A stretch of DNA of 64,000 nt, from positions 36,091,288-36,155,287 of the forward strand of contig CM055819.1 in the NCBI GenBank assembly GCA_029582265.1, given 5' to 3'. Source of the DNA: Zoroaster sp. YZ-2022. Taxonomy: Eukaryota; Echinodermata; Asteroidea; Forcipulatida; Zoroasteridae. Each line of letters starts with the position of its first letter. Position 1 is the first letter of the stretch. Made by a program: the position numbers and the translations under genes. Positions 1 through 64,000 of this stretch are shown piece after piece. The notes under the pieces were generated by a model. That model was not told the origin of the DNA. It made no database searches and saw nothing but the letters and a program-made list of their open reading frames with translations.

Positions 1-93
1 CTGGATCACAAGCAGCATAGAACTACAGAAACCATGGAGGAAGGAAACTGTGCTTTAAAAAGGTAAGACAGGATTTTAGGAACGTAGTGTTAA

Positions 94-190
94 TTAACCC
101 TAACTCCCTACACCCTAAGCATTGTTACTGAACAATAAAAATCCTTCAAAATCCTCCAACTGCCTTTGTTGTCTAGGGAGTTAGGGTTAA
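94..190. mobile_element. ~97-bp TTAA-flanked MITE, copy 1
   Basis: TTAA then CCCTAACTCCCTA at one end, its complement and TTAA at the other. TTAA flanks suggest a piggyBac-type origin. Confidence 0.65.
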
Positions 191-1651
191 ATAAGGAAAA
201 CATAAAGTTTGAAAATGTTTGAAAAATGTCAAAAGAAATCGATTTTTTTTTTATCTCAACAAAAAACTTCAACTATTCTTATTCAAAATTAACCTAGACA
301 ATAAAAACAATAGTGAAAATTAATGTAAAATTGTTAAAAAGCGAACCTGACACGACGTAGCAACAACGAAGCGTCCCTCCGAACATGGCATTTAAACACC
401 CACGCACCACGCGTGTAGTCATACATATCCCCATGTAACATAGAACGTAGTCTGGTTGCGGCCCAGTGATCCCGCGGTGTTGTGCGTTAATCAACGAGGT
501 GAAAAACAGACATAAACAACCTTGTACTCACTTCGCATGGGGGATTAGGTCTTTAAAAAGCGTTGTAGACAAAATGGCTCCTGTGTACAGTCTTGCGAAT
601 GCTATTTTTAGAAAGAGTGGGAATTTTCCATTAGATTGATACATCGCGCAACCGCGAGGTCTATCTGAATGTTTTGCGCAGTCCGATTTAATGTTTATTT
701 TTTAGTTTTTTAATTCTAAAATTGAAGCATTATTTAAGAACATACCATATTTAGAAAGAGGAGAACATAAGCTTTCTTTTGAGAGTAAGGAAGACTTAAT
801 TGGACGGTGTCTTAACCCCCCCGTTTGGTTTTGGAAATTCGCATGTCGGCCACTTTGCAGCCTGCCACTTTTACACCACTGTACACCACGTTTTTTCAGT
901 TTTTTTCAGCACGTTTCAGCACAAGGTACGATTTTCAAGATTTGATTTCTCAAAAAATAAATGTAGAATCCTTTTCAAATTTGCTGAAGTTGTAGAAAAA
1001 ACATATCTTAATACTTTTATCCAAAAACATTTAAAAAAATAATAGCATTTACATATCAAAAAAAATTCTTGAAACTGGCATGTTGTGCTCCGCACGCATG
1101 GTTTTCGGTGGCTTTCGGTGGCTTTCGGTGGCTTTGCGACGTCCCATTACTCATTTGTACCATCAGTTTAACATACAAATATATTTGAGCCATTTGGTAT
1201 GTACAGTACACATGTAAAAAAAAGTGTCTATTACTGCAGAGTGAGGGCGCACTTCAATGAAATTGTGAAAAACCCACTGGTGCTGAAGTGACATTGGGCT
1301 CCTAATTACTGTGGTAAAGAAGGGTACTCTCTTACATAACTGGCTGGTAATGAAAGGGTTAATAACATGTACATCATACCCGTGGCCGTAATGATTTTGG
1401 TTGATCGACGAAGTTACACAGTCAGTACACTTTAAAAACCTCTTTTAGTTCGCAATCAACAAATCTGTCCACTGAAATTGCATCAAAATATTCTTATTAT
1501 TGTTATTGAGTTTGATTAATTTAATTTTTTAAATGCGCTTACTTCTTCAGTTTGCTTGAAATAGAGCGATATCTGCCAAGAAAGTCCGTCTCCCTGTCCA
1601 TTTTTCCAGCGGTATAACTGCAACTCTTGAGGGCGTCCTTTATTCACATGT
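191..1651. other. no gene seen
   Basis: AT-rich DNA. An 11-bp tandem repeat (ggctttcggt) stands at about 1106-1136. Short open frames lack protein-like composition. Confidence 0.5.
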
Positions 1652-1715
1652 GTTGAGCGCAAAGATCGTATAGCGCCGCGTAGCTACGCGGCGCTATACG
1701 ATCTTTGGTTGAGCG
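1652..1715. repeat. perfect 48-bp palindrome with 8-bp direct flanks
   Basis: 1660-1707 is a spacer-free perfect palindrome centred at 1683/1684. gttgagcg flanks it at 1652-1659 and 1708-1715, like a target duplication. Confidence 0.85.
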
Positions 1716-1840
1716 CAATCTTGGGATTTGCGCAATCTCAAGATTGAACAAAATTGGGAGCAATCTGCAGATTGCGCAGCGCAATCTCGAGATTGCGTGC
1801 CCAATCTCGAGATTGCGTGCCCGGGATCTCGAGATTGGCT
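1716..1840. repeat. cluster of CAATCTCGAGATTG palindromes
   Basis: Copies and near-copies of a 14-bp palindrome spaced about 21-25 bp (1722-1840), e.g. caatctgcagattg and caatctcgagattgcgtgcc. Confidence 0.75.
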
Positions 1841-2073
1841 GCTTATGATGCTGCGCAAATCAGGAATTTGCTTAATTTGGGGGATTATTTGTGTTAAATG
1901 ACTCAGGTTGGTACGCAATAATTTCACGCCACAACTTTTATGTATCATATTGCCAACAAGAATTTGAGATAAAATAAATACACAATAAGCCAACACCGAA
2001 AAAGGCAAAGGGGACAGCCAAAAGTTAAAGTGGTGATTATATTTATTTCCACACAACAAATGACAGAATGATA

Positions 2074-2118
2074 CTGTAACCCATACTGTAACCCATACTG
2101 TAACCCATGCTGTAACAA
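2074..2118. repeat. 13-bp tandem repeat (cccatactgtaac) x3-4
   Basis: Perfect or near-perfect repeats of cccatactgtaac; no gene. Confidence 0.8.
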
Positions 2119-2485
2119 AACAAGCTTTATTTATTTTATGGTTTCATTTAATTCTTGTGATATATATTTGTTTACATTTGTGAGACGACTACTTATATAT
2201 TTAATATTTTACTGAAAACATTTCCACTCAAAATATACTGATGCCGTGTATACGTGCGTTGTGTGTGTACGACTCTCTTCTCATTGCAATATGTTTTAGG
2301 TGTTGTACGGCACAGTGTATTTTTCATCAACACCACAGGGCGATTTTAGATCTTTACGTCATACATACTTTGGTACAATTCACTCAATTGGAGACAAAGA
2401 TTCTATTGACAACGGTTTCATTTAATTCTTCTGATAGTTCGAAAATTATTTTCCACTAAAAATTGTAGACGACTAGTGCGTCAGC

Positions 2486-2520
<35 letters not shown>

Positions 2521-5500
2521 CTCTTTTACAGCTTATAAAGTATTTTATAGTTTATTTCATGTAGGCCTACACAGTACTCAAAGTGTGTACAATTTGATTA
2601 ATTCCAAAACAATAAGTGGACGCATATAATGTTACCGACGGACGTAATTTTTTAAATAGCTATGATGAGTTTATTATATACATGCATAGTAAGATTTGAT
2701 ACAGTTAATCAGGTTAATCAGGTTAATCAGTGATCGGCAACTATTATGCTTGAACATAATATTGTTATGAGGCCAAAAAAGTCTCCGGTTTCTGGTCATC
2801 AGTCGGGTTCAAAATCGGTGCGGTGATGCGATTTTTTTCTTTCCAACAGGGAACCACGTGATACATGTATACACGAAGAATTTAAGAAACAAACTATGTT
2901 TCATATAGTGAGAGACAGAAGGTTGTGTTAAATACCCTGCCTGATCAATAGCTTTCCATAGACAAGGACCGTGATAGTGTTAATAGATTAGGATGTGTGT
3001 GCAGAATGGACATACAGATTATTACGTGATGGTGTATAACAGTGGACTCAACTCAGTGAGGAAAAGGAATTAAAACATAATGTGAGGCAGAAGATTATTG
3101 GTCAATTTGAACAATGAAGTGCCCTCGACCAAATTGTCCGTCCGTTCGTAAGTGAAGGTGGGTAGTGTGCTAATGTTTGTTTTGCACTCATTTTGCATGT
3201 TTTGCCCCTCACAGACACCGTTTAACAACAAATTAATATGTACCATACCCCACTGTTTAGCAGACAATTCCAGAAATACCATTTCTATGAATTGTGGATT
3301 TACAGTGGGGATGGGGGAAGGGGTAGGTGTGCCAATTTTATACTCATTTTGTGCATGCATACAAAATGTTGCGACGCTAGAAAGACTATTTTTCGAACAG
3401 TTGGGGACGGCCTCCCCACCCGGCATGCCCCACCCGGTACCTACCACCCTGTGGCCGTCACACCACTTTTAACACATCATATAAACGTATATTGAAGGAC
3501 TGCTTGGGCTTTGAATTGTTCAAAACACGTTTTAGTTAGTTTGTGAACCGAATGACATTTCAAATTGACTCCGTCGACTGAATTGATCAAATTCATGATA
3601 ATGAATCCTATAAAAGTGTAATATGATTTTGTTCATTAATAACTATATTAATAGGCGGCATGTCTGCATGACAGACAGACAGACACGTGGATCTGAGGCA
3701 ACACACGTGGAGACCAGAATCCGGAGACGTTTTTGGACAGTGCTTATTCATGGTTTAAAGAATTTTGTTTAATTGGTGAAAACATTTACTATAGTACACT
3801 CAGTTTTCATAAATAATGTATGATCATGAGTACAACAGTATTTATCTACAGTTCGTTGTGGGGCACAAGCTAGAGAGAAGCATATATTTTTTATTAAGAG
3901 AGCAAAACGTCTTCAGTAACGTCTTGTTGTACAGTGTAAGAACGAAAAAGGGTTTCAGTTGGCACATAAAATGAAATACATTAAAATGAAATATTTCTAA
4001 AAGCAATTTTTCAAAAGCATGCAGTTTCAATTAAATAAATGTTATGGGATGAAATTGCAGGCCCCCATTTTTTTCTAGTTTACCTATGTCCAACTAGGAC
4101 TAGGGCGAGTCTAGGACTGGGTGCTGGACTGGTGAGTGGTAAGTGGGTGATTGGTAGCAGGCCTTGCAACCAATCATAGGGCATTGAGGAGGAGCTGTCC
4201 AGAGGTCAGTGACCAAACCAAGTTTTCTGGCACTTGGCCACTGGACACCGACAGAGGAGAGCGTATTTTCTTCACCTTTAACAATTTTTACCTCTGTCGG
4301 ACAACTTCATTTGGATTGCGCCCGACCTACATCATCACTTACAAATATATATTTATCCCTGTCCTGCTCTAGGTGAGTTGATTTTACTTTATATCATACT
4401 TGTATTCCTAGGCTTTGGAGTCAAAGCATTAAACAATAAGCTTGTACATCAGTTTTTGGGTTATTGCATACATAGCCACTTGTCCTTGCTTTGTCTAGAA
4501 CCATTATGTTATTTAAATGCAGTTAAATATCCCCTTGGGCAATTTGGTCCATCTTCCACCCTCAACTGGCCTTGCTGGGTTGAGTGATTTATTTGTTTCA
4601 ATGTTGCAAGGATTAGAAATAGCTTTATTCCAAATCTCACTTTTTGATTCCTTTTGAGTATCATAAAAGGCAACGACTGGTTCTTGCATTATAAGTTTCT
4701 TTGATTTAATTGATTTAATTGATTTCTGCATTTATTCAAGATGATATTTAGTTAGTGGTATGATTGACATTTCTTTGATTTTACTTTATTGTTTTCTTTA
4801 TAATATTTTGATATTCACTTTGATTCTAACACTGGCAAGTTAAACCAATTCATTATGTATAATAATGGCTTAAAAGTGAAAGCCATTTTCATGTTTTAAT
4901 AGTTTAATAGTTCCATGAATTGTTTTTGGTATAGTGTTTTGCAACACTAATTTGATTATAACTCAGGACTGGTCATCTTGCCTTGGGCACTGGTCTTGCT
5001 GAAATGTCCTTGTAACCACGTGTTACACGTACGGTCTTCCAGCCACCATCATGTGTCGTGTAATTATTGTTTCAATAACACATCGTGTTGAATAATTAAA
5101 TTTTAAAAAAAGATGTTTGCAATACAAACTTAGTATAACTTGATCATACATTTATTGTAATGGAAGAGTACGTTCAATTGGTCGATAATTAATAACTGAT
5201 AGAAATAAGAACAGATCATTTGATGATGGTTAAAGATTTATACTTTGAGTGGAAAAAAATCTCAAAAAAATCACAAGAATGAAATGATACCCTTGTTAAT
5301 AGAATCCTTGTCTTTATTTGAGTGAACTGTACCCAAGTATACTGAAAATCCAAAATCCAAAATCGCCCTGTGGTGTTTGACCAAAATTACAGCCGTACAA
5401 CGTACGTGTACACGGAGGGCCATACACAACGCACGTATGAGTGGGAACATATTTTTTATATAAAAATATATAATTAAAAAATATAAAATTAAAAATATAA

Positions 5501-5911
5501 ATAGTTGTCCAAAAAATCTCAAAAGAACTAAATGAAACCATTGTTAATAAAAATCCTTGGCTTTGATTGATTTCACCAAAGTAGTACTGAAAATCCAAAA
5601 TCCAAAATTTATATAAAATTATAAATAGTCATCCAAAAGCTCAAAAAAATCAGAATTACAAGAAACCCTTGTTTAGAATACATTAATTAAAGGAAGACCT
5701 AAAAACCAAAACAAAGTCTCAAATCTATAAGTGTTCCAATTTCACAATTGTGGTCAACAAAATAATAAAGGCGGGGACAAACTTTGTTGTGACAATATCA
5801 AATGGGGGTTGGTGTAATAACATTCTTTCTATTAACAATAATAAGACACTAATAACATAAATTATTATGAAAAGAGTGGACGGCGTAAGTAGTTCAGGTA
5901 CATGTCAATAG
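2119..5911. other. no gene supported
   Basis: AT-rich, with microsatellite, a ggttaatca x3 repeat at 2704-2730, and diverged repeated stretches (5270-5630 contains two related copies of an aaaatccaaaatcc/caaaaaatctcaaaa motif). Overlapping frames at 3070-3495 on both strands look like repeat-derived noise. Confidence 0.45.
2484..2522. repeat. (TTTA)n microsatellite
   Basis: About nine tattta/ttta units. Confidence 0.9.
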
Positions 5912-6139
5912 TTGGACTTAAACCTTGTCTTGTACTGTATACAAGTTCCGAATGGTGTGTACGAGTACCAACTACAAAGGGATCGGATACAACCAGGGCC
6001 ATCATTCGTTCATGCGGCTAGTCACTCGGTATACGGTTTACGGGCACTGCTACACCGAGAGACGGACGGCTTAGACATACCAATTACCATACGGGATGGC
6101 TGTACAACGCACGAGATACACTTACCAGAGATTCAATAA
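5912..6139 (+). CDS. possible short exon of unknown gene
   Basis: Open frame ending EIHLPEIQ-TAA. Base composition from about 5950 to 6137 is richer in GC and codon-like than its surroundings (VYEYQLQRDRIQ, VYGLRALLHRETDGLD, TTHEIHLPE). It may be a terminal exon entered near a tacaag at 5940-5945. I do not recognise it and no partner exon is seen. Confidence 0.25.
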   Translation: MDLNLVLYCIQVPNGVYEYQLQRDRIQPGPSFVHAASHSVYGLRALLHRETDGLDIPITIRDGCTTHEIHLPEIQ

Positions 6140-6155
6140 TTGCATAAAAAGGTCA

Positions 6156-6161
6156 TTTATT
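6156..6161 (-). terminator. candidate polyadenylation signal of the receptor
   Basis: AATAAA on the minus strand about 490 bp after the stop codon. Only a motif match. Confidence 0.25.
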
Positions 6162-6261
6162 AGACAATCTAGGAATAATATATAATAAAGTATTTTAGGC
6201 CTAAAAGTCACCTATTAATAGATTAATTGTCGTTTTTTTAAAAATCATTTAAAACATAAAA

Positions 6262-6470
6262 ACGTGGCATATGCTTGAGCACGACATGAAACGTAGTCTT
6301 GGTTCAAGAGTGTGTTTGTATGTTTTTGATACAACGCTTCGTCTCTGCACGCCGCGCGAGGGCGCTACACGAAGCGCTAGTAACACGACGAACTGCTGTC
6401 ACACACGAACCGCTCTCAAACACAGAGACGAAGCGTGTATCAAGACTACATGAAACGTGGCAAAAGGGCG
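6262..6470. mobile_element. fold-back element just 3' of the receptor stop
   Basis: gatac(a)acgcttcgtctctg at 6328-6347 pairs with 6423-6441 (one-base bulge); the outer cgtagtcttg also pairs. Lies in the probable 3' UTR or just beyond. Confidence 0.5.
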
Positions 6471-6653
6471 AGCAAATCAAATTTCATTAATCGTTTGCAT
6501 TGTAGCAAGTCTAATTTTTGCAGCGCCCTCATTCGTTTAAGATTGCCTTGTGGTATTTGGAAACCTTCTACCTTACAAATAGTTTTCATTTTGTTCTTTA
6601 AGGGTGTAAATTTTAGACGATTGTGGCCATCGTTGGCCTTGGCATTTTGCCAC

Positions 6654-7722
6654 TTAGGTGCCAAATAAGATCGAGTATGCTGTGTACAGAAACGGGTTAA
6701 AAGCTGAGTTTATCGGTAGGATAAACACCGCAACCCATACATACATATCAGCACTCAAAATAACCGTCCCAGTCTGGGACAGAATCCCCATGATAATGAC
6801 TGGCATCCAACACGCAAAGTCCGTACCGACTATGAGTGCCATTTTGATTGCCATCTGGACTTCCCGCTTGCGGCGACCACCCACCCTGACACTCCTGGCC
6901 GAGTCACGTTTGACACTCACGAACATGGCGATGTAGCAACAAAGCACGATCGTGAAACACAACATGTTCACGCCAAGAAACAGGACAATAGAGTAGATCC
7001 AATTTGGTTCACTTCCCTTGCGAACTGAAACGATTAAATTGGCAGACCAGTCATCATGGGCTTCAATCTGGTAATTTTCTAAAACAGAAGTACTTGGACG
7101 TGCTATTAGAGGGAGCCCAATACACACATCCGATAGTCCATACACCTCCGAATATGGCCCACTACTTATGGCGGTTGGAACAACACTAAGACACACAGCT
7201 GCTACCCATACAATGCAGACGATAACTATGGATGTTTTCCCCCGGATTTTGATTGGGCTGTAGGGAAACACGATGCCAAGGAAACACTGGATACTGATGA
7301 TGGTGATGAAGAAGACAGATGCCTCACTTGATAACACTGAAAACATTCCAGCAATCTTACAAACTGCACCAGACCGCCATCTTCCCGCTCCATTAAAGTA
7401 CTTCTCCCCAAATTGCAAATCTGCAATCGCAACAATTAGCATATAAATCCCCATCATGAAGTCAGAAATAGCTAAATTGAGCACCAAGAACGAGTGCGTC
7501 TTATTCCCACTAGTTTCTTTGCGTTGTCGATACCTCCATATAACAACCATTGAATTACCAATGAGGGCGCTAACACCAATAATCCATATGAACGCTCTGA
7601 GTACATGGTTCCTCATCAGACTGCCGCATCGGTCAAATGGTGACTCTGTGAACTGGCAAGATTGTTTTAAACGAGGAATAGCTGAAACAAATTCACAGCA
7701 GAGACGGTAATCATTGACGAAT
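6654..7722 (-). CDS. terminal exon: cysteine hinge and seven-transmembrane domain of LRR-GPCR
   Basis: 1069 bp: one base completing a codon, then 355 codons and TAA. The acceptor is tttattttag at 7723 and following. The hinge has DYRLCCEF, then SCQF and FDRCGSLMRN, the CC...C...C pattern just before TM1 in LGRs. TM1 starts near residue 40. TM2 has LNLAISDFMMGIY. The TM3 cysteine is in GAVCKIAG and pairs by family rule with the ECL2 cysteine in LSDVCIG. TM6 has TDFACWMP and TM7 ends NPFLY. Two things are odd: the usual D/E-R/K-F motif after TM3 reads IQCF, and the cytoplasmic tail is only about nine residues after NPFLY. The ECL2 stretch is long (about 45 residues before NWIYS). The rest fits the GRL101/RXFP group well. 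Confidence 0.9.
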
Positions 7723-10700
7723 CTAAAATAAAAACAAATTAGAAAATAACATTAAGCCATAGCCTTCCGTGTATGTTGCATTCTTTGCTTGATCCTCATG
7801 AACAAAGTATGAGTAAATAACATGACCGTTTAATGTTAGACACTAATGTTTGTAGCTTTGCATGGTGAAAAGGATAAGTAATGACTGTTTGCGGTGACAC
7901 CATGTAAAATTCTTAACTGAGTAGTAATTAGTTCTGAAAAGAACTGGAAGTTACAACTCAACGTTTTGATCGGTAAGCTCTGATCTATTATTGCATGTTG
8001 CCATTTTTCGTCTGCAAATATAAGGATGTCCAAAAGTAAAATATTCTGGCTGATGGACGAATTTCTAAAATGGTTGACACCTGTCCATAATTGTGGTTTT
8101 CCACTTCAATAGCCTACGCCATGAATGCATGGTTGTTGGCTGATGTTATAATTTCTGAAAGTAACAATTACTGTTTTGGTGTTGATTGGCTTACTGGATG
8201 ACGTCACCAAATCAAGCTCGGTATATATGCATCTAGCACGTGTATAACATTTTGCGAATTTACTCTCCACAGTGCCACTTTTGCACATGTTCTAAAGATA
8301 GGTGAATTTCATTGGTGAAGAGCATGCATCTTGCTTTCTAGAAGGATTTTGGTACTACGTCTCATAAAGTGTTAACATAATTAAGTCTTTAAAAATATAT
8401 AACAAATGCTGACTTGTATTCGAGTCCTCGAACCTCGAGTCCCCAGTGTCGAGTCCGAGTCATGAGTCACTTACAAAATTCAAACGAAAAACGAAAACCT
8501 TTATGTCAAGGTTCAAAGTTAAGTGAAAAAATATTCAAGATATATAGGCTAGTATCTCATATCTCAACGCATGGAAAATTGGGGGGTGATCCTGTGGACT
8601 ATCCCCCGGTTAAAAAAATGGGATTTACGCCCGTGACGTTTAGAATTGGAATTTGGCATCATTATTTTTCAGCTGTGCATAATAAAGAAAAACCCTGACC
8701 AAGTTAAGAACACTTTATAATTCTCATGACCCTACACCATTGTACATTGCTCTCGCCTGATTCCATTTCCCAATAAGCACGATGGATTTAGCAAAATATT
8801 TTTCCCACATTTCGGCCTGCAGCAGCCAATATATTGCTAGATCAATAATAAGGTGTCGCTCTCTAATGTCCCCAAAGTAATTCACCACAACCAAATGCAA
8901 TAAACACAGATGCAACTAGAAAAGTACTCTTAGAGAGCATACCGGTACCTCTGCAAAGTCGAGCTTTTTCAGAGAAAAAAAAATCCTAGGAGTTGTCAAT
9001 TACCCTATTTGATTATGCTGTACATAAATTTTGTAAAACAATATACTTTTTTTTTTAATCCCCAGGATTTGAACCAGGGTGTATGACGTGACAGCCGTAC
9101 ATCTAACCCGCTGATGAGCCACGAACAGTTCTTCGAACTTGATGAAAACATTAGGTTATAAGTAAATAAATCATTAGTGCGCCCCCAATCGGTTCCGGTT
9201 CATACTTATTAGCTCACTGATCCGCGATAACGTTAACGTTAGATATGGTCCTAAACCTACTTTTTTTTCCTGAAATCGGATCTTCATCAAAATCTATTGG
9301 ATTGGTCCGTGTAGTAAACTCAACATATTCAGCAAATTTCATCCGAATCCGTGGAGAACTTTTTGAGATATCTTGTACAGAAGTACAAAAGTACACCCAC
9401 CCCCTGACCCTCACCCCACCCCCACCCCACCCCACCATTATCCTCCTATTATCTCTTTTCTTGTGGTGTACACGGAAATAAAGACCGACTTGTACAGTAC
9501 TATTGTCTCCATTCAAAAAGTACCCCAGGAAGTGGCCTCCTGTGTGCCCATGGGTGAAAGAAATTGGTCAATAAGACAACTGGACAACTCGACCTCGTGG
9601 CAACTTGACCCACGAGACAACTCCACCCTTGTAACAACTCGACCCCTTTTTTGCTCGCGCTGCGTGAAGGATTGATGTACTAGTCGAATTGACAACGCGC
9701 TGATGAGTCGAGTTGGGTTACTAGAATGCGCCACGACTTACGAATTAACTTGAATGGATAAAGGGTTGAAATTCGCCAAAAAGGGACGTTTTCCAGACAT
9801 TTTTTTTCATCGGATCATTAAACATTTTTCAAAATACATGAATCATGGTTTTACAGTAAATAATGTCCCAGTCATCATTTAGGCGCTACCGTTAATGTTA
9901 AGCATATGACATAATTATATTCACTTTTCAAAGAATTTGTTTTCCTTTCTATAATGAAATCAAGGATGTTATCCGTAAAACACGTTTTGTAATAATTTTT
10001 TCAAATAAGTTTAAATCTATAATTGTATTTATATCTCTCATTCGTCCACAGGGGAGAAAGAGAAAAGCCGGCGCCGGAAATGGCCATGAACACGTTTTAA
10101 ATTTGAATGCATTCAATAAAATGTAATATTTATTTTTGTTTATACATTTGTACTTTTTATTTAACATTATATTTTCCCTGGGGATTATCCGATTAGGTAT
10201 ATTTACTACATTCTTAAAAGGATTTTCCAAGAGTTGTCACAAGGGTCGAGTTGTCACAATGGTCAAATTTGTTGTGGGTCGAGTTGTCTTAACCCCGAAA
10301 AAATTACCTCCACGACTAACGGTGGAAGTAATTCAACTCTTTTGTGTTAGTCTGACAGCTATGGTGATATATTACCGAAAATAAAAATGAGCAGCATTGT
10401 AACAAAAGATAATTTTGACAATCCAACATTATGTCAGCCCTTACTTTTAATTTAATAGACCAGTGTTTGGGACAGTGTAATAAGTCTGGTACCCATCACT
10501 ATTGTGCTTTTATTCCCACTATATTTGTACACTGAAGCTTGGGTACGTAATTTATTGTAATCGATTTCTGGAAGACACACTTTGTTTTAATGTGGCCGCT
10601 GCGCCTGTAAGCGAGTCCGATCGCATTACTACAAACAGATAAAGGACACAATAGGCTATGCTACAACGGAATAGGATGCACGGTATCAATTTTATAAAAC

Positions 10701-13700
10701 TGTTCGCATTGTTTAAATTAAGTAACAAGACTTAAACACTATGTTGCAAGAACATTCTTTAATTTGTCAATGTTTTAAAATAGTGAATACTGGGCATTTT
10801 GCAGTCGAATCCGAATCACAAACATCGAGTCTGAGTTATACGAGTCCGAAGGGTCAAGTCCGCGTCCGAATCGGAGTCATAGTACATAGTGACTCGAGTC
10901 CGAGTCCGAGTCACCAAAAAAGTAACTCGAGTCCGACTCGAGTCCGAGTCCCTACAAGTCTGAACAAACGACATATCCTCATTAGCTGAAGTCTCATGTC
11001 GCATGCACATACCTCTTCGCAAATACCACAGTGAGCACCGGCACGTGGAAGACCATTTGCGCAATAAATGCTGGTCTATCTATATAACGACAAAACCTTA
11101 CATCCCCAGATATTGTCTATCAATGTTACTGAATAACAGTAAGCCACGCTTTTCTTCCATTTTGTGTGTTCAGTTTAATAACGCAACGTAGAGATGCAAC
11201 GCGCACGTATATTTGTGAAGTATCCATTGTTCTCATTCAGGAAAAGTAATGTTTGAATTAGTGTTATCCATGTTCAAGCGGTTGCTGACATCATTCTCTT
11301 ACAATTGATTGAGGCTCACAAGGTCGTTTAGAGCTCCGTCCTGGACATCAGTGGATGTTTTACCTGTGGGCCGCATCCTGGTAAATAAACAATGTAAAAT
11401 AACAAACATTTACTAATCCATACCGAAATTTAAGACGGAACAAATTAAAGATGACATGTGTTTATTTTTTAAGCCCGAAATCTGAACAAAAATATGCAGA
11501 TAGAAGCGAACATGGATTGAGGAAGCCCTATCTTCACCACACTGCAGCACATGGATTGAGGTAGTTCTATCTTAACCACACTTCAGCACATTTCAAACCC
11601 AAGATGCAGACCCCAATTATAAAAAAAAGAACAATGTCTTACATATACAAGGTCGTTAGGTTCGTGAGTCCATCGAAGGCGTGGCTATGTATGATTTCTA
11701 GAATACCCTCGACACTCCTTAAAAACAAACAAATAAATTTACTACATATGTGTCGGGGTGGATCCAGAAATCAGATGGAAGGGATGAATTTTGTAATTGA
11801 CGGAGTAATTATATGGGGAACAGTTTAAGAAAATTCCCGAATTATTAATGCCTCTTATATCGCTTCAGTTGGATGTGTTTGGTGTGTAGGCGACTAGGCG
11901 TACATTGATTGGCACATCCAATGCTTCGGCACGAAGGCATATTGCATGAAACTTTGCGTCAATGTTTTTTAGCATTCATTGGGGGGGGGGGGCTAATAGT
12001 GGCTAAATGCACTTAATCAGGGAGATGAATGCTTTGGCTCCACCCAAGCCCCCTCCTGTATCCATGTGTATTTCATTTTTGTAATAAAATTAACATGCTC
12101 GTTTTCAATGCAACAATATTCTCATAAAGACTTAAAGAACGTTAACTCGTAAAAGATAATAACAATGTTGTTTACTTGTTATAAATATATTGTTGGTAAT
12201 GAGAAGCATTTTTGAAAGGTCCCAGCATGGACACTTGAAACCGACCCTTCTATGAGGCAATTGGTACGCAGTGATTATAAGTGCTGCTCCTTTAATTACA
12301 CGTCATAATATTGGGTTAAACATTTGTTTCATTTTTCACACCAGCTTTATCTTTAGTGCAGCTGAGAGTTTTGAATAAGGTTGCAATTTATTTTGGAAAA
12401 AAGTATCCAAGTACAGTATAATGAAGCATGGTTCCACCTTTATTTTGTGCTTGACTGCAATAGAATTTGAAAGAAACAAAATTTGTTTCATATTTTCATA
12501 TCATATTGTTGAGTCTTTAAAAGGTTAAATAAGTTGAATTCTGATATTTAATGCATCAAATGATTTTAGACTCGTACCAAGAGGGCCTAGTGCACAATTT
12601 ATTCTGGAATTATTCTATTTTAATTGTTAAATAATGATTAACCTCATAGGGTCTGCTATGAGCTTTGTTTCGTTCTCGTTGTTGGGGAGGGGGACATATA
12701 GTGCCACCCATATTTTCTCTGATCGTCGGCCGGAGATGTTCACTGGAACAACATCTATAAATTGTCATAACATTATTTCCCACATGACATCGTTTGGGGG
12801 CAATACTCTCATTTGAACATTTATCAGTTGGTCTTCAGCTTGGCACAGATATAGCAGGTATATTTACTTAAGTTAACAAATCCAAATTATGTGCATTTTC
12901 ACCAAACATTTTAAATCAGTTGGTAAATGCTGCGTAATTGAAATTTATGAATTGAATACATCCAAGGTTTGAAGATTTTTTAGACCATCAAATGTTCCAG
13001 GTGCAATTTCACTGATATTGTTGTTCTCCAGAAATCTAACATGGGAAAACAGAGTAGGGTTAAAATATTCTATTCAAGCCAATTTATTTGGTTATTTTCA
13101 CCTATGTTCTTTGATTTACTGAAAACAAACATGTATCATGCCCGAGGTTTACTATTTTAAGTAAATAAAACTATAAGTGAATCTTATAGATGAATAGACA
13201 ATAGTTTATTGCATCAAATTAAACAACATAAATGCCCTTGTGCAGCTGAGAGTTTTTGATTGAGGTTACATTTAATTTTGGAAAAATGAGGCATGGTTCC
13301 ACCATTTGGCCACAAACTTCTTTTTGTGCTTAATTATTTGACAAATAAGTATGTTATTTGAAATATCTTTATGTTTATAAACCAACAAAGTGAAAACAAA
13401 CCAATTTAAAGCATATAGCAATGCTTGTTATAAATGCGTTGCATTAATTCAATAAATTGTGTTCATTTTATCATTGCATATAAAGAGGAATGGAAAACGT
13501 GTTCTCTCACTAAGGATCATTTGATACACTATGTACAATACACCAACGTTTAGTATATAGAGTGCACTATTAGAATGTGATCCAATCCTATAATGAAATA
13601 ATGTGTCATATTTTCATATCATGTTGTTGAGTCTTTAAAAGGTTTTAAAAAAAGTTGAATTCTGATATTCTGATATTTAATGCGTCAAATGATTATAGAT

Positions 13701-16700
13701 CCACTTTGACTTGTACCGAGAGAGTGTAGTGCACAGTAATTTCTCATTTTTCATGGCACTGATAGCGCAAATTTATTTTATTTTGTAATTAAATAATTAT
13801 TAACCCCATAAGGTCTGTTCTTTGTTTCCAAAAAATATTTCTTCCATTCATTTACCTGAATATTTATCACTTGATCTTCAGCTTAAGTCACCACTAGAGA
13901 GCGCTCAAGAATGTGGGTAATTTTGAGCAAACCCAAATCATTTCCATTTTCACCAACCATTTTGATTTATAGGTAAAACTTGTAGCTTTGCATGGTAACT
14001 TTGTAAGACTAATTGGGGTGACACCATGTGAAATTCTCAATTGAGTAGTAATTAGTAGTAATTAGTAAATATCAGGAGAATCCTGAGGACGATCAGAGCA
14101 TACTGATCGAAACGTCGAGTTGTATACCTCCTGTTCTTTTCAGAACTAATCACGACTCAATTGAGAATTTCACATGATGTCACCGCAATTAGTCTTACTC
14201 ATTTTGATTTATGTTCAATAAAATCACATAATCACAAACAGATTGTATTTCAATCGGCAAACATGAACTTCACACTTCATCTATATCTGTTTGTTGTCAG
14301 ACTTAACTTCAGTCAAGATAAATCGGTTGCTCGATGCTGTGTGACTGAAATTTATGACATGAACACTTACAAGGTTTGAAGACTTCGCAGATCATCAAAT
14401 GTTCTTGGTGCAATTTCACTGATGTTATTGTGAATCAGAAATCTAACATGACAAATCAAAGTAGGGTTAAAACATTGTATTAATTCAAGCCAACTTATTT
14501 GGTTATTTTCACGTATGTTCTTAGACCATTAGATGTTTCCCATCAGCGATCTAAGATGTGCAAACAAAGTTGGGTTGAAACAAAATTATTAAAGACAATA
14601 TGGATATTTTCACTAATGTGCTTAGGTTTTTCTGAAAGCACTGAAACGTTGCAATGGCATCAGACAATCTTGACATGTATCATGCCAAAGGTTCACGTAT
14701 TTTGGAAAATAAAATCACGATAAACATAAATAGACAACAGTTGAGTGCATCGGAATTTCAAAAAGGTTTGTTGTCCTCCAGGCCTTTCATTGACAAGTGT
14801 TTTTCAATTGGCACACATGAACTTCGCACTCCATCAATTTTTTTGCCGAGAGATGTAGCTTCAGTCAAGAGAAATCGGTTGCTCGATGCTGCGTGATTAA
14901 AATGTATGACACGAATACTTACAAGGTTTGAAGACTTCGTAGACCATCAAATGTTCCTGGTGTAATTTCACTGATTGTGTTGTTTTCCAGCGCTCTTAGA
15001 TGGGAAAACAGTAGCATTAAAACAAAATCATTAAAGGCCGGTAATATGGTTATTTTCAACAATGTTCTTAGATTTTCCTGAAAACATAGTTTGTGAAATG
15101 TTTTCATGGTATCAAACAAGTTGAAATGTTCCTGTCTAATGTTCAATCATTTTTTTAAATTAACTTTACAAATGAATCTCAACAGACAACAGTTGAGTGC
15201 TGTCCACCGTAAATTCAGTAAAGAAGATTTGATGGCTTCATGCTGTGTGAGTAAATATCATTCTTAGATTTTCCTGAAAACATAGTTTGTGAAATGTTTT
15301 CATGGTATCAAACAAGTTGAAAATGTTCCTGCCTAATAATTTTAATAAAAGTAACTTCATCAATGAATTTCAAGTGCATCGAGAAATAAAAGAGGGAAAA
15401 TATAAAAAGGTATGTTTTTTTTAGAAATTTAAAATTATAAGTGAATCACGATAGGCAACACTTGGGTTCATCAAAAATACTCAAATTACAGTTGACCAAA
15501 ATCTAACAGAACAGTGTTCAGATTGTGACCTGCCTAACCACGAAAACAGTGGGTACTGCGTTTGAATCATCGGAAAACTTACAATTTGATGAGATTGTGT
15601 AGACCATCAAAAGTTTGGGGTGCAATTTTACTGATATTGTTGTTCTGCAGATATCTAAGATGGGAAAATGAAGTATGGTGAAAAACATTGTATTGAAACA
15701 TAAATAATTTGGTAATGTTTAAAAACGTTTTCAGATTTCACCTGATGAATGCATACTTTTTGAAACGCTGTCATGGTATCAAACAATCTGACAAATGATC
15801 ATGTCTGAGGTTCACTGAATAATACACAATACTAAAGTACATCGACATAAACAAAGGTTCAGTGGCATACTACCCTGCATTGACGAGTGTTATAGTGTTG
15901 GTAAAGCTTTTGAAAATGTTGCTGATTACGTTGTGTCATATCGAGACAATAGTGAAAATACAGACAGATTTTTCAACTGGTAAACATGAACTATAAACTA
16001 GTTTTGAATTTGTTTCACTGTCCACCGTAAATTCAGTAAAGAAGATTTGGTGGCTTCATGCTGTGTGAGTAAATATCATGGCATGAAAACTAACAAGTAA
16101 GTGAGCTTTTGAAGAGCACCAAATGTTCCTTGTGCAATGAACTGATATTTTTCCGAGTGCAATTTAACTGATTTTGTTGTTGGAAAGCAAGCTTCAATTT
16201 GAAAACAAAGTAGCGTTAAAACAAAATCATTAAAGTCTATTAATTTTGTTATTTTCACCAATGTTCTTGGGTTTTCCTGAACTTTACTCTTTGAAACATT
16301 GTAACAGTATCAGACAATCTTAACATGTATCGTGCCCAAAGTTCACTTATTTTGGAAAATAAAATCACAATAAACATCAATAGACAACAGTTGAGTGCAT
16401 CAGAATTTCAAAAAAGTTTGTTGGCCTACAGGTCTTTCATTGACAAGTGTTTTTCAATTGGCACACATGAACTTCGCACTCCATGAAATTTTTTGCCGAG
16501 AGATGTAGCTTCAGTCAAGAGAAATCCGTTGCTCGATGCTGCGTGATTAAAATGTATGACCCGAATACTTACAAGGTTTGAAGACTTCGTAGACCATCAA
16601 ATGCTCCTGGTGTAATTTCACTGATTGTGTTGTTTTCCAGCAGTCTTAGATGGGAAATGAGTAGCATTAAAACAAAATCATTAAAGGCCTGTAATATGGT

Positions 16701-19700
16701 TATTTTCAACAATGGTCTTAGATTTTCCTGAAAACATAGTTTGTGAAATGTTTTCATGGTATCAAACAAGTTGAAAATGTTCCTGCCTAATGTTCAATCA
16801 TTTTATGAAATTATAACTTCACAAATGAATCTCAACAGACAACAGTTAAGTGCATCGAGAAATAAAAGAGGGAAAATATAAAAAGGTACGTTTCTTTTTA
16901 GAAATTTAAAATTATAAGTGAATCACGATAGACAACACTTGGGTTCATCAAAAATACTCAAATTACAGTTGACCAAAATCTAACAGAACAGTGTTCAGAT
17001 TGTGACCTGCCTAACCACGAAAACAGTGGGTACTGCGTTTGAATCATCGGAAAACTTACAATTTGATGAGATTGTGTAGACCATCAAAAGTTTGGGGTGC
17101 AATTTTACTGATATTGTTGTTCTGCAGATATCTAAGATGGGAAAATGAAGTATGGTGAAAAACATTGTATTGAAACATAAATAATTTGGTAATGTTTAAA
17201 AACGTTTTCAGATTTCACCTGATGAATGCATACTTTTTGAAACGCTGTCATGGTATCAAACAATCTGACAAATGATCATGTCTGAGGTTCACTGAATAAT
17301 ACACAACACTAAAGTACATCGACATAAACAAAGGTTCAGTGGCATACTACCCTGCATTGACGAGTGTTATAGTGTTGGTAAAGCTTTTGAAAATGTTGCT
17401 GATTACGTTGTGTCATATCGAGACAATAGTGAAAATACAGACAGATTTTTCAACTGGTAAACATGAACTATAAACTAGTTTTGAATTTGTTTCACTGTCC
17501 ACCGTAAATTCAGTAAAGAAGATTTGGTGGCTTCATGCTGTGTGAGTAAATATCATGGCATGAAAACTAACAAGTAAGTGAGCTTTTGAAGAGCACCAAA
17601 TGTTCCTTGTGCAATGAACTGATATTTTTCCGAGTGCAATTTAACTGATTTTGTTGTTGGAAAGCAAGCTTCAATTTGAAAACAAAGTAGCGTTAAAACA
17701 AAATCATTAAAGTCTATTAATTTTGTTATTTTCACCAATGTTCTTGGGTTTTCCTGAACTTTACTCTTTGAAACATTATAACAGTATCAGACAATCTTAA
17801 CATGTATCGTGCCCAAAGTTCACTTATTTTGGAAAATAAAATCACAATAAACATCAATAGATAACAGTTGAGTGCATCGGAATTTCAAAAAAGTTTGTTG
17901 GCCTACAGGCCTTTCATTGACAAGTGTTTTTCAATTGGCACACATGAACTTCGCACTCCATGACATTTTTTGCCGAGAGATGTAGCTTCAGTCAAGAGAA
18001 ATCGGTTGCTCGATGCTGCGTGATTAAAATGTATGACACGAATACTTACAAGATTTGAAGACTTCGTAGACCATCAAATGTTCCTGGTGTAATTTCACTG
18101 ATTGTGTTGTTTTCCAGCAGTCTTAGATGGGAAAACAGTAGCATTAAAACAAAATCATTAAAGGCCGGTAATATGGTTATTTTCAACAATGTTCTTAGAT
18201 TTTCCTGAAAACATAGTTTGTGAAATGTTTTCATGGTATCAAACAAGTTGAAAATGTTCCTGCCTAATGTTCAATCATTTTATGAAATTAACTTCACAAA
18301 TGAATCTCAACAGACAACAGTTAAGTGCATCGAGAAATAAAAGAGGGAAAATATAAAAAGGTACGTTTCTTTTTAGAAATTTAAAATTATAAGTGAATCA
18401 CGATAGACAACACTTGGGTTCATCAAAAATACTCAAATTACAGTTGACCAAAATCTAACAGAATAGTGTTCAGATTGTGACCTGCCTAACCACGAAAACA
18501 GTGGGTACTGCGTTTGAATCATGAAAACTTACAATTCGATGAGATTGTGTAGACCATCAAAAGTTTGGAGTGCAAGTTTACTGATATTGTTTTTCTGCAG
18601 ATATCTAAGATAGGAAAATGAAGTATGGTGAAAAACATTGTATTGAAACATAAATAATTTGGTAATATTTAAAAATGTTTTCAGATTTCACTTCATGAAT
18701 GCATACTTTGTGAAACGCTGTCATGGTATTAAACAATCTGACAAATGATCATGTCTGAGGTTCACTGAATAATACACAACACTAAAGTGCATCGACATAA
18801 ACAAAGGTTCAGTGGCATACTACCCTGCATTGACGAGTGTTATAGTGTTAGTAAAATTTTTGAAAATGTTGGTGATTACGTTGTGTCATATCGAGACAAT
18901 AGTGAAAATACAGACAAATTTTTCAACTGGTAAACATGAACTACAAACTAGTTTTGAATTTGTTTCACTGTCCACCGTAAATTCAGTAAAGAAGATTTGG
19001 TGGCTTCATGCTGTGTGAGTAAATATCATGGCATGAAAACTAACATGTGAGCTTTTGTAGAGCACCAAATGTTCCTGGTGCAATGAACTGATATTTTTAC
19101 AGGTGTAATTTAACTGATTTTGTTGTTGGAAAGCAAGCTTCAATTTGAAAACAAAGTAGCGTTAAAACAAAATCATTAAAGTCTTTTAGTTTTGTTATTT
19201 TCACCAATGTTCTTGGGTTTTCCTGAACTTTACTCTTTGAAACATTGTAACGGTATCAGACAATCTGAACATGTATCGTGCCCAAGGATTACTTATTTTG
19301 TAAAAATAAAATTACAATAAACATCAATAGACAACAGTTGAGTGCATCGGAATTTAAACATTTTTTGTTGGCCTACAGGCCTTTCATTGACAAGTGTTTT
19401 TCAATTGGCACACATGAACTCACTCCATCAAATTTGCTGCCGGAAGATGTAACTTCAGTCAAGAGAAATCGGTTGCTCGACGCTGCGTGATTGAAATTTA
19501 TGACACGAATACTTACAAGGCTTGAAGACTTCGTAGACCATCAAATGTTCCTGGTGTAATTTCACTAATTTTGTTCATTCCCAGCGATCTAAGATGGGAA
19601 AACAAAGTAGCATTATTGAAAAGAAAAATCATTAAAGCTCATAAATTTAGTCATTTTCACCAATGTCCTCAGGTTTTTCTCAAAAGATACTCTTTGAAAC

Positions 19701-22700
19701 TTTGCATCAAGTTTGTTGTCCTCCAGGCCTTTCATTGACAAGTGTTTTTCAATTGGCACACATGAACTTTGCACTCCATCAATTTTTGCTGAGAGATGTA
19801 GCTTCAGTCAAGAGAAATCGGTTGCTCGATGCTGCATGATTGAAATTTATGACACGAATACTTACAAGGTTTGAAGACTTTGTAGACCATCAAATGTTCC
19901 TGGTGTAATTTCACTGATATTGTTGATTCCCAGCCCTCTAAGATGGGAAAACAAAGTAGCATTAACAAGAAAAATCATTAAAGATCATTAATTTAGTCAT
20001 TTTCACCAATGTCGTCAGGTTTTTCTCAAAGAATACTCTTTGAAACTTTGCATCAAGTTTGTTGTCCTACAGGCCTTTCATTGACAAGTGTTTTTCAATT
20101 GGCACACATGAACTTCGCACTCCATCAAAATTTTTGCCGAAAGATGTAGCTTCAGTCAAGAGAAATCGGTTGCTCGATGCTGCGTGATTGAAATTTATGA
20201 CACAACTACTTACAAGATTTGAAGACTTTGTAGACCATCAAATGTTCCTGGTGTAATTTCACTAATTTTGTTCGTTTCCAGCCCTCTAAGATGGGAAAAC
20301 AAAGTAGCATTATTGAAAAGAAAAATCATTAAAGCTCATTAATTTAGTCTTTTTCACCAATGTCCTCAGGTTTTTCTCAAAAGATACTCTTTGAAACTTT
20401 GCATCAAGTTTGTTGTCCTCCAGGCCTTTCATTGACAAGTGTTTTTCAATTGGCACACATGAACTTTGCACTCCATCAATTTTTTGCTGAGAGATGTAGC
20501 TTCAGTCAAGATAAATCGGTTGCTCGATGCTGCGTGATTGAAATTCATGACACGAATACTTACAAGGCTTGAAGACTTTGTAGACCATCAAATGTTCCTG
20601 GTGTAATTTCACTGATATTGTTCATTCCCAGCCCTCTAAGATGGGAAAACAAAGTACCATTAAAAAGAAAAATCATTAAAGCTCATTAATTTAGTCATTT
20701 TCACCAATGTCCTCAGGTTTTTCTCAAAACATACTCTTTGAAACTTTGCATCAAGTTTGTTGTCCTCCAGAACTTTCATTGACAAGTGTTTTTCAGTTGG
20801 CACACATGAACTTCGCGCTCCATCAATCTTTTTGCTGAGAGATGTAGCTTCAGTCAAGAGAAATCGGTTGCTCAATGCTGGGTAAGTGAAATTTAAGAGA
20901 TGAATACTTACAAGGTTTGAAGACTTCGTAGACCATCAAATGTTCCTGGTGTAATTTCACTGATATTGTTCATTCCCAGCCCTCTAAGATGGGAAAACAA
21001 AGTACCATTAAAAAGAAAAATCATTAAAGCTCATTAATTTAGTCATTTTCACCAATGTCCTCAGGTTTTTCTCAAAAGATACTCTTTGAAACTTTGCATC
21101 AAGTTTGTTGTCCTCCAGGACTTTCATTGACAAGTGTTTTTCAGTTGGCACACATGAACTTCGCGCTCCATCAATCTTTTTGCTGAGAGATGAAGCTTCA
21201 GTCAAGAGAAATCGATTGCTCAATGCTGGGTAAGTGAAATTTAAGAGATGAATACTTACAAGGTTTGAAGACTTCGTAGACCATCAAATGTTCCTGGTGT
21301 AATTTCAGTCAGCTAAGTCCTAGACTTCCACTGGTATCATGTAAACCAGTGCTAGCTGTTCCATGGTCGGGTCGTCGGCGACTAAACCGGCTCCCCCACT
21401 TGGCCTCGGCCTCGTGCGGAGGGTGTTGGAGACACCCAGCAGGACTAAATACAAGACCTGTCAAAGGGCGGATGAGCTCTTTATGAGCCAACGGCCATCT
21501 CCTGCAGCCAATGTTGGCGCCAACGTATTGACCTCTGTCTTTCCTTGGAGCCCGCCAGCGGAGGTCAAGTGTGGTTCCTGCAGCTTGGGCAACGCTGGAG
21601 CCCTCATTCTCGCCCGGGCAAGTGCAGTGGACAGGACACTCCATCGCGGCGTCGTAAAAGCGCCGAGGCAACAACACGGCAGAGCGACAGTCTACGGGTT
21701 CTAAGCTCCAGTCAGATTGGCGTAAGATGGAGCACCACGGGTCCTCTGCGTCGGTGGGAGAGATCATCGTGTCTCAATGGTCAGCTACCGCCTGCCTCAA
21801 GCCAGGCAGCCCCTGGCCAGCTAGGTGCTGACCCGCCACGTCTATTGCTTCGATGGGGTGGTCGGAGCAAGCATGGACGTTAAAACCTCACCTACCAACC
21901 AAAGGAAAACTCAAAACCGTAATCAAGAGCGGAATTTAAATATACATCTCCGGCTGGGAAGCTGGAACGTTCGTACCATGTGTCCGGGATTCACCGCGGA
22001 TCCAGACTGCAACCTACAGAGACAAGGCGCAACGCGCAAAACAGCACTGATTGACCGGGAGCTGGCCAAGCTTGTAGTCGACGTTGCCGCGCTTCAGGAA
22101 ACCAGACTAGCCGAGTCTGGTTCTATCAAAGAGCAGAACTACACTTTCTTCTGGATGGGAAAAGCCGAAGATGAACATCGCACACACGGCGTAGGCTTTG
22201 CAGTGTCCAACAAGCTGGTGCATGAGTTCGACACCCCTGTTGGTGTGTCAGAAAGGATCATCTCCATGACGCTCAAGCAATCTGCCAGCCCAACACATCT
22301 GATCTGTGCCTACGCCCCCACGGTGTCGAGCGAAGCTGCGGTCAAGGACCAGTTCTACGACAGCCTAGCAGGCGTCCTGTGCAAGATTCTCCCTGAGGAC
22401 TGCGTGGTGCTGCTCGGCGATTAAAATGCTCGTGTCGGCGCCGATTATCTCGCATGGCCGGATGCAATCGGTCGCTTCGGTGTCGGGAAAATCAACGAAA
22501 ATGGACAGCGTGTTCTCGAGCTGTGCAGTCAACACGGGCTCTGCATTGCTAACACCTGGTTCCAGCAGAAGCAACGGCGGCGGGTGACATGGATGCATCC
22601 TCGGTCAAAGCACTGGCACCAGCTTGACTTGGCTTTGGTCAGAAGACGAGACATTGGCCTAGTCAGGTGCTCCAGAACGTACCACACTGCCGATGGTGAT

Positions 22701-25700
22701 ACTGACCACTCGCTCGTCCTAACTCAGATGAACATGCCAAAACGGAAATCTACCCCACGACAAAAAGAAAAGCCGCGCCTAAACACTACAAGCATGAAGT
22801 GCGCAGAAAACGTCATAGCATTCCGAAAGTCGTTTGTAAAGAAGTTGGCTGCAAGCAGCATGGGCACAGGACCTGAAGAGAACTGGCAGAGCCTGCGAGC
22901 TGCTATGCATGACGCGGCAACAGAATCGTTTGGCACGAAAAGGCCGCCACAAGAAGACTGGATGGCTGAAAATGCCGTAGTCCTGGAACCGCTGATTGCC
23001 GCCAAGAACAAGGCACACATGGTGTACAAGAAACCGGCAACACGGAGCTCTCTGTCTGCACTCAAGGATGCACTCAAGGATGCGGAGCGTCAGCTTCAGA
23101 GGACAGCTCGATCCTGCGCTAACCAGTACTGGAACAAGCTCTGCGATGACATCCAACAGGCTTCAGACACTGGTAACCTGCGGGAACTGTACAGGGGCCT
23201 GAACAAGGCTATTGGTCCGAGAGCAAAGAAGGTGTGCCCACTGAAGTCTGTAGAAGGAACACTAATCACTGACACAGGGCAGCAGATGTCACGATGGGTT
23301 GAGCACTACTCAGAGCTCTATGGCCAACCAAGAAGAATCAGCGACGTGGCTTTGGCCTCAACGCCCAGTTTTGACACCATTGCTGAGCTGGACAACTTGC
23401 CAACCATGACAGAGCTAGAGAATGCGCTGAAGCACACTTCTAAGGGTAAAGCTGCGGGCACGGACGGTATCCCGGCTGATCTCCTCAAATGTGACAGCTG
23501 TTTACTGCCGCACATGCACGAGCTGCTCTGTCAATGCTGGCAAGTGGGCGCTTTCCCATCGGACATGAAGGATGCCAAAATAATCACACTTTACAAGAAC
23601 AAAGGTGACAAAGGCGACTGTAACAACTACCGCGGCATTTCGCTGCTGAGCGTGCTTGGCAAGGTCTTTGCCAGAATTCTGCTGGTGCGGCTCCAGAAGC
23701 TGGCCGGCCGCGTGTACCCAGAGTCACAGTGCGGGTTCCGAAGTGGCCGCTCAACAATAGACATGGTCTTCTCGGTGCGCCAGGTGCAAGAAAAGTGTAG
23801 AGAGCAAAACAAACCACTGCACATGGCGTTTGTCGACCTGACGAAGGCGTTCGACATGGTGAGTCGGGAAGGACTGTTCGCCATCCTGCAGAAATTGGGC
23901 TGCCCACCGACACTGCTTGGGCTGGTCAAGTCGCTCCACGAGGACATGTCAGCAACGGTATTCTTCGAAGGATCTACTTCAGACAGCTTCGCCGTTCGCA
24001 GTGGGGTCAAGCAAGGCTGCATGTTAGCGCCCACGCTTTTCGGCATCTTCTTTTCTGTTTTGCTGCATCACGCTTTCAACGACCACGTGGACGAAGACGG
24101 CGTTTTCCTGCACACGCGGTCAGATGGGAAGCTGTTCAACCTGGCCCGACTGCGCGCGAAAAGCAAGGTACGGAAGGTGCTGGTTCGTGAACTCCTGTTC
24201 GCGGACGACGCAGCGCTGGTGTCTCACAGCGCAGCTGGTCTACATCGCTTGATGGACAGATTCAGCGCAGCATGCTCTGAATTTGCGCTGGTCATCAGCA
24301 TAAAAAAGACGGTGGTTATGCACCAAGCGGGAAGCGCAGCGTCGCCGGTAACAGTGAACGAGCATGTGCTGGAGACTGTCGACAAGTTCACATATCTTGG
24401 CTCAACCATCAGCAGCGACCTGTCACTGGACAAGGAGATTGAAACTCGCATCGGCAAAGCCGCTACATCCTTCAGTCGCTTGCGTTCAAGAGCCTGGAGC
24501 AACAAGTACATCACCGAGCGCACTAAGACACGAATCTATCAGTGTTGTGTGGTCAGCGTCCTGCTGTATGGTTCGGAGTCGTGGTCAACCTACGCGCGGC
24601 ACGAAAGGAAGCTGAATGCATTTCACATGCGGTGCCTGCGCAACATCCTCGGGATAAGATGGCGGGACAAGGCCACGAACGAGGCGGTGCTGGCGCACAC
24701 AGGCAGCAAGTCGATGTTTCAAACGCTGAAGGTCAGGAGGCTGCGGTGGCTCGGCCACCTTCGCAGAATGCCAGACGGCCGGCTGCCAAAAGACATCCTG
24801 TACAGCGAGCTGTGCGCCGGTTCCAGAGGCAGAGGACGACCACTGCTGCGCTTCAAAGATGTCGTCAAGCGTGACATGAAGGCTCTGGACATTGCGGCGG
24901 ACGGCTGGGAGAATCTGGCGGAGGACCGGACGAAGTGGCGGCAGCAACTGCGCGCAGGCGGCGTCAGACTGGACCAAAACTGGTTTCGTGGACTTGCCCA
25001 CAAACGTGGACGTATTCTTTAACGCTGCACTGTACAATCTCTCGTAGATTTCTAGCCATTATTATTATTATAATTTCACTGATTGTGTTGTTTGCCAGCA
25101 TTCTTAGATGGGAAAACAGTAGCATTAAAACAAAATCATTAAAGGCCGGTAATATGGTTATTTTCAACAATGTTCTTAGATTTTCCTGAAAACATAGTTT
25201 GTGAAATGTTTTTATGGTATCAAACAAGTTGAAAATGTTCATGTCTAATGTTCAATCATTTTATAAAATTAACTTTACAAATCAATCTCAACAGACAACA
25301 GTTAAGTGCATCGAGAAATAAAAGAGGCAAAACATAAAAAGGTAGATGTTTTTTTTAGAAATTTTAAATTATAAGTGACTCACTTAGTGACTGACAATAG
25401 ACACACACTTACGTTCATTAAAATACTGAAATTACAGTTGAGCAAAATCTAACAGAACAGTGTTCAGATTGTGACCTGCCTAACCACGAAAACAGTGGGT
25501 ACTGCGTTTGAATCATGAAAACTTACAATTCGATGAGATTGTGTAGACCATAAAAAGGTTGGGGTGCAAGTTTACTGATATTGTTGTTCTGCAGATATCT
25601 AAGATGGGAAAATGAAGTATGGTGAAAAACATTGTATTGAAACATGAATAATTTTGTAATAATTAAAAACGTTTTCAGATTTCACTTTTTGAAAGCATAC

Positions 25701-28700
25701 TTTGTGAAACGCTGTCATGGTATCAAACAATCTGACAAATGATCATGTCTGATGTTCACTGAATAATACACAACACTAAAGTGTATCGACATAAACAAAG
25801 GTTCAGTGGCATACTAACCTCCATTGACGATTGTTATAGCGTTGGTAAAGTTTTTGAAAATGTTGCTGATTACGTTGTGTCATATCGAGACAAATAACAT
25901 GTTTTTCAACTGGTAAACATGAACTACAAACTAGTTAGGTGTTCGAGCTATAGCGCGAACACCTCTTGGGTTGGAGCCCAAACACATCTTGATACTGTTC
26001 AGGGTTTTTTAGGTGTTCGAGTGACAGCGCGAACACCTATTGATATTGTTCGGTTTTTTTTAGGTGTTCGAGTGACAGCGCGAACACCTATTGATATTGT
26101 TCTCCTCCTCCTCCTCCTGAATTTGTTTCACTGTCCATCGTAAATTCAGTAATGGCCCTGTCACACTGTTGCGTATCGTACTAGCGTATGCCAGCGTATG
26201 AAAATTATCACTCATACGCTGGTATACGGTGACATACGCTAGGGGTACGTTAGGCATAGGTTGTATACGTTTCAAGCACGGTGGCATACGCTGGCATACG
26301 CTGGCATACGCTGAGGCAGAAATAAATTTTTAAGCATGCTTAAAAATTTTGTGCGTATGCGGACGAATGGTTAATACGCTAAGCATACGCTAGGCATACG
26401 CTGAATACGTTAGAGGTACGATATAGGTACGTTACTCATAGGTCGAGTACGCTGGACATAAGTTGCCATACGTTGGCATGAAGGTGTACCGTACAGCTAG
26501 CGTATTGATAGCGCATTGAAAGGCCGCCGATTATATAGGCACTTTGTCACGTGATAGGCGGATAGGCGGTACGCTGGGCATGCGCAGTTCATACGCTACT
26601 CATACGCTAGCCATACGCAGAGTACGCTGTCCATACGCTGGTCATACGCTGACATTTGCTGACATTCGCTGTCCATACGCTACTCATAGGTTCAATACGG
26701 TAAGTATACGCACAATTCTGTATTTTCAAGGGCTTTTTGTGCGTATGAAAATTATATTATGAATTTTCATACGCTACTCTTACGTTTCTCTCATACGCAA
26801 CAGTGTGACAGGGCCATAAAGAAGATTTGGTGGCTTCATGCTGTGTTGGTAAATATCATGGCATGAAAATTAACAAGTAAGTGAGCTTTTGTTGAGCACC
26901 AAATGTTCCTGGTGCAATGAACTGATATTTTTTACAGGTGCAATTTAACTGATTTTGTTGTTGGAAAGCAAGCTTCAATTTGAAAACAAAGTAGCGTTAA
27001 AACAAAATCATTAAAGTCTATTAATTTTGTTATTTTCACCAATGTTCTTAGGTTTTCCTGAACTTTACTCTTTGAAACATTGCAACGTTATCAGACAATC
27101 TTAACATGTATCGTGCCCAAAGTTCACTTATTTTGGAAAAATAAAATCACAATAAACATCGATAGACAACAGTTGAGTGCATCGGAATTTCAAAGAAAAA
27201 ATGTTAGCCTACAGGCCTTTCATTGACAAGTGTTTTTCAATTGGCACACATGAACTTCGCACTCCATCAAAATTTTTGCCGAGAGATGTAGCTTCAGTCA
27301 AGAGAAATCGGTTGGTCGATGCTGCATGATTGAAATTTATGACACAACTACTTACAAGATTTGAAGACTTTGTAGACCTTCAAATGTTCCTGGTGTAATT
27401 TCTCTAATTTTGTTCGTTTCCAGCCCTCTAAGATGGGAAAACAAAGTAGCATTATTGAAAAGAAAAATCATTAAAGCTCATTAATTTAGTCATTTTCACT
27501 AATGTCCTCAGGTTTTTCTCAAAAGATACTCTTTGAAACTTTGCATCAAGTTTGTTGTCCTCCAGGACTTTCATTGACAAGTGTTTTTCAATTGTCACAC
27601 ATGAACTTCGCACTCCATCAATCTTTTTGCTGAGAGATGAAGCTTCAGTCAAGAGAAATCGGTTGCTCAATGCTGGATAAGTGAAATTTAAGAGATGAAT
27701 ACTCACAAGGTTTGAAGACTTCGTAGACCATCAAATGTTCCTGGTGTAATTTCACTGATTGAGTTGTTTGCCAGCACTCTTAGATGGGAAAACAGTAGCA
27801 TTAAAACAAAATCATTAAAGGCCGGTAATATGGTTATTTTCAACAATGTTCTTAGATTTTCCTGAAAACATAGTTTGTGAAATGTTTTTATGGTATCAAA
27901 CAAGTTGAAAATGTTCATGTCTAATGTTCAATCATTTTATAAAATTAACTTTACAAATGAATCTCAACAGACAACAGTTAAGTGCATCGAGAAATAAAAG
28001 AGGCAAAACATAAAAAGGTAGATGTTTTTTTTTAGAAATTTTAAATTATAAGTGACTCACTTAGTGACTGACAATAGACACACACTTACGTTCATTAAAA
28101 TACTGAAATTACAGTTGAGCAAAATCTAACAGAACAGTGTTCAGATTGTGACCTGCCTAACCACGAAAACAGTGGGTACTGCGTTTGAATCATGAAAACT
28201 TACAATTCGATGAGATTGTGTAGACCATAAAAAGGTTGGGGTGCAAGTTTACTGATATTGTTGTTCTGCAGATATCTAAGATGGGAAAATGAAGTATGGT
28301 GAAAAACATTGTATTGAAACATGAATAATTTTGTAATAATTAAAAACGTTTTCAGATTTCACTTTTTGAAAGCATACTTTGTGAAACGCTGTCATGGTAT
28401 CAAACAATCTGACAAATGATCATGTCTGATGTTCACTGAATATACACAACACTAAAGTGTATCGACATAAACAAAGGTTCAGTGGCATACTAACCTCCAT
28501 TGACGATTGTTATAGCGTTGGTAAAGTTTTTGAAAATGTTGCTGATTACGTTGTGTCATATCGAGACAATAACATGTTTTTCAACTGGTAAACATGAACT
28601 ACAAACTAGTTAGGTGGTCGAGCTATAGCGCGAACACCTCTTGGGTTGGAGTCCAAACACCTCTTGATACTGTTCGTTTTTTTTTTAGGTGTTCGAGTGA

Positions 28701-31700
28701 CAGCGCGAACACCTATTGATATTGTTCGTTTTTTTTAGGTGTTCGAGTGACAGTGCGAACACCTATTGATATTGTTCTCCTCCTCCTCCTGAATTTGTTT
28801 CACTGTCCATCGTAAATTCAGTAAAGAAGATTTGGTGGCTTCATGCTGTGTTGGTAAATATCATGGCATGAAAACTAACAAGTAAGTGAGCTTTTGTAGA
28901 GCACCAAATGTTCCTGGTGCAATGAACTGATAGTTTTTACAGGTGCAATTTAACTGATTTTGTTGTTGGAAAGCAAGCTTCAATTTGAAAACAAAGTAGC
29001 GTTAAAACAAAATCATTAAAGTCTATTAATTTTGTTATTTTCACCAATGTTCTTAGGTTTTCCTGAACTTTACTCTTTGAAACATTGCAACGTTATCAGA
29101 CAATCTTAACATGTATCGTGCCCAAAGTTCACTTATTTTGGAAAAATAAAATCACAATAAACATCGATAGACAACAGTTGAGTGCATCGGAATTTCAAAG
29201 AAAAAATGTTGGCCTACAGGCCTTTCATTGACAAGTGTTTTTCAATTGGCACACATGAACTTCGCACTCCATCAACATTTTTGCCGAGAGATGTAGCTTC
29301 AGTCAAGAGAAATCGGTTGGTCGATGCTGCATGATTGAAATTCATGACACAACTACTTACAAGATTTGAAGACTTTGTAGACCTCCAAATGTTCCTGGTG
29401 TAATTTCACTAATTTTGTTCGTTTGCAGCCCTCTAAGATGGGAAAACAAAGTAGCATTATTGAAAAGAAAAATCATTAAAGCTCATTAATTTAGTCATTT
29501 TCACCAATGTCCTCAGGTTTTTCTCAAAAGATACTCTTTGAAACTTTGCATCAAGTTTGTTGTCCTCCAGGACTTTCATTGACAAGTGTTTTTCAATTGG
29601 CACACATGAACTTTGCACTCCATCAATTTTTTGCTGAGAGATGTAGCTTCAGTCAAGAGAAATCGGTTGGTCGATGCTGCATGATTGAAATTTATGACAC
29701 GAATACTTACAAGGCTTGAAGACTTTGTAGACCATCAAATGTTCCTGGTGTAATTTCACTGATATTGTTGATTCCCAGCGATCTAAGATGGGAAAACAAA
29801 GTAGCATTAAAAAGAAAAATCATTAAAGATCATTAATTTAGTCATTTTCACCAATGTCGTCAGGTTTTTCTCAAAGAATACTCTTTGAAACTTTGCATCA
29901 AGTTTGTTGTCCTCCAGGACTTTCATTGACAAGTGTTTTTCAATTGGCACACATGAACTTCGCGCTCCATCAATCGTTTTGCTGAGAGATGTAGCTTCAG
30001 TCAAGAGAAATCGGTTGGTCGATGCTGCATGATTGAAATTTATGACACGAATACTTACAAGGTTTGAAGACTTTGTAGACCATCAAATGTTCCTGGTGTA
30101 ATTTCACTGATATTGTTGATTCGCAGCCCTCTAAGATGGGAAAACAAAGTAGCATTAAAAAGAAAAATCATTAAAGATCATTAATTTAGTCATTTTCACC
30201 AATGTCGTCAGGTTTTTCTCAAAGAATACTCTTTCAAACTTTGCATCAAGTTTGTTGTCCTCCAGGACTTTCATTGACAAGTGTTTTTCAATTGGCACAC
30301 ATGAACTTCGCGCTCCATCAATCGTTTTGCTGAGAGATGTAGCTTCAGTCAAGAGAAATCGGTTGGTCGATGCTGCATGATTGAAATTTATGACACGAAT
30401 ACTTACAAGGTTTGAAGACTTTGTAGACCATCAAATGTTCCTGGTGTAATTTCACTGATATTGTTGATTCCCAGCCCTCTAAGATGGGAAAACAAAGTAG
30501 CATTAAAAAGAAAAATCATTAAAGATCATCAATTTAGTAATTTTCACCAATGTCGTCAGGTTTTTCTCAAAGAATACTCTTTGAAACTTTGCATCAAGTT
30601 TGTTGTCCTCCAGGACTTTCATTGACAAGTGTTTTTCAATTGGCACACATGAACTTCGCGCTCCATCAATCGTTTTGCTGAGAGATGAAGCTTCAGTCAA
30701 GAGAAATCGGTTGCTCAATGCTGGGTAAGTGAAACTTAAGAGATGAATACTTACAAGATTTGAAGACTTTGTAGACCATCAAATGTTACATTTGAAATTT
30801 TACTGATTTTGTTGTTGTGCAGCGATCTGAGATGGGAAAACAAAGTAGCGTTAAAACAAAATCATTAAATCCCGTTAATTTGGTCATTTTCAACAATGTT
30901 CTTAGATTTTCCTGAAAGTATAGTTTGTGAAACGTTTTCATGCATGGTATCAAACAAGTTGAAAATGTTCCTGACTGATGTTCAATCATTTTATAAAATT
31001 AACTTTACAAATGAATCATTTTATAAAATTAACTTTACAAATGAATCTCAACAGACAACAGTTAAGTGCATCGAGAAATAAAAAAAGAGAAAACATAAAA
31101 AGGTAGGTGGATTTTTTTTTAGAAATTTAAAATTAACAAAATCTAACAGAACAGTGCTCAGATTGTGACCAGTCTAAGGATTATTGAAATGCATAAACAT
31201 TGTGATCACTGATGACTTCATCAGTCAACAGAAATCAGTTGCTCAATGCTGTGCGATTGAAATTTAACACAATAATACTTACAGGATTTGAAGACCTCGT
31301 AGACCATCAAATGTTCCTGGTGTAATTTCACTAATTTTGTTCATTCCCAGCCCTCTAAGATGGGAAAACAAAGTAGCATTAAAAAGAAAAATCATTAAAG
31401 ATCATTAATTTAGTCATTTTCACCAATGTCGTCAGGTTTTTCTCAAAGAATACTCTTTCAAACTTTGCATCAAGTTTGTTGTCCTCCAGGACTTTCATTG
31501 ACAAGTGTTTTTCAATTGGCACACATGAACTTTGCACTCCATCAATTTTTTGCTGAGAGATGTAGCTTCAGTCAAGAGAAATCGGTTGGTCGATGCTGCA
31601 TGATTGAAATTTATGACACGAATACTTACAAGGTTTGAAGACTTTGTAGACCATCAAATGTTCCTGGTGTAATTTCACTGATATTGTTCATTCCCAGCCC

Positions 31701-34700
31701 TCTAAGATGGGAAAACAAAGTAGCATTATTAAAAAGAAAAATCATTAAAGCTCATTAATTTAGTCATTTTCACCAATGTCCTCAGGTTTTTCTCAAAAGA
31801 TACTCTTTGAAACTTTGCATCAAGTTTGTTGTCCTCCAGGACTTTCATTGACAAGTGTTTTTCAATTGGCACACATGAACTTCGCGCTCCATCAATCGTT
31901 TTGCTGAGAGATGAAGCTTCAGTCAAGAGAAATCGGTTGCTCAATGCTGGGTAAGTGAAACTTAAGAGATGAATACTTACAAGGTTTGAAGACTTTGTAG
32001 ACCATCAAATGTTACATTTGAAATTTTACTGATTTTGTTGTGTTGCAGCATTCTGAGATGGGAAAACAAAGTAGCGTTAAAACAAAATAATTAAATCCCG
32101 TTAATTTGGTCATTTTCAACAATGTTCTTAGATTTTCCTGAAAGTATAGTTTGTGAAATGTTTTCATGCATGGTATCAAACAAGTTGAAAATGTTCCTGA
32201 CTGATGTTCAATCATTTTATAAAATTAACTTTACAAATGAATCTCAACAGACAACAGTTAAGTGCATCGAGAAATAAAAAAAGAAAAAACATAACAAAGG
32301 TAGGTGGATTTTTTTTTAGAAATTTAAAATTAACAAAATCTAACAGAACAGTGCTCAGATTGTGACCAGTCTAAGGATTATTGAAATGCATAAACATTGT
32401 GATCATTGATGACTTCATCAGTCAACAGAAATCAGTTGCTCAATGCTGTGTGATTGAAATTTAACACAATAATACTTACAGGATTTGAAGACTTCGTAGA
32501 CCATCAAATGTTCCTGGTGTAATTTCACTAATTTTGTTAATTCCCAGCCCTCTAAGATGGGAAAACAAAGTAGCATTAAAAAGAAAAATCATTAAAGATC
32601 ATTAATTTAGTCATTTTCACCAATGTCATCAGGTTTTTCTCAAAGAATACTCTTTCAAACTTTGCATCAAGTTTGTTGTCCTCCAGGACTTTCATTGACA
32701 AGTGTTTTTCAATTGGCACACATGAACTTTGCAGTCCATCAATTTTTTGCTGAGAGATGTAGCTTCAGTCAAGAGAAATCGGTTGGTCGATGCTGCATGA
32801 TTGAAATTTATGACACGAATACTTACAAGGTTTGAAGACTTTGTAGACCATCAAATGTTCCTGGTGTAATTTCACTGATATTGTTCATTCCCAGCCCTCT
32901 AAGATGGGAAAACAAAGTAGCATTATTGAAAAGAAAAATCATTCAAGCTCATTAATTTAGTCATTTTCACCAATGTCCTCAGGTTTTTCTCAAAAGATAC
33001 TCTTTGAAACTTTGCATCAAGTTTGTTGTCCTCCAGGAATTTCATTGACAAGTGTTTTTCAATTGTCACACATGAACTTCGCGCTCCATCAATCGTTTTG
33101 CTGAAAGATGAAGCTTCAGTCAAGAGAAATCGGTTGCTCGATGCTGGGTAAGTGAAACTTAAGAGATGAATACTTACAAGGTTTGAAGACTTCGTAGACC
33201 ATCAAATGTTCCTGGTGTAATTTCACTAATTTTGTTCACTGCCAGCAATCTAAGATGGGAAAACAAAGTAGCATTATTAAAAAGAAAAATCATTAAAGCT
33301 CATTAATTTAGTCATTTTCACCAATGTCCTGAGGTTTTTCTCAAAACATACTCTTTGAAACTTTGCATCAAGTTTGTTGTCCTCCAGGCCTTTCATTGAC
33401 AAGTGTTTTTCAGTTGGCACACATGAACTTCGCGCTCCATCAATCTTTTTGCTGAGAGATGAAGCTTCATTCAAGAGAAATCGGTTGCTCAATGCTGGGT
33501 AAGTGAAATTTAAGAGATGAATACTTACAAGGTTTGAAGACTTCGTAGACCATCAAATGTTCCTGGTGTAATTTCACTGATTGTGTTGTTTGCCAGCATT
33601 CTTAGATGGGAAAACAGTAGCATTAAAACAAAATCATTAAAGGCCGGTAATATGGTTATTTTCAACAATGTTCTTAGATTTTCCTGAAAACATAGTTTGT
33701 GAAATGTTTTTATGGTATCAAACAAGTTGAAAATGTTCATGTCTAATGTTCAATCATTTTATAAAATTAACTTTACAAATGAATCTCAACAGACAGCAGT
33801 TAAGTGCATCGAGAAATAAAAGAGGCAAAACATAAAAAGGTAGATGGTTTTTTAGAAATGTTAAATTATAAGTGACTCACTTATAGTGACTCACAATAGA
33901 CACACACTTACGTTCATTAAAATACTGAAATTACAGTTGAGCAAAATCTAACAGAACAGTGTTCAGATTGTGACCTGCCTAACCACGAAAACAGTGGGTA
34001 CTGCGTTTGAATCATGAAAACTTACAATTCGATGAGATTGTGTAGACCATAAAAAGGTTGGGGTGCAAGTTTACTGATATTGTTGTTCTGCAGATATCTA
34101 AGATGGGAAAATGAAGTATGGTGAAAAACATTGTATTGAAACATGAATAATTTTGTAATAATTAAAAACGTTTTCAGATTTCACTTTTTGAAAGCATACT
34201 TTGTGAAACGCTGTCATGGTATCAAACAATCCGACAAATGATCATGTCTGAGGTTCGCTGAATAATACACAACACTAAAGTGTATCGACATAAACAAAGG
34301 TTCAGTGGCATACTAACCTCCATTGACGATTGTTATAGCGTTGGTAAAGTTTTTGAAAATGTTGCTGATTACGTTGTGTCATATCGAGACAATAACATGT
34401 TTTTCAACTGGTAAACATGAACTACAAACTAGTTAGGTGTTCGAGCTATAGCGCGAACACCTCTTGGGTTGGAGAACAAACACCTCTTGATACTGTTCGT
34501 TTTTTTTTAGGTGTTCGAGTGACAGCGCGAACACCTATGATATTGTTCGTTTTTTTTAGGTGTTCGAGTGACAGCGCGAACACCTATTGATATTGTTCTC
34601 CTCCTCCTCCTGAATTTGTTTCACTGTCCATCGTAAATTCAGTAAAGAAGATTTGGTGGCTTCATGCTGTGTTGATAAATATCATGACATGAAAATTAAC

Positions 34701-37700
34701 AAGTAAGTGAGCTTTTGTTGAGCACCAAATGTTCCCGGTGCAATGAACTGATATTTTTTACAGGTGCAATTTAACTGATTTTGTTGTTGGAAAGCAAGCT
34801 TCAATTTGAAAACAAAGTAGCGTTAAAACAAAATCATTAAAGTCTATTAATTTTGTTATTTTCACCAATGTTCTTAGGTTTTCCTGATCTTTACTCTTTG
34901 AAACATTGCAACATTATCAGACAATCTTATCATGTATCGTGCCCAAAGTTCACTTATTTTGGAAAAATAAAATCACAATAAACATCGATAGACAACAGTT
35001 GAGTGCATCGGAATTTCAAAGAAAAAATGTTGGCCTACAGGCCTTTCATTGACAAGTGTTTTTCAATTGGCACACATGAACTTCGCACTCCATCCAAATT
35101 TTTGCCGAGAGATGTAGCTTCAGTCAAGAGAAATCGGTTGCTCGATGCTGCGTGATTGAAATTTATGACACAACTACTTACAAGATTTGAAGACTTTGTA
35201 GACCATCAAATGTTCCTGGTGCAATTTCACTAATTTTGTTCGTTTCCAGCCCTCTAAGATGGGAAAACAAAGTAGCATTATTGAAAAGAAAAATCATTAA
35301 AGCTCATTAATTTAGTCATTTTCACCAATGTCCTCAGGTTTTTCTCAAAATATACTCTTTGAAACTTTGCATCAAGTTTGTTGTCCTCCAGGCCTTTCAT
35401 TGACAAGTGTTTTTCAATTGGTACACATGAACTTTGCACTCCATCAATTTTTTGCTGAGAGATGTAGCTTCTGTCAAGAGAAATCGGTTGCTCGATGCTG
35501 CGTGATTGAAATTCATGACACGAATACTTACAAGGCTTGAAGACTTCGTAGACCATCAAATGTTCCTGGTGTAATTTCACTAATTTTGTTCATTCCCAGC
35601 GATCTAAGATGGGAAAACAAAGTAGCATTATTGAAAAGAAAAATCATTAAAGCTCATTAATTTAGTCATTTTCACCAATGTCCTCAGGTTTTTCTCAAAA
35701 GATAATCTTTGAAACTTTGCATCAAGTTTGTTGTCCTCCAGGACTTTCATTGACAAGTGTTTTTCAATTGGCACACATGAACTTTGCACTCCATCAATTT
35801 TTTTGCTGAGAGATGTAGCTTCAGTCAAGAGAAATCGGTTGGTCGATGCTGCATGATTGAAATTTATGACACGAATACTACAAGGTTTGAAGACTTTGTA
35901 GACCATCAAATGTTCCTGGTGTAATTTCACTGATATTGTTGATTCGCAGCCCTCTAAGATGGGAAAACAAAGTAGCATTAAAAAGAAAAATCATTAAAGA
36001 TCATTAATTTAGTCATTTTCACCAATGTCGTCAGGTTTTTCTCAAAGAATACTCTTTGAAACTTTGCATCAAGTTTGTTGTCCTCCAGGACTTTCATTGA
36101 CAAGTGTTTTTCAATTGGCACACATGAACTTTGCACTCCATCAATTTTTTGCTGAGAGATGTAGCTTCAGTCAAGAGAAATCGGTTGGTCGATGCTGCAT
36201 GATTGAAATTTATGACACAACTACTTACAAGATTTGAAGACTTTGTAGACCTTCAAATGTTCCTGGTGTAATTTCACTAATTTTGTTCGTTTCCAGCCCT
36301 CTAAGATGGGAAAACAAAGTAGCATTATTGAAAAGAAAAATCATTAAAGCTCATTAATTTAGTCATTTTCACCAATGTCCTCAGGTTTTTCTCAAAAGAT
36401 ACTCTTTTAAACTTTGCATCAAGGTTGTTGTCCTCCAGGCCTTTCATTGACAAGTGTTTTTCAATTGGCACACATGAACTTTGCACTCGATCAATTTTTT
36501 GCTGAGAGATGTAGCTTCAGTCAAGAGAAATCGGTTGGTCGATGCTGCATGATTGAAATTTATGACACGAATACTTACAAGGTTTGAAGACTTTGTAGAC
36601 CATCAAATGTTCCTGGTGTAATTTCACTGATATTGTTGATTCCCAGCCATCTAAGATGGGAAAACAAAGTAGCATTATTAAAAAGAAAAATCATTCAAGC
36701 ACATTAATTTGGTTATTTTCACCAATGTCCTCAGGTTTTTCTCAAAAATTTGCATCTAAATTTTTAATAAAACGTTTGTTGGCCTACAGGCCTTTCATTG
36801 ACAAGTGTTTTTCAATTGGCACACATGAACTTCGCGCTCCATCAATCTTTTTGCTGAGAGATGAAGCTTCAGTCAAGAGAAATCGGTTGCTCAATGCTGG
36901 GTAAGTGAAACTTAAGAGATGAATACTTACAAGATTTGAAGACTTTGTAGACCATCAAATGTTACATTTGAAATTTTACTGATTTTGTTGTCTTGCAGCG
37001 ATCTGAGATGGGAAAACAAAGTAGCGTTAAAACAAAATCATTAAATCCCGTTAATTTGGTCATTTTCAACAATGTTCTTAGATTTTCCTGAAAGTATAGT
37101 TTGTGAAACGTTTTCATGCATGGTATCAAACAAGTTGAAAATGTTCCTGTCTAATGTTCAATCATTTTATAAAATTAACTTTACAAATGAATCTCAACAG
37201 ACAGCAGTTAAGTGCATCGAGAAATAAAAGAGGCAAAACATAAAAAGGTAGATGTTTTTTTTATAGAAATTTTAAATTAATATAAGTGACTGACTTAGTG
37301 ACTCACAATAGACACACACTTACGTTGATTAAAATACTCAAATTACATGTACAGTTGAGCAAAATCTAACAGAACAGTGTTCAGATTCTGACCTGCCTAA
37401 CCACGAAAACAGTGGGTACTGCGTTTGAATCATGAAAACTTACAATTCGATGAGATTGTGTAGACCATAAAAAGGTTGGGGTGCAAGTTTACTGATATTG
37501 TTGTTCTGCAGATATCTAAGATGGGAAAATGAAGTATGGTGAAAAACATTGTATTGAAACATGAATAATTTTGTAATAATTAAAAACGTTTTCAGATTTC
37601 ACTTTTTGAAAGCATACTTTGTGAAACGCTGTCATGGTATCAAACAATCCGACAAATGATCATGTCTGATGTTCACTGAATAATACACAACACTAAAGTG

Positions 37701-40700
37701 TATCGACATAAACAAAGGTTCAGTGGCATACTATTGTATATTACTAACCTCCATTGACGATTGTTATAGCGTTGGTAAAGTTTTTGAAAATGTTGCTGAT
37801 TACGTTGTGTCATATCGAGACAATAACATGTTTTTCAACTGGTATGTAATAATTGTTTGTTACACAGCTAGTAATAAGTGCATCTTTACATACATGTATC
37901 ATTACATCTCCCTTTTTTTTTTTTTTCTTTTTTAGAAGTAAAAATAAGCTTTCTGATAGCAACTTTAATATTCTGTGACATGAGCATGTGACCTAATTCA
38001 GTCTGAGTTCTTAATCGAGTTCATAGTTTTGTTGTCTTCCGATGTGTCCATGTTGTTTCACTTTTTTTTTAAAGAAAAGTTCAGTTCAGTTCGGTGATAA
38101 ATCTAAATGGCAAATTGGAAATACATTTTTTTATATTTAAAAAAAAAATTAAACAACTGTTTAAACAACAACACAATCATGCGAACAGAGGTGGACTACT
38201 CTGTCACAAAGTGATTATACAGGGAATTATTCTGCCCTTATGTGTAATAATCACTGTTCAAATTTAATGAGTTTAAACATTAGAGCAACTGTTTCAACAA
38301 ATAACACTAATCATGTGAACAGAGGTGGACTACTCTGTCACTAAGTGATTATACAGGGATTATTCTGCCTTTATGTGTAATAATCACAAGTCAAGTTTGA
38401 TGAGTGGTTTACGAGATCGTTTAGGATAACGATCTGGGTTTATCGGTGTGTCTGACACTCGCGGCACATGAGTGTTTAGAGTTTCATGTGTTTTGGTCAA
38501 ATCTCTGCGATTTCTTCGATAGTGATGACCATCGCTTTCCACTATGTTATGTATGATAGTGGGTTGTCATGTTTCTTGATCACTGTAGCAGGTTTCCATG
38601 TTGACTCATTTCTCATGTGGATTTTGTCTCCGCATTTCAGAGGTTTGAGAGTTTTCGTTCCTTTGTCGTAGTATTTCTTCTGGGCACTTTGTTTGTGTTT
38701 CAATGTTTTGACGATTCCTCGGTTTGTTTTGGGTTTGAGGAGTTTCTCTGAAGTGGGTAGTTGCGTGCTTGTCCTACGGCCCATCAGCAGTTGTACCGGA
38801 GAGGGTAGGTTATCGCGTGGTGTATTGCGATAATCAAGCACAGCAAGATGTGGATCCTGCCCATCCTTCTTGGCTTTCTTCAGTGGGTTCTTCGCTATTT
38901 GGACTGCTTTCTCAGCTTTTCCATTTGATTGAGGGTATCTGGGTGATACCAGCGTATGAGTGAACCCGTATGTCGTACTGAATGTTTTGAACTCTGCTGA
39001 TGCATACTGTGGTCCGTTGTCTGATACTACTTCGTTGGGGATTCCGTGTCTCGCAAATTGTTGCTTGCAATAGTTGATCACTGAAGTACTCTTTGTGCTG
39101 GTTAATTTGTTGATTTCAAAATAATCTGAATAGTAATCTACTATTATCAGATATTGTGATGTGTCAAAATCGAATACCGACTTTCTGCCATGGTCGTGTA
39201 GGTATGTCATGACCTTTCATTGGCTCTTTCTGGTTCTGGTGTTGATAGGTTTGGCATACCGCACACTTGCTAACTGTCTCTGCAATTTGTGCTGACATTC
39301 CTGGCCAAAAAACGATGTCTCTCGCTAGTCGTTTTGTTTTCTCCACGCCTTGATGGCTTTGATGAAGTTTGGTTAACATTTGCTTTCTTAAGCTTGCTGG
39401 GATCACAACTCGATCATTCTTGAACACTAGCTCATCTTCAACTGACAGTTCGTCTCAATAATCCCAAAATGGCTTTACTTGGGGATCAAGCTTAGATTTT
39501 TCGCTTGGCCATCCATCAAGAATGACTTTCTTTAGCTTTGGTAGCATTGTGTCATTTATGGTTTCTTGTTGTAACTCCTCTAGTCTTTTTCCTGACATTG
39601 GTAGTCGTGAAACCATGTACACTGTTATATCATTATCATCTGCATCCATATCAGGCAGATGATTTCGGCTCAACGCATCTGCTACGTACAGCTCTTTTCC
39701 TGATTTGTATTTCAAAATGAAGCTGTATTTCTGTAGGTTGAGTAACATTCTCTGCAGTCGCGGTGGTGTTGAGTACAGTGGTTTCTTCATTATGGACTCG
39801 AGTGGTTTGTGATCACTTTCCACTTCAAATTCTCTTCCAAAGAGATACTGATGAAACCGCTCGCAACCAAAAACCACTGCTGCCAGTTCTTTTTCTATTT
39901 GCGCATATCTCATTTGCGTTTCCGTGAATGCTTTGGACGCAAATGCTACAGGATGTCCTTCCTGTAACAACACAGCTCCTACACCTGTACTTGATGCATC
40001 AACACTCACTGTCACTAGTTTTTTTTACATCATAGTATTGTAACACTGGTGCGTGTGTCACTAGGCTCTGTAATTTCTCAAAACTTTTGTCATGCTCTGA
40101 TCGAGTGCCACTGCCAATCTGCGTCTTTCTCTAGCAGCTGTCTGAGTGGTTGAGTGACATTGCTCAGCCCTGGTAAAAAATTTCCAAGGTAGTTTACCAT
40201 ACCCAGGAATTGCTGTAGTTCTTTCTGGTCAGTTGGCTTGTGCATTCCTTTTATTGCTTCGACTTTTCGTTCATCCGGTTTCAGTCCCGATGCTGTGAGT
40301 GTGTGTCCTGTGTACTTCACTTCACTCACTCTGAACTTGCATTTTTTTGCATTTAGCTTCAAGTTCTGTTCTTGAGCTCGCTTGAGTACTCTCTCTAGCC
40401 GTTCATTATGTTGTTTCTGGTCAACACCCCATACTAATATGTCGTCCATGATGACTTCCGTACCATCTATGTCATCGAACATCTGTGTCATGACTCTTTG
40501 GAAGATTTCTAGCGCTGGTTTTATACCGAATGGTAATCTAGTGTATCTGAACCTTCCAAATGGACTGTTAAATGTACACAGTTTTGAGCTTTCTATATCT
40601 AGCTGTAGCTGCCAATACCCACTGCTGGCATCTAGCGTGCTGAAAACTTTTGCTTGAGGCAGACTTGTCTCCACTTCTTCTATTGTTTTCATCAGGTATT

Positions 40701-43700
40701 GTTCTCTTTCAATAGCATCATTGAGGTGTTTTGGGTCTAAGCAGATTCTCACTTTATCTTTTTCTGGTTTGATTACTGTAACCATACTGCTTACCCATGG
40801 GCTCGGTTCTTGTACTTTTACAATTACTCCGAGACGTTCCATTCTATCTAGCTCTTGACGTACTTTGGGTCTTATTGCTATTGGCACCTTTCTTTGCGGA
40901 TGCACAACTGGAACAGCATTTTGTTTCAGCTTTATGTGGTGCTCACCTGCAAGTTTTCCAAGGCCTTTAAACACATCTGTGAACTCATTTACTATTTCTG
41001 GACAATTGTTTTCCACTGTCTCAATCTTTCTTATCAGACCCAACTGTTCACAGGCATGAAGTCCCAACACTGGTGTTACACTGTTCTGAATGTTGCCTTG
41101 TATGTTCAGATTAACAGTCCAATCTTTCTTATTGGTTTGAACTGCATCCATGTAGAACTCACTTTCTGATGATTCACTGTCAGACTGCTCATTAACTTCA
41201 TGTAGTCTTCTCTGTTTCTCGTGACTACTGTTTTCTCTTTTTGGGTATGCACCAGTAGGCCTACCACTGAAGCATTTGTTGGCATAGCGATTCATTTTTC
41301 CACACTTTTTACATGTCATTCCATATGCAGGACACTGTCTGACTTCATGAGTTTTTCCGCATCTTTTATAATCTCTTGTCTGTTTTGTTTTGTTTTGCGG
41401 ATGACGCTTTTTTTGTTTTCATAGCGTGAATGTCTGTCCCTTCACTATGTGGCTTACTCTCCAGTTGCTTTCCAACAGCTTCTGCTGCATGACAAATGTC
41501 TATAGCCTTTGCTAGCGTCAACTCTCTTTCTCTTAGCAGTCTCCCTCTTAGCGTGTCACTAGCAATACCTACGACTATTCTGTCTTTTATTAGACTGTCG
41601 CACAATGTTCCAAACTCACATGATTTGGCTTTGAGTCTTAGATCAGTCACAAATTGATCTATCATTTCATTTGGCTGCTGTGATCTTGTATTGAAAATAT
41701 GTTTCTAGACTGGCTTTTTTCTCGTCATCATTAAAGGTGAATGTATTATACACTTCTAGTACATCCTCACCTATGACATGGAGCAAACAACTGCACTTTA
41801 TTCGGCCAGTTTTCTTTTCCATTCCACTCGCCGACAGATACAACTCGAATCTTTGCTTCCATTTTCTCCACTCCTCTGCTAAATTAGTGCAGTCTAGTCT
41901 CAAAGCACTCGGGGGTTTTAATCCTTCCATTTTCACTAATTTGCAGTTTTTTTTATCCCGTCTGACACCATGTAATAATTGTTTGTTACACAGCTAGTAA
42001 TGTAGTATAGTGACACAAGGAGACATGAACATGTGTATTCCAAGATGGCGGTCATTGTTGGATCTTCGTCAATAGAAGGCGGCATACAATATTTGTGTTG
42101 TTACATCAATGCATCAATGCATGCATCTTTACATACATGTATCATTACAGTAAACATGAACTACAAACTAGTTAGGTGTTCGAGCTATAGCGCGAACACC
42201 TTTTGGGTTGGAGCCCAAACACCTCTTGATACTGTTCGGGTTTTTTAGGTGTTCGAGTGACAGCGCGAACACCTATTGATATTGTTCTCCTCCTCCTCCT
42301 CCTGAATTTGTTTCACTGTCCATCGTAAATTCAGTAAAGAAGATTTGGTGGCTTCATGCTGTGTTAGTAAATATCATGGCATGAAAATTAACAAGTAAGT
42401 GAGCTTTTGTTGAGCACCAAATGTTCCTGGTGCAATGAACTGATATTTTTTACAGGTGCAATTTAACTGATTTTGTTGTTGGAAAGCAAGCTTCAATTTG
42501 AAAACAAAGTAGCGTTAAAACAAAATCATTAAAGTCTATTAATTTTGTTATTTTCACCAATGTTCTTAGGTTTTCCTGAACTTTACTCTTTGAAACATTG
42601 CAACGTTATCCAGGGGTTTCAATAAGATTCAAAGCAACCGGCAGTTTTCTTGAAGTAGGCGGCAGTGAAATAAAACAATTGTGCCGGGGTCCAGGGCCCG
42701 CTTAAGGGCCCTGGAAGCTCTGGCTCTTTTAGATGCTCTCTGGTGGTCTCTGATGCATTCCTGGTACCTGTTTTCCAGGTAGAAGTGAATTAATTTGATC
42801 AGAGTTTTCACCCTTTTTAAAGATATGAAAAACCTAATTTGGTTATGAATTATTTTTGTTGTAAGTTAATATAAAATGTAACATAAACATGTAGTGATGT
42901 CAGTAATAGTATAAGACCATAGGGTAAATGATGGTGCAGCATTTCAAAATAGAGTGTGCGCACATGGTCAGGTTCTAGTCTATGGTTCAAGCTTTAGGGT
43001 TTTATTGATGCTCTGTGTTATTCCCTGCACATCATTTTTTCAGGGGCTGGGGCAGGGAAGGACATCCATAATTATTTGAAAATGTTACACAACTATGTGG
43101 GATTTTGAAAAAGAATTAGTCAATTCATGTTTTACTTTTTACATGAATGCTCAGGATTTTATTTTTCAGTTTTTCTTATTGATAATTATTATGTTAAAGG
43201 TATGTTGTGCATAAATCATTCGGTACAAAGTAAAATTAATCTATCAATCATTTGTACAGGTGGAGCTGGAGATCCTGTCATTTAAGGTTTAAACTACAAT
43301 AGAGTATCATCAGTTGAACTGGCTGCAGCACATGTAGTAGGCCTACTTGTCGTAATTTCAGGATCTAGAGAATGAAAAGAATTGTTGAAAATTAATCATA
43401 AATTAAAAATAATGGACCATTGGAAATACATGTAACGTGTCAGTATTAAATTAAAATGTCTCAAGATGCTTGGTAAATTGCAACAAATGTAATTTAAAAA
43501 TTGGGCAGAGGTTCCCCTACGGGTGGTGAACCATTTTAATACCACTGCAAAAAGAATATTTCAGTCAAAACACTGGTTAATTGGGGTGGGGGTTAAAAGT
43601 ATTTTCCAACATGTAATTTTTAAGAATGAATACACCATCATCTTTTACCAAATTGTATAAAAAAAACAATAAAAAATATAAATGAAAATGAAATTAAAAA

Positions 43701-46700
43701 TAAAATAGAAATAAAAGTAGCCTAGGCCTTAAAACAAAAAAAATAAATTAAATAATAATAAGTTGATAATATTTGTAAAATTTTTTTTTTAAAAACGGCT
43801 GTGATTATGAGCAATCTTTATAATAAAATCTGGATTTCCAAAAGTTTCCCCAAAGTTCCTAACGTAATTCATGTTTAACACGTTAAGTACACTTACACTA
43901 AACCCTCCCTGAATTACCACTGATCACATTTGATCTAACCATGGAGGAAGGAATGATTTACTCGTCATGCCCACTGCTTTTTAATTTTAGCGTTGTTGAT
44001 TGACATTTTACATTTTCATAATAAAACGAAATACACTCCATCTACATACCTTCACTGTTCTTGCTTTTCTTTGCGGAAAAAACTCAGAAGTGACTGTGAC
44101 TGGCGTTTTGACGCCATCACGCACGCACAAAATCCTCACATAAATAAACACGGACCACGTGAAGCCCAGAAGAAAGTAAACGTAAACACCACGCTTCCGA
44201 AAGTTTTCAACTAGTCTGGTTCCCAGACCCCAAAATCTCTGACTGTTCTGTCGATTTTATTCAGATTTTTTAGGCAATTTTTGGTCAGGGAACCAGACTA
44301 CAAGTGAGAGCGATTTGTGTGAAAGCGCCCTCTGTTGGCGATGTATAGTGAATAAGGAACTTGTCAACAAGATCGAGGGAACGTGTTCTTCATTGCGAGA
44401 TCGCATGGGTTAGCGGTCATGATAGAATCACATTATTCATGACAAACTAAATAACTGTTTTAATTCTCCAAATATAATTTTTGTGTTTAACATATTTTAA
44501 GTTGATGAAATTATCATTATTATTACGAATTATAATTTGTTTCTCCTGCATTTTTTTTCGCCCCAAAGTAGCCGGCGCCGGCGCCGAAGTAGCCGGTCAA
44601 ATTCGCCGGTTGCCGGCTTGTTTTGAAACCCCTGGTTATCAGACAATCTTAACATGTATCGTGCCCAAAGTTCACTTATTTTGGAAAAATAAAATCACAA
44701 TAAACATCGATAGACAACAGTTGAGTGCATCGGAATTTCAAAGAAAAATTTTTGGCCTACAGGCCTTTCATTGACAAGTGTTTTTCAATTGGCACACATA
44801 AACTTCGCACTCCATCAAAAATTTTGCCGAGAGATGTAGCTTCAGTCAAGAGAAATCGGTTGCTCGATGCTGCGTGATTGAAATTTAACACATGAATACT
44901 TACAAGATTTGAAGATTTTGTAGACCATCAAATGCTCCTGGTGTAATTTCACTGATTGTGTTGTTTTCCACCACTCTTAGATGGGAAAACCGTAGCATTA
45001 AAACAATATCATTAAAGTCTGTTAATATGGTTATTTTCAACAATGTTCTTAGATTTTCCTGAAAACACAGTTTGTGAAATATTTTCATGGTATCAAACAA
45101 GTTGAAAATGTTCCTGCCTAATGTTCAATCGTTTTATAAAATTAACTTTACAAATGAATCTCAACAGACAAAAGTTAAATGCATCGAGAAATAAAAGAGG
45201 GAAAATATAAAAAGGTAGTTGGATTTTTTAGAAATTAAAAATTACGACAAAATACGAGTGAATCACGATAACAACACTAGGGTTCATCAAAAATACTCAA
45301 ATTACAGTTGACCAAAATCTAACAGAACAGTGTTCAGATTGTGACCTGCCTAACCACGAAAACAGTGGGTACTGTGTTCGAATCATGAAAACCTTGGGAT
45401 GCAATTTTACTGATTGTTGTTCTGCAGATGTCTAAGATGGGAAAATGAAGTATGGAGAAAAACATTGTATTGAAACATAAATAATTTGGTAATATTTAAA
45501 AACATTTTCAGATTTCACTTTATGAACACACAAGCGAAGTTACCCGATCTGAAGATCGGGTTTGGAGCGGTTGGAGTTGGGTGAATTAAGGAGCGTGGGG
45601 ATGAAGGGTTGATAGAGTGGAGGTGTGTAATTGGCCAGTGTGTGACTGAAGGAGGGGTTGATGTGAAAGGAAAGGTGCTGACATTTGACAACTCGTATGA
45701 ACAAAGTTGCGCAAATGCGCAAACGACTCTGTGCGCTAACATGAATGCCCTGAAATGCGCAAACAACACTGTGCGCTAACATGTGGACATTTTGCACACG
45801 ACACTACTTTACGCAAAGAACACACCGCGCGAGCGCTGTTGCAAGATTTGAGAAGACCATGCTTGATGCCATGCACACACAAAACGCATAAACACAACAC
45901 GCATACACGTGTGAGCCATAACGGCTGTTACACGAGTGAGCCATAACGGCTGTTGTATGTAAGATTTAAGAAACACCACGAAAGTGTGGCCGTTGCAGTA
46001 TTTAAGCACACGGGTCAAGAATAACACAACACCTATAGCAAATACAGACTCGAGAGGGAGTGCGTTCGGACAACTGACGGGTCCCGAACGACGGCCGCTG
46101 CATGACAAAAAGCAGTGAATAAATGCGGAAAGGCGGCGATTCGCCTGTGACGCAAAAACGACGTCTTCGGCGGAGCCGGAAGGGCGACGACGACACCCTG
46201 TGGATTTTTCCCGACACGCAGGTACCCCTCCCGAGCCGCGGGACCCTGCGGTTCCGGAGCCTATATATAACAAACCTTTTAGACGGGCCTAAGGATTTCG
46301 CTCTTATTAAATTAGATAGATACTTTGTGAAACGCTGTCATGGTATCAAACAATCTGACAAATGATCATGTCTGAGGTTCACTGAATAATACACAACACT
46401 AAAGTGCATCGACATAAACAAAGGTTCAGTGGCATACTACCCTGCATTGACGAGTGTTATAGTGTTGGTAAAGTTTTTGAAAATGTTGCTGATTACGTTG
46501 TGTCATATCGAGACAATAGTGAAAATACAGACATTTCAACTGGTAAATATGAACTACAAACTAGTTAGATGTTCGAGCTATAGCGCGAACACCTCTTGTT
46601 ATTAGGTGTTCGAGTATGTGCCCGAAACACCTATTGTTTTTTTTTGTTCAGTTTTTTAGGTGTTCGGGTATGTACCCGAAACACCTATTGTTTTTGTTCG

Positions 46701-48875
46701 TTTTTAGGTGTTCGGGTATATGCCCGAAACACCTCTTGTTTTTGTTCGGTTTTTTTTTATTTTATATTTTTTTTTTAGGTGTTCGGGTATGCACCCGAAA
46801 CACCTATTGTTTTTGTTCGTTTTTTTTTCTTTTTTCTTCTTCTTTTCCGGATAGATTGTCTACAAAAAAAGACATACTTGCAAACTTCACATGAACTTGA
46901 AACTTGGCATATATTTAGAACTTAACACGTAGATGAAACAGAATTTGTGACAAGAATTTGTGACGTCATGATGAGGTCATCAGATATCGAATTACGATAA
47001 ATCAAAGTTTAATATTTAATAAAATCATATCTCAACAACCACAAGAGGTAAATTCACAATTTTTATACCATTGTACAGATCGTTAATTGTCAACAAATAT
47101 TTACAAAAAGGTGACCCCAATTTGAACTTACTTCCTGTCCAAACCGGAAGTCAAAGTTTAATATTTAAAAAAAAATCATATCTCAACAACCACAAGAGGT
47201 AAATTGAAATTTTTTGCACAATTGTACAGATTGTTAATTGTCGAAAAATATTTACACAAAGGTGACCCTAATTTGACCTTACTTCCTGTCCAAACCGGAA
47301 GTCAAAATTTAATATTTAAAAAAATCATATCTTAACAACCACAAGAGGTAAATTCACAATTTTTATACCATTGTACAGATCGTTAATTGTCAAAAAATAT
47401 TAAAAGAAAGATGACCCCAATTTGACCTTACTTCCTGTCCAAACCGGAAGTCAAAGTTTAATATTTAAAAAAATCATATCTCAACAACCACAAGAGATAA
47501 ATTGACATTTTTTGCACCATTGTATAGATTGTTAATTGTCGAAAAATATTTACACAAAGGTGACCCCAATTTGACCTTACTTCCTGTCCAAACCGGAAGT
47601 CAGTGTTAATATTTTTTTTAAATCATCCACAAGAGGTAAATTCACAATCTTTGCACCATTGTACAGATCGTTAATTGTCAAAATATTTAAATAAAGTTGA
47701 CCCCAATTTGACCTTTACTTTTTTTTTTTTTTTTTTTCTTCTCCTTTTCCGGATCGATTGTCTACAAAAAAACACATACTTGCAAACTTCATATGAACTT
47801 GAAACTTGGCACATACTTAGAACATAACACGCAGATGAAACATAATTTGTGACGTCATTATTAGGTCATCAGATATCGAATTTCGATCAATCATTCTTTA
47901 TTAGTTAAAACGTTTTGATTACGTTGCAAATGAAAGATCTACGTGGCTTTTTCAACGCTAAAAAAGTGCGCCCTCTGTTGGTGAATGTAAATCAGCTCTG
48001 GTCGTGCTCATTATGTATGCATGTAAAAATCATATCTCAACAACCACAACAGGTAAATTTACAGTTTTTGCACCATTGTACAGATTGTTAATTGTCAAAA
48101 AATATTTACACAAAGGTGACCCCAATTTGACCTTACTTCCTGTCCAAACCGGAATTCAAAGTTTAATGTTTAAAAAAATCATATCTCCACAACCACAAGA
48201 GGTAAATTGACATTTTTTGTATCATTGTATAGATTGTTAATTGTCGAAAATTATTTACACAAAGGTGATCCCAATTTGACCTTACTTCCTGTCCAAACCG
48301 GAAGTCAAAGTTTAATATTTAAAAAAATCATATCTCAACAACTACAAGAGGTAAATTCACAATTTTTGTACCATTGCACAGATCGTTAATTGTCAAAAAT
48401 ATTTACAAAAAGGTGACCCCAATTTGACCTTACTTCCTGTCCAAACCGGAAGTCAAAGTTTAATATTAAAAAATCATATCTCAACAACCACAAGAGGTAA
48501 ATTGACATTTTTGTACCATTGTATAGACTGTTAATTGTCGAAAAATATCTACACAAAGGTGACCCCATTTGACCTTACTTCCTGTCCAAACCGGAAGTCA
48601 AAGTTTAATATTTTAAAAATTCATATCTCAACAACCACAAAGGGTAAATTCACAATCTTTCCACTATTGTACAGATTGTTAATTGTCAAAAATGTTTACA
48701 AAAACATGACCCAATTTGACCTTTACTTACTGTCTAAACCGGAAGTCAAAGTTTAATATTAAAACAAATAATGATGCAAAGTTTCTTTTAAAAACATTCT
48801 GACGTCGTCATCACTGCCCTGACAAAACTCGAACACCTATGTGTTTGTATTATCACAAACACTGCCGTCTAGTTT

Positions 48876-48907
<32 letters not shown>

Positions 48908-51900
48908 CCCCCATCTTGTCCGCAAACAAAAACATACTTGCAAACTTCACATGAACTTGAAACTTGGCATGTACTTAGAACTTAACAAGTAGATGAAACT
49001 CCAGTTGTGAGTGACCCCGATTTGACCTTACTTCCTGTCCAAACCGGAAGTCAAATATTTAATATTTAAAAAAATCATATCTCAACAACCACAACAGGTA
49101 AATGGACATTTTTTGCACTATTGTATAGATTGTTAATTGTCGAAAAATATTTACAAAAACATGACCCCAATTTGACCTTACTTCCTGTCCAAACCGGAAG
49201 TCAAAGTTTAATATTTAAAAAAAAAAATATCTCAACAACCACAAGAGGTAAATTCACAATTTTTGTACCATTATACAGATTGTTAATTGTCGAAAAATAT
49301 TTACACAAAGGTGACCCCAATTTGACCTTACTTCCTGTCCAAACCGGAAGTCAAAGTTTAACATTAAAAAAAATCATATCTCAACAACCACAAGAGGTAA
49401 ATTCACAATTTTTGTACCATTGTACAGATCGTTAATTGTCGAAAAATATTTACAAAAAGGTAACCCCAATTTGACCTTACTTCCTGTCCAAACCGGAAGT
49501 CAAAGTTTAATATTTAAAACAAATCATATCTCAACAACCACAAGAGGTAAATTCACAATTTTTGTACCATTATACAGATTGTTAATTGTCGAAAAATATT
49601 TACACAAAGGTGACCCCAATTTGACCTTACTTCCTGTCCAAACCGGAAGTCAAAGTTTAATATTTTCAAAAAATCATATCTCAACAACCACAAGAGGTAA
49701 ATTCACAAATTTTGTACCATTATACAGATCGTTAATTGTCAAAAAATATTTATACCCCAATTTGACCGTACTTCCTGTCCAAACCGGAAGTGAAAGTTTA
49801 ATATTTAAAAAAATCATATCTCAACAACCACAGGAGGTAAATTGACATTTTTGTACCATTGTACAGATTGTTAATTGTCAAAAGTATTTACACAAAGGTG
49901 ACCCCAATTTGACCTTACTTCCTGTCCAAACCGGAAGTCAAAGTTTAATATTAAAATAATTTCTAAATTCAGTATTGTATTGTATTCAAATAAACTTCTC
50001 GCGAGAACTTCAACAGACGTTAACATTTGACTTCTCCAACACTTCGAATTGATGACGTAACCATTTTAACTTCAACCGAACACCTTGTTTTTGTTGTGAC
50101 AAAAACTTATATCTAGTTTTTTCTTCTTCTTCTTCTTCTCCGGATCAATTGTCTACAAGTGCAAACTTCACATGAACTTGAAACTTGGCATATACTTAGA
50201 ACTTAACACGTAGATGAAACATAATTTGTGACGTCATGATGAGGTCATCAGATATCGAATTACGATAAATCAAAGTTTAATATTTTAACAAATCATAACT
50301 CAACAACCACAAGAGGTAAATTCACAATTTCCAAACCGGAAGTCAAAGTATAATTTTAACAAAAATCATCCACAATTCACAATCTTTGCACCATTGTACA
50401 GATCGTTAATTGTCAAAATATATTTAAACAAAGTTGACCCCAATTTGACCTTTACGTCGTCCCGAACACCTAGTGTTTGTCAATACAAACATTAATCTCT
50501 AGTTTTGAATTTGTTTCACTGTCCACCGTAAATTCAGTAAAGAAGATTTGGTGGCTTCATGCTGTGTGAGTAAATATCATGACATGAAAACTAACAAGTA
50601 AGTGAACTTTTGTAGAGCACCAAATCTTCCTGGTGCAATGAACTGATATTTTTCCGGGTACATTTTAACTGATTGTGTTGTTGGAAAGCAAGCTTCAATT
50701 TGAAAACAAAGTAGCGTTAAAACAAAATCATTAAAGTCTATTAATTTTGTTATTTTCACCAATGTTCTTAGGTTTTCCTGAACTTTACTCTTTGAAACAT
50801 TGTAACTGTATCAGACAATCTTAACATGTATCGTGCCCAAAGTTCACTTATTTTGGAAAATAAAATCACAGTTGACCAAAATCTAACAGAACAGTGTTCA
50901 CTGTTCAGATTGTGACCTGCCTAACCACGAAAACAGTGGGTACTGCGTTTAAATCATGAAAACTTACAATTGGATGAGATTGTGTAGACCATCAAAAGAT
51001 TGGGTTGCAATTTTACTGATACTGTTGTTCGGAAGATATCTAAGATGGGAATATGAAGTATGGTGAAAACATTGTATTGAAACATAAATAATTTGGCAAT
51101 ATTTAAAAACGTTTTCAGATTTCACTTTATGAAAGCATACTTTGTGAAACGCTGTCATGGTATCAAACAATCTGACAAATGATCATGTCTGAAGTTCACT
51201 GAATAATACACAACACTAAAGTGCATCGACATAAACAAAGGTTCAGTCGCATACTACCCTGCATTGATGAGTGTTATAGTGTTGGTAAAGTTTTTGAAAA
51301 TGTTGATGATTACGTTGTGTCATATCGAGACAATAGTGAAAATACAGACATTTTTCAACTGGTAAACATGAACTAAAAACTAGTTTTGAATTTGTTTCAC
51401 TGTCCACCGAAATTTCAGTAAAGAAGATTTGGTGGCTTCATGCTGTGTGAGTAAATATCATGGCATGAAAATTAACAAGTGAGCTTTTGTAGAGCACCAA
51501 ATGTTCCTGGTGCAATGAACTGATATTTTTTCCGGGTGCAATTTAACTGATTTTGTTGCTGGAAAGCAAGCTTCAATTTGAAAACAAAGTAGCGTTAAAA
51601 CAAAATCATTAAAGTCTTTTCATTTTGTTATTTTCACCAATGTTCTTAGGTTTTCCTGAACGTTACTCTTTGAAACATTGTAACGGTATCAGACAATCTT
51701 AACATGTATCGTGCCCAAAGTTCACTTATTTTGGAAAATAAAATCACAATAAACATCGATAAACAACAGTTGAGTGCATTGCAATTTCAAAAACGTTTGT
51801 TGGCCTACACACAGGCCTCCCATTGACAACTGTTTTTCGATCGCACACATGAATTTTACACTCCATCAAATTTACTGCCGGGAGATGTAACTTCAGTGAA

Positions 51901-54900
51901 GAGAAATCGGTTTCTTGATGCTGTGTAATTAAACTTTAACACATGAATACTTACAAGGTTTGAAGACTTTGTAGACCATCAAATGTTACATTTGAAATTT
52001 TACTGATTTTGTTGTTTTGCAGCAATCTAAGATGGGAAAACAAAGTAGCATTATTACAAAGAAAAATCATTAAAGTTCATTAATTTGGTCATTTTCACCA
52101 ATGTCCTCAGGTTTTTCTCAAAGCATACTGTTTGAAACTTTGCATCTAAATTTTAATGAAACGTTTGTTGTCTCCCAGGCCTTTCATTGACAAGTGTTTT
52201 TCGATCGGCACACATGAACTTTGCACTCCATCAATTTTTTGCTGAGAGATGTAGCTTCAGTCAAGAGAAATCGGTTGGTCGATGCTGCATGATTGAAATT
52301 TATGACACGAATACTTACAAGGTTTGAAGACTTTGTAGACCATCAAATGTTCCTGGTGTAATTTCACTGATATTGTTGATTCCCAGCCCTCTAAGATGGG
52401 AAAACAAAGTAGCGTTATTGAAAAGAAAAATCATTAAAGCTCATTAATTTTGTCATTTTCACCAATGTCCTCAGGTTTTTCTCAAAAGATACTCTTTGAA
52501 ACTTTGCATCAAGTTTGTTGTCCTCCAGGACTTTCATTGACAAGTGTTTTTCAATTGGCACACATGAACTTCGCGCTCCATCAATCGTTTTGCTGAGAGA
52601 TGAAGCTTCAGTCAAGAGAAATCGGTTGCTCAATGCTGGGTAAGTGAAACTTAAGAGATGAATACTTACAAGGTTTGAAGACTTTGTAGACCATCAAATG
52701 TTACATCAAATTTGCTGCCGGGAGATGTAAACTTCAGTCAAGAGAAATCAGTTGCTCGATGCTGTGTAATTGAAATTTAACACATTAATACTTACAAGTA
52801 TTGAAGACTTCGTAGACCATCAAATGTTCCTGGTGTAATATCAGTGATATTGTTCATTTCCAGCGATCTAAGATGGGAAAACAAAGTAGCATTATCACAA
52901 AGAAAAATCATTAAAGTTAATTAATTTGGTTATTTTCACCAATGTCCTCAGGTTTTTCTCAAAGCATACTGTTTGAAACTTTGCATCTAAATTTTAATAA
53001 AATGTTTGTTGTCCTCCAGGCCTTTCATTGACAAGTGTTTTTCAATTGGCACACATGAACTTCGCGCTCCATCAATCTTTTTGCCGAGAGATGTACATTG
53101 TAGCTTCAGTCAAGTGAAATCGGTTGTTTAATGCTGGGTAAGTGAAATTTAAGACATGAATACTTAGAAGGTTTGAAGACTTCGTAGACCACCAAATGTT
53201 CCTGGTGTAATTTCACTGATTGTGTTGTTTTCCAGCACTCTTAGATGGGAAAACAGTAGCATTAAAACAATATCATTAAAGTCTGTTAATATGGTTATTT
53301 TCAACAATGTTCTTGGATTTTCCTGAAAACACAGTTTGTGAAATATTTTCATGGTATCAAACAAGTTGAAAATGTTCCTGCCTAATGAATCTCAATAGAC
53401 AACAGTTAAGTGCATCGAGAAATAAAAGTGGGGAAAGTATAAAAAGTTTGCTGTACTTTTTAGAAATTTTAAATTACAAGTGAATCACGATAGACAACAC
53501 TGAGGTTCATCAAAAATACTTAAATTACAGTTGACCAAAAGCCATTAGGGATTTTAGTCACGTGACATTTCATTCTCAATTTGCGCTGTAGCAGCACTCC
53601 TAATTCGTTTTAATTAAAGAAAAAATATAAAACAATGAACTATAATTGTTGTGGTGATATATTGTCTCATATCTGTTGAAATTTCAATTCATTACAAGCA
53701 ATACTTCTGAAGATACAGGGCCGGAAAGATTGAAAATATGGGGAAAATCGAGTTCTTGCTGCGTGCGGGACGCGTGACCCCACTTTTTAGACGGGTCAAC
53801 CTACATTTAGCCGCACTCTTTTGCGTTTACGCACGAGTTAACGGAAATGTACTGTTATAAAAATGATACCATCTGAAAGGGGAGAAAACATGCTTCATTT
53901 TGAGGGGTCAAACAAATATTTCGACCAGGAATAACCGAAACGGCACCAAAAAGAAAACTTCAATTGATTTTTTTCTCAGTACAATAAATAAATATTTCTT
54001 TCATTTGACCCCTAATCATGACTACCAATGATTACAAATATAATATCTGCAATTACTTTGGTGATTAACTGAGAAGAAGTCATGCGTAGGTCACTATTTT
54101 CAAAGGGTATATTTTGTACTTTTACATGATTCCTTATTCACTAAATTTGCCGGTCTTGTTCCCTGTATAAACGTATACGCATCGTATACAGACGGGCAAT
54201 AAACTACATGTATACTTGTGGCTACTATGCGTGCATGCGCTGTATGAACTGTCAATGTTAACGTGTTGGACCCGTTTCTAATTATTTTCAACATCAGGTA
54301 CATACGTACTTTGTTAAAATATTTATGTCATCAAAGTAACATGGTAACAGAGCTAATTTTAATGCATTATCCATGCAAAATGATTTAACAACAGATCACT
54401 CTAACTGAATTTCCTGAATTTGATATAAAATACTAACATATTACTGAAGCTGTGGTTACTATTGTTGTTATTACTTTTGGTAAAATAATAACAAATTGGT
54501 TCATTTCCATAGCAACACGATAATTATGCATAACATCTTCAGAGATTGTACATATCATGTTGAAATATATAGGTTAATAAAACATGGATTAAGTTTTACC
54601 CGTTTTGCAAAATAAAACACCAAATTACACATGTTATATGTTTCTATTTATTATACTTATTGAAAATGTCATGTTTCCACGGCAACGGTTTTCATTCAGC
54701 AATTAAATATCGTTAGTCCATAGACCTTATTTCGTTTTTCTAAAGTTGAAATTTTTGTGCAAATCCATAAAGAAATAGTGCAGATATAAAGAACATTTAT
54801 TAAAATTGTATGCTAAACGGTGCTGCTGCCCTTTCTATTCCGCAGAAGGCAAAAAACTTAGAAAAATGCATAGGCCTTTTTAGTTTTAAAATTGTATTAT

Positions 54901-57900
54901 CTCAGCAAAACTAACTCCGATTTGAACCCAATAAAGTGCATTGTTCAGCATTAAATGATACCTTTCCAATGGCTTCACGCTTGATGCAGCGGGACACAGG
55001 GTTAATTTTCACCTGAAAACCCTAACAGAACAGTGTTCAGTTTGTGACCACCCTAACCACGAAAACAGTGGGTATATAATACTGTATTCAAAACCTTCCC
55101 AACGTAAAATGAATTAAGCTTCACTTTGTTTATTAACCCTAACTCCCTAGGCATTGTACTAAAACAATAAAAATCCTTCAAAATCCTCCAGCTGGCTTTG
55201 TTGTCTAGGGAGTTAGGGTTAAGCTGGCTGATCGCTTGCCACAATCAGTGAATTTATTGCTCAAATTTATTACTGAAAAGCATACTGAAAGCATACTTGG
55301 TTTAATCTAAGTGATCGGTCTAAGTGATCGGTCAAATACATACAGAAATTATTCTACCAGCAATATATAATAACTAGAATCAAAACATAATTTTGATAGA
55401 CAACACTGGAGTGCATCGATATAAAAAAAAATGGTTCAGTGACAAGTATGGGACATGTCAGGCTATTTATTATTCGGAAAAACAAAGTAGTGCACTACTT
55501 TACACTACAGTGTGGATCGTTAAAGATTAAAAGTGAAAATGCAAATATTTTGATCGGCGAACATGATCTACGTTCTACTTCTAATGTAGACCATAAAAAT
55601 ATGTTACATTTGAAATTTTACTGATTTTGTTGTTTTGCAGCCATCTGAGATGGGAAAACAAAGTAGCGTTAAAACAAAATCATTAAAGCCCGTTAATTTG
55701 GTCATTTTCAACAATGTTCTTAGATTTTGCTGAAAGCATAGTTTGTGAAATGTTTTCATACATGGTATCAAACAAGTTGAAAATGTTCCTGCCTAATAAT
55801 TTTAATAAAATTAACTTTACAAATGAATTTCAAATACATCGAGAAATAAAAGAGGTAAAACATAAAAAGCTAGGTGGATTTTTTTAGAAATTTAAAATTA
55901 GAAGTAAATCACGATAGACAACACTTGGGTTCATCAAAAATACTGAAATTACAGTTGACCAAAATCTAACAGAACAGTGTTCAGATTGTGACCAGTCTAA
56001 GGATTATTGAAATGCATAAACATTATGATCATTGGTGACTTCATCAGTCAACAGAAATCAGTTGCTCAATGCTGTGTGATTGAAATTTAACACATGAATA
56101 CTTACAATTTGAAAATTAACTTTACAAATTAATCTCAACAGACTTAAGTAAAGACTAATTGCGGTGACACCATGTGAAATTCTCAATTGAGTAGTAATTA
56201 GTTCTGAAAAGAACTGGAGGTACAATTAAGACAACAGTTAACTGCATCGAGAAATAAAAGAGGGAAAAGTAAAAAGTTGGCTGTACTTTTTAGAAATTTA
56301 AAATTACAAGTGAATCACGATAGACAACACTTAGGTTCATCAAAAATACTGAAATTACAGTTGAACAAAATCTAACAGAACAGTGTTCAGATTGTGACAA
56401 GTCTAACAGATTGTTAGATTGTCAGATTGTGACCTGCCTAGTAGGCCTATCAAACAAGTTGAAAATGTTCCTGCCTAATGTTCAATCATTTTATAAAATT
56501 AACTTTATCTCCATAGACAACAGTTAAGTGCATCGAGAAATAAAAGTGGGGAAACTATAAAACGTTTGCTGTACTTTTTAGAAATTTTAAATTACAAGTG
56601 AATCACGATAGACAACACTTAGGTTCATCAAAAATACTTAAATTACAGTTGACCAAAATCCAGTAGGGATTTTGGTCACGTGACATTTCGTTCTCAATTT
56701 GCGCTGTAGCAGCACCCCACTTTTTAGACGGCTCAACCTAAATTCAGCCGCACTCTTTTGCGTTTACGCACGGGTTAACGGAAATGTACTGTTATAAAAA
56801 TGAAAGGGGAGAAAACATGCTTCATTTTGAGGGGTAAAACAAATATTTCTACCAAGAATAACCGAAACGGCACCAAAAAGAATACTTCAACTGATTTTTT
56901 TCCCAGTACAATAAATCAATATTTCTTTTATTTGGCCCATAATTATGACTTGTTTTAGGTTACTAATGCTACAATGTTTACCCTATCTTTAATACCCGCA
57001 TTTATGTCGAACATCATTTTTCGACATAATTTGATCTTAGGCCAAAAAAAAGTCTCTAGTTTTTGGTCTCTGCGCGCGTCGCCTCAGACCCGCTCGTCGG
57101 CATTTTTAGAATTTTTTTCGATGAAATGATGTCCAAATTGCAACCAAAATCCCTGGATCGCTGGAATTCTGCCGCTGTGTTTTAAATAGCTTGTTCACAT
57201 ATGGGTATGAACGTTTGCCTGATTTGTGCAGCCTCTATTAGCTACCATACTTTGTGTATGGAAATTTGGTCTGGTTTCATTAACCGCGTAGACATGTATC
57301 ACGTATTTCACTGGTTGGCAAAAAAAAACACTTTACTAAAAAAAATAATAAAAAATAAAACGTGTCACCACTAAATTGGGCGATATTTTTTTTTCATTTT
57401 TTTTTCATCCACGATATATCGGCAAACATATCGCGATTTTCGATAGTATTCCAATTATTTTGTTCATTCATGCACGATTACTTTAGAGCTGATAACCAGG
57501 TATGTACCCTCTACAAGTATCAAAATAAATCGCAAATTTGTTTACAGAGCGTGTATGTACTTCTGAAGTAGTTCGCTTTTGTTCCTCACTTCCAAAAGCT
57601 TAAAAGACTGTCATAATTTTGTTTCCATGAAATTTCTGACTTGACTCACCATGGCACTTTTTTTAATCGCGATTTGCCGATATCTCGATAACTTAAGAAG
57701 GTTCTCGATATCGTAATCTAAAAAAGGTATCGCGATATTCGATATTATTGTGTTATCGCACAAGCTTAGTCACCACACAGATTTTGAAGCCAACCTATGA
57801 CCGGATATTCTTCCGGACTTTACACAAATGTTCAACAAACCATTTGTAGTTATTCTCACTAGACAAACGAACATTGTTAATTGAAGTGGCAGGTTTAGGG

Positions 57901-59913
57901 GCAATGCATGTACATGTACATTTGCTATATATTTGGGGTGCCAATTTCTTTTGGCAGTGTACTTCCTTTAATTGCCTTGGTGCCAGATCCTGGATCCCCG
58001 AAATCAAGAAACTTCGATACCCGGATACCCGTTTTAATTTTCAAATTCAACAACACTTTTTTTAAAATTAATAACGCAACAATTAATGTGGATGTTCCCT
58101 ATAATAATATCCCCTCTATTAACAGCTCATGGCACACACTCCCAGTGCAGACATAAAGCATGCACTAATCCAATAACTTTAAACAATAGGCAAACATTGT
58201 ATCATACTGAATCAGTTAATTAGAGGAAAGTGTGTGGAAACTGTCCATAAAATACTACAAAGGTGTTATCTAGTGTAATCTCTTGAATCGCTTCTTGACA
58301 AAATAAAATTGTAAAAGTGTAAACATTACATTATTCAAGAGTTACAGATTTCTGTTGGCACCGCTCAAATGTTAACTCCAAATTTTAAAAAGTCGGTTTA
58401 CGGGTAATTGAAACCAAGTGCCGGGTATCCGGATACCCGGATACCCGGCACAGCGTTACGCGCCTGGTTAACTTACAGCTATGCATACACATAGTTAGGA
58501 TGTAATGGCAGTTTGCACAACAGTAAAGAGTTGCAATTGTGTTTCACTGTTGATTAGATTGAGCAGTTCCAATTTGGTTGAACATAACTAAAATGATAAT
58601 ACGTCCCTGTAGATCTTAAATTTAAAGAAGAACAAACAATAACACTTACAATACTAGTAAGAACGAAAAGTCTTTGAAAAGACCACTTGGCAGAACGTTG
58701 ATATTTCCTCCTGATAACACACTGCAGATAAAAATTGTCACAAAAGGGAAAAATGCTCTTTGTTATACATTTTGTCAAATTATGACAATAATATTATTAC
58801 TATATTTTGTTGTATATTTTAGATTATAACACCTCATACATAGATTCTGTCTTGTGTTTTTTAGAGAGCGTGTCACATGATGTTTGCTATTTTTACTGTA
58901 ATGCCAAGGAAAGACTAGCCCGTGGCAACCAATGAACTGGCCCATGGCAACCAATGAACTAGCCCATGGCAACCAATGAACTAGCCCATGAAATTGGTCT
59001 AAATGCGTCAATGCTGTTGTTACAACATGAATAAATACGTGTTACAGAAGTGTGACAGAAGTTCAGTATATTTTGGAGTGTTGTCAAGTTAATGAAAGTC
59101 ATGCATTAGTTTGATTTCTTTGTAGCAGGTCTCTTAATAAATTGTGCAGTATTTATGTACGAGGTGTTATAAAACAAATATTGAGTGTTTTCACTCGTGG
59201 TACAGTAAAACTAGTCTCCCTCGGTGATCCCTGGAGCGTTCTATTTTCCCTCGGCTTCGCCTCCGGAAAATATAAGGCTAGTTTTACTGTACCACTCGTA
59301 GCACTAGCAGTCAATGGTGTATATTAATTAAATTGTAATTTCTATTCTTGCTCAGTCAGACCCCTAGCCTACTTACAGTATATTTGTTCTGTTCTTGATG
59401 CCAGCGATGGTGGACTGGTTCCAACCATTCATGCAATCGACACGGTAATAACGACCCTGATTCCAACAATTGCAGACATCAGGACACTGCTGATCTGCAT
59501 ATCATGGATCGACAAGAATAAGATTAAGAAGAAAAACCTCGTAAAAATAAAAACATTTGTGAAATGTAACTTTTTAGAAAAAAAGGAAATATTGTTAAGT
59601 TCAAATTCAGGAAAGAGTACTCTTTCCTAAATTGAAGTGAAATTCATATTTATTTTATAACTCTCCATAGTAATTTCTACCGAGTCCTCGTGATTTTTAT
59701 CATAAAAGTTATAACAGCTGGGCAAAAATAGCAGGTTGGGTGTACTATAAACATTATTTTCCTACCACGACATTTAAAAAAAAGGTACAAACATGTACAC
59801 GCTCTGAGCGATTTAGCATATACGTAGTTTACTCATAACTTACCTGATTGTGCCATGACGACACTGAATCCCTGTGTCATAAAAGCTACAACGATGAAAC
59901 CCAGGTACCCCAT
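6654..59913 (-). CDS. LRR-containing G-protein-coupled receptor (GRL101/relaxin-receptor-like), giant multi-exon gene
   Basis: Multi-exon gene; the coordinates span start codon to stop codon. Transcript order is signal peptide, LRR N-cap, tandem 24-residue LRRs, cysteine hinge, rhodopsin-type seven-helix domain. Each joint was checked by phase: 70 bp, 118 bp, n x 72 bp, 1069 bp give an open frame for any n. With the 41 intact LRR exons the product would be 1402 residues. In known LGR, RXFP and GRL101 genes the LRRs are also encoded by 72-bp exons, but usually about 10-17 of them. The 7TM part resembles type C LGRs, which bind relaxin-like peptides or unknown ligands at the plasma membrane. 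No LDLa module, normal for RXFP1/2 and GRL101, was found. Which exons are joined in real mRNA is unknown. Confidence is high that this is an LRR-GPCR and low on exact exon usage. Confidence 0.85.
7723..12963 (-). other. 5.2-6.6-kb intron between LRR array and 7TM exon
   Basis: No LRR-type exon is visible. It holds the tRNA-like sequence at 9061, an inverted pair of gacaactcgacc/gggtcgagttgtc segments (about 9570-9650 and 10235-10300), a gagtccgagtcc-rich patch at 10805-10955 with a weaker one at 8420-8465, and a poly-G run near 11983. Confidence 0.5.
9061..9125 (-). repeat. tRNA-like sequence, probably SINE head
   Basis: The reverse strand has tggctcatcagcgggttag (A-box-like) and ggttcaaatcc (B box) at tRNA spacing, followed by a T/A-run. 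Stem pairing is incomplete, so not a functional tRNA. Confidence 0.5.
12964..13035 (-). pseudogene. LRR exon 1 (most 3'), donor destroyed
   Basis: Open 72-bp LRR exon starting FLENNNISEI and ending GLKNLQT. The donor reads GG where all intact copies have GT, so it cannot join the 7TM exon by the standard rule. The acceptor (catgttag) is intact. Confidence 0.7.
13970..14205. mobile_element. fold-back element with 43-bp inverted ends
   Basis: Arms at 14004-14047 and 14155-14197 (taagactaattg...) match with two differences. The loop has gatcgaaacgtcgag. Partial copies occur at about 7890-7960 and 56150-56225. Confidence 0.7.
14371..14442 (-). CDS. LRR exon 2, last usable LRR before the 7TM exon
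   Basis: 72 bp, open, catgttag acceptor and gtaagt donor. Reads FLIHNNISEI at its start; the body APRTFDDL differs from the array consensus. Splicing to 7722 would give LRSLQTL-FVNDYRLCC, matching the LRR-to-hinge joint of LGRs. The next exon is 6.6 kb away. Confidence 0.75.
14923..14994 (-). CDS. LRR exon 3
   Basis: 72 bp, open, AG/GT sites intact. Starts ALENNTISEI, body TPGTFDGLRSLQT. First of three copies of an exon trio (this type, type B, type C) repeated about every 1.48 kb. Confidence 0.75.
15583..15654 (-). CDS. LRR exon 4 (type B)
   Basis: 72 bp, open, AG/GT intact. Starts YLQNNNISKI, body APQTFDGLHNLIK. Type B exons differ along their whole length from the common type, so they are an older lineage. 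Confidence 0.75.
16095..16191 (-). pseudogene. type C LRR exon with insertion and stop
   Basis: 97 bp instead of 72. In the LRR frame it reads LLSNNKIS and then TAA. About 25 bp (with a second atatcag) is inserted in the middle; after it QGTFGALQKL is readable in another frame. Acceptor ttgaag and donor gttagt remain. Confidence 0.7.
16573..16644 (-). CDS. LRR exon 6
   Basis: 72 bp, open, AG/GT intact. Starts LLENNTISEI, body TPGAFDGLRSLQT. Second copy in the ~1.48-kb trio array. Confidence 0.75.
17060..17131 (-). CDS. LRR exon 7 (type B)
   Basis: 72 bp, open, AG/GT intact; identical by eye to the type B exon at 15583 (1477 bp away). Confidence 0.75.
17572..17668 (-). pseudogene. type C LRR exon with insertion and stop
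   Basis: 97 bp, same insertion and same TAA as the copy at 16095, 1477 bp away. The defect therefore predates this duplication. Confidence 0.7.
18050..18121 (-). CDS. LRR exon 9
   Basis: 72 bp, open, AG/GT intact. Starts LLENNTISEI and ends GLRSLQI. Third copy in the trio array. Confidence 0.75.
18533..18604 (-). CDS. LRR exon 10 (type B variant)
   Basis: 72 bp, open, AG/GT intact. Starts YLQKNNISKL, body ALQTFDGLHNLIE: Lys and Leu changes relative to its two sisters. Confidence 0.75.
19045..19137 (-). pseudogene. type C LRR exon, 93 bp, with stop
   Basis: Same internal insertion and TAA as other type C copies, with a further small deletion next to the donor. Confidence 0.65.
19517..19588 (-). 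CDS. LRR exon 12
   Basis: 72 bp, open, AG/GT intact. Starts SLGMNKISEI, ends GLRSLQA. First of six copies spaced 348-350 bp apart. Confidence 0.75.
19866..19937 (-). CDS. LRR exon 13
   Basis: 72 bp, open, AG/GT intact. Starts GLGINNISEI, ends GLQSLQT. 349 bp from its neighbour, with nearly identical intron sequence. Confidence 0.75.
20214..20285 (-). CDS. LRR exon 14
   Basis: 72 bp, open, AG/GT intact. Starts GLETNKISEI, ends GLQSLQI. Confidence 0.75.
20564..20635 (-). CDS. LRR exon 15
   Basis: 72 bp, open, AG/GT intact. Starts GLGMNNISEI, ends GLQSLQA. Confidence 0.75.
20912..20983 (-). CDS. LRR exon 16
   Basis: 72 bp, open, AG/GT intact. Starts GLGMNNISEI, ends GLRSLQT. Confidence 0.75.
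21308..25070 (+). mobile_element. APE-type non-LTR retrotransposon (LINE), near full length
   Basis: 3763 bp inserted in an LRR exon with an 8-bp target duplication (taatttca). It has a ~520-bp GC-rich 5' region, one long coding frame with endonuclease and reverse transcriptase, and a short (ATT)n 3' tail. High GC and coding density contrast with the AT-rich host. Clade is uncertain: the short TSD, single frame and microsatellite tail suggest RTE-like or CR1/L2-like. Confidence 0.9.
21825..25022 (+). CDS. LINE polyprotein: AP endonuclease and reverse transcriptase, one in-frame stop
   Basis: The frame from 21825 to 25022 is 1066 codons, broken only by TAA at 22422-22424. The N-terminal third is an AP endonuclease: SWNVRTMCPG, LQETRLAESG, GVGFAVS and the GD.NARVG motif in which the stop sits, then WMHPRSKHWHQLD and TDHSLV. 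Reverse transcriptase follows: GTDGIPADLL, NYRGISLLSV, GFRSGRSTIDMVFSVRQ, FVDLTKAFD, SGVKQGCMLAPTLF and the catalytic FADD at about 24198-24209. The C-terminal part has LRWLGHLRRMPDGRLPK. The start codon is uncertain; 21870 or later is possible. The stop separates the endonuclease tail from the RT, so this copy probably cannot move by itself. It appears young. Confidence 0.85.
25527..25598 (-). CDS. LRR exon 18 (type B')
   Basis: 72 bp, open, AG/GT intact. Starts YLQNNNISKL, body APQPFYGLHNLIE. The same sequence recurs at 28204, 34026 and 37444. Confidence 0.75.
25937..26117. mobile_element. short aggtgttcg fold-back element, copy 1
   Basis: Three aggtgttcgag...gcgcgaacacct hairpins followed by a CTC-rich end. 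Interrupts aaactagt/gaatttg. Confidence 0.7.
26153..26816. mobile_element. 664-bp non-autonomous TIR element, TAA target duplication
   Basis: Ends are inverted repeats of at least 24 bp beginning TGGCCCTGTCACACTGTT. TAA flanks both sides (26150-26152 and 26817-26819). Sister introns at 28823 and 34643 show the empty site attcagtaaagaag. The interior is packed with catacgct-like ~10-bp repeats in both orientations and has no long reading frame. TIR plus a 3-bp TAA duplication suggests a PIF/Harbinger-related MITE. Confidence 0.8.
26875..26972 (-). pseudogene. type C LRR exon with insertion and stop
   Basis: 98 bp; LLSNNKIS then TAA in the LRR frame. Acceptor and gttaat donor present. Confidence 0.65.
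27356..27427 (-). CDS. LRR exon 20
   Basis: 72 bp, open, AG/GT intact. Starts GLETNKIREI (Arg in place of Ser), then TFEGLQSLQI. Confidence 0.75.
27707..27778 (-). CDS. LRR exon 21
   Basis: 72 bp, open, gtgagt donor. Starts VLANNSISEI, ends GLRSLQT. This is the uninterrupted sister of the LINE-split exon at 21260. Confidence 0.75.
28204..28275 (-). CDS. LRR exon 22 (type B')
   Basis: 72 bp, open, AG/GT intact; same sequence as 25527. Part of the second sister block. Confidence 0.75.
28612..28790. mobile_element. short aggtgttcg fold-back element, copy 2
   Basis: Same intron position and structure as copy 1 in the next sister block. Confidence 0.7.
28880..28977 (-). pseudogene. type C LRR exon with insertion and stop
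   Basis: 98 bp; same stop after LLSNNKIS as in other copies. Confidence 0.65.
29361..29432 (-). CDS. LRR exon 24
   Basis: 72 bp, open, AG/GT intact. Starts GLQTNKISEI; body has TFGGLQSLQI. Confidence 0.75.
29711..29782 (-). CDS. LRR exon 25
   Basis: 72 bp, open, AG/GT intact. Starts SLGINNISEI, ends GLQSLQA. Confidence 0.75.
30059..30130 (-). CDS. LRR exon 26
   Basis: 72 bp, open, AG/GT intact. Starts GLRINNISEI, ends GLQSLQT. Confidence 0.75.
30407..30478 (-). CDS. LRR exon 27
   Basis: 72 bp, open, AG/GT intact. Starts GLGINNISEI. It differs from the exon 348 bp away at one residue (Gly for Arg) on the concave face. Confidence 0.75.
30755..30826 (-). CDS. LRR exon 28 (type D)
   Basis: 72 bp, open, AG/GT intact. 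Starts SLHNNKISKI, body SNVTFDGLQSLQI. The asparagine in NVT is a possible N-glycosylation site shared by type D exons. Confidence 0.75.
31283..31354 (-). CDS. LRR exon 29
   Basis: 72 bp, open, AG/GT intact. Starts GLGMNKISEI, ends GLRGLQI. The last two bases are CT rather than TT, which still gives Leu at the joint. Confidence 0.75.
31630..31701 (-). CDS. LRR exon 30
   Basis: 72 bp, open, AG/GT intact. Starts GLGMNNISEI, ends GLQSLQT. Confidence 0.75.
31981..32052 (-). CDS. LRR exon 31 (type D)
   Basis: 72 bp, open, AG/GT intact. Starts MLQHNKISKI, body SNVTFDGLQSLQT; 1226 bp from the type D exon at 30755. Confidence 0.75.
32480..32551 (-). CDS. LRR exon 32
   Basis: 72 bp, open, AG/GT intact. 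Starts GLGINKISEI, ends GLRSLQI; the ~1.2-kb-shifted sister of 31283. Confidence 0.75.
32827..32898 (-). CDS. LRR exon 33
   Basis: 72 bp, open, AG/GT intact. Starts GLGMNNISEI; sister of 31630 (1197 bp away). Confidence 0.75.
33178..33249 (-). CDS. LRR exon 34
   Basis: 72 bp, open, AG/GT intact. Starts LLAVNKISEI, a concave-face sequence seen only here. Confidence 0.75.
33529..33600 (-). CDS. LRR exon 35
   Basis: 72 bp, open, AG/GT intact. Starts MLANNTISEI, ends GLRSLQT. By eye the same sequence as the LINE-split exon at 21260 without the insertion: a paralogous empty site. Confidence 0.78.
34026..34097 (-). CDS. LRR exon 36 (type B')
   Basis: 72 bp, open, AG/GT intact; same sequence as 25527 and 28204. 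Third sister block. Confidence 0.75.
34435..34611. mobile_element. short aggtgttcg fold-back element, copy 3
   Basis: Same position and structure in the third sister block. Confidence 0.7.
34701..34798 (-). pseudogene. type C LRR exon with insertion and stop
   Basis: 98 bp; same insertion and TAA as the other type C copies. Confidence 0.65.
35182..35253 (-). CDS. LRR exon 38
   Basis: 72 bp, open, AG/GT intact. Starts GLETNKISEI; body APGTFDGLQSLQI with Ala where most have Thr. Confidence 0.75.
35532..35603 (-). CDS. LRR exon 39
   Basis: 72 bp, open, AG/GT intact. Starts SLGMNKISEI, ends GLRSLQA, as at 19517. Confidence 0.75.
35882..35953 (-). CDS. LRR exon 40, weakened donor
   Basis: 72 bp and open; starts GLRINNISEI. 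The donor is gtagta because one A of the usual gtaagta is deleted. Probably used less efficiently. Confidence 0.65.
36229..36300 (-). CDS. LRR exon 41
   Basis: 72 bp, open, AG/GT intact. Starts GLETNKISEI, then TFEGLQSLQI. Confidence 0.75.
36579..36650 (-). CDS. LRR exon 42
   Basis: 72 bp, open, AG/GT intact. Starts WLGINNISEI; the only copy with Trp at the first concave position. Confidence 0.75.
36931..37002 (-). CDS. LRR exon 43 (type D)
   Basis: 72 bp, open, AG/GT intact. Starts SLQDNKISKI, body SNVTFDGLQSLQI. Confidence 0.75.
37444..37515 (-). CDS. LRR exon 44 (type B')
   Basis: 72 bp, open, AG/GT intact; fourth copy of the sequence at 25527. The intron on its upstream side carries the Ty3/gypsy insertion. 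Confidence 0.75.
37845..37906 (-). repeat. LTR (left, 62 bp, internally deleted)
   Basis: Matches the first ~31 and last ~31 bases of the right LTR; the middle ~117 bp is missing. PPT-like gaaaaaaaaaaaaaagggaga borders it on the minus strand. Confidence 0.75.
38542..39427 (-). pseudogene. gypsy integrase
   Basis: The zinc-binding part (HQSHQGVEKTKRLARDIVFW, CAVCQTYQ) is at 39164-39427. The catalytic core continues from 39210 in another frame after KVGIRF: VDYYSDYFE, SDNGPQYAS and YPQSNGKAEKAV keep D, D and E. The C-terminus has KPATVIKKHDNPLSYIT. One frameshift divides it. Confidence 0.85.
39455..40015 (-). pseudogene. gypsy RNase H domain
   Basis: SVDASSTGVGAVLLQ, ASKAFTETQMRYAQIEKELA, ESDHKPLE and VADALSRN, the RNase HI pattern of Ty3/gypsy pol. 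Ends at an in-frame TGA just before the integrase. The joint to RT is frameshifted near an A-run at about 40020. Confidence 0.85.
40090..41319 (-). pseudogene. gypsy pol: zinc knuckle, deleted protease, reverse transcriptase
   Basis: Begins with CKKCGKMNRYANKC, a CCHC knuckle with Arg in place of His. The aspartic protease is nearly gone: WTVNLNIQGN runs directly into QNSVTPVLGLHACEQL with no D-T/S-G triad. RT follows: KDKVRICLDPKHLN, FSTLDASSGYWQL, RLPFGIKPALEIFQ and MDDILVWG (catalytic DD). It shifts out of frame after DADWQWH. Confidence 0.85.
41366..41936 (-). pseudogene. gypsy gag remnant
   Basis: Two overlapping pieces: capsid-like (LAEEWRKWKQRFELYLSASG, FNDDEKKASLETYF) at 41667-41936 and, after a frameshift, MIDQFVTDLRLKAKSCEFG at 41366-41665. 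Capsid-domain retro-gag pattern of Ty3 elements. A further shift separates it from the zinc knuckle. Confidence 0.75.
41971..42149 (-). repeat. LTR (right, 179 bp)
   Basis: TG...CA ends; unusually short for a gypsy LTR. Contains a small repeat of atcaatgc near its end. Confidence 0.75.
42173..42303. mobile_element. short aggtgttcg fold-back element, copy 4
   Basis: Two hairpins instead of three; fourth sister block, just beyond the gypsy element. Confidence 0.7.
42393..42490 (-). pseudogene. type C LRR exon with insertion and stop
   Basis: 98 bp; same TAA as other type C copies. Followed by the 2.0-kb TIR element. Confidence 0.65.
42611..44634. mobile_element. 2.0-kb TIR element, CAGGGG ends, no transposase
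   Basis: Starts CAGGGGTTTCAA and ends TTGAAACCCCTG. The 6-bp gttatc stands at both flanks (42605-42610 and 44635-44640), and sister introns show the empty site caacgttatcagacaatc. CAGGGG ends recall hAT elements, but those make 8-bp duplications, so class is open. No long ORF; the right end is GC-rich (gccggcgccggcgcc). Confidence 0.75.
44212..44300. mobile_element. 89-bp palindromic element nested in the 2.0-kb element
   Basis: Inverted ends TAGTCTGGTTCCC (44212-44224) and its complement (44288-44300). MITE-like; no gene. Confidence 0.55.
44904..44975 (-). CDS. LRR exon 46
   Basis: 72 bp, open, AG/GT intact. Starts VVENNTISEI, body TPGAFDGLQNLQI. Val replaces the second consensus Leu of the strand. 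Confidence 0.72.
45395..45431 (-). pseudogene. truncated type B LRR exon
   Basis: Only the acceptor half of a type B exon remains. The donor half, from the GLHNL region onward, is deleted. A 0.8-kb insertion lies just above it. Confidence 0.6.
45527..46319. mobile_element. 0.8-kb GC-richer insertion, unclassified
   Basis: Interrupts intron sequence that is continuous at 51130 (cactttatgaaagcatactt). One end has the hairpin acccgatctgaagatcgggt. TATA-like boxes occur on both strands (gtatttaagc at ~45998, tatatata at ~46262). A 154-codon minus ORF inside matches nothing I know. Could be a solo LTR or another non-autonomous element. Confidence 0.5.
46566..50497. mobile_element. 3.9-kb fold-back/satellite element
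   Basis: Inserted in the intron sequence aaactagttttgaatttg. Begins with several aggtgttcg...cgaacacct hairpins (46566-46800), followed by ~150-bp tandem repeats, and ends in a gaacacct motif. Shorter versions occupy the same intron position in four sister blocks. No coding sequence is recognisable. Confidence 0.7.
47000..50460. repeat. ~150-bp satellite, about 20 copies in four groups
   Basis: Unit contains catatctcaacaaccacaag, gttaattgtcgaaaaatatt, and ttcctgtccaaaccggaag. Groups are separated by a spacer with ttcttcttctccggat and catgaacttgaaacttggca near 46840, 47740, 48880 and 50110. Confidence 0.85.
50596..50692 (-). pseudogene. type C LRR exon with insertion and stop
   Basis: 97 bp; LLSNNTIS then TAA. 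One point change relative to other copies, same insertion. Confidence 0.65.
50968..51039 (-). CDS. LRR exon 49 (type B variant)
   Basis: 72 bp, open, AG/GT intact. Starts YLPNNSISKI, body ATQSFDGLHNLIQ: the most diverged intact type B copy. Confidence 0.75.
51476..51570 (-). pseudogene. type C LRR exon, 95 bp, with stop
   Basis: Same insertion and TAA as other type C copies, with small indels near the donor. Confidence 0.65.
51955..52026 (-). CDS. LRR exon 51 (type D)
   Basis: 72 bp, open, AG/GT intact. Starts LLQNNKISKI, body SNVTFDGLQSLQT. Confidence 0.75.
52319..52390 (-). CDS. LRR exon 52
   Basis: 72 bp, open, AG/GT intact. Starts GLGINNISEI, ends GLQSLQT. Confidence 0.75.
52670..52707 (-). 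pseudogene. truncated type D LRR exon fused to intron
   Basis: The donor and last ~12 codons of a type D exon are present. After tgttacat the sequence jumps into intron material normally ~200 bp away (catcaaatttgctgccggga). The acceptor is lost: a deletion scar from recombination between units. Confidence 0.6.
52796..52867 (-). CDS. LRR exon 54, first intact LRR after the N-cap
   Basis: 72 bp, open, AG/GT intact. Starts SLEMNNITDI, body TPGTFDGLRSLQY. It differs from the array consensus at several sites, as expected for an edge copy. Confidence 0.72.
53168..53239 (-). pseudogene. LRR exon 55, donor destroyed
   Basis: 72 bp and open (VLENNTISEI, then TFGGLRSLQT). The donor reads CT instead of GT, so normal splicing out of it is not expected. 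Confidence 0.7.
53545..55013. mobile_element. TIR element, TTAGGG.TTTT ends
   Basis: Interrupts the repeated intron sequence gaccaaaatctaacagaaca. Starts ttagggattttagtcacgtg and ends in the near-complement cacctgaaaaccctaa. AT-rich, no gene recognised. Confidence 0.5.
55133..55222. mobile_element. ~90-bp TTAA-flanked MITE, copy 2
   Basis: Same ends and interior (aataaaaatccttcaaaatc) as the copy at 94. Confidence 0.65.
55573..55644 (-). pseudogene. degenerate type D LRR exon
   Basis: Acceptor side is normal (WLQNNKISKI, then NVTYFYGLH), followed by a TAG in frame. The donor side is replaced by unrelated sequence. Most upstream LRR relic; a donor-like cttacaattt remnant lies near 56101. Confidence 0.6.
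56664..57155. mobile_element. shorter relative of the 53.5-kb TIR element
   Basis: Left ~290 bp resembles 53545 onward. Ends tagggattttggt and accaaaatccct are inverted. Internally deleted. Confidence 0.5.
58918..58992. repeat. 22-bp minisatellite x3.5
   Basis: Unit gcccatggcaaccaatgaac plus ta. Confidence 0.85.
59197..59295. mobile_element. 99-bp snap-back element
   Basis: 18-bp perfect inverted arms gtggtacagtaaaactag at 59197-59214 and 59278-59295, with an inner tattttcc/ggaaaata stem. Confidence 0.65.
59377..59494 (-). CDS. LRR N-terminal cap (LRRNT) exon
   Basis: 118 bp between an atatgcag acceptor and a gtaagt donor. It reads QQCPDVCNCWNQ, then RVDCMNGW and NRTNIL: the CP..C.C....C spacing of an LRRNT cap. 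It starts with two bases and ends with CT, so any 72-bp LRR exon (first base A or C) completes a leucine codon and continues in frame. Two possible N-glycosylation sites (NQS, NRT) are visible. It lies about 6.5 kb upstream of the first intact LRR exon. Confidence 0.8.
59844..59913 (-). CDS. first coding exon: start codon and signal peptide
   Basis: The reverse strand reads MGYLGFIVVAFMTQGFSVVM followed by AQS and one base of the next codon, then a gtaagt donor. Hydrophobic core and small residues at the end (MAQS) look like a cleavable signal peptide of about 20 residues. The single leftover G joins AT of the next exon to make Asp, which supports the exon pair. The exon continues as 5' UTR to about 59972, where a catttcag acceptor stands; a gtaagt donor at about 60088-60093 could close an upstream UTR exon. 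No TATA box can be assigned. Confidence 0.75.
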
Positions 59914-59972
59914 GGTTTCTCGTTCCACCTTTCCCGTTGATGTCAAAAATTGTTTAAGAGATGAACTTATAT

Positions 59973-61065
59973 CTGAAATGCATACATATTAAAACTGAAA
60001 TGATGTTGTACGTTCTCTGAGTTTAACGAGTAAGAAAAAACACCAAACACCGGTTATAAAACGTCATTATGATAGCATTTGGATAAAACTTACATTTCGG
60101 TGAATTATTGTAATAGCCATAGATGTCTGATGTGCAATCAGGGATTTTCAGAGTGGAGGGAGGGCAAACATTTTTCGGGGTACATTTACCGACACAAAAC
60201 TAATATGAAAAGATAATTTACTTTGTTTTCCCCAAAATGGACGACCTCTAAAAAAGGGGGGACTGCCACCCGAAACCGCAGCTCTTTCCTTGAGTAAAAT
60301 ACAATGTATTACGAAGTAATAACAACTGATAACCAACAACTCGGGGAATCTCCAGTGCTTAGAAACATGATACATTTGCAGTCAGCAAACCCATAGCTCT
60401 AGGTTTGTCGATTGAAAACTTATTCTGGACCAACCTTTGTTCTAGTACCTTTGATGCTTCATTTGCTGACTGAGGCTCTAAATGCCGACTGAGAAAAATT
60501 ATTGGGGGTGTCACGCCCCCATCCCCCGCTCGCTTTACGGCCTGTGTGCAATCAATTATTAGTGGATATTACATTTTGACTGAAGTACAAAATGTCTGGA
60601 TCAATTTAGCCAATCATGGTTGTTGTGTGATGGATTTATATGCAGACATAAGCATAATGTGCGACTCCGCAACTCTCGAATTGTATTTTGTGACAACGAA
60701 CCACATCATGATAAATCAAAAGTAACATTTTCCATATGAAACAAACTACAATCCTTGATAACTGGCTTGTTTAAAGCTTTGCTGAATTTTAAACTCCAAA
60801 CATAAGTGTTTCTCTTTTTAAAAAATACGGGTATGTGTTCTTTCACTGTTAGAAATCTGAACAAATTACATCTTTAATATAATTATATGAGAGCTGTGTA
60901 ACACAGCGATGCTATTGAAATATCATCATCGTTAGAATGATCAGTGACACTGAATTGTGTGCTGCCTATGACGTGTACACAATTCAAATTGATTTTTTTA
61001 AAGGGTGGTATAGAAAACAGCGACAAAAATCAAATTTCTACGAAAGCCCATTAGTGCCATCGCTA
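59973..61065. other. receptor 5' flank, no other gene seen
   Basis: A possible 5' UTR exon may end at 60094 (minus gtaagt). No TATA box or other core promoter can be assigned. Confidence 0.4.
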
Positions 61066-61696
61066 TTTTATTTTCGAGAGCAGTTATTTATATTTTCAAG
61101 AGCAGTTATTTTTATATTTTCGAGAGCAGTTATTTTTATTTTCAAGAGCAGTTATTTTTGTTTTCGAGAGCAGTTATTTATATTTTCCAGAGCAGTTATT
61201 TTTCTTTTCAAGAGCAGCTACTTATATTTTCAAGAGCAGTTATTTTTATTTTCAAGAGCAGCTATTTATATTTTCAAGAGCAGTTATTTATATTTTCAAG
61301 AGCAGTTATTTATATTTTCAAGAGCAGTTATTTATATTTTCAAGAGCAGTTATTTTTATTTTGAAGAGCAGCTATTTATATTTTCAAGAGCAGTTATTTA
61401 TATTTTCAAGAGCAGTTATTTATATTTTCAAGAGCAGTTATTTATATTTTCAAGAGCAGTTATTTATATTTTCAAGAGCAGTTATTTATATTTTCAAGAG
61501 CAGTTATTTATATTTTTAAGAGCAGTTATTTATATTTTCAAGAGCAGTTATTTTTATTTTCAAGAGCAGTTATTTTTATTTTCAAGAGCAGTTATTTATA
61601 TTTTCCAGAGCAGTTATTTTTTTTTTCAAGAGCAGTTATTTATATTTTCCAGAGCAATTATTTATATTTTCGAGAGCAGTTATTTTTATTTTCAAG
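61066..61696. repeat. 22-bp minisatellite, about 28 copies
   Basis: Unit ttatttatattttcaagagc plus ag, with a common T variant. Because 22 is not divisible by three and no frame has a stop, it produces a false 423-codon open frame from 60937. Confidence 0.9.
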
Positions 61697-62039
61697 AAGC
61701 ACATGTTTCGCGCGGACGCCTAGCCTGTGTATGCAGTGTAGCTAGTGCATGCAGCTTGCATACATTCCTCAAAAGCGCAGCTGTAATACTGGGAGCAGTG
61801 TTTCCTCAGAATGCCCCACCAGAACTCAATGCGCTGGTTGCTCTGACTGCTTCCTTCGAGGAAGCTCCTCTCCTCTGCAAATGCATCTTGAGAGTTTCTT
61901 CTCATGACTGTTGCATCTGTCGAACAGGACTGTTTTCCGTTCCAGCGTCGCCCCGAAGTAGTCTAGGACAACCTACTTTGTTTCTCACAGTGAAATACCG
62001 GTACCCCGCAATAATATGGAACCCCACAACTGCCTTCGG

Positions 62040-62430
62040 TGCCCATATCGCTTCATTCGGCCGATTCAACCATTTCATTCGGCCGATTCACCATTTCATT
62101 CTGCTATATCACCATTTCATTCGGCTACTCATCATTTCATTTGCCCAATCATCATTTCATTCGGCTAGTCTTCATTTCGTTCGCCTTTTCGTCATTTCAT
62201 TCGGCTAGTCTTCATTTCATTCGGCTATTCACCATTTCATTCGGCTATTCACCATTTCATTTGCCCAATCATCATTTCATTCGGCTAGTCTTCATTTCGT
62301 TCGGCTTTTCATCATTTCATTCGGCTATTCACCATTTCATTCGGCTATTCACCATTTCATTTGCCCAGATCATCATTTCATTCGGCTAGTCTTCATTTCC
62401 TTCGGTTGTTCATCATTTCATTGACCCAAT
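62040..62430. repeat. 20-bp minisatellite, about 19 copies
   Basis: Unit catttcattcggctattcac with variants (ggctagtctt, tgcccaatcat). Confidence 0.9.
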
Positions 62431-62717
62431 CATCATTCTGCTCGGCAAACCATCATTCACTGCAGAACATCGATCACCACCGCGCGCTGCAGCCACCGGT
62501 TTAGGGCTCCACTGGTTTAGCCCTAAACCGATTAATATTGTACACGGGTTTGTTATAACGGCAAGCATAGTTTTGGAGGCTGGTGTAAGGAGACTATACT
62601 TGACCGTGGCCTCGATCTAGTAAACAACGGACTGTCACCATATGTGGATGCTCACGATCACATGTGCGATGTCAAAATTATGGTGTTCTAAAAAGGACAC
62701 ATGCACATTGCAAGAAG

Positions 62718-62940
62718 AGTGTTGTCGCGTCGCACTAGAAGTGTGTCGCGTCGCACTAGAAGTGTAGTCGCGTCGCACTAGAAGTGTAGTCGCGTCGCAC
62801 TAGAAGTGTGTCGCGTCGCATTAGAAGTATTGTCGCGTCGCACTAGAAGTGTAGTCGCGTCGCACTAGAAGTGTGGCTCGTCGCACTAGAAGTGTAGTCG
62901 CGTCGCACTAGAAGTGTAGTCGCGTCGCACTAGAAGTGTT
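62718..62940. repeat. 22-bp CpG-rich minisatellite, about 10 copies
   Basis: Unit gtcgcgtcgcactagaagtg plus ta, some copies 21 bp. Confidence 0.9.
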
Positions 62941-63585
62941 CACCATTGCAGTTTTTTCTCGTATGAAGAGCCGTATGTGACTAAATTTCGACTAATTAAA
63001 TATATACGACTAAAATAAATGTAAATCCATATATTTACTAGAAAACCAATTATACAAAAGCGGCAACCAGACTGGTTGGCAGCTAGCATGCATACGGTAC
63101 TAAACCTGAATTTTGGGATTTATATTCCTTTAAAAAGTCCTCCACAGCCCATACATTATTGTTTTACAGAAAGGTTTTGTTTATGAATTAGTGTTGTAGT
63201 TAACAAAAATGTTGCTAATCATGTTACAAATATTTACAACCTAAACCTAGTCTCGATCCCAACTACCTACATGGAAGGTGAGAATTCTAAACCACAAGAC
63301 TACCATGCCACTCGAATTTGGCGGTGAATTAAGTACAGAAGAACCTTTGTAAAATTGTATTTATAAAATAATATAAATTGTTCAGAAAAATATTGCATTG
63401 TAGTACATAATTAAGAAATTTCAATCACAATAATTACTCAGAGTAATTTCATTTGGACAGAAACCTTGCGTGATCAACATAACCAAATTTAAAGTTTCAA
63501 ACAAACTCCTTTCAGCGTATAGCATTAAATAGAGAGCAGTGAGCATACATTTTCAAGGAAGTGTGCTTTCTTTTTCATTTACAGA
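62941..63585. other. no gene seen apart from tRNA-like repeat
   Basis: AT-rich spacer between the last minisatellite and the possible exon at 63586. Confidence 0.45.
63240..63316 (-). repeat. tRNA-Gly-like pseudogene or SINE head
   Basis: The reverse strand reads gtggtttagaattctcacct then tccatgtagg, resembling the D arm and anticodon arm of tRNA-Gly, and gggatcgagactaggtt in place of the T arm. Too degenerate for a functional tRNA. Confidence 0.45.
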
Positions 63586-63834
63586 CTAGACCCTCAACTC
63601 CAAGAGACCCCCAGTCTCCCCTATGGACACAGAGTCCTCCGACTCCATCCCTAACTGATGAGAGACGACAGCCGGCACGTGGTTAGTGAGGACAACACCC
63701 AGCGTATTACAGCAACCCAAAAGGTAATTTGTGAAATCTTTTTGTTGCATGTATTTTGGTTCCTTGTCAGAAGTGACAGTGAAAGAGAATGTTGCGTCGT
63801 TTTCAAAGTTCTCCTCCTTTAAGTAACCCTTCAT
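63586..63834 (-). CDS. possible terminal exon of an unrecognised gene
   Basis: 82 codons ending LLELRV-TAG, with protein-like composition (ATFSFTVTSDKEPKYM, FTNYLLGCCNTLGVVLTN). Locally GC-rich. The acceptor would lie near 63835 (ttatgaag). A rival reading exists on the other strand: a strong tttttcatttacag acceptor at 63585 opens a Pro/Ser-rich frame (TRPSTPRDPQSPLW) up to about 63680. Neither family is known to me. Confidence 0.3.
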   Translation of the reverse strand: MKGYLKEENFENDATFSFTVTSDKEPKYMQQKDFTNYLLGCCNTLGVVLTNHVPAVVSHQLGMESEDSVSIGETGGLLELRV

Positions 63835-64000
63835 AAATTGTCATTGACTTGCGTGTCCACAAAGTAAAATCACCTCCATGGTAAAACAAGCAAGAATTGG
63901 TCTGTGATCTTTTAAGTAAAGATCTGCAGATAAACTTCTATTTCTGAAAAATGTTCTTGGTACAATTTGTTCCAGCGGTGCCCCCCACGAAAAATCCTCA

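What the first reader, a model, noticed from the sequence alone, without database searches (positions are those of the whole stretch)
12964..55644. An LRR-GPCR gene with at least 41 intact, interchangeable 72-bp LRR exons
Known LGR/RXFP/GRL101 receptors use about 10-17 LRRs. Here 56 exon copies lie between an N-cap exon and a single 7TM exon; 41 have an open frame, exactly 72 bp, AG acceptor and GT donor. All are in the same phase at both ends, so any subset in any number keeps the frame. This is either an unusually long ectodomain (about 1000 residues of LRR) or a repertoire from which a subset is spliced, comparable in logic to Dscam exon choice or lamprey VLR cassettes.
Basis: partly seen in the sequence, partly recalled or inferred. 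Interest (0 to 1): 0.92.

Follow-up and report, generated by a model that had tools for sequence, protein, structure and literature searches.

The report
Sea-star receptor with 41 LRR exons
A starfish gene for a hormone-receptor-like cell-surface protein carries a row of 41 exchangeable, intact exons whose likely binding surfaces vary fast, and related genes in the same genome are built the same way, so it looks like an inherited recognition system whose splicing now needs testing.

Summary
On the minus strand lies a complete gene: signal-peptide exon (59913-59844), Cys N-cap exon, LRR1, 41 intact 72-bp phase-2 LRR exons (52867-14371), a 69-bp C-terminal LRR exon and a one-exon LGR-type 7TM domain (7722-6654). 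Joined, they read 1,449 residues without a stop; 1000 of 1000 random ordered subsets also stay open. The genome is an asteroid-like 1.0-Gb assembly with at least 117 related 7TM exons, 116 without a stop, and 941 places matching the 3' end of these LRR exons (reversed pattern 0). One sister gene was read end to end with the same layout and 50 intact exons; two others, partly read, have 32 and 29. Amino-acid change at five concave-face positions runs 1.9-3.4 times intron divergence in four arrays, but 0.2 times elsewhere in the repeat. Apart from a recurrent dead copy type with weak splice signals, copies that keep both splice sites keep their frame. I read this as a germline-diversified recognition LGR with an exceptionally long LRR ectodomain, most exons included by default. 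Variable inclusion is open; Dscam-like choice has no positive support; no RNA was available. New variant of a known kind.

The parts
59844..59913 (-). signal-peptide exon, 70 nt, MGYLGFIVVAFMTQGFSVVMAQS, phase-1 donor GTAAGT
   Evidence: only candidate passing the filter in 16 kb here and in 8 kb of sister locus D; phase fits the N-cap exon; signal peptide inferred from sequence
59377..59494 (-). Cys N-cap exon, 118 nt (DQQCPDVCNCW...)
   Evidence: tblastn to echinoderm relatives; AG/GT; phase 1 in, 2 out
58650..58721 (-). LRR1 exon, 72 bp, identical protein in sister locus D
52796..52867 (-). array exon 1, type A
52319..52390 (-). array exon 2, type A
51955..52026 (-). array exon 3, type D
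50968..51039 (-). array exon 4, type B
44904..44975 (-). array exon 5, type A
37444..37515 (-). array exon 6, type B
36931..37002 (-). array exon 7, type D
36579..36650 (-). array exon 8, type A
36229..36300 (-). array exon 9, type A
35882..35953 (-). array exon 10, type A, donor GTAGTA
35532..35603 (-). array exon 11, type A
35182..35253 (-). array exon 12, type A
34026..34097 (-). array exon 13, type B
33529..33600 (-). array exon 14, type A
33178..33249 (-). array exon 15, type A
32827..32898 (-). array exon 16, type A
32480..32551 (-). array exon 17, type A
31981..32052 (-). array exon 18, type D
31630..31701 (-). array exon 19, type A
31283..31354 (-). array exon 20, type A
30755..30826 (-). 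array exon 21, type D
30407..30478 (-). array exon 22, type A
30059..30130 (-). array exon 23, type A
29711..29782 (-). array exon 24, type A
29361..29432 (-). array exon 25, type A
28204..28275 (-). array exon 26, type B
27707..27778 (-). array exon 27, type A, donor GTGAGT
27356..27427 (-). array exon 28, type A
25527..25598 (-). array exon 29, type B
20912..20983 (-). array exon 30, type A
20564..20635 (-). array exon 31, type A
20214..20285 (-). array exon 32, type A
19866..19937 (-). array exon 33, type A
19517..19588 (-). array exon 34, type A
18533..18604 (-). array exon 35, type B
18050..18121 (-). array exon 36, type A
17060..17131 (-). array exon 37, type B
16573..16644 (-). array exon 38, type A
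15583..15654 (-). array exon 39, type B
14923..14994 (-). array exon 40, type A
14371..14442 (-). array exon 41, type A-like
55585..55668 (-). degenerate type D copy (first base 55644) with its acceptor: frame broken, no GT where the donor should be
53168..53239 (-). open type A copy with lost donor (CTAAGT)
45382..45453 (-). frame-broken, deleted type B copy with flank; acceptor kept, no GTAAGT donor
12964..13035 (-). last LRR copy, open frame but donor GGATGT; the same dead donor in sister arrays C, D and E
11649..11717 (-). C-terminal LRR exon, 69 nt; 78-96% identical protein in loci C, D, E
6654..7722 (-). hinge plus 7TM exon including stop; phase-2 acceptor
   Evidence: PF00001; LGR fold

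Best explanation
A functional gene of a greatly expanded asteroid LRR-GPCR (LGR) family. Shown from sequence: signal peptide, N-cap, LRR1, 41 intact array LRRs, C-terminal LRR, hinge and 7TM join in frame to a 1,449-residue receptor; the array grew by local duplication; the LRR scaffold is conserved while the concave-face residues diversify. Inferred: splicing joins the exons with strong signals in order by default (skipping the dead copies, and harmless if it skips others), making a very long solenoid whose variable concave face, with the variable extracellular loop 2, recognises changing ligands (microbial, allogeneic or chemical) and signals through a G protein. Diversity is mainly germline: several to many genes, each with its own turning-over exon set.
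For: Complete open gene model; 41 intact exons with near-uniform strong donors. LGR identity: PF00001, best PDB relatives RXFP1 and glycoprotein-hormone receptors, Foldseek ranks 1-28 all LGRs. Sister gene D, no N, same order, 50 intact exons; E and C partly read. 117 7TM matches scored of 715 candidates, 116 without a stop. Concave dN over intron divergence 3.18, 3.35, 1.88, 1.93 in four arrays, every bootstrap interval above 1, elsewhere in the exon 0.17-0.22; the pattern stays without an ORF, splice or motif filter. Frame-broken copies with both splice sites: 1 (a partial match) of 161 LRR-type rows, type C left out, against about a third expected under neutral decay. Helices differ at 8 of 232 positions between two paralogues, the rest at 34 of 122.
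Against: No RNA or protein evidence. Type C: 34 copies in the four arrays, 34 of 34 with an AG acceptor, 26 with a homologous GTTAGT/GTTAAT donor, all 26 frame-broken; they would ruin any transcript that took them in, so inclusion cannot be indiscriminate, although their acceptors (TTGAAG, pyrimidine fraction 0.60 against 0.84) and donors look weak. Of the 161 rows, 9 were too short to test one of the two sites. Whole-7TM dN/dS between paralogues is moderate (0.87, 0.61, 0.50). A tree-free count gives no significant excess of amino-acid over synonymous change in the concave codons (p 0.28). Third-position change is only about half to two-thirds of intron change, unexplained. The neutral simulation assumes independent copies, so its contrast is overstated. 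Ligand and tissue are unknown.
Confidence: 0.55

Rival explanations
1. Transcript-level repertoire: different cells or transcripts include different, variable subsets of the array exons, so that one gene makes many ectodomains.
For: All exons share phase and length; 1000 of 1000 random ordered subsets stay open with, and 1000 of 1000 without, the C-terminal LRR exon; 28 distinct concave 5-mers in one array; dead type C copies between live ones must be skipped anyway; LRR and LDLa exons of LGRs are reported to be 'sometimes skipped' in RNA-seq (PMC8286064, passages).
Against: Outside type C, frame-broken exons with both splice sites, which subset choice would tolerate better, are almost absent. 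No docking or selector-like complementarity. No transcripts seen.
Confidence: 0.28
2. Dscam-like mutually exclusive choice of one or a few exons by competing RNA structure.
For: Array layout between constant exons.
Against: Best antisense match of one array unit to the flanking introns is no better than crude two-base-block shuffles (34 of 40 and 38 of 40 shuffles reach it). Symmetric exons need no exclusion.
Confidence: 0.03
3. Decaying tandem repeat, pseudogene or assembly artefact.
For: Degenerate copies, a LINE inside one exon and an LTR element in the array; type C dead copies; 500-N gaps in neighbouring stretches.
Against: 39 of 46 LRR-type rows in W have both sites and an open frame by a strict rule against 29% expected under neutrality; selection by site; no N in the window; independent sister gene without N.
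Confidence: 0.05
4. The array is mainly a reservoir of cassettes for gene conversion or unequal exchange, creating germline or somatic variants of a smaller expressed set.
For: Local turnover: 36 of 41 units match best within their own array, and none of the 32 distinct exons is shared with what was read of arrays C, D and E; low third-position divergence against introns.
Against: The intact copies keep their own splice sites, which silent donors would not need.
Confidence: 0.07

Closest known systems
GRL101-like LGRs of asteroids (Asterias, Patiria, Acanthaster)
   Same: 7TM 48-61% identical in the named asteroid rows; N-cap, LRR and hinge order; W groups with Asterias (97/92)
   Different: 7 asteroid proteins counted carry about 2-5 LRR cores, several with CUB or LDLa modules; here no LDLa was found and there are 43 LRRs if all are used
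Vertebrate LGRs: RXFP1/2, FSHR/TSHR/LHCGR, LGR4-6
   Same: fold and sequence of the 7TM; LRR ectodomain
   Different: 9 LRR cores in a Callorhinchus RXFP1 by the same count; no exon array known to me (recalled)
Unnamed many-LRR 7TM proteins of public assemblies (P0124, P0134, P0152, P0173, P0195)
   Same: about 19-40 LRR cores plus the same 7TM type
   Different: these five group with a brittle-star protein, not with W; exon layout unknown
Biomphalaria SudRes2 GRL101 cluster (PMC12297450, passages)
   Same: clustered, haplotype-variable GRL101-like genes in a region associated with parasite resistance
   Different: LDL and C-type lectin domains; no LRR exon array in the passages seen
Lamprey VLR
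   Same: LRR modules with variable concave residues (VLR side recalled)
   Different: no incomplete germline gene here; somatic assembly not testable; 7TM anchor
Arthropod Dscam
   Same: array of alternative-looking exons between constant ones (Dscam side recalled)
   Different: no sign of mutually exclusive splicing

Membership tests
LGR (LRR-containing class A GPCR) | class A 7TM of the LGR type | tested here: met
   PF00001, RXFP1/TSHR/LHCGR/FSHR best PDB sequences, Foldseek ranks 1-28 all LGR
LGR (LRR-containing class A GPCR) | N-capped LRR ectodomain and cysteine hinge in one protein with the 7TM | tested here: met
   in-frame gene model; hinge cysteines C8, C9, C22, C32 nearly invariant. 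Joining in mRNA not tested
GRL101 (LGR type C2) | multiple LDLa repeats | tested here: not met
   no LDLa by regular expression in about 55 kb upstream, which includes two 500-N gaps; a signal-peptide exon fits directly onto the N-cap exon
GRL101 (LGR type C2) | 7TM grouping with GRL101 | tested here: inconclusive
   W sits in an echinoderm group (88/97) apart from RXFP1 and LGR5/6; the two mollusc rows are unresolved
Dscam-type exon choice | mutually exclusive exons | not testable with these tools
   no RNA; docking complementarity test negative
VLR | incomplete germline gene completed by somatic cassette insertion | tested here: not met
   germline gene complete and open; somatic change not testable
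VLR | hypervariable concave LRR residues | tested here: met
   (variation among germline copies)

The most novel reading that the evidence does not exclude
About a dozen chromosome-C4 loci of this sea star form a splicing-based repertoire: each gene holds dozens of phase-compatible LRR cassettes with hypervariable concave faces (29-50 in the four read), and cells splice different ordered subsets between a constant N-cap and a constant 7TM, giving a VLR-like repertoire of GPCR ectodomains without DNA rearrangement.
Probability: 0.2. Interest if true: 0.97.

Novelty: new variant of a known kind. Interest (0 to 1): 0.85.

Why it matters
LGRs are mostly known as hormone receptors with a fixed, modest number of repeats (recalled). 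Here one branch has apparently been turned into a recognition family: many genes, arrays of dozens of intact exchangeable LRR exons, and diversification aimed at the concave face and extracellular loop 2. That would make a GPCR-coupled counterpart of LRR immune or chemosensory repertoires in a deuterostome without lymphocytes, and it makes the question of splicing-based repertoires directly testable with one long-read cDNA experiment.

Tried and rejected
Rejected: + strand gene (0 exons by the same scan); decay or artefact; premature stop in the 7TM as a lesion of this copy (sister D ends at the same place); Dscam docking (one unit, crude shuffles); LDLa upstream. Of two stretches first taken for C-terminal LRRs, 12274-12182 has no clear splice sites and was dropped; 11717-11649 was kept.

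Against my reading: a tree-free count shows clustering of amino-acid change in the concave codons (25 of 38, p 8.5e-9) but no significant excess over synonymous change there (p 0.28); diversifying selection rests on the intron yardstick, whose type A set was chosen by intactness and motif. One search drops those filters but keeps only pairs with alignable introns and no frame slip: 582 of 903 (W), 273 of 435 (C), 740 of 1431 (D), 231 of 666 (E). The count of frame-broken copies leaves out type C rows (67), and 9 of its 161 rows were too short to test one site; type C was then examined by itself. One C17 locus (10 kb) showed only 2 LRR exons about 5 kb apart, so dense arrays are not general to the family. 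Only the first 100 of 941 places were listed.

Papers: passages only of PMC6267866, PMC12297450, PMC8286064, PMC13428168, PMC4079206, PMC11863921; all others as search listings. Searches for a prior description of such arrays; none of the listings showed one; most subscription papers are not held.
Full report
WHAT IS THERE. The window is G000:C4:36091288-36155287 of a 1.0-Gb assembly. Its nearest named relatives are sea stars: the 7TM is 59-61% identical to Asterias amurensis and groups with Asterias in a tree (97/92), so I take the source to be an asteroid; no tool names the species. The gene runs on the minus strand. Its parts, with splice sites and phases, are: signal-peptide exon 59913-59844; N-cap exon 59494-59377; LRR1 58721-58650; 41 array exons from 52867 to 14371; a 69-nt LRR exon 11717-11649; hinge plus 7TM exon 7722-6654. 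The array exons are 72 bp, phase 2 on both sides. Joined they give 4,350 nt and one terminal stop, 1,449 residues. I tested 1,000 random ordered subsets with and 1,000 without the 69-nt exon: all stay open to the 7TM stop.

Thirty-two of the 41 array exons are distinct in DNA and in protein, with 28 distinct combinations at five concave positions. Of 40 gaps between neighbouring live exons, 19 are 275-280 bp and four are 1.8-7.4 kb; two of the long ones hold the LINE and the LTR element. Three families of live exons (A, B, D) and one dead family (C) recur in duplicated blocks.

IS IT MORE THAN CHANCE OR DECAY. The opposite strand has no such exon in any of four loci. The 3' end of the exon with its donor matches 941 places in the genome at up to two mismatches; the reversed pattern matches none. 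In the four arrays read here, 161 LRR-type match rows (type C left out) include 26 that are not 'both sites, frame open' by a strict donor rule; six of these have a GCAAGT donor and one W row is the exon with donor GTAGTA, so these seven may be live; nine are too short to test one site; one row, a partial match in E, has both sites and a broken frame. A simple neutral simulation with the intron substitution and indel rates expects 29% intact and 33% frame-broken-with-sites in W, and 9-21% and 30-36% in the others; 39 of 46 rows in W are intact. The simulation treats copies as independent, which they are not. Type C stands apart: 34 copies (W 9, E 7, D 13, C 5), all with AG, 26 with a homologous GTTAGT or GTTAAT donor, and all 26 with a broken frame. 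Their acceptors end TTGAAG with a pyrimidine fraction of 0.60, against 0.84 for the 152 live exons, which mostly end TCTTAG, TCTAAG or TCTCAG. I infer that they are passed over, but this is not shown, and it means that the splicing machinery must tell copies apart by signal strength.

SELECTION. Among type A exons, amino-acid change at codons 23, 1, 3, 4 and 6, the x positions of xLxLxxNx on the concave face (LRR geometry recalled), is 3.18 times intron divergence in W (bootstrap 2.53-4.23), 3.35 in C (2.41-5.07), 1.88 in E (1.17-2.63) and 1.93 in D (1.63-2.21); at the other 18 codons it is 0.17-0.22 times. That run used the parts of E and D then in hand (17 and 13 exons), and exons chosen as intact with a type A motif. 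Without frame, splice or motif filter, on full-length matches and the pairs with alignable introns, the picture is the same: concave codon positions 1+2 differ at 0.40-0.44, framework 0.07-0.11, third positions 0.09-0.15, introns 0.17-0.21 (pairs used given under Tried and rejected). A tree-free minimum-change count puts 25 of 38 amino-acid changes of W type A exons in those 5 of 23 codons (p 8.5e-9), but the excess over synonymous change there is not significant by that blunt count (p 0.28). In the 7TM, W and D differ at 8 of 232 helical positions and 34 of 122 others, chiefly the hinge and extracellular loop 2; whole-exon dN/dS is 0.50-0.87 over three pairs, two with E only in part.

THE 7TM. 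It scores PF00001; its best PDB sequence relatives are RXFP1, TSHR, LHCGR and FSHR. AlphaFold2 gives mean pLDDT 79.4, pTM 0.79 and seven long helices; Foldseek ranks 1-28 are all LGRs. The short tail after NPFLY is shared by sister D, so it is not a lesion peculiar to this copy.

SISTER LOCI. Locus D (C4:35790000-35849999, no N) has a matching signal peptide, N-cap, identical LRR1, an array at 35801599-35836925 with 50 intact exons (41 distinct proteins; five use GC donors), the C-terminal LRR exon at 35838296 and the 7TM at 35843849, 87% identical. Locus E has 32 intact exons, C-terminal LRR exon and 7TM; its 5' end was not read. Locus C has 29 intact exons and the C-terminal LRR exon; a 500-N gap lies where the 7TM would be expected. 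No exon is shared in DNA between the arrays as read, one protein is shared by D and E, and most units match best within their own array (W 36 of 41, D 41 of 50, E 23 of 32, C 19 of 29): arrays grow and turn over locally. The 7TM search scored 117 of 715 candidates, 116 without a stop; twelve places on C4 including W, and one on C3, lie at 86% identity or more. By hand, 11 of those 12 C4 places have at least one of the 40 best exon matches on their 5' side and the same strand, within about 45 kb; the twelfth (18.14 Mb) has pattern places at 18.110-18.137 Mb. Not every branch has dense arrays: 10 kb upstream of a C17 7TM (80% identity) held two LRR exons.

HOW IT MOST LIKELY WORKS. Shown: complete open gene, LGR 7TM, intact symmetric cassettes, site-specific divergence, local duplication, a large family. 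Inferred: expression, ordered inclusion of the strong exons by default, recognition of varied ligands by the concave face and loop 2, G-protein signalling. I favour default inclusion because frame-breaking copies with strong splice sites are almost absent, and because no sign of a choosing device was found. I do not exclude variable inclusion: skipping is harmless to the frame, dead type C copies must be skipped in any case, and skipping of single LRR or LDLa exons in LGR RNA-seq is reported by Veenstra (PMC8286064, passages).

WHAT IT IS LIKE. It is an LGR; it fails the LDLa feature of GRL101, so 'GRL101-like' is only a label of relatives. Seven asteroid relatives counted have about 2-5 LRR cores. 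Long LRR-GPCRs do exist in databases: unnamed proteins with about 19-40 LRR cores, five of which group with a brittle-star protein, apart from W, so a high repeat number alone is not new. New here, as far as the listings show, is the array of dozens of similar, splice-competent LRR exons in a GPCR gene with diversifying concave faces. GRL101-like genes lie in a region tied to parasite resistance in a snail (PMC12297450, passages), and one is differentially expressed in sensory tissue of the crown-of-thorns starfish (PMC6267866, passages); both leave immune and chemosensory roles open.

Noticed in passing
21246-25120: LINE-type element (+), RVT_1 in an 865-aa open frame (22425-25022), inserted inside a type A LRR exon whose halves flank it (25120-25071 and 21310-21246).
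   Followed up: partly
38542-41704: Gypsy-like LTR element frames on the minus strand (RVT_1, integrase core; 'Gypsy-like' is my reading) inside the array.
   Followed up: no
47002-49960: Tandem repeats of 149-150 bp in a large intron of the array.
   Followed up: no
61064-62940: Minisatellites of 20-22 bp upstream of the gene; one underlies a long, probably spurious open frame.
   Followed up: no
nine copies, e.g. near 51594, 50716, 42514, 34822, 29001: A dead LRR copy (type C, LLSNNKIS*) with AG acceptor and weak GTTAGT/GTTAAT donor is carried along in the duplicated blocks in four of four arrays, 34 copies.
   Followed up: yes
locus D, six rows: GCAAGT donors in six array copies of the sister gene (five pass the live-exon filter), suggesting that GC-AG introns are tolerated.
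   Followed up: no
array exons of W, C, D, E: Third codon positions diverge at about half to two-thirds of the intron rate (dS/K 0.21-0.51); unexplained (exonic splicing signals or exon-biased gene conversion?).
   Followed up: partly
G000 C17, C13, C10, C8, C1, C5 and others: Further clusters of related, mostly open 7TM exons at 65-80% identity, a family of at least 117.
   Followed up: partly
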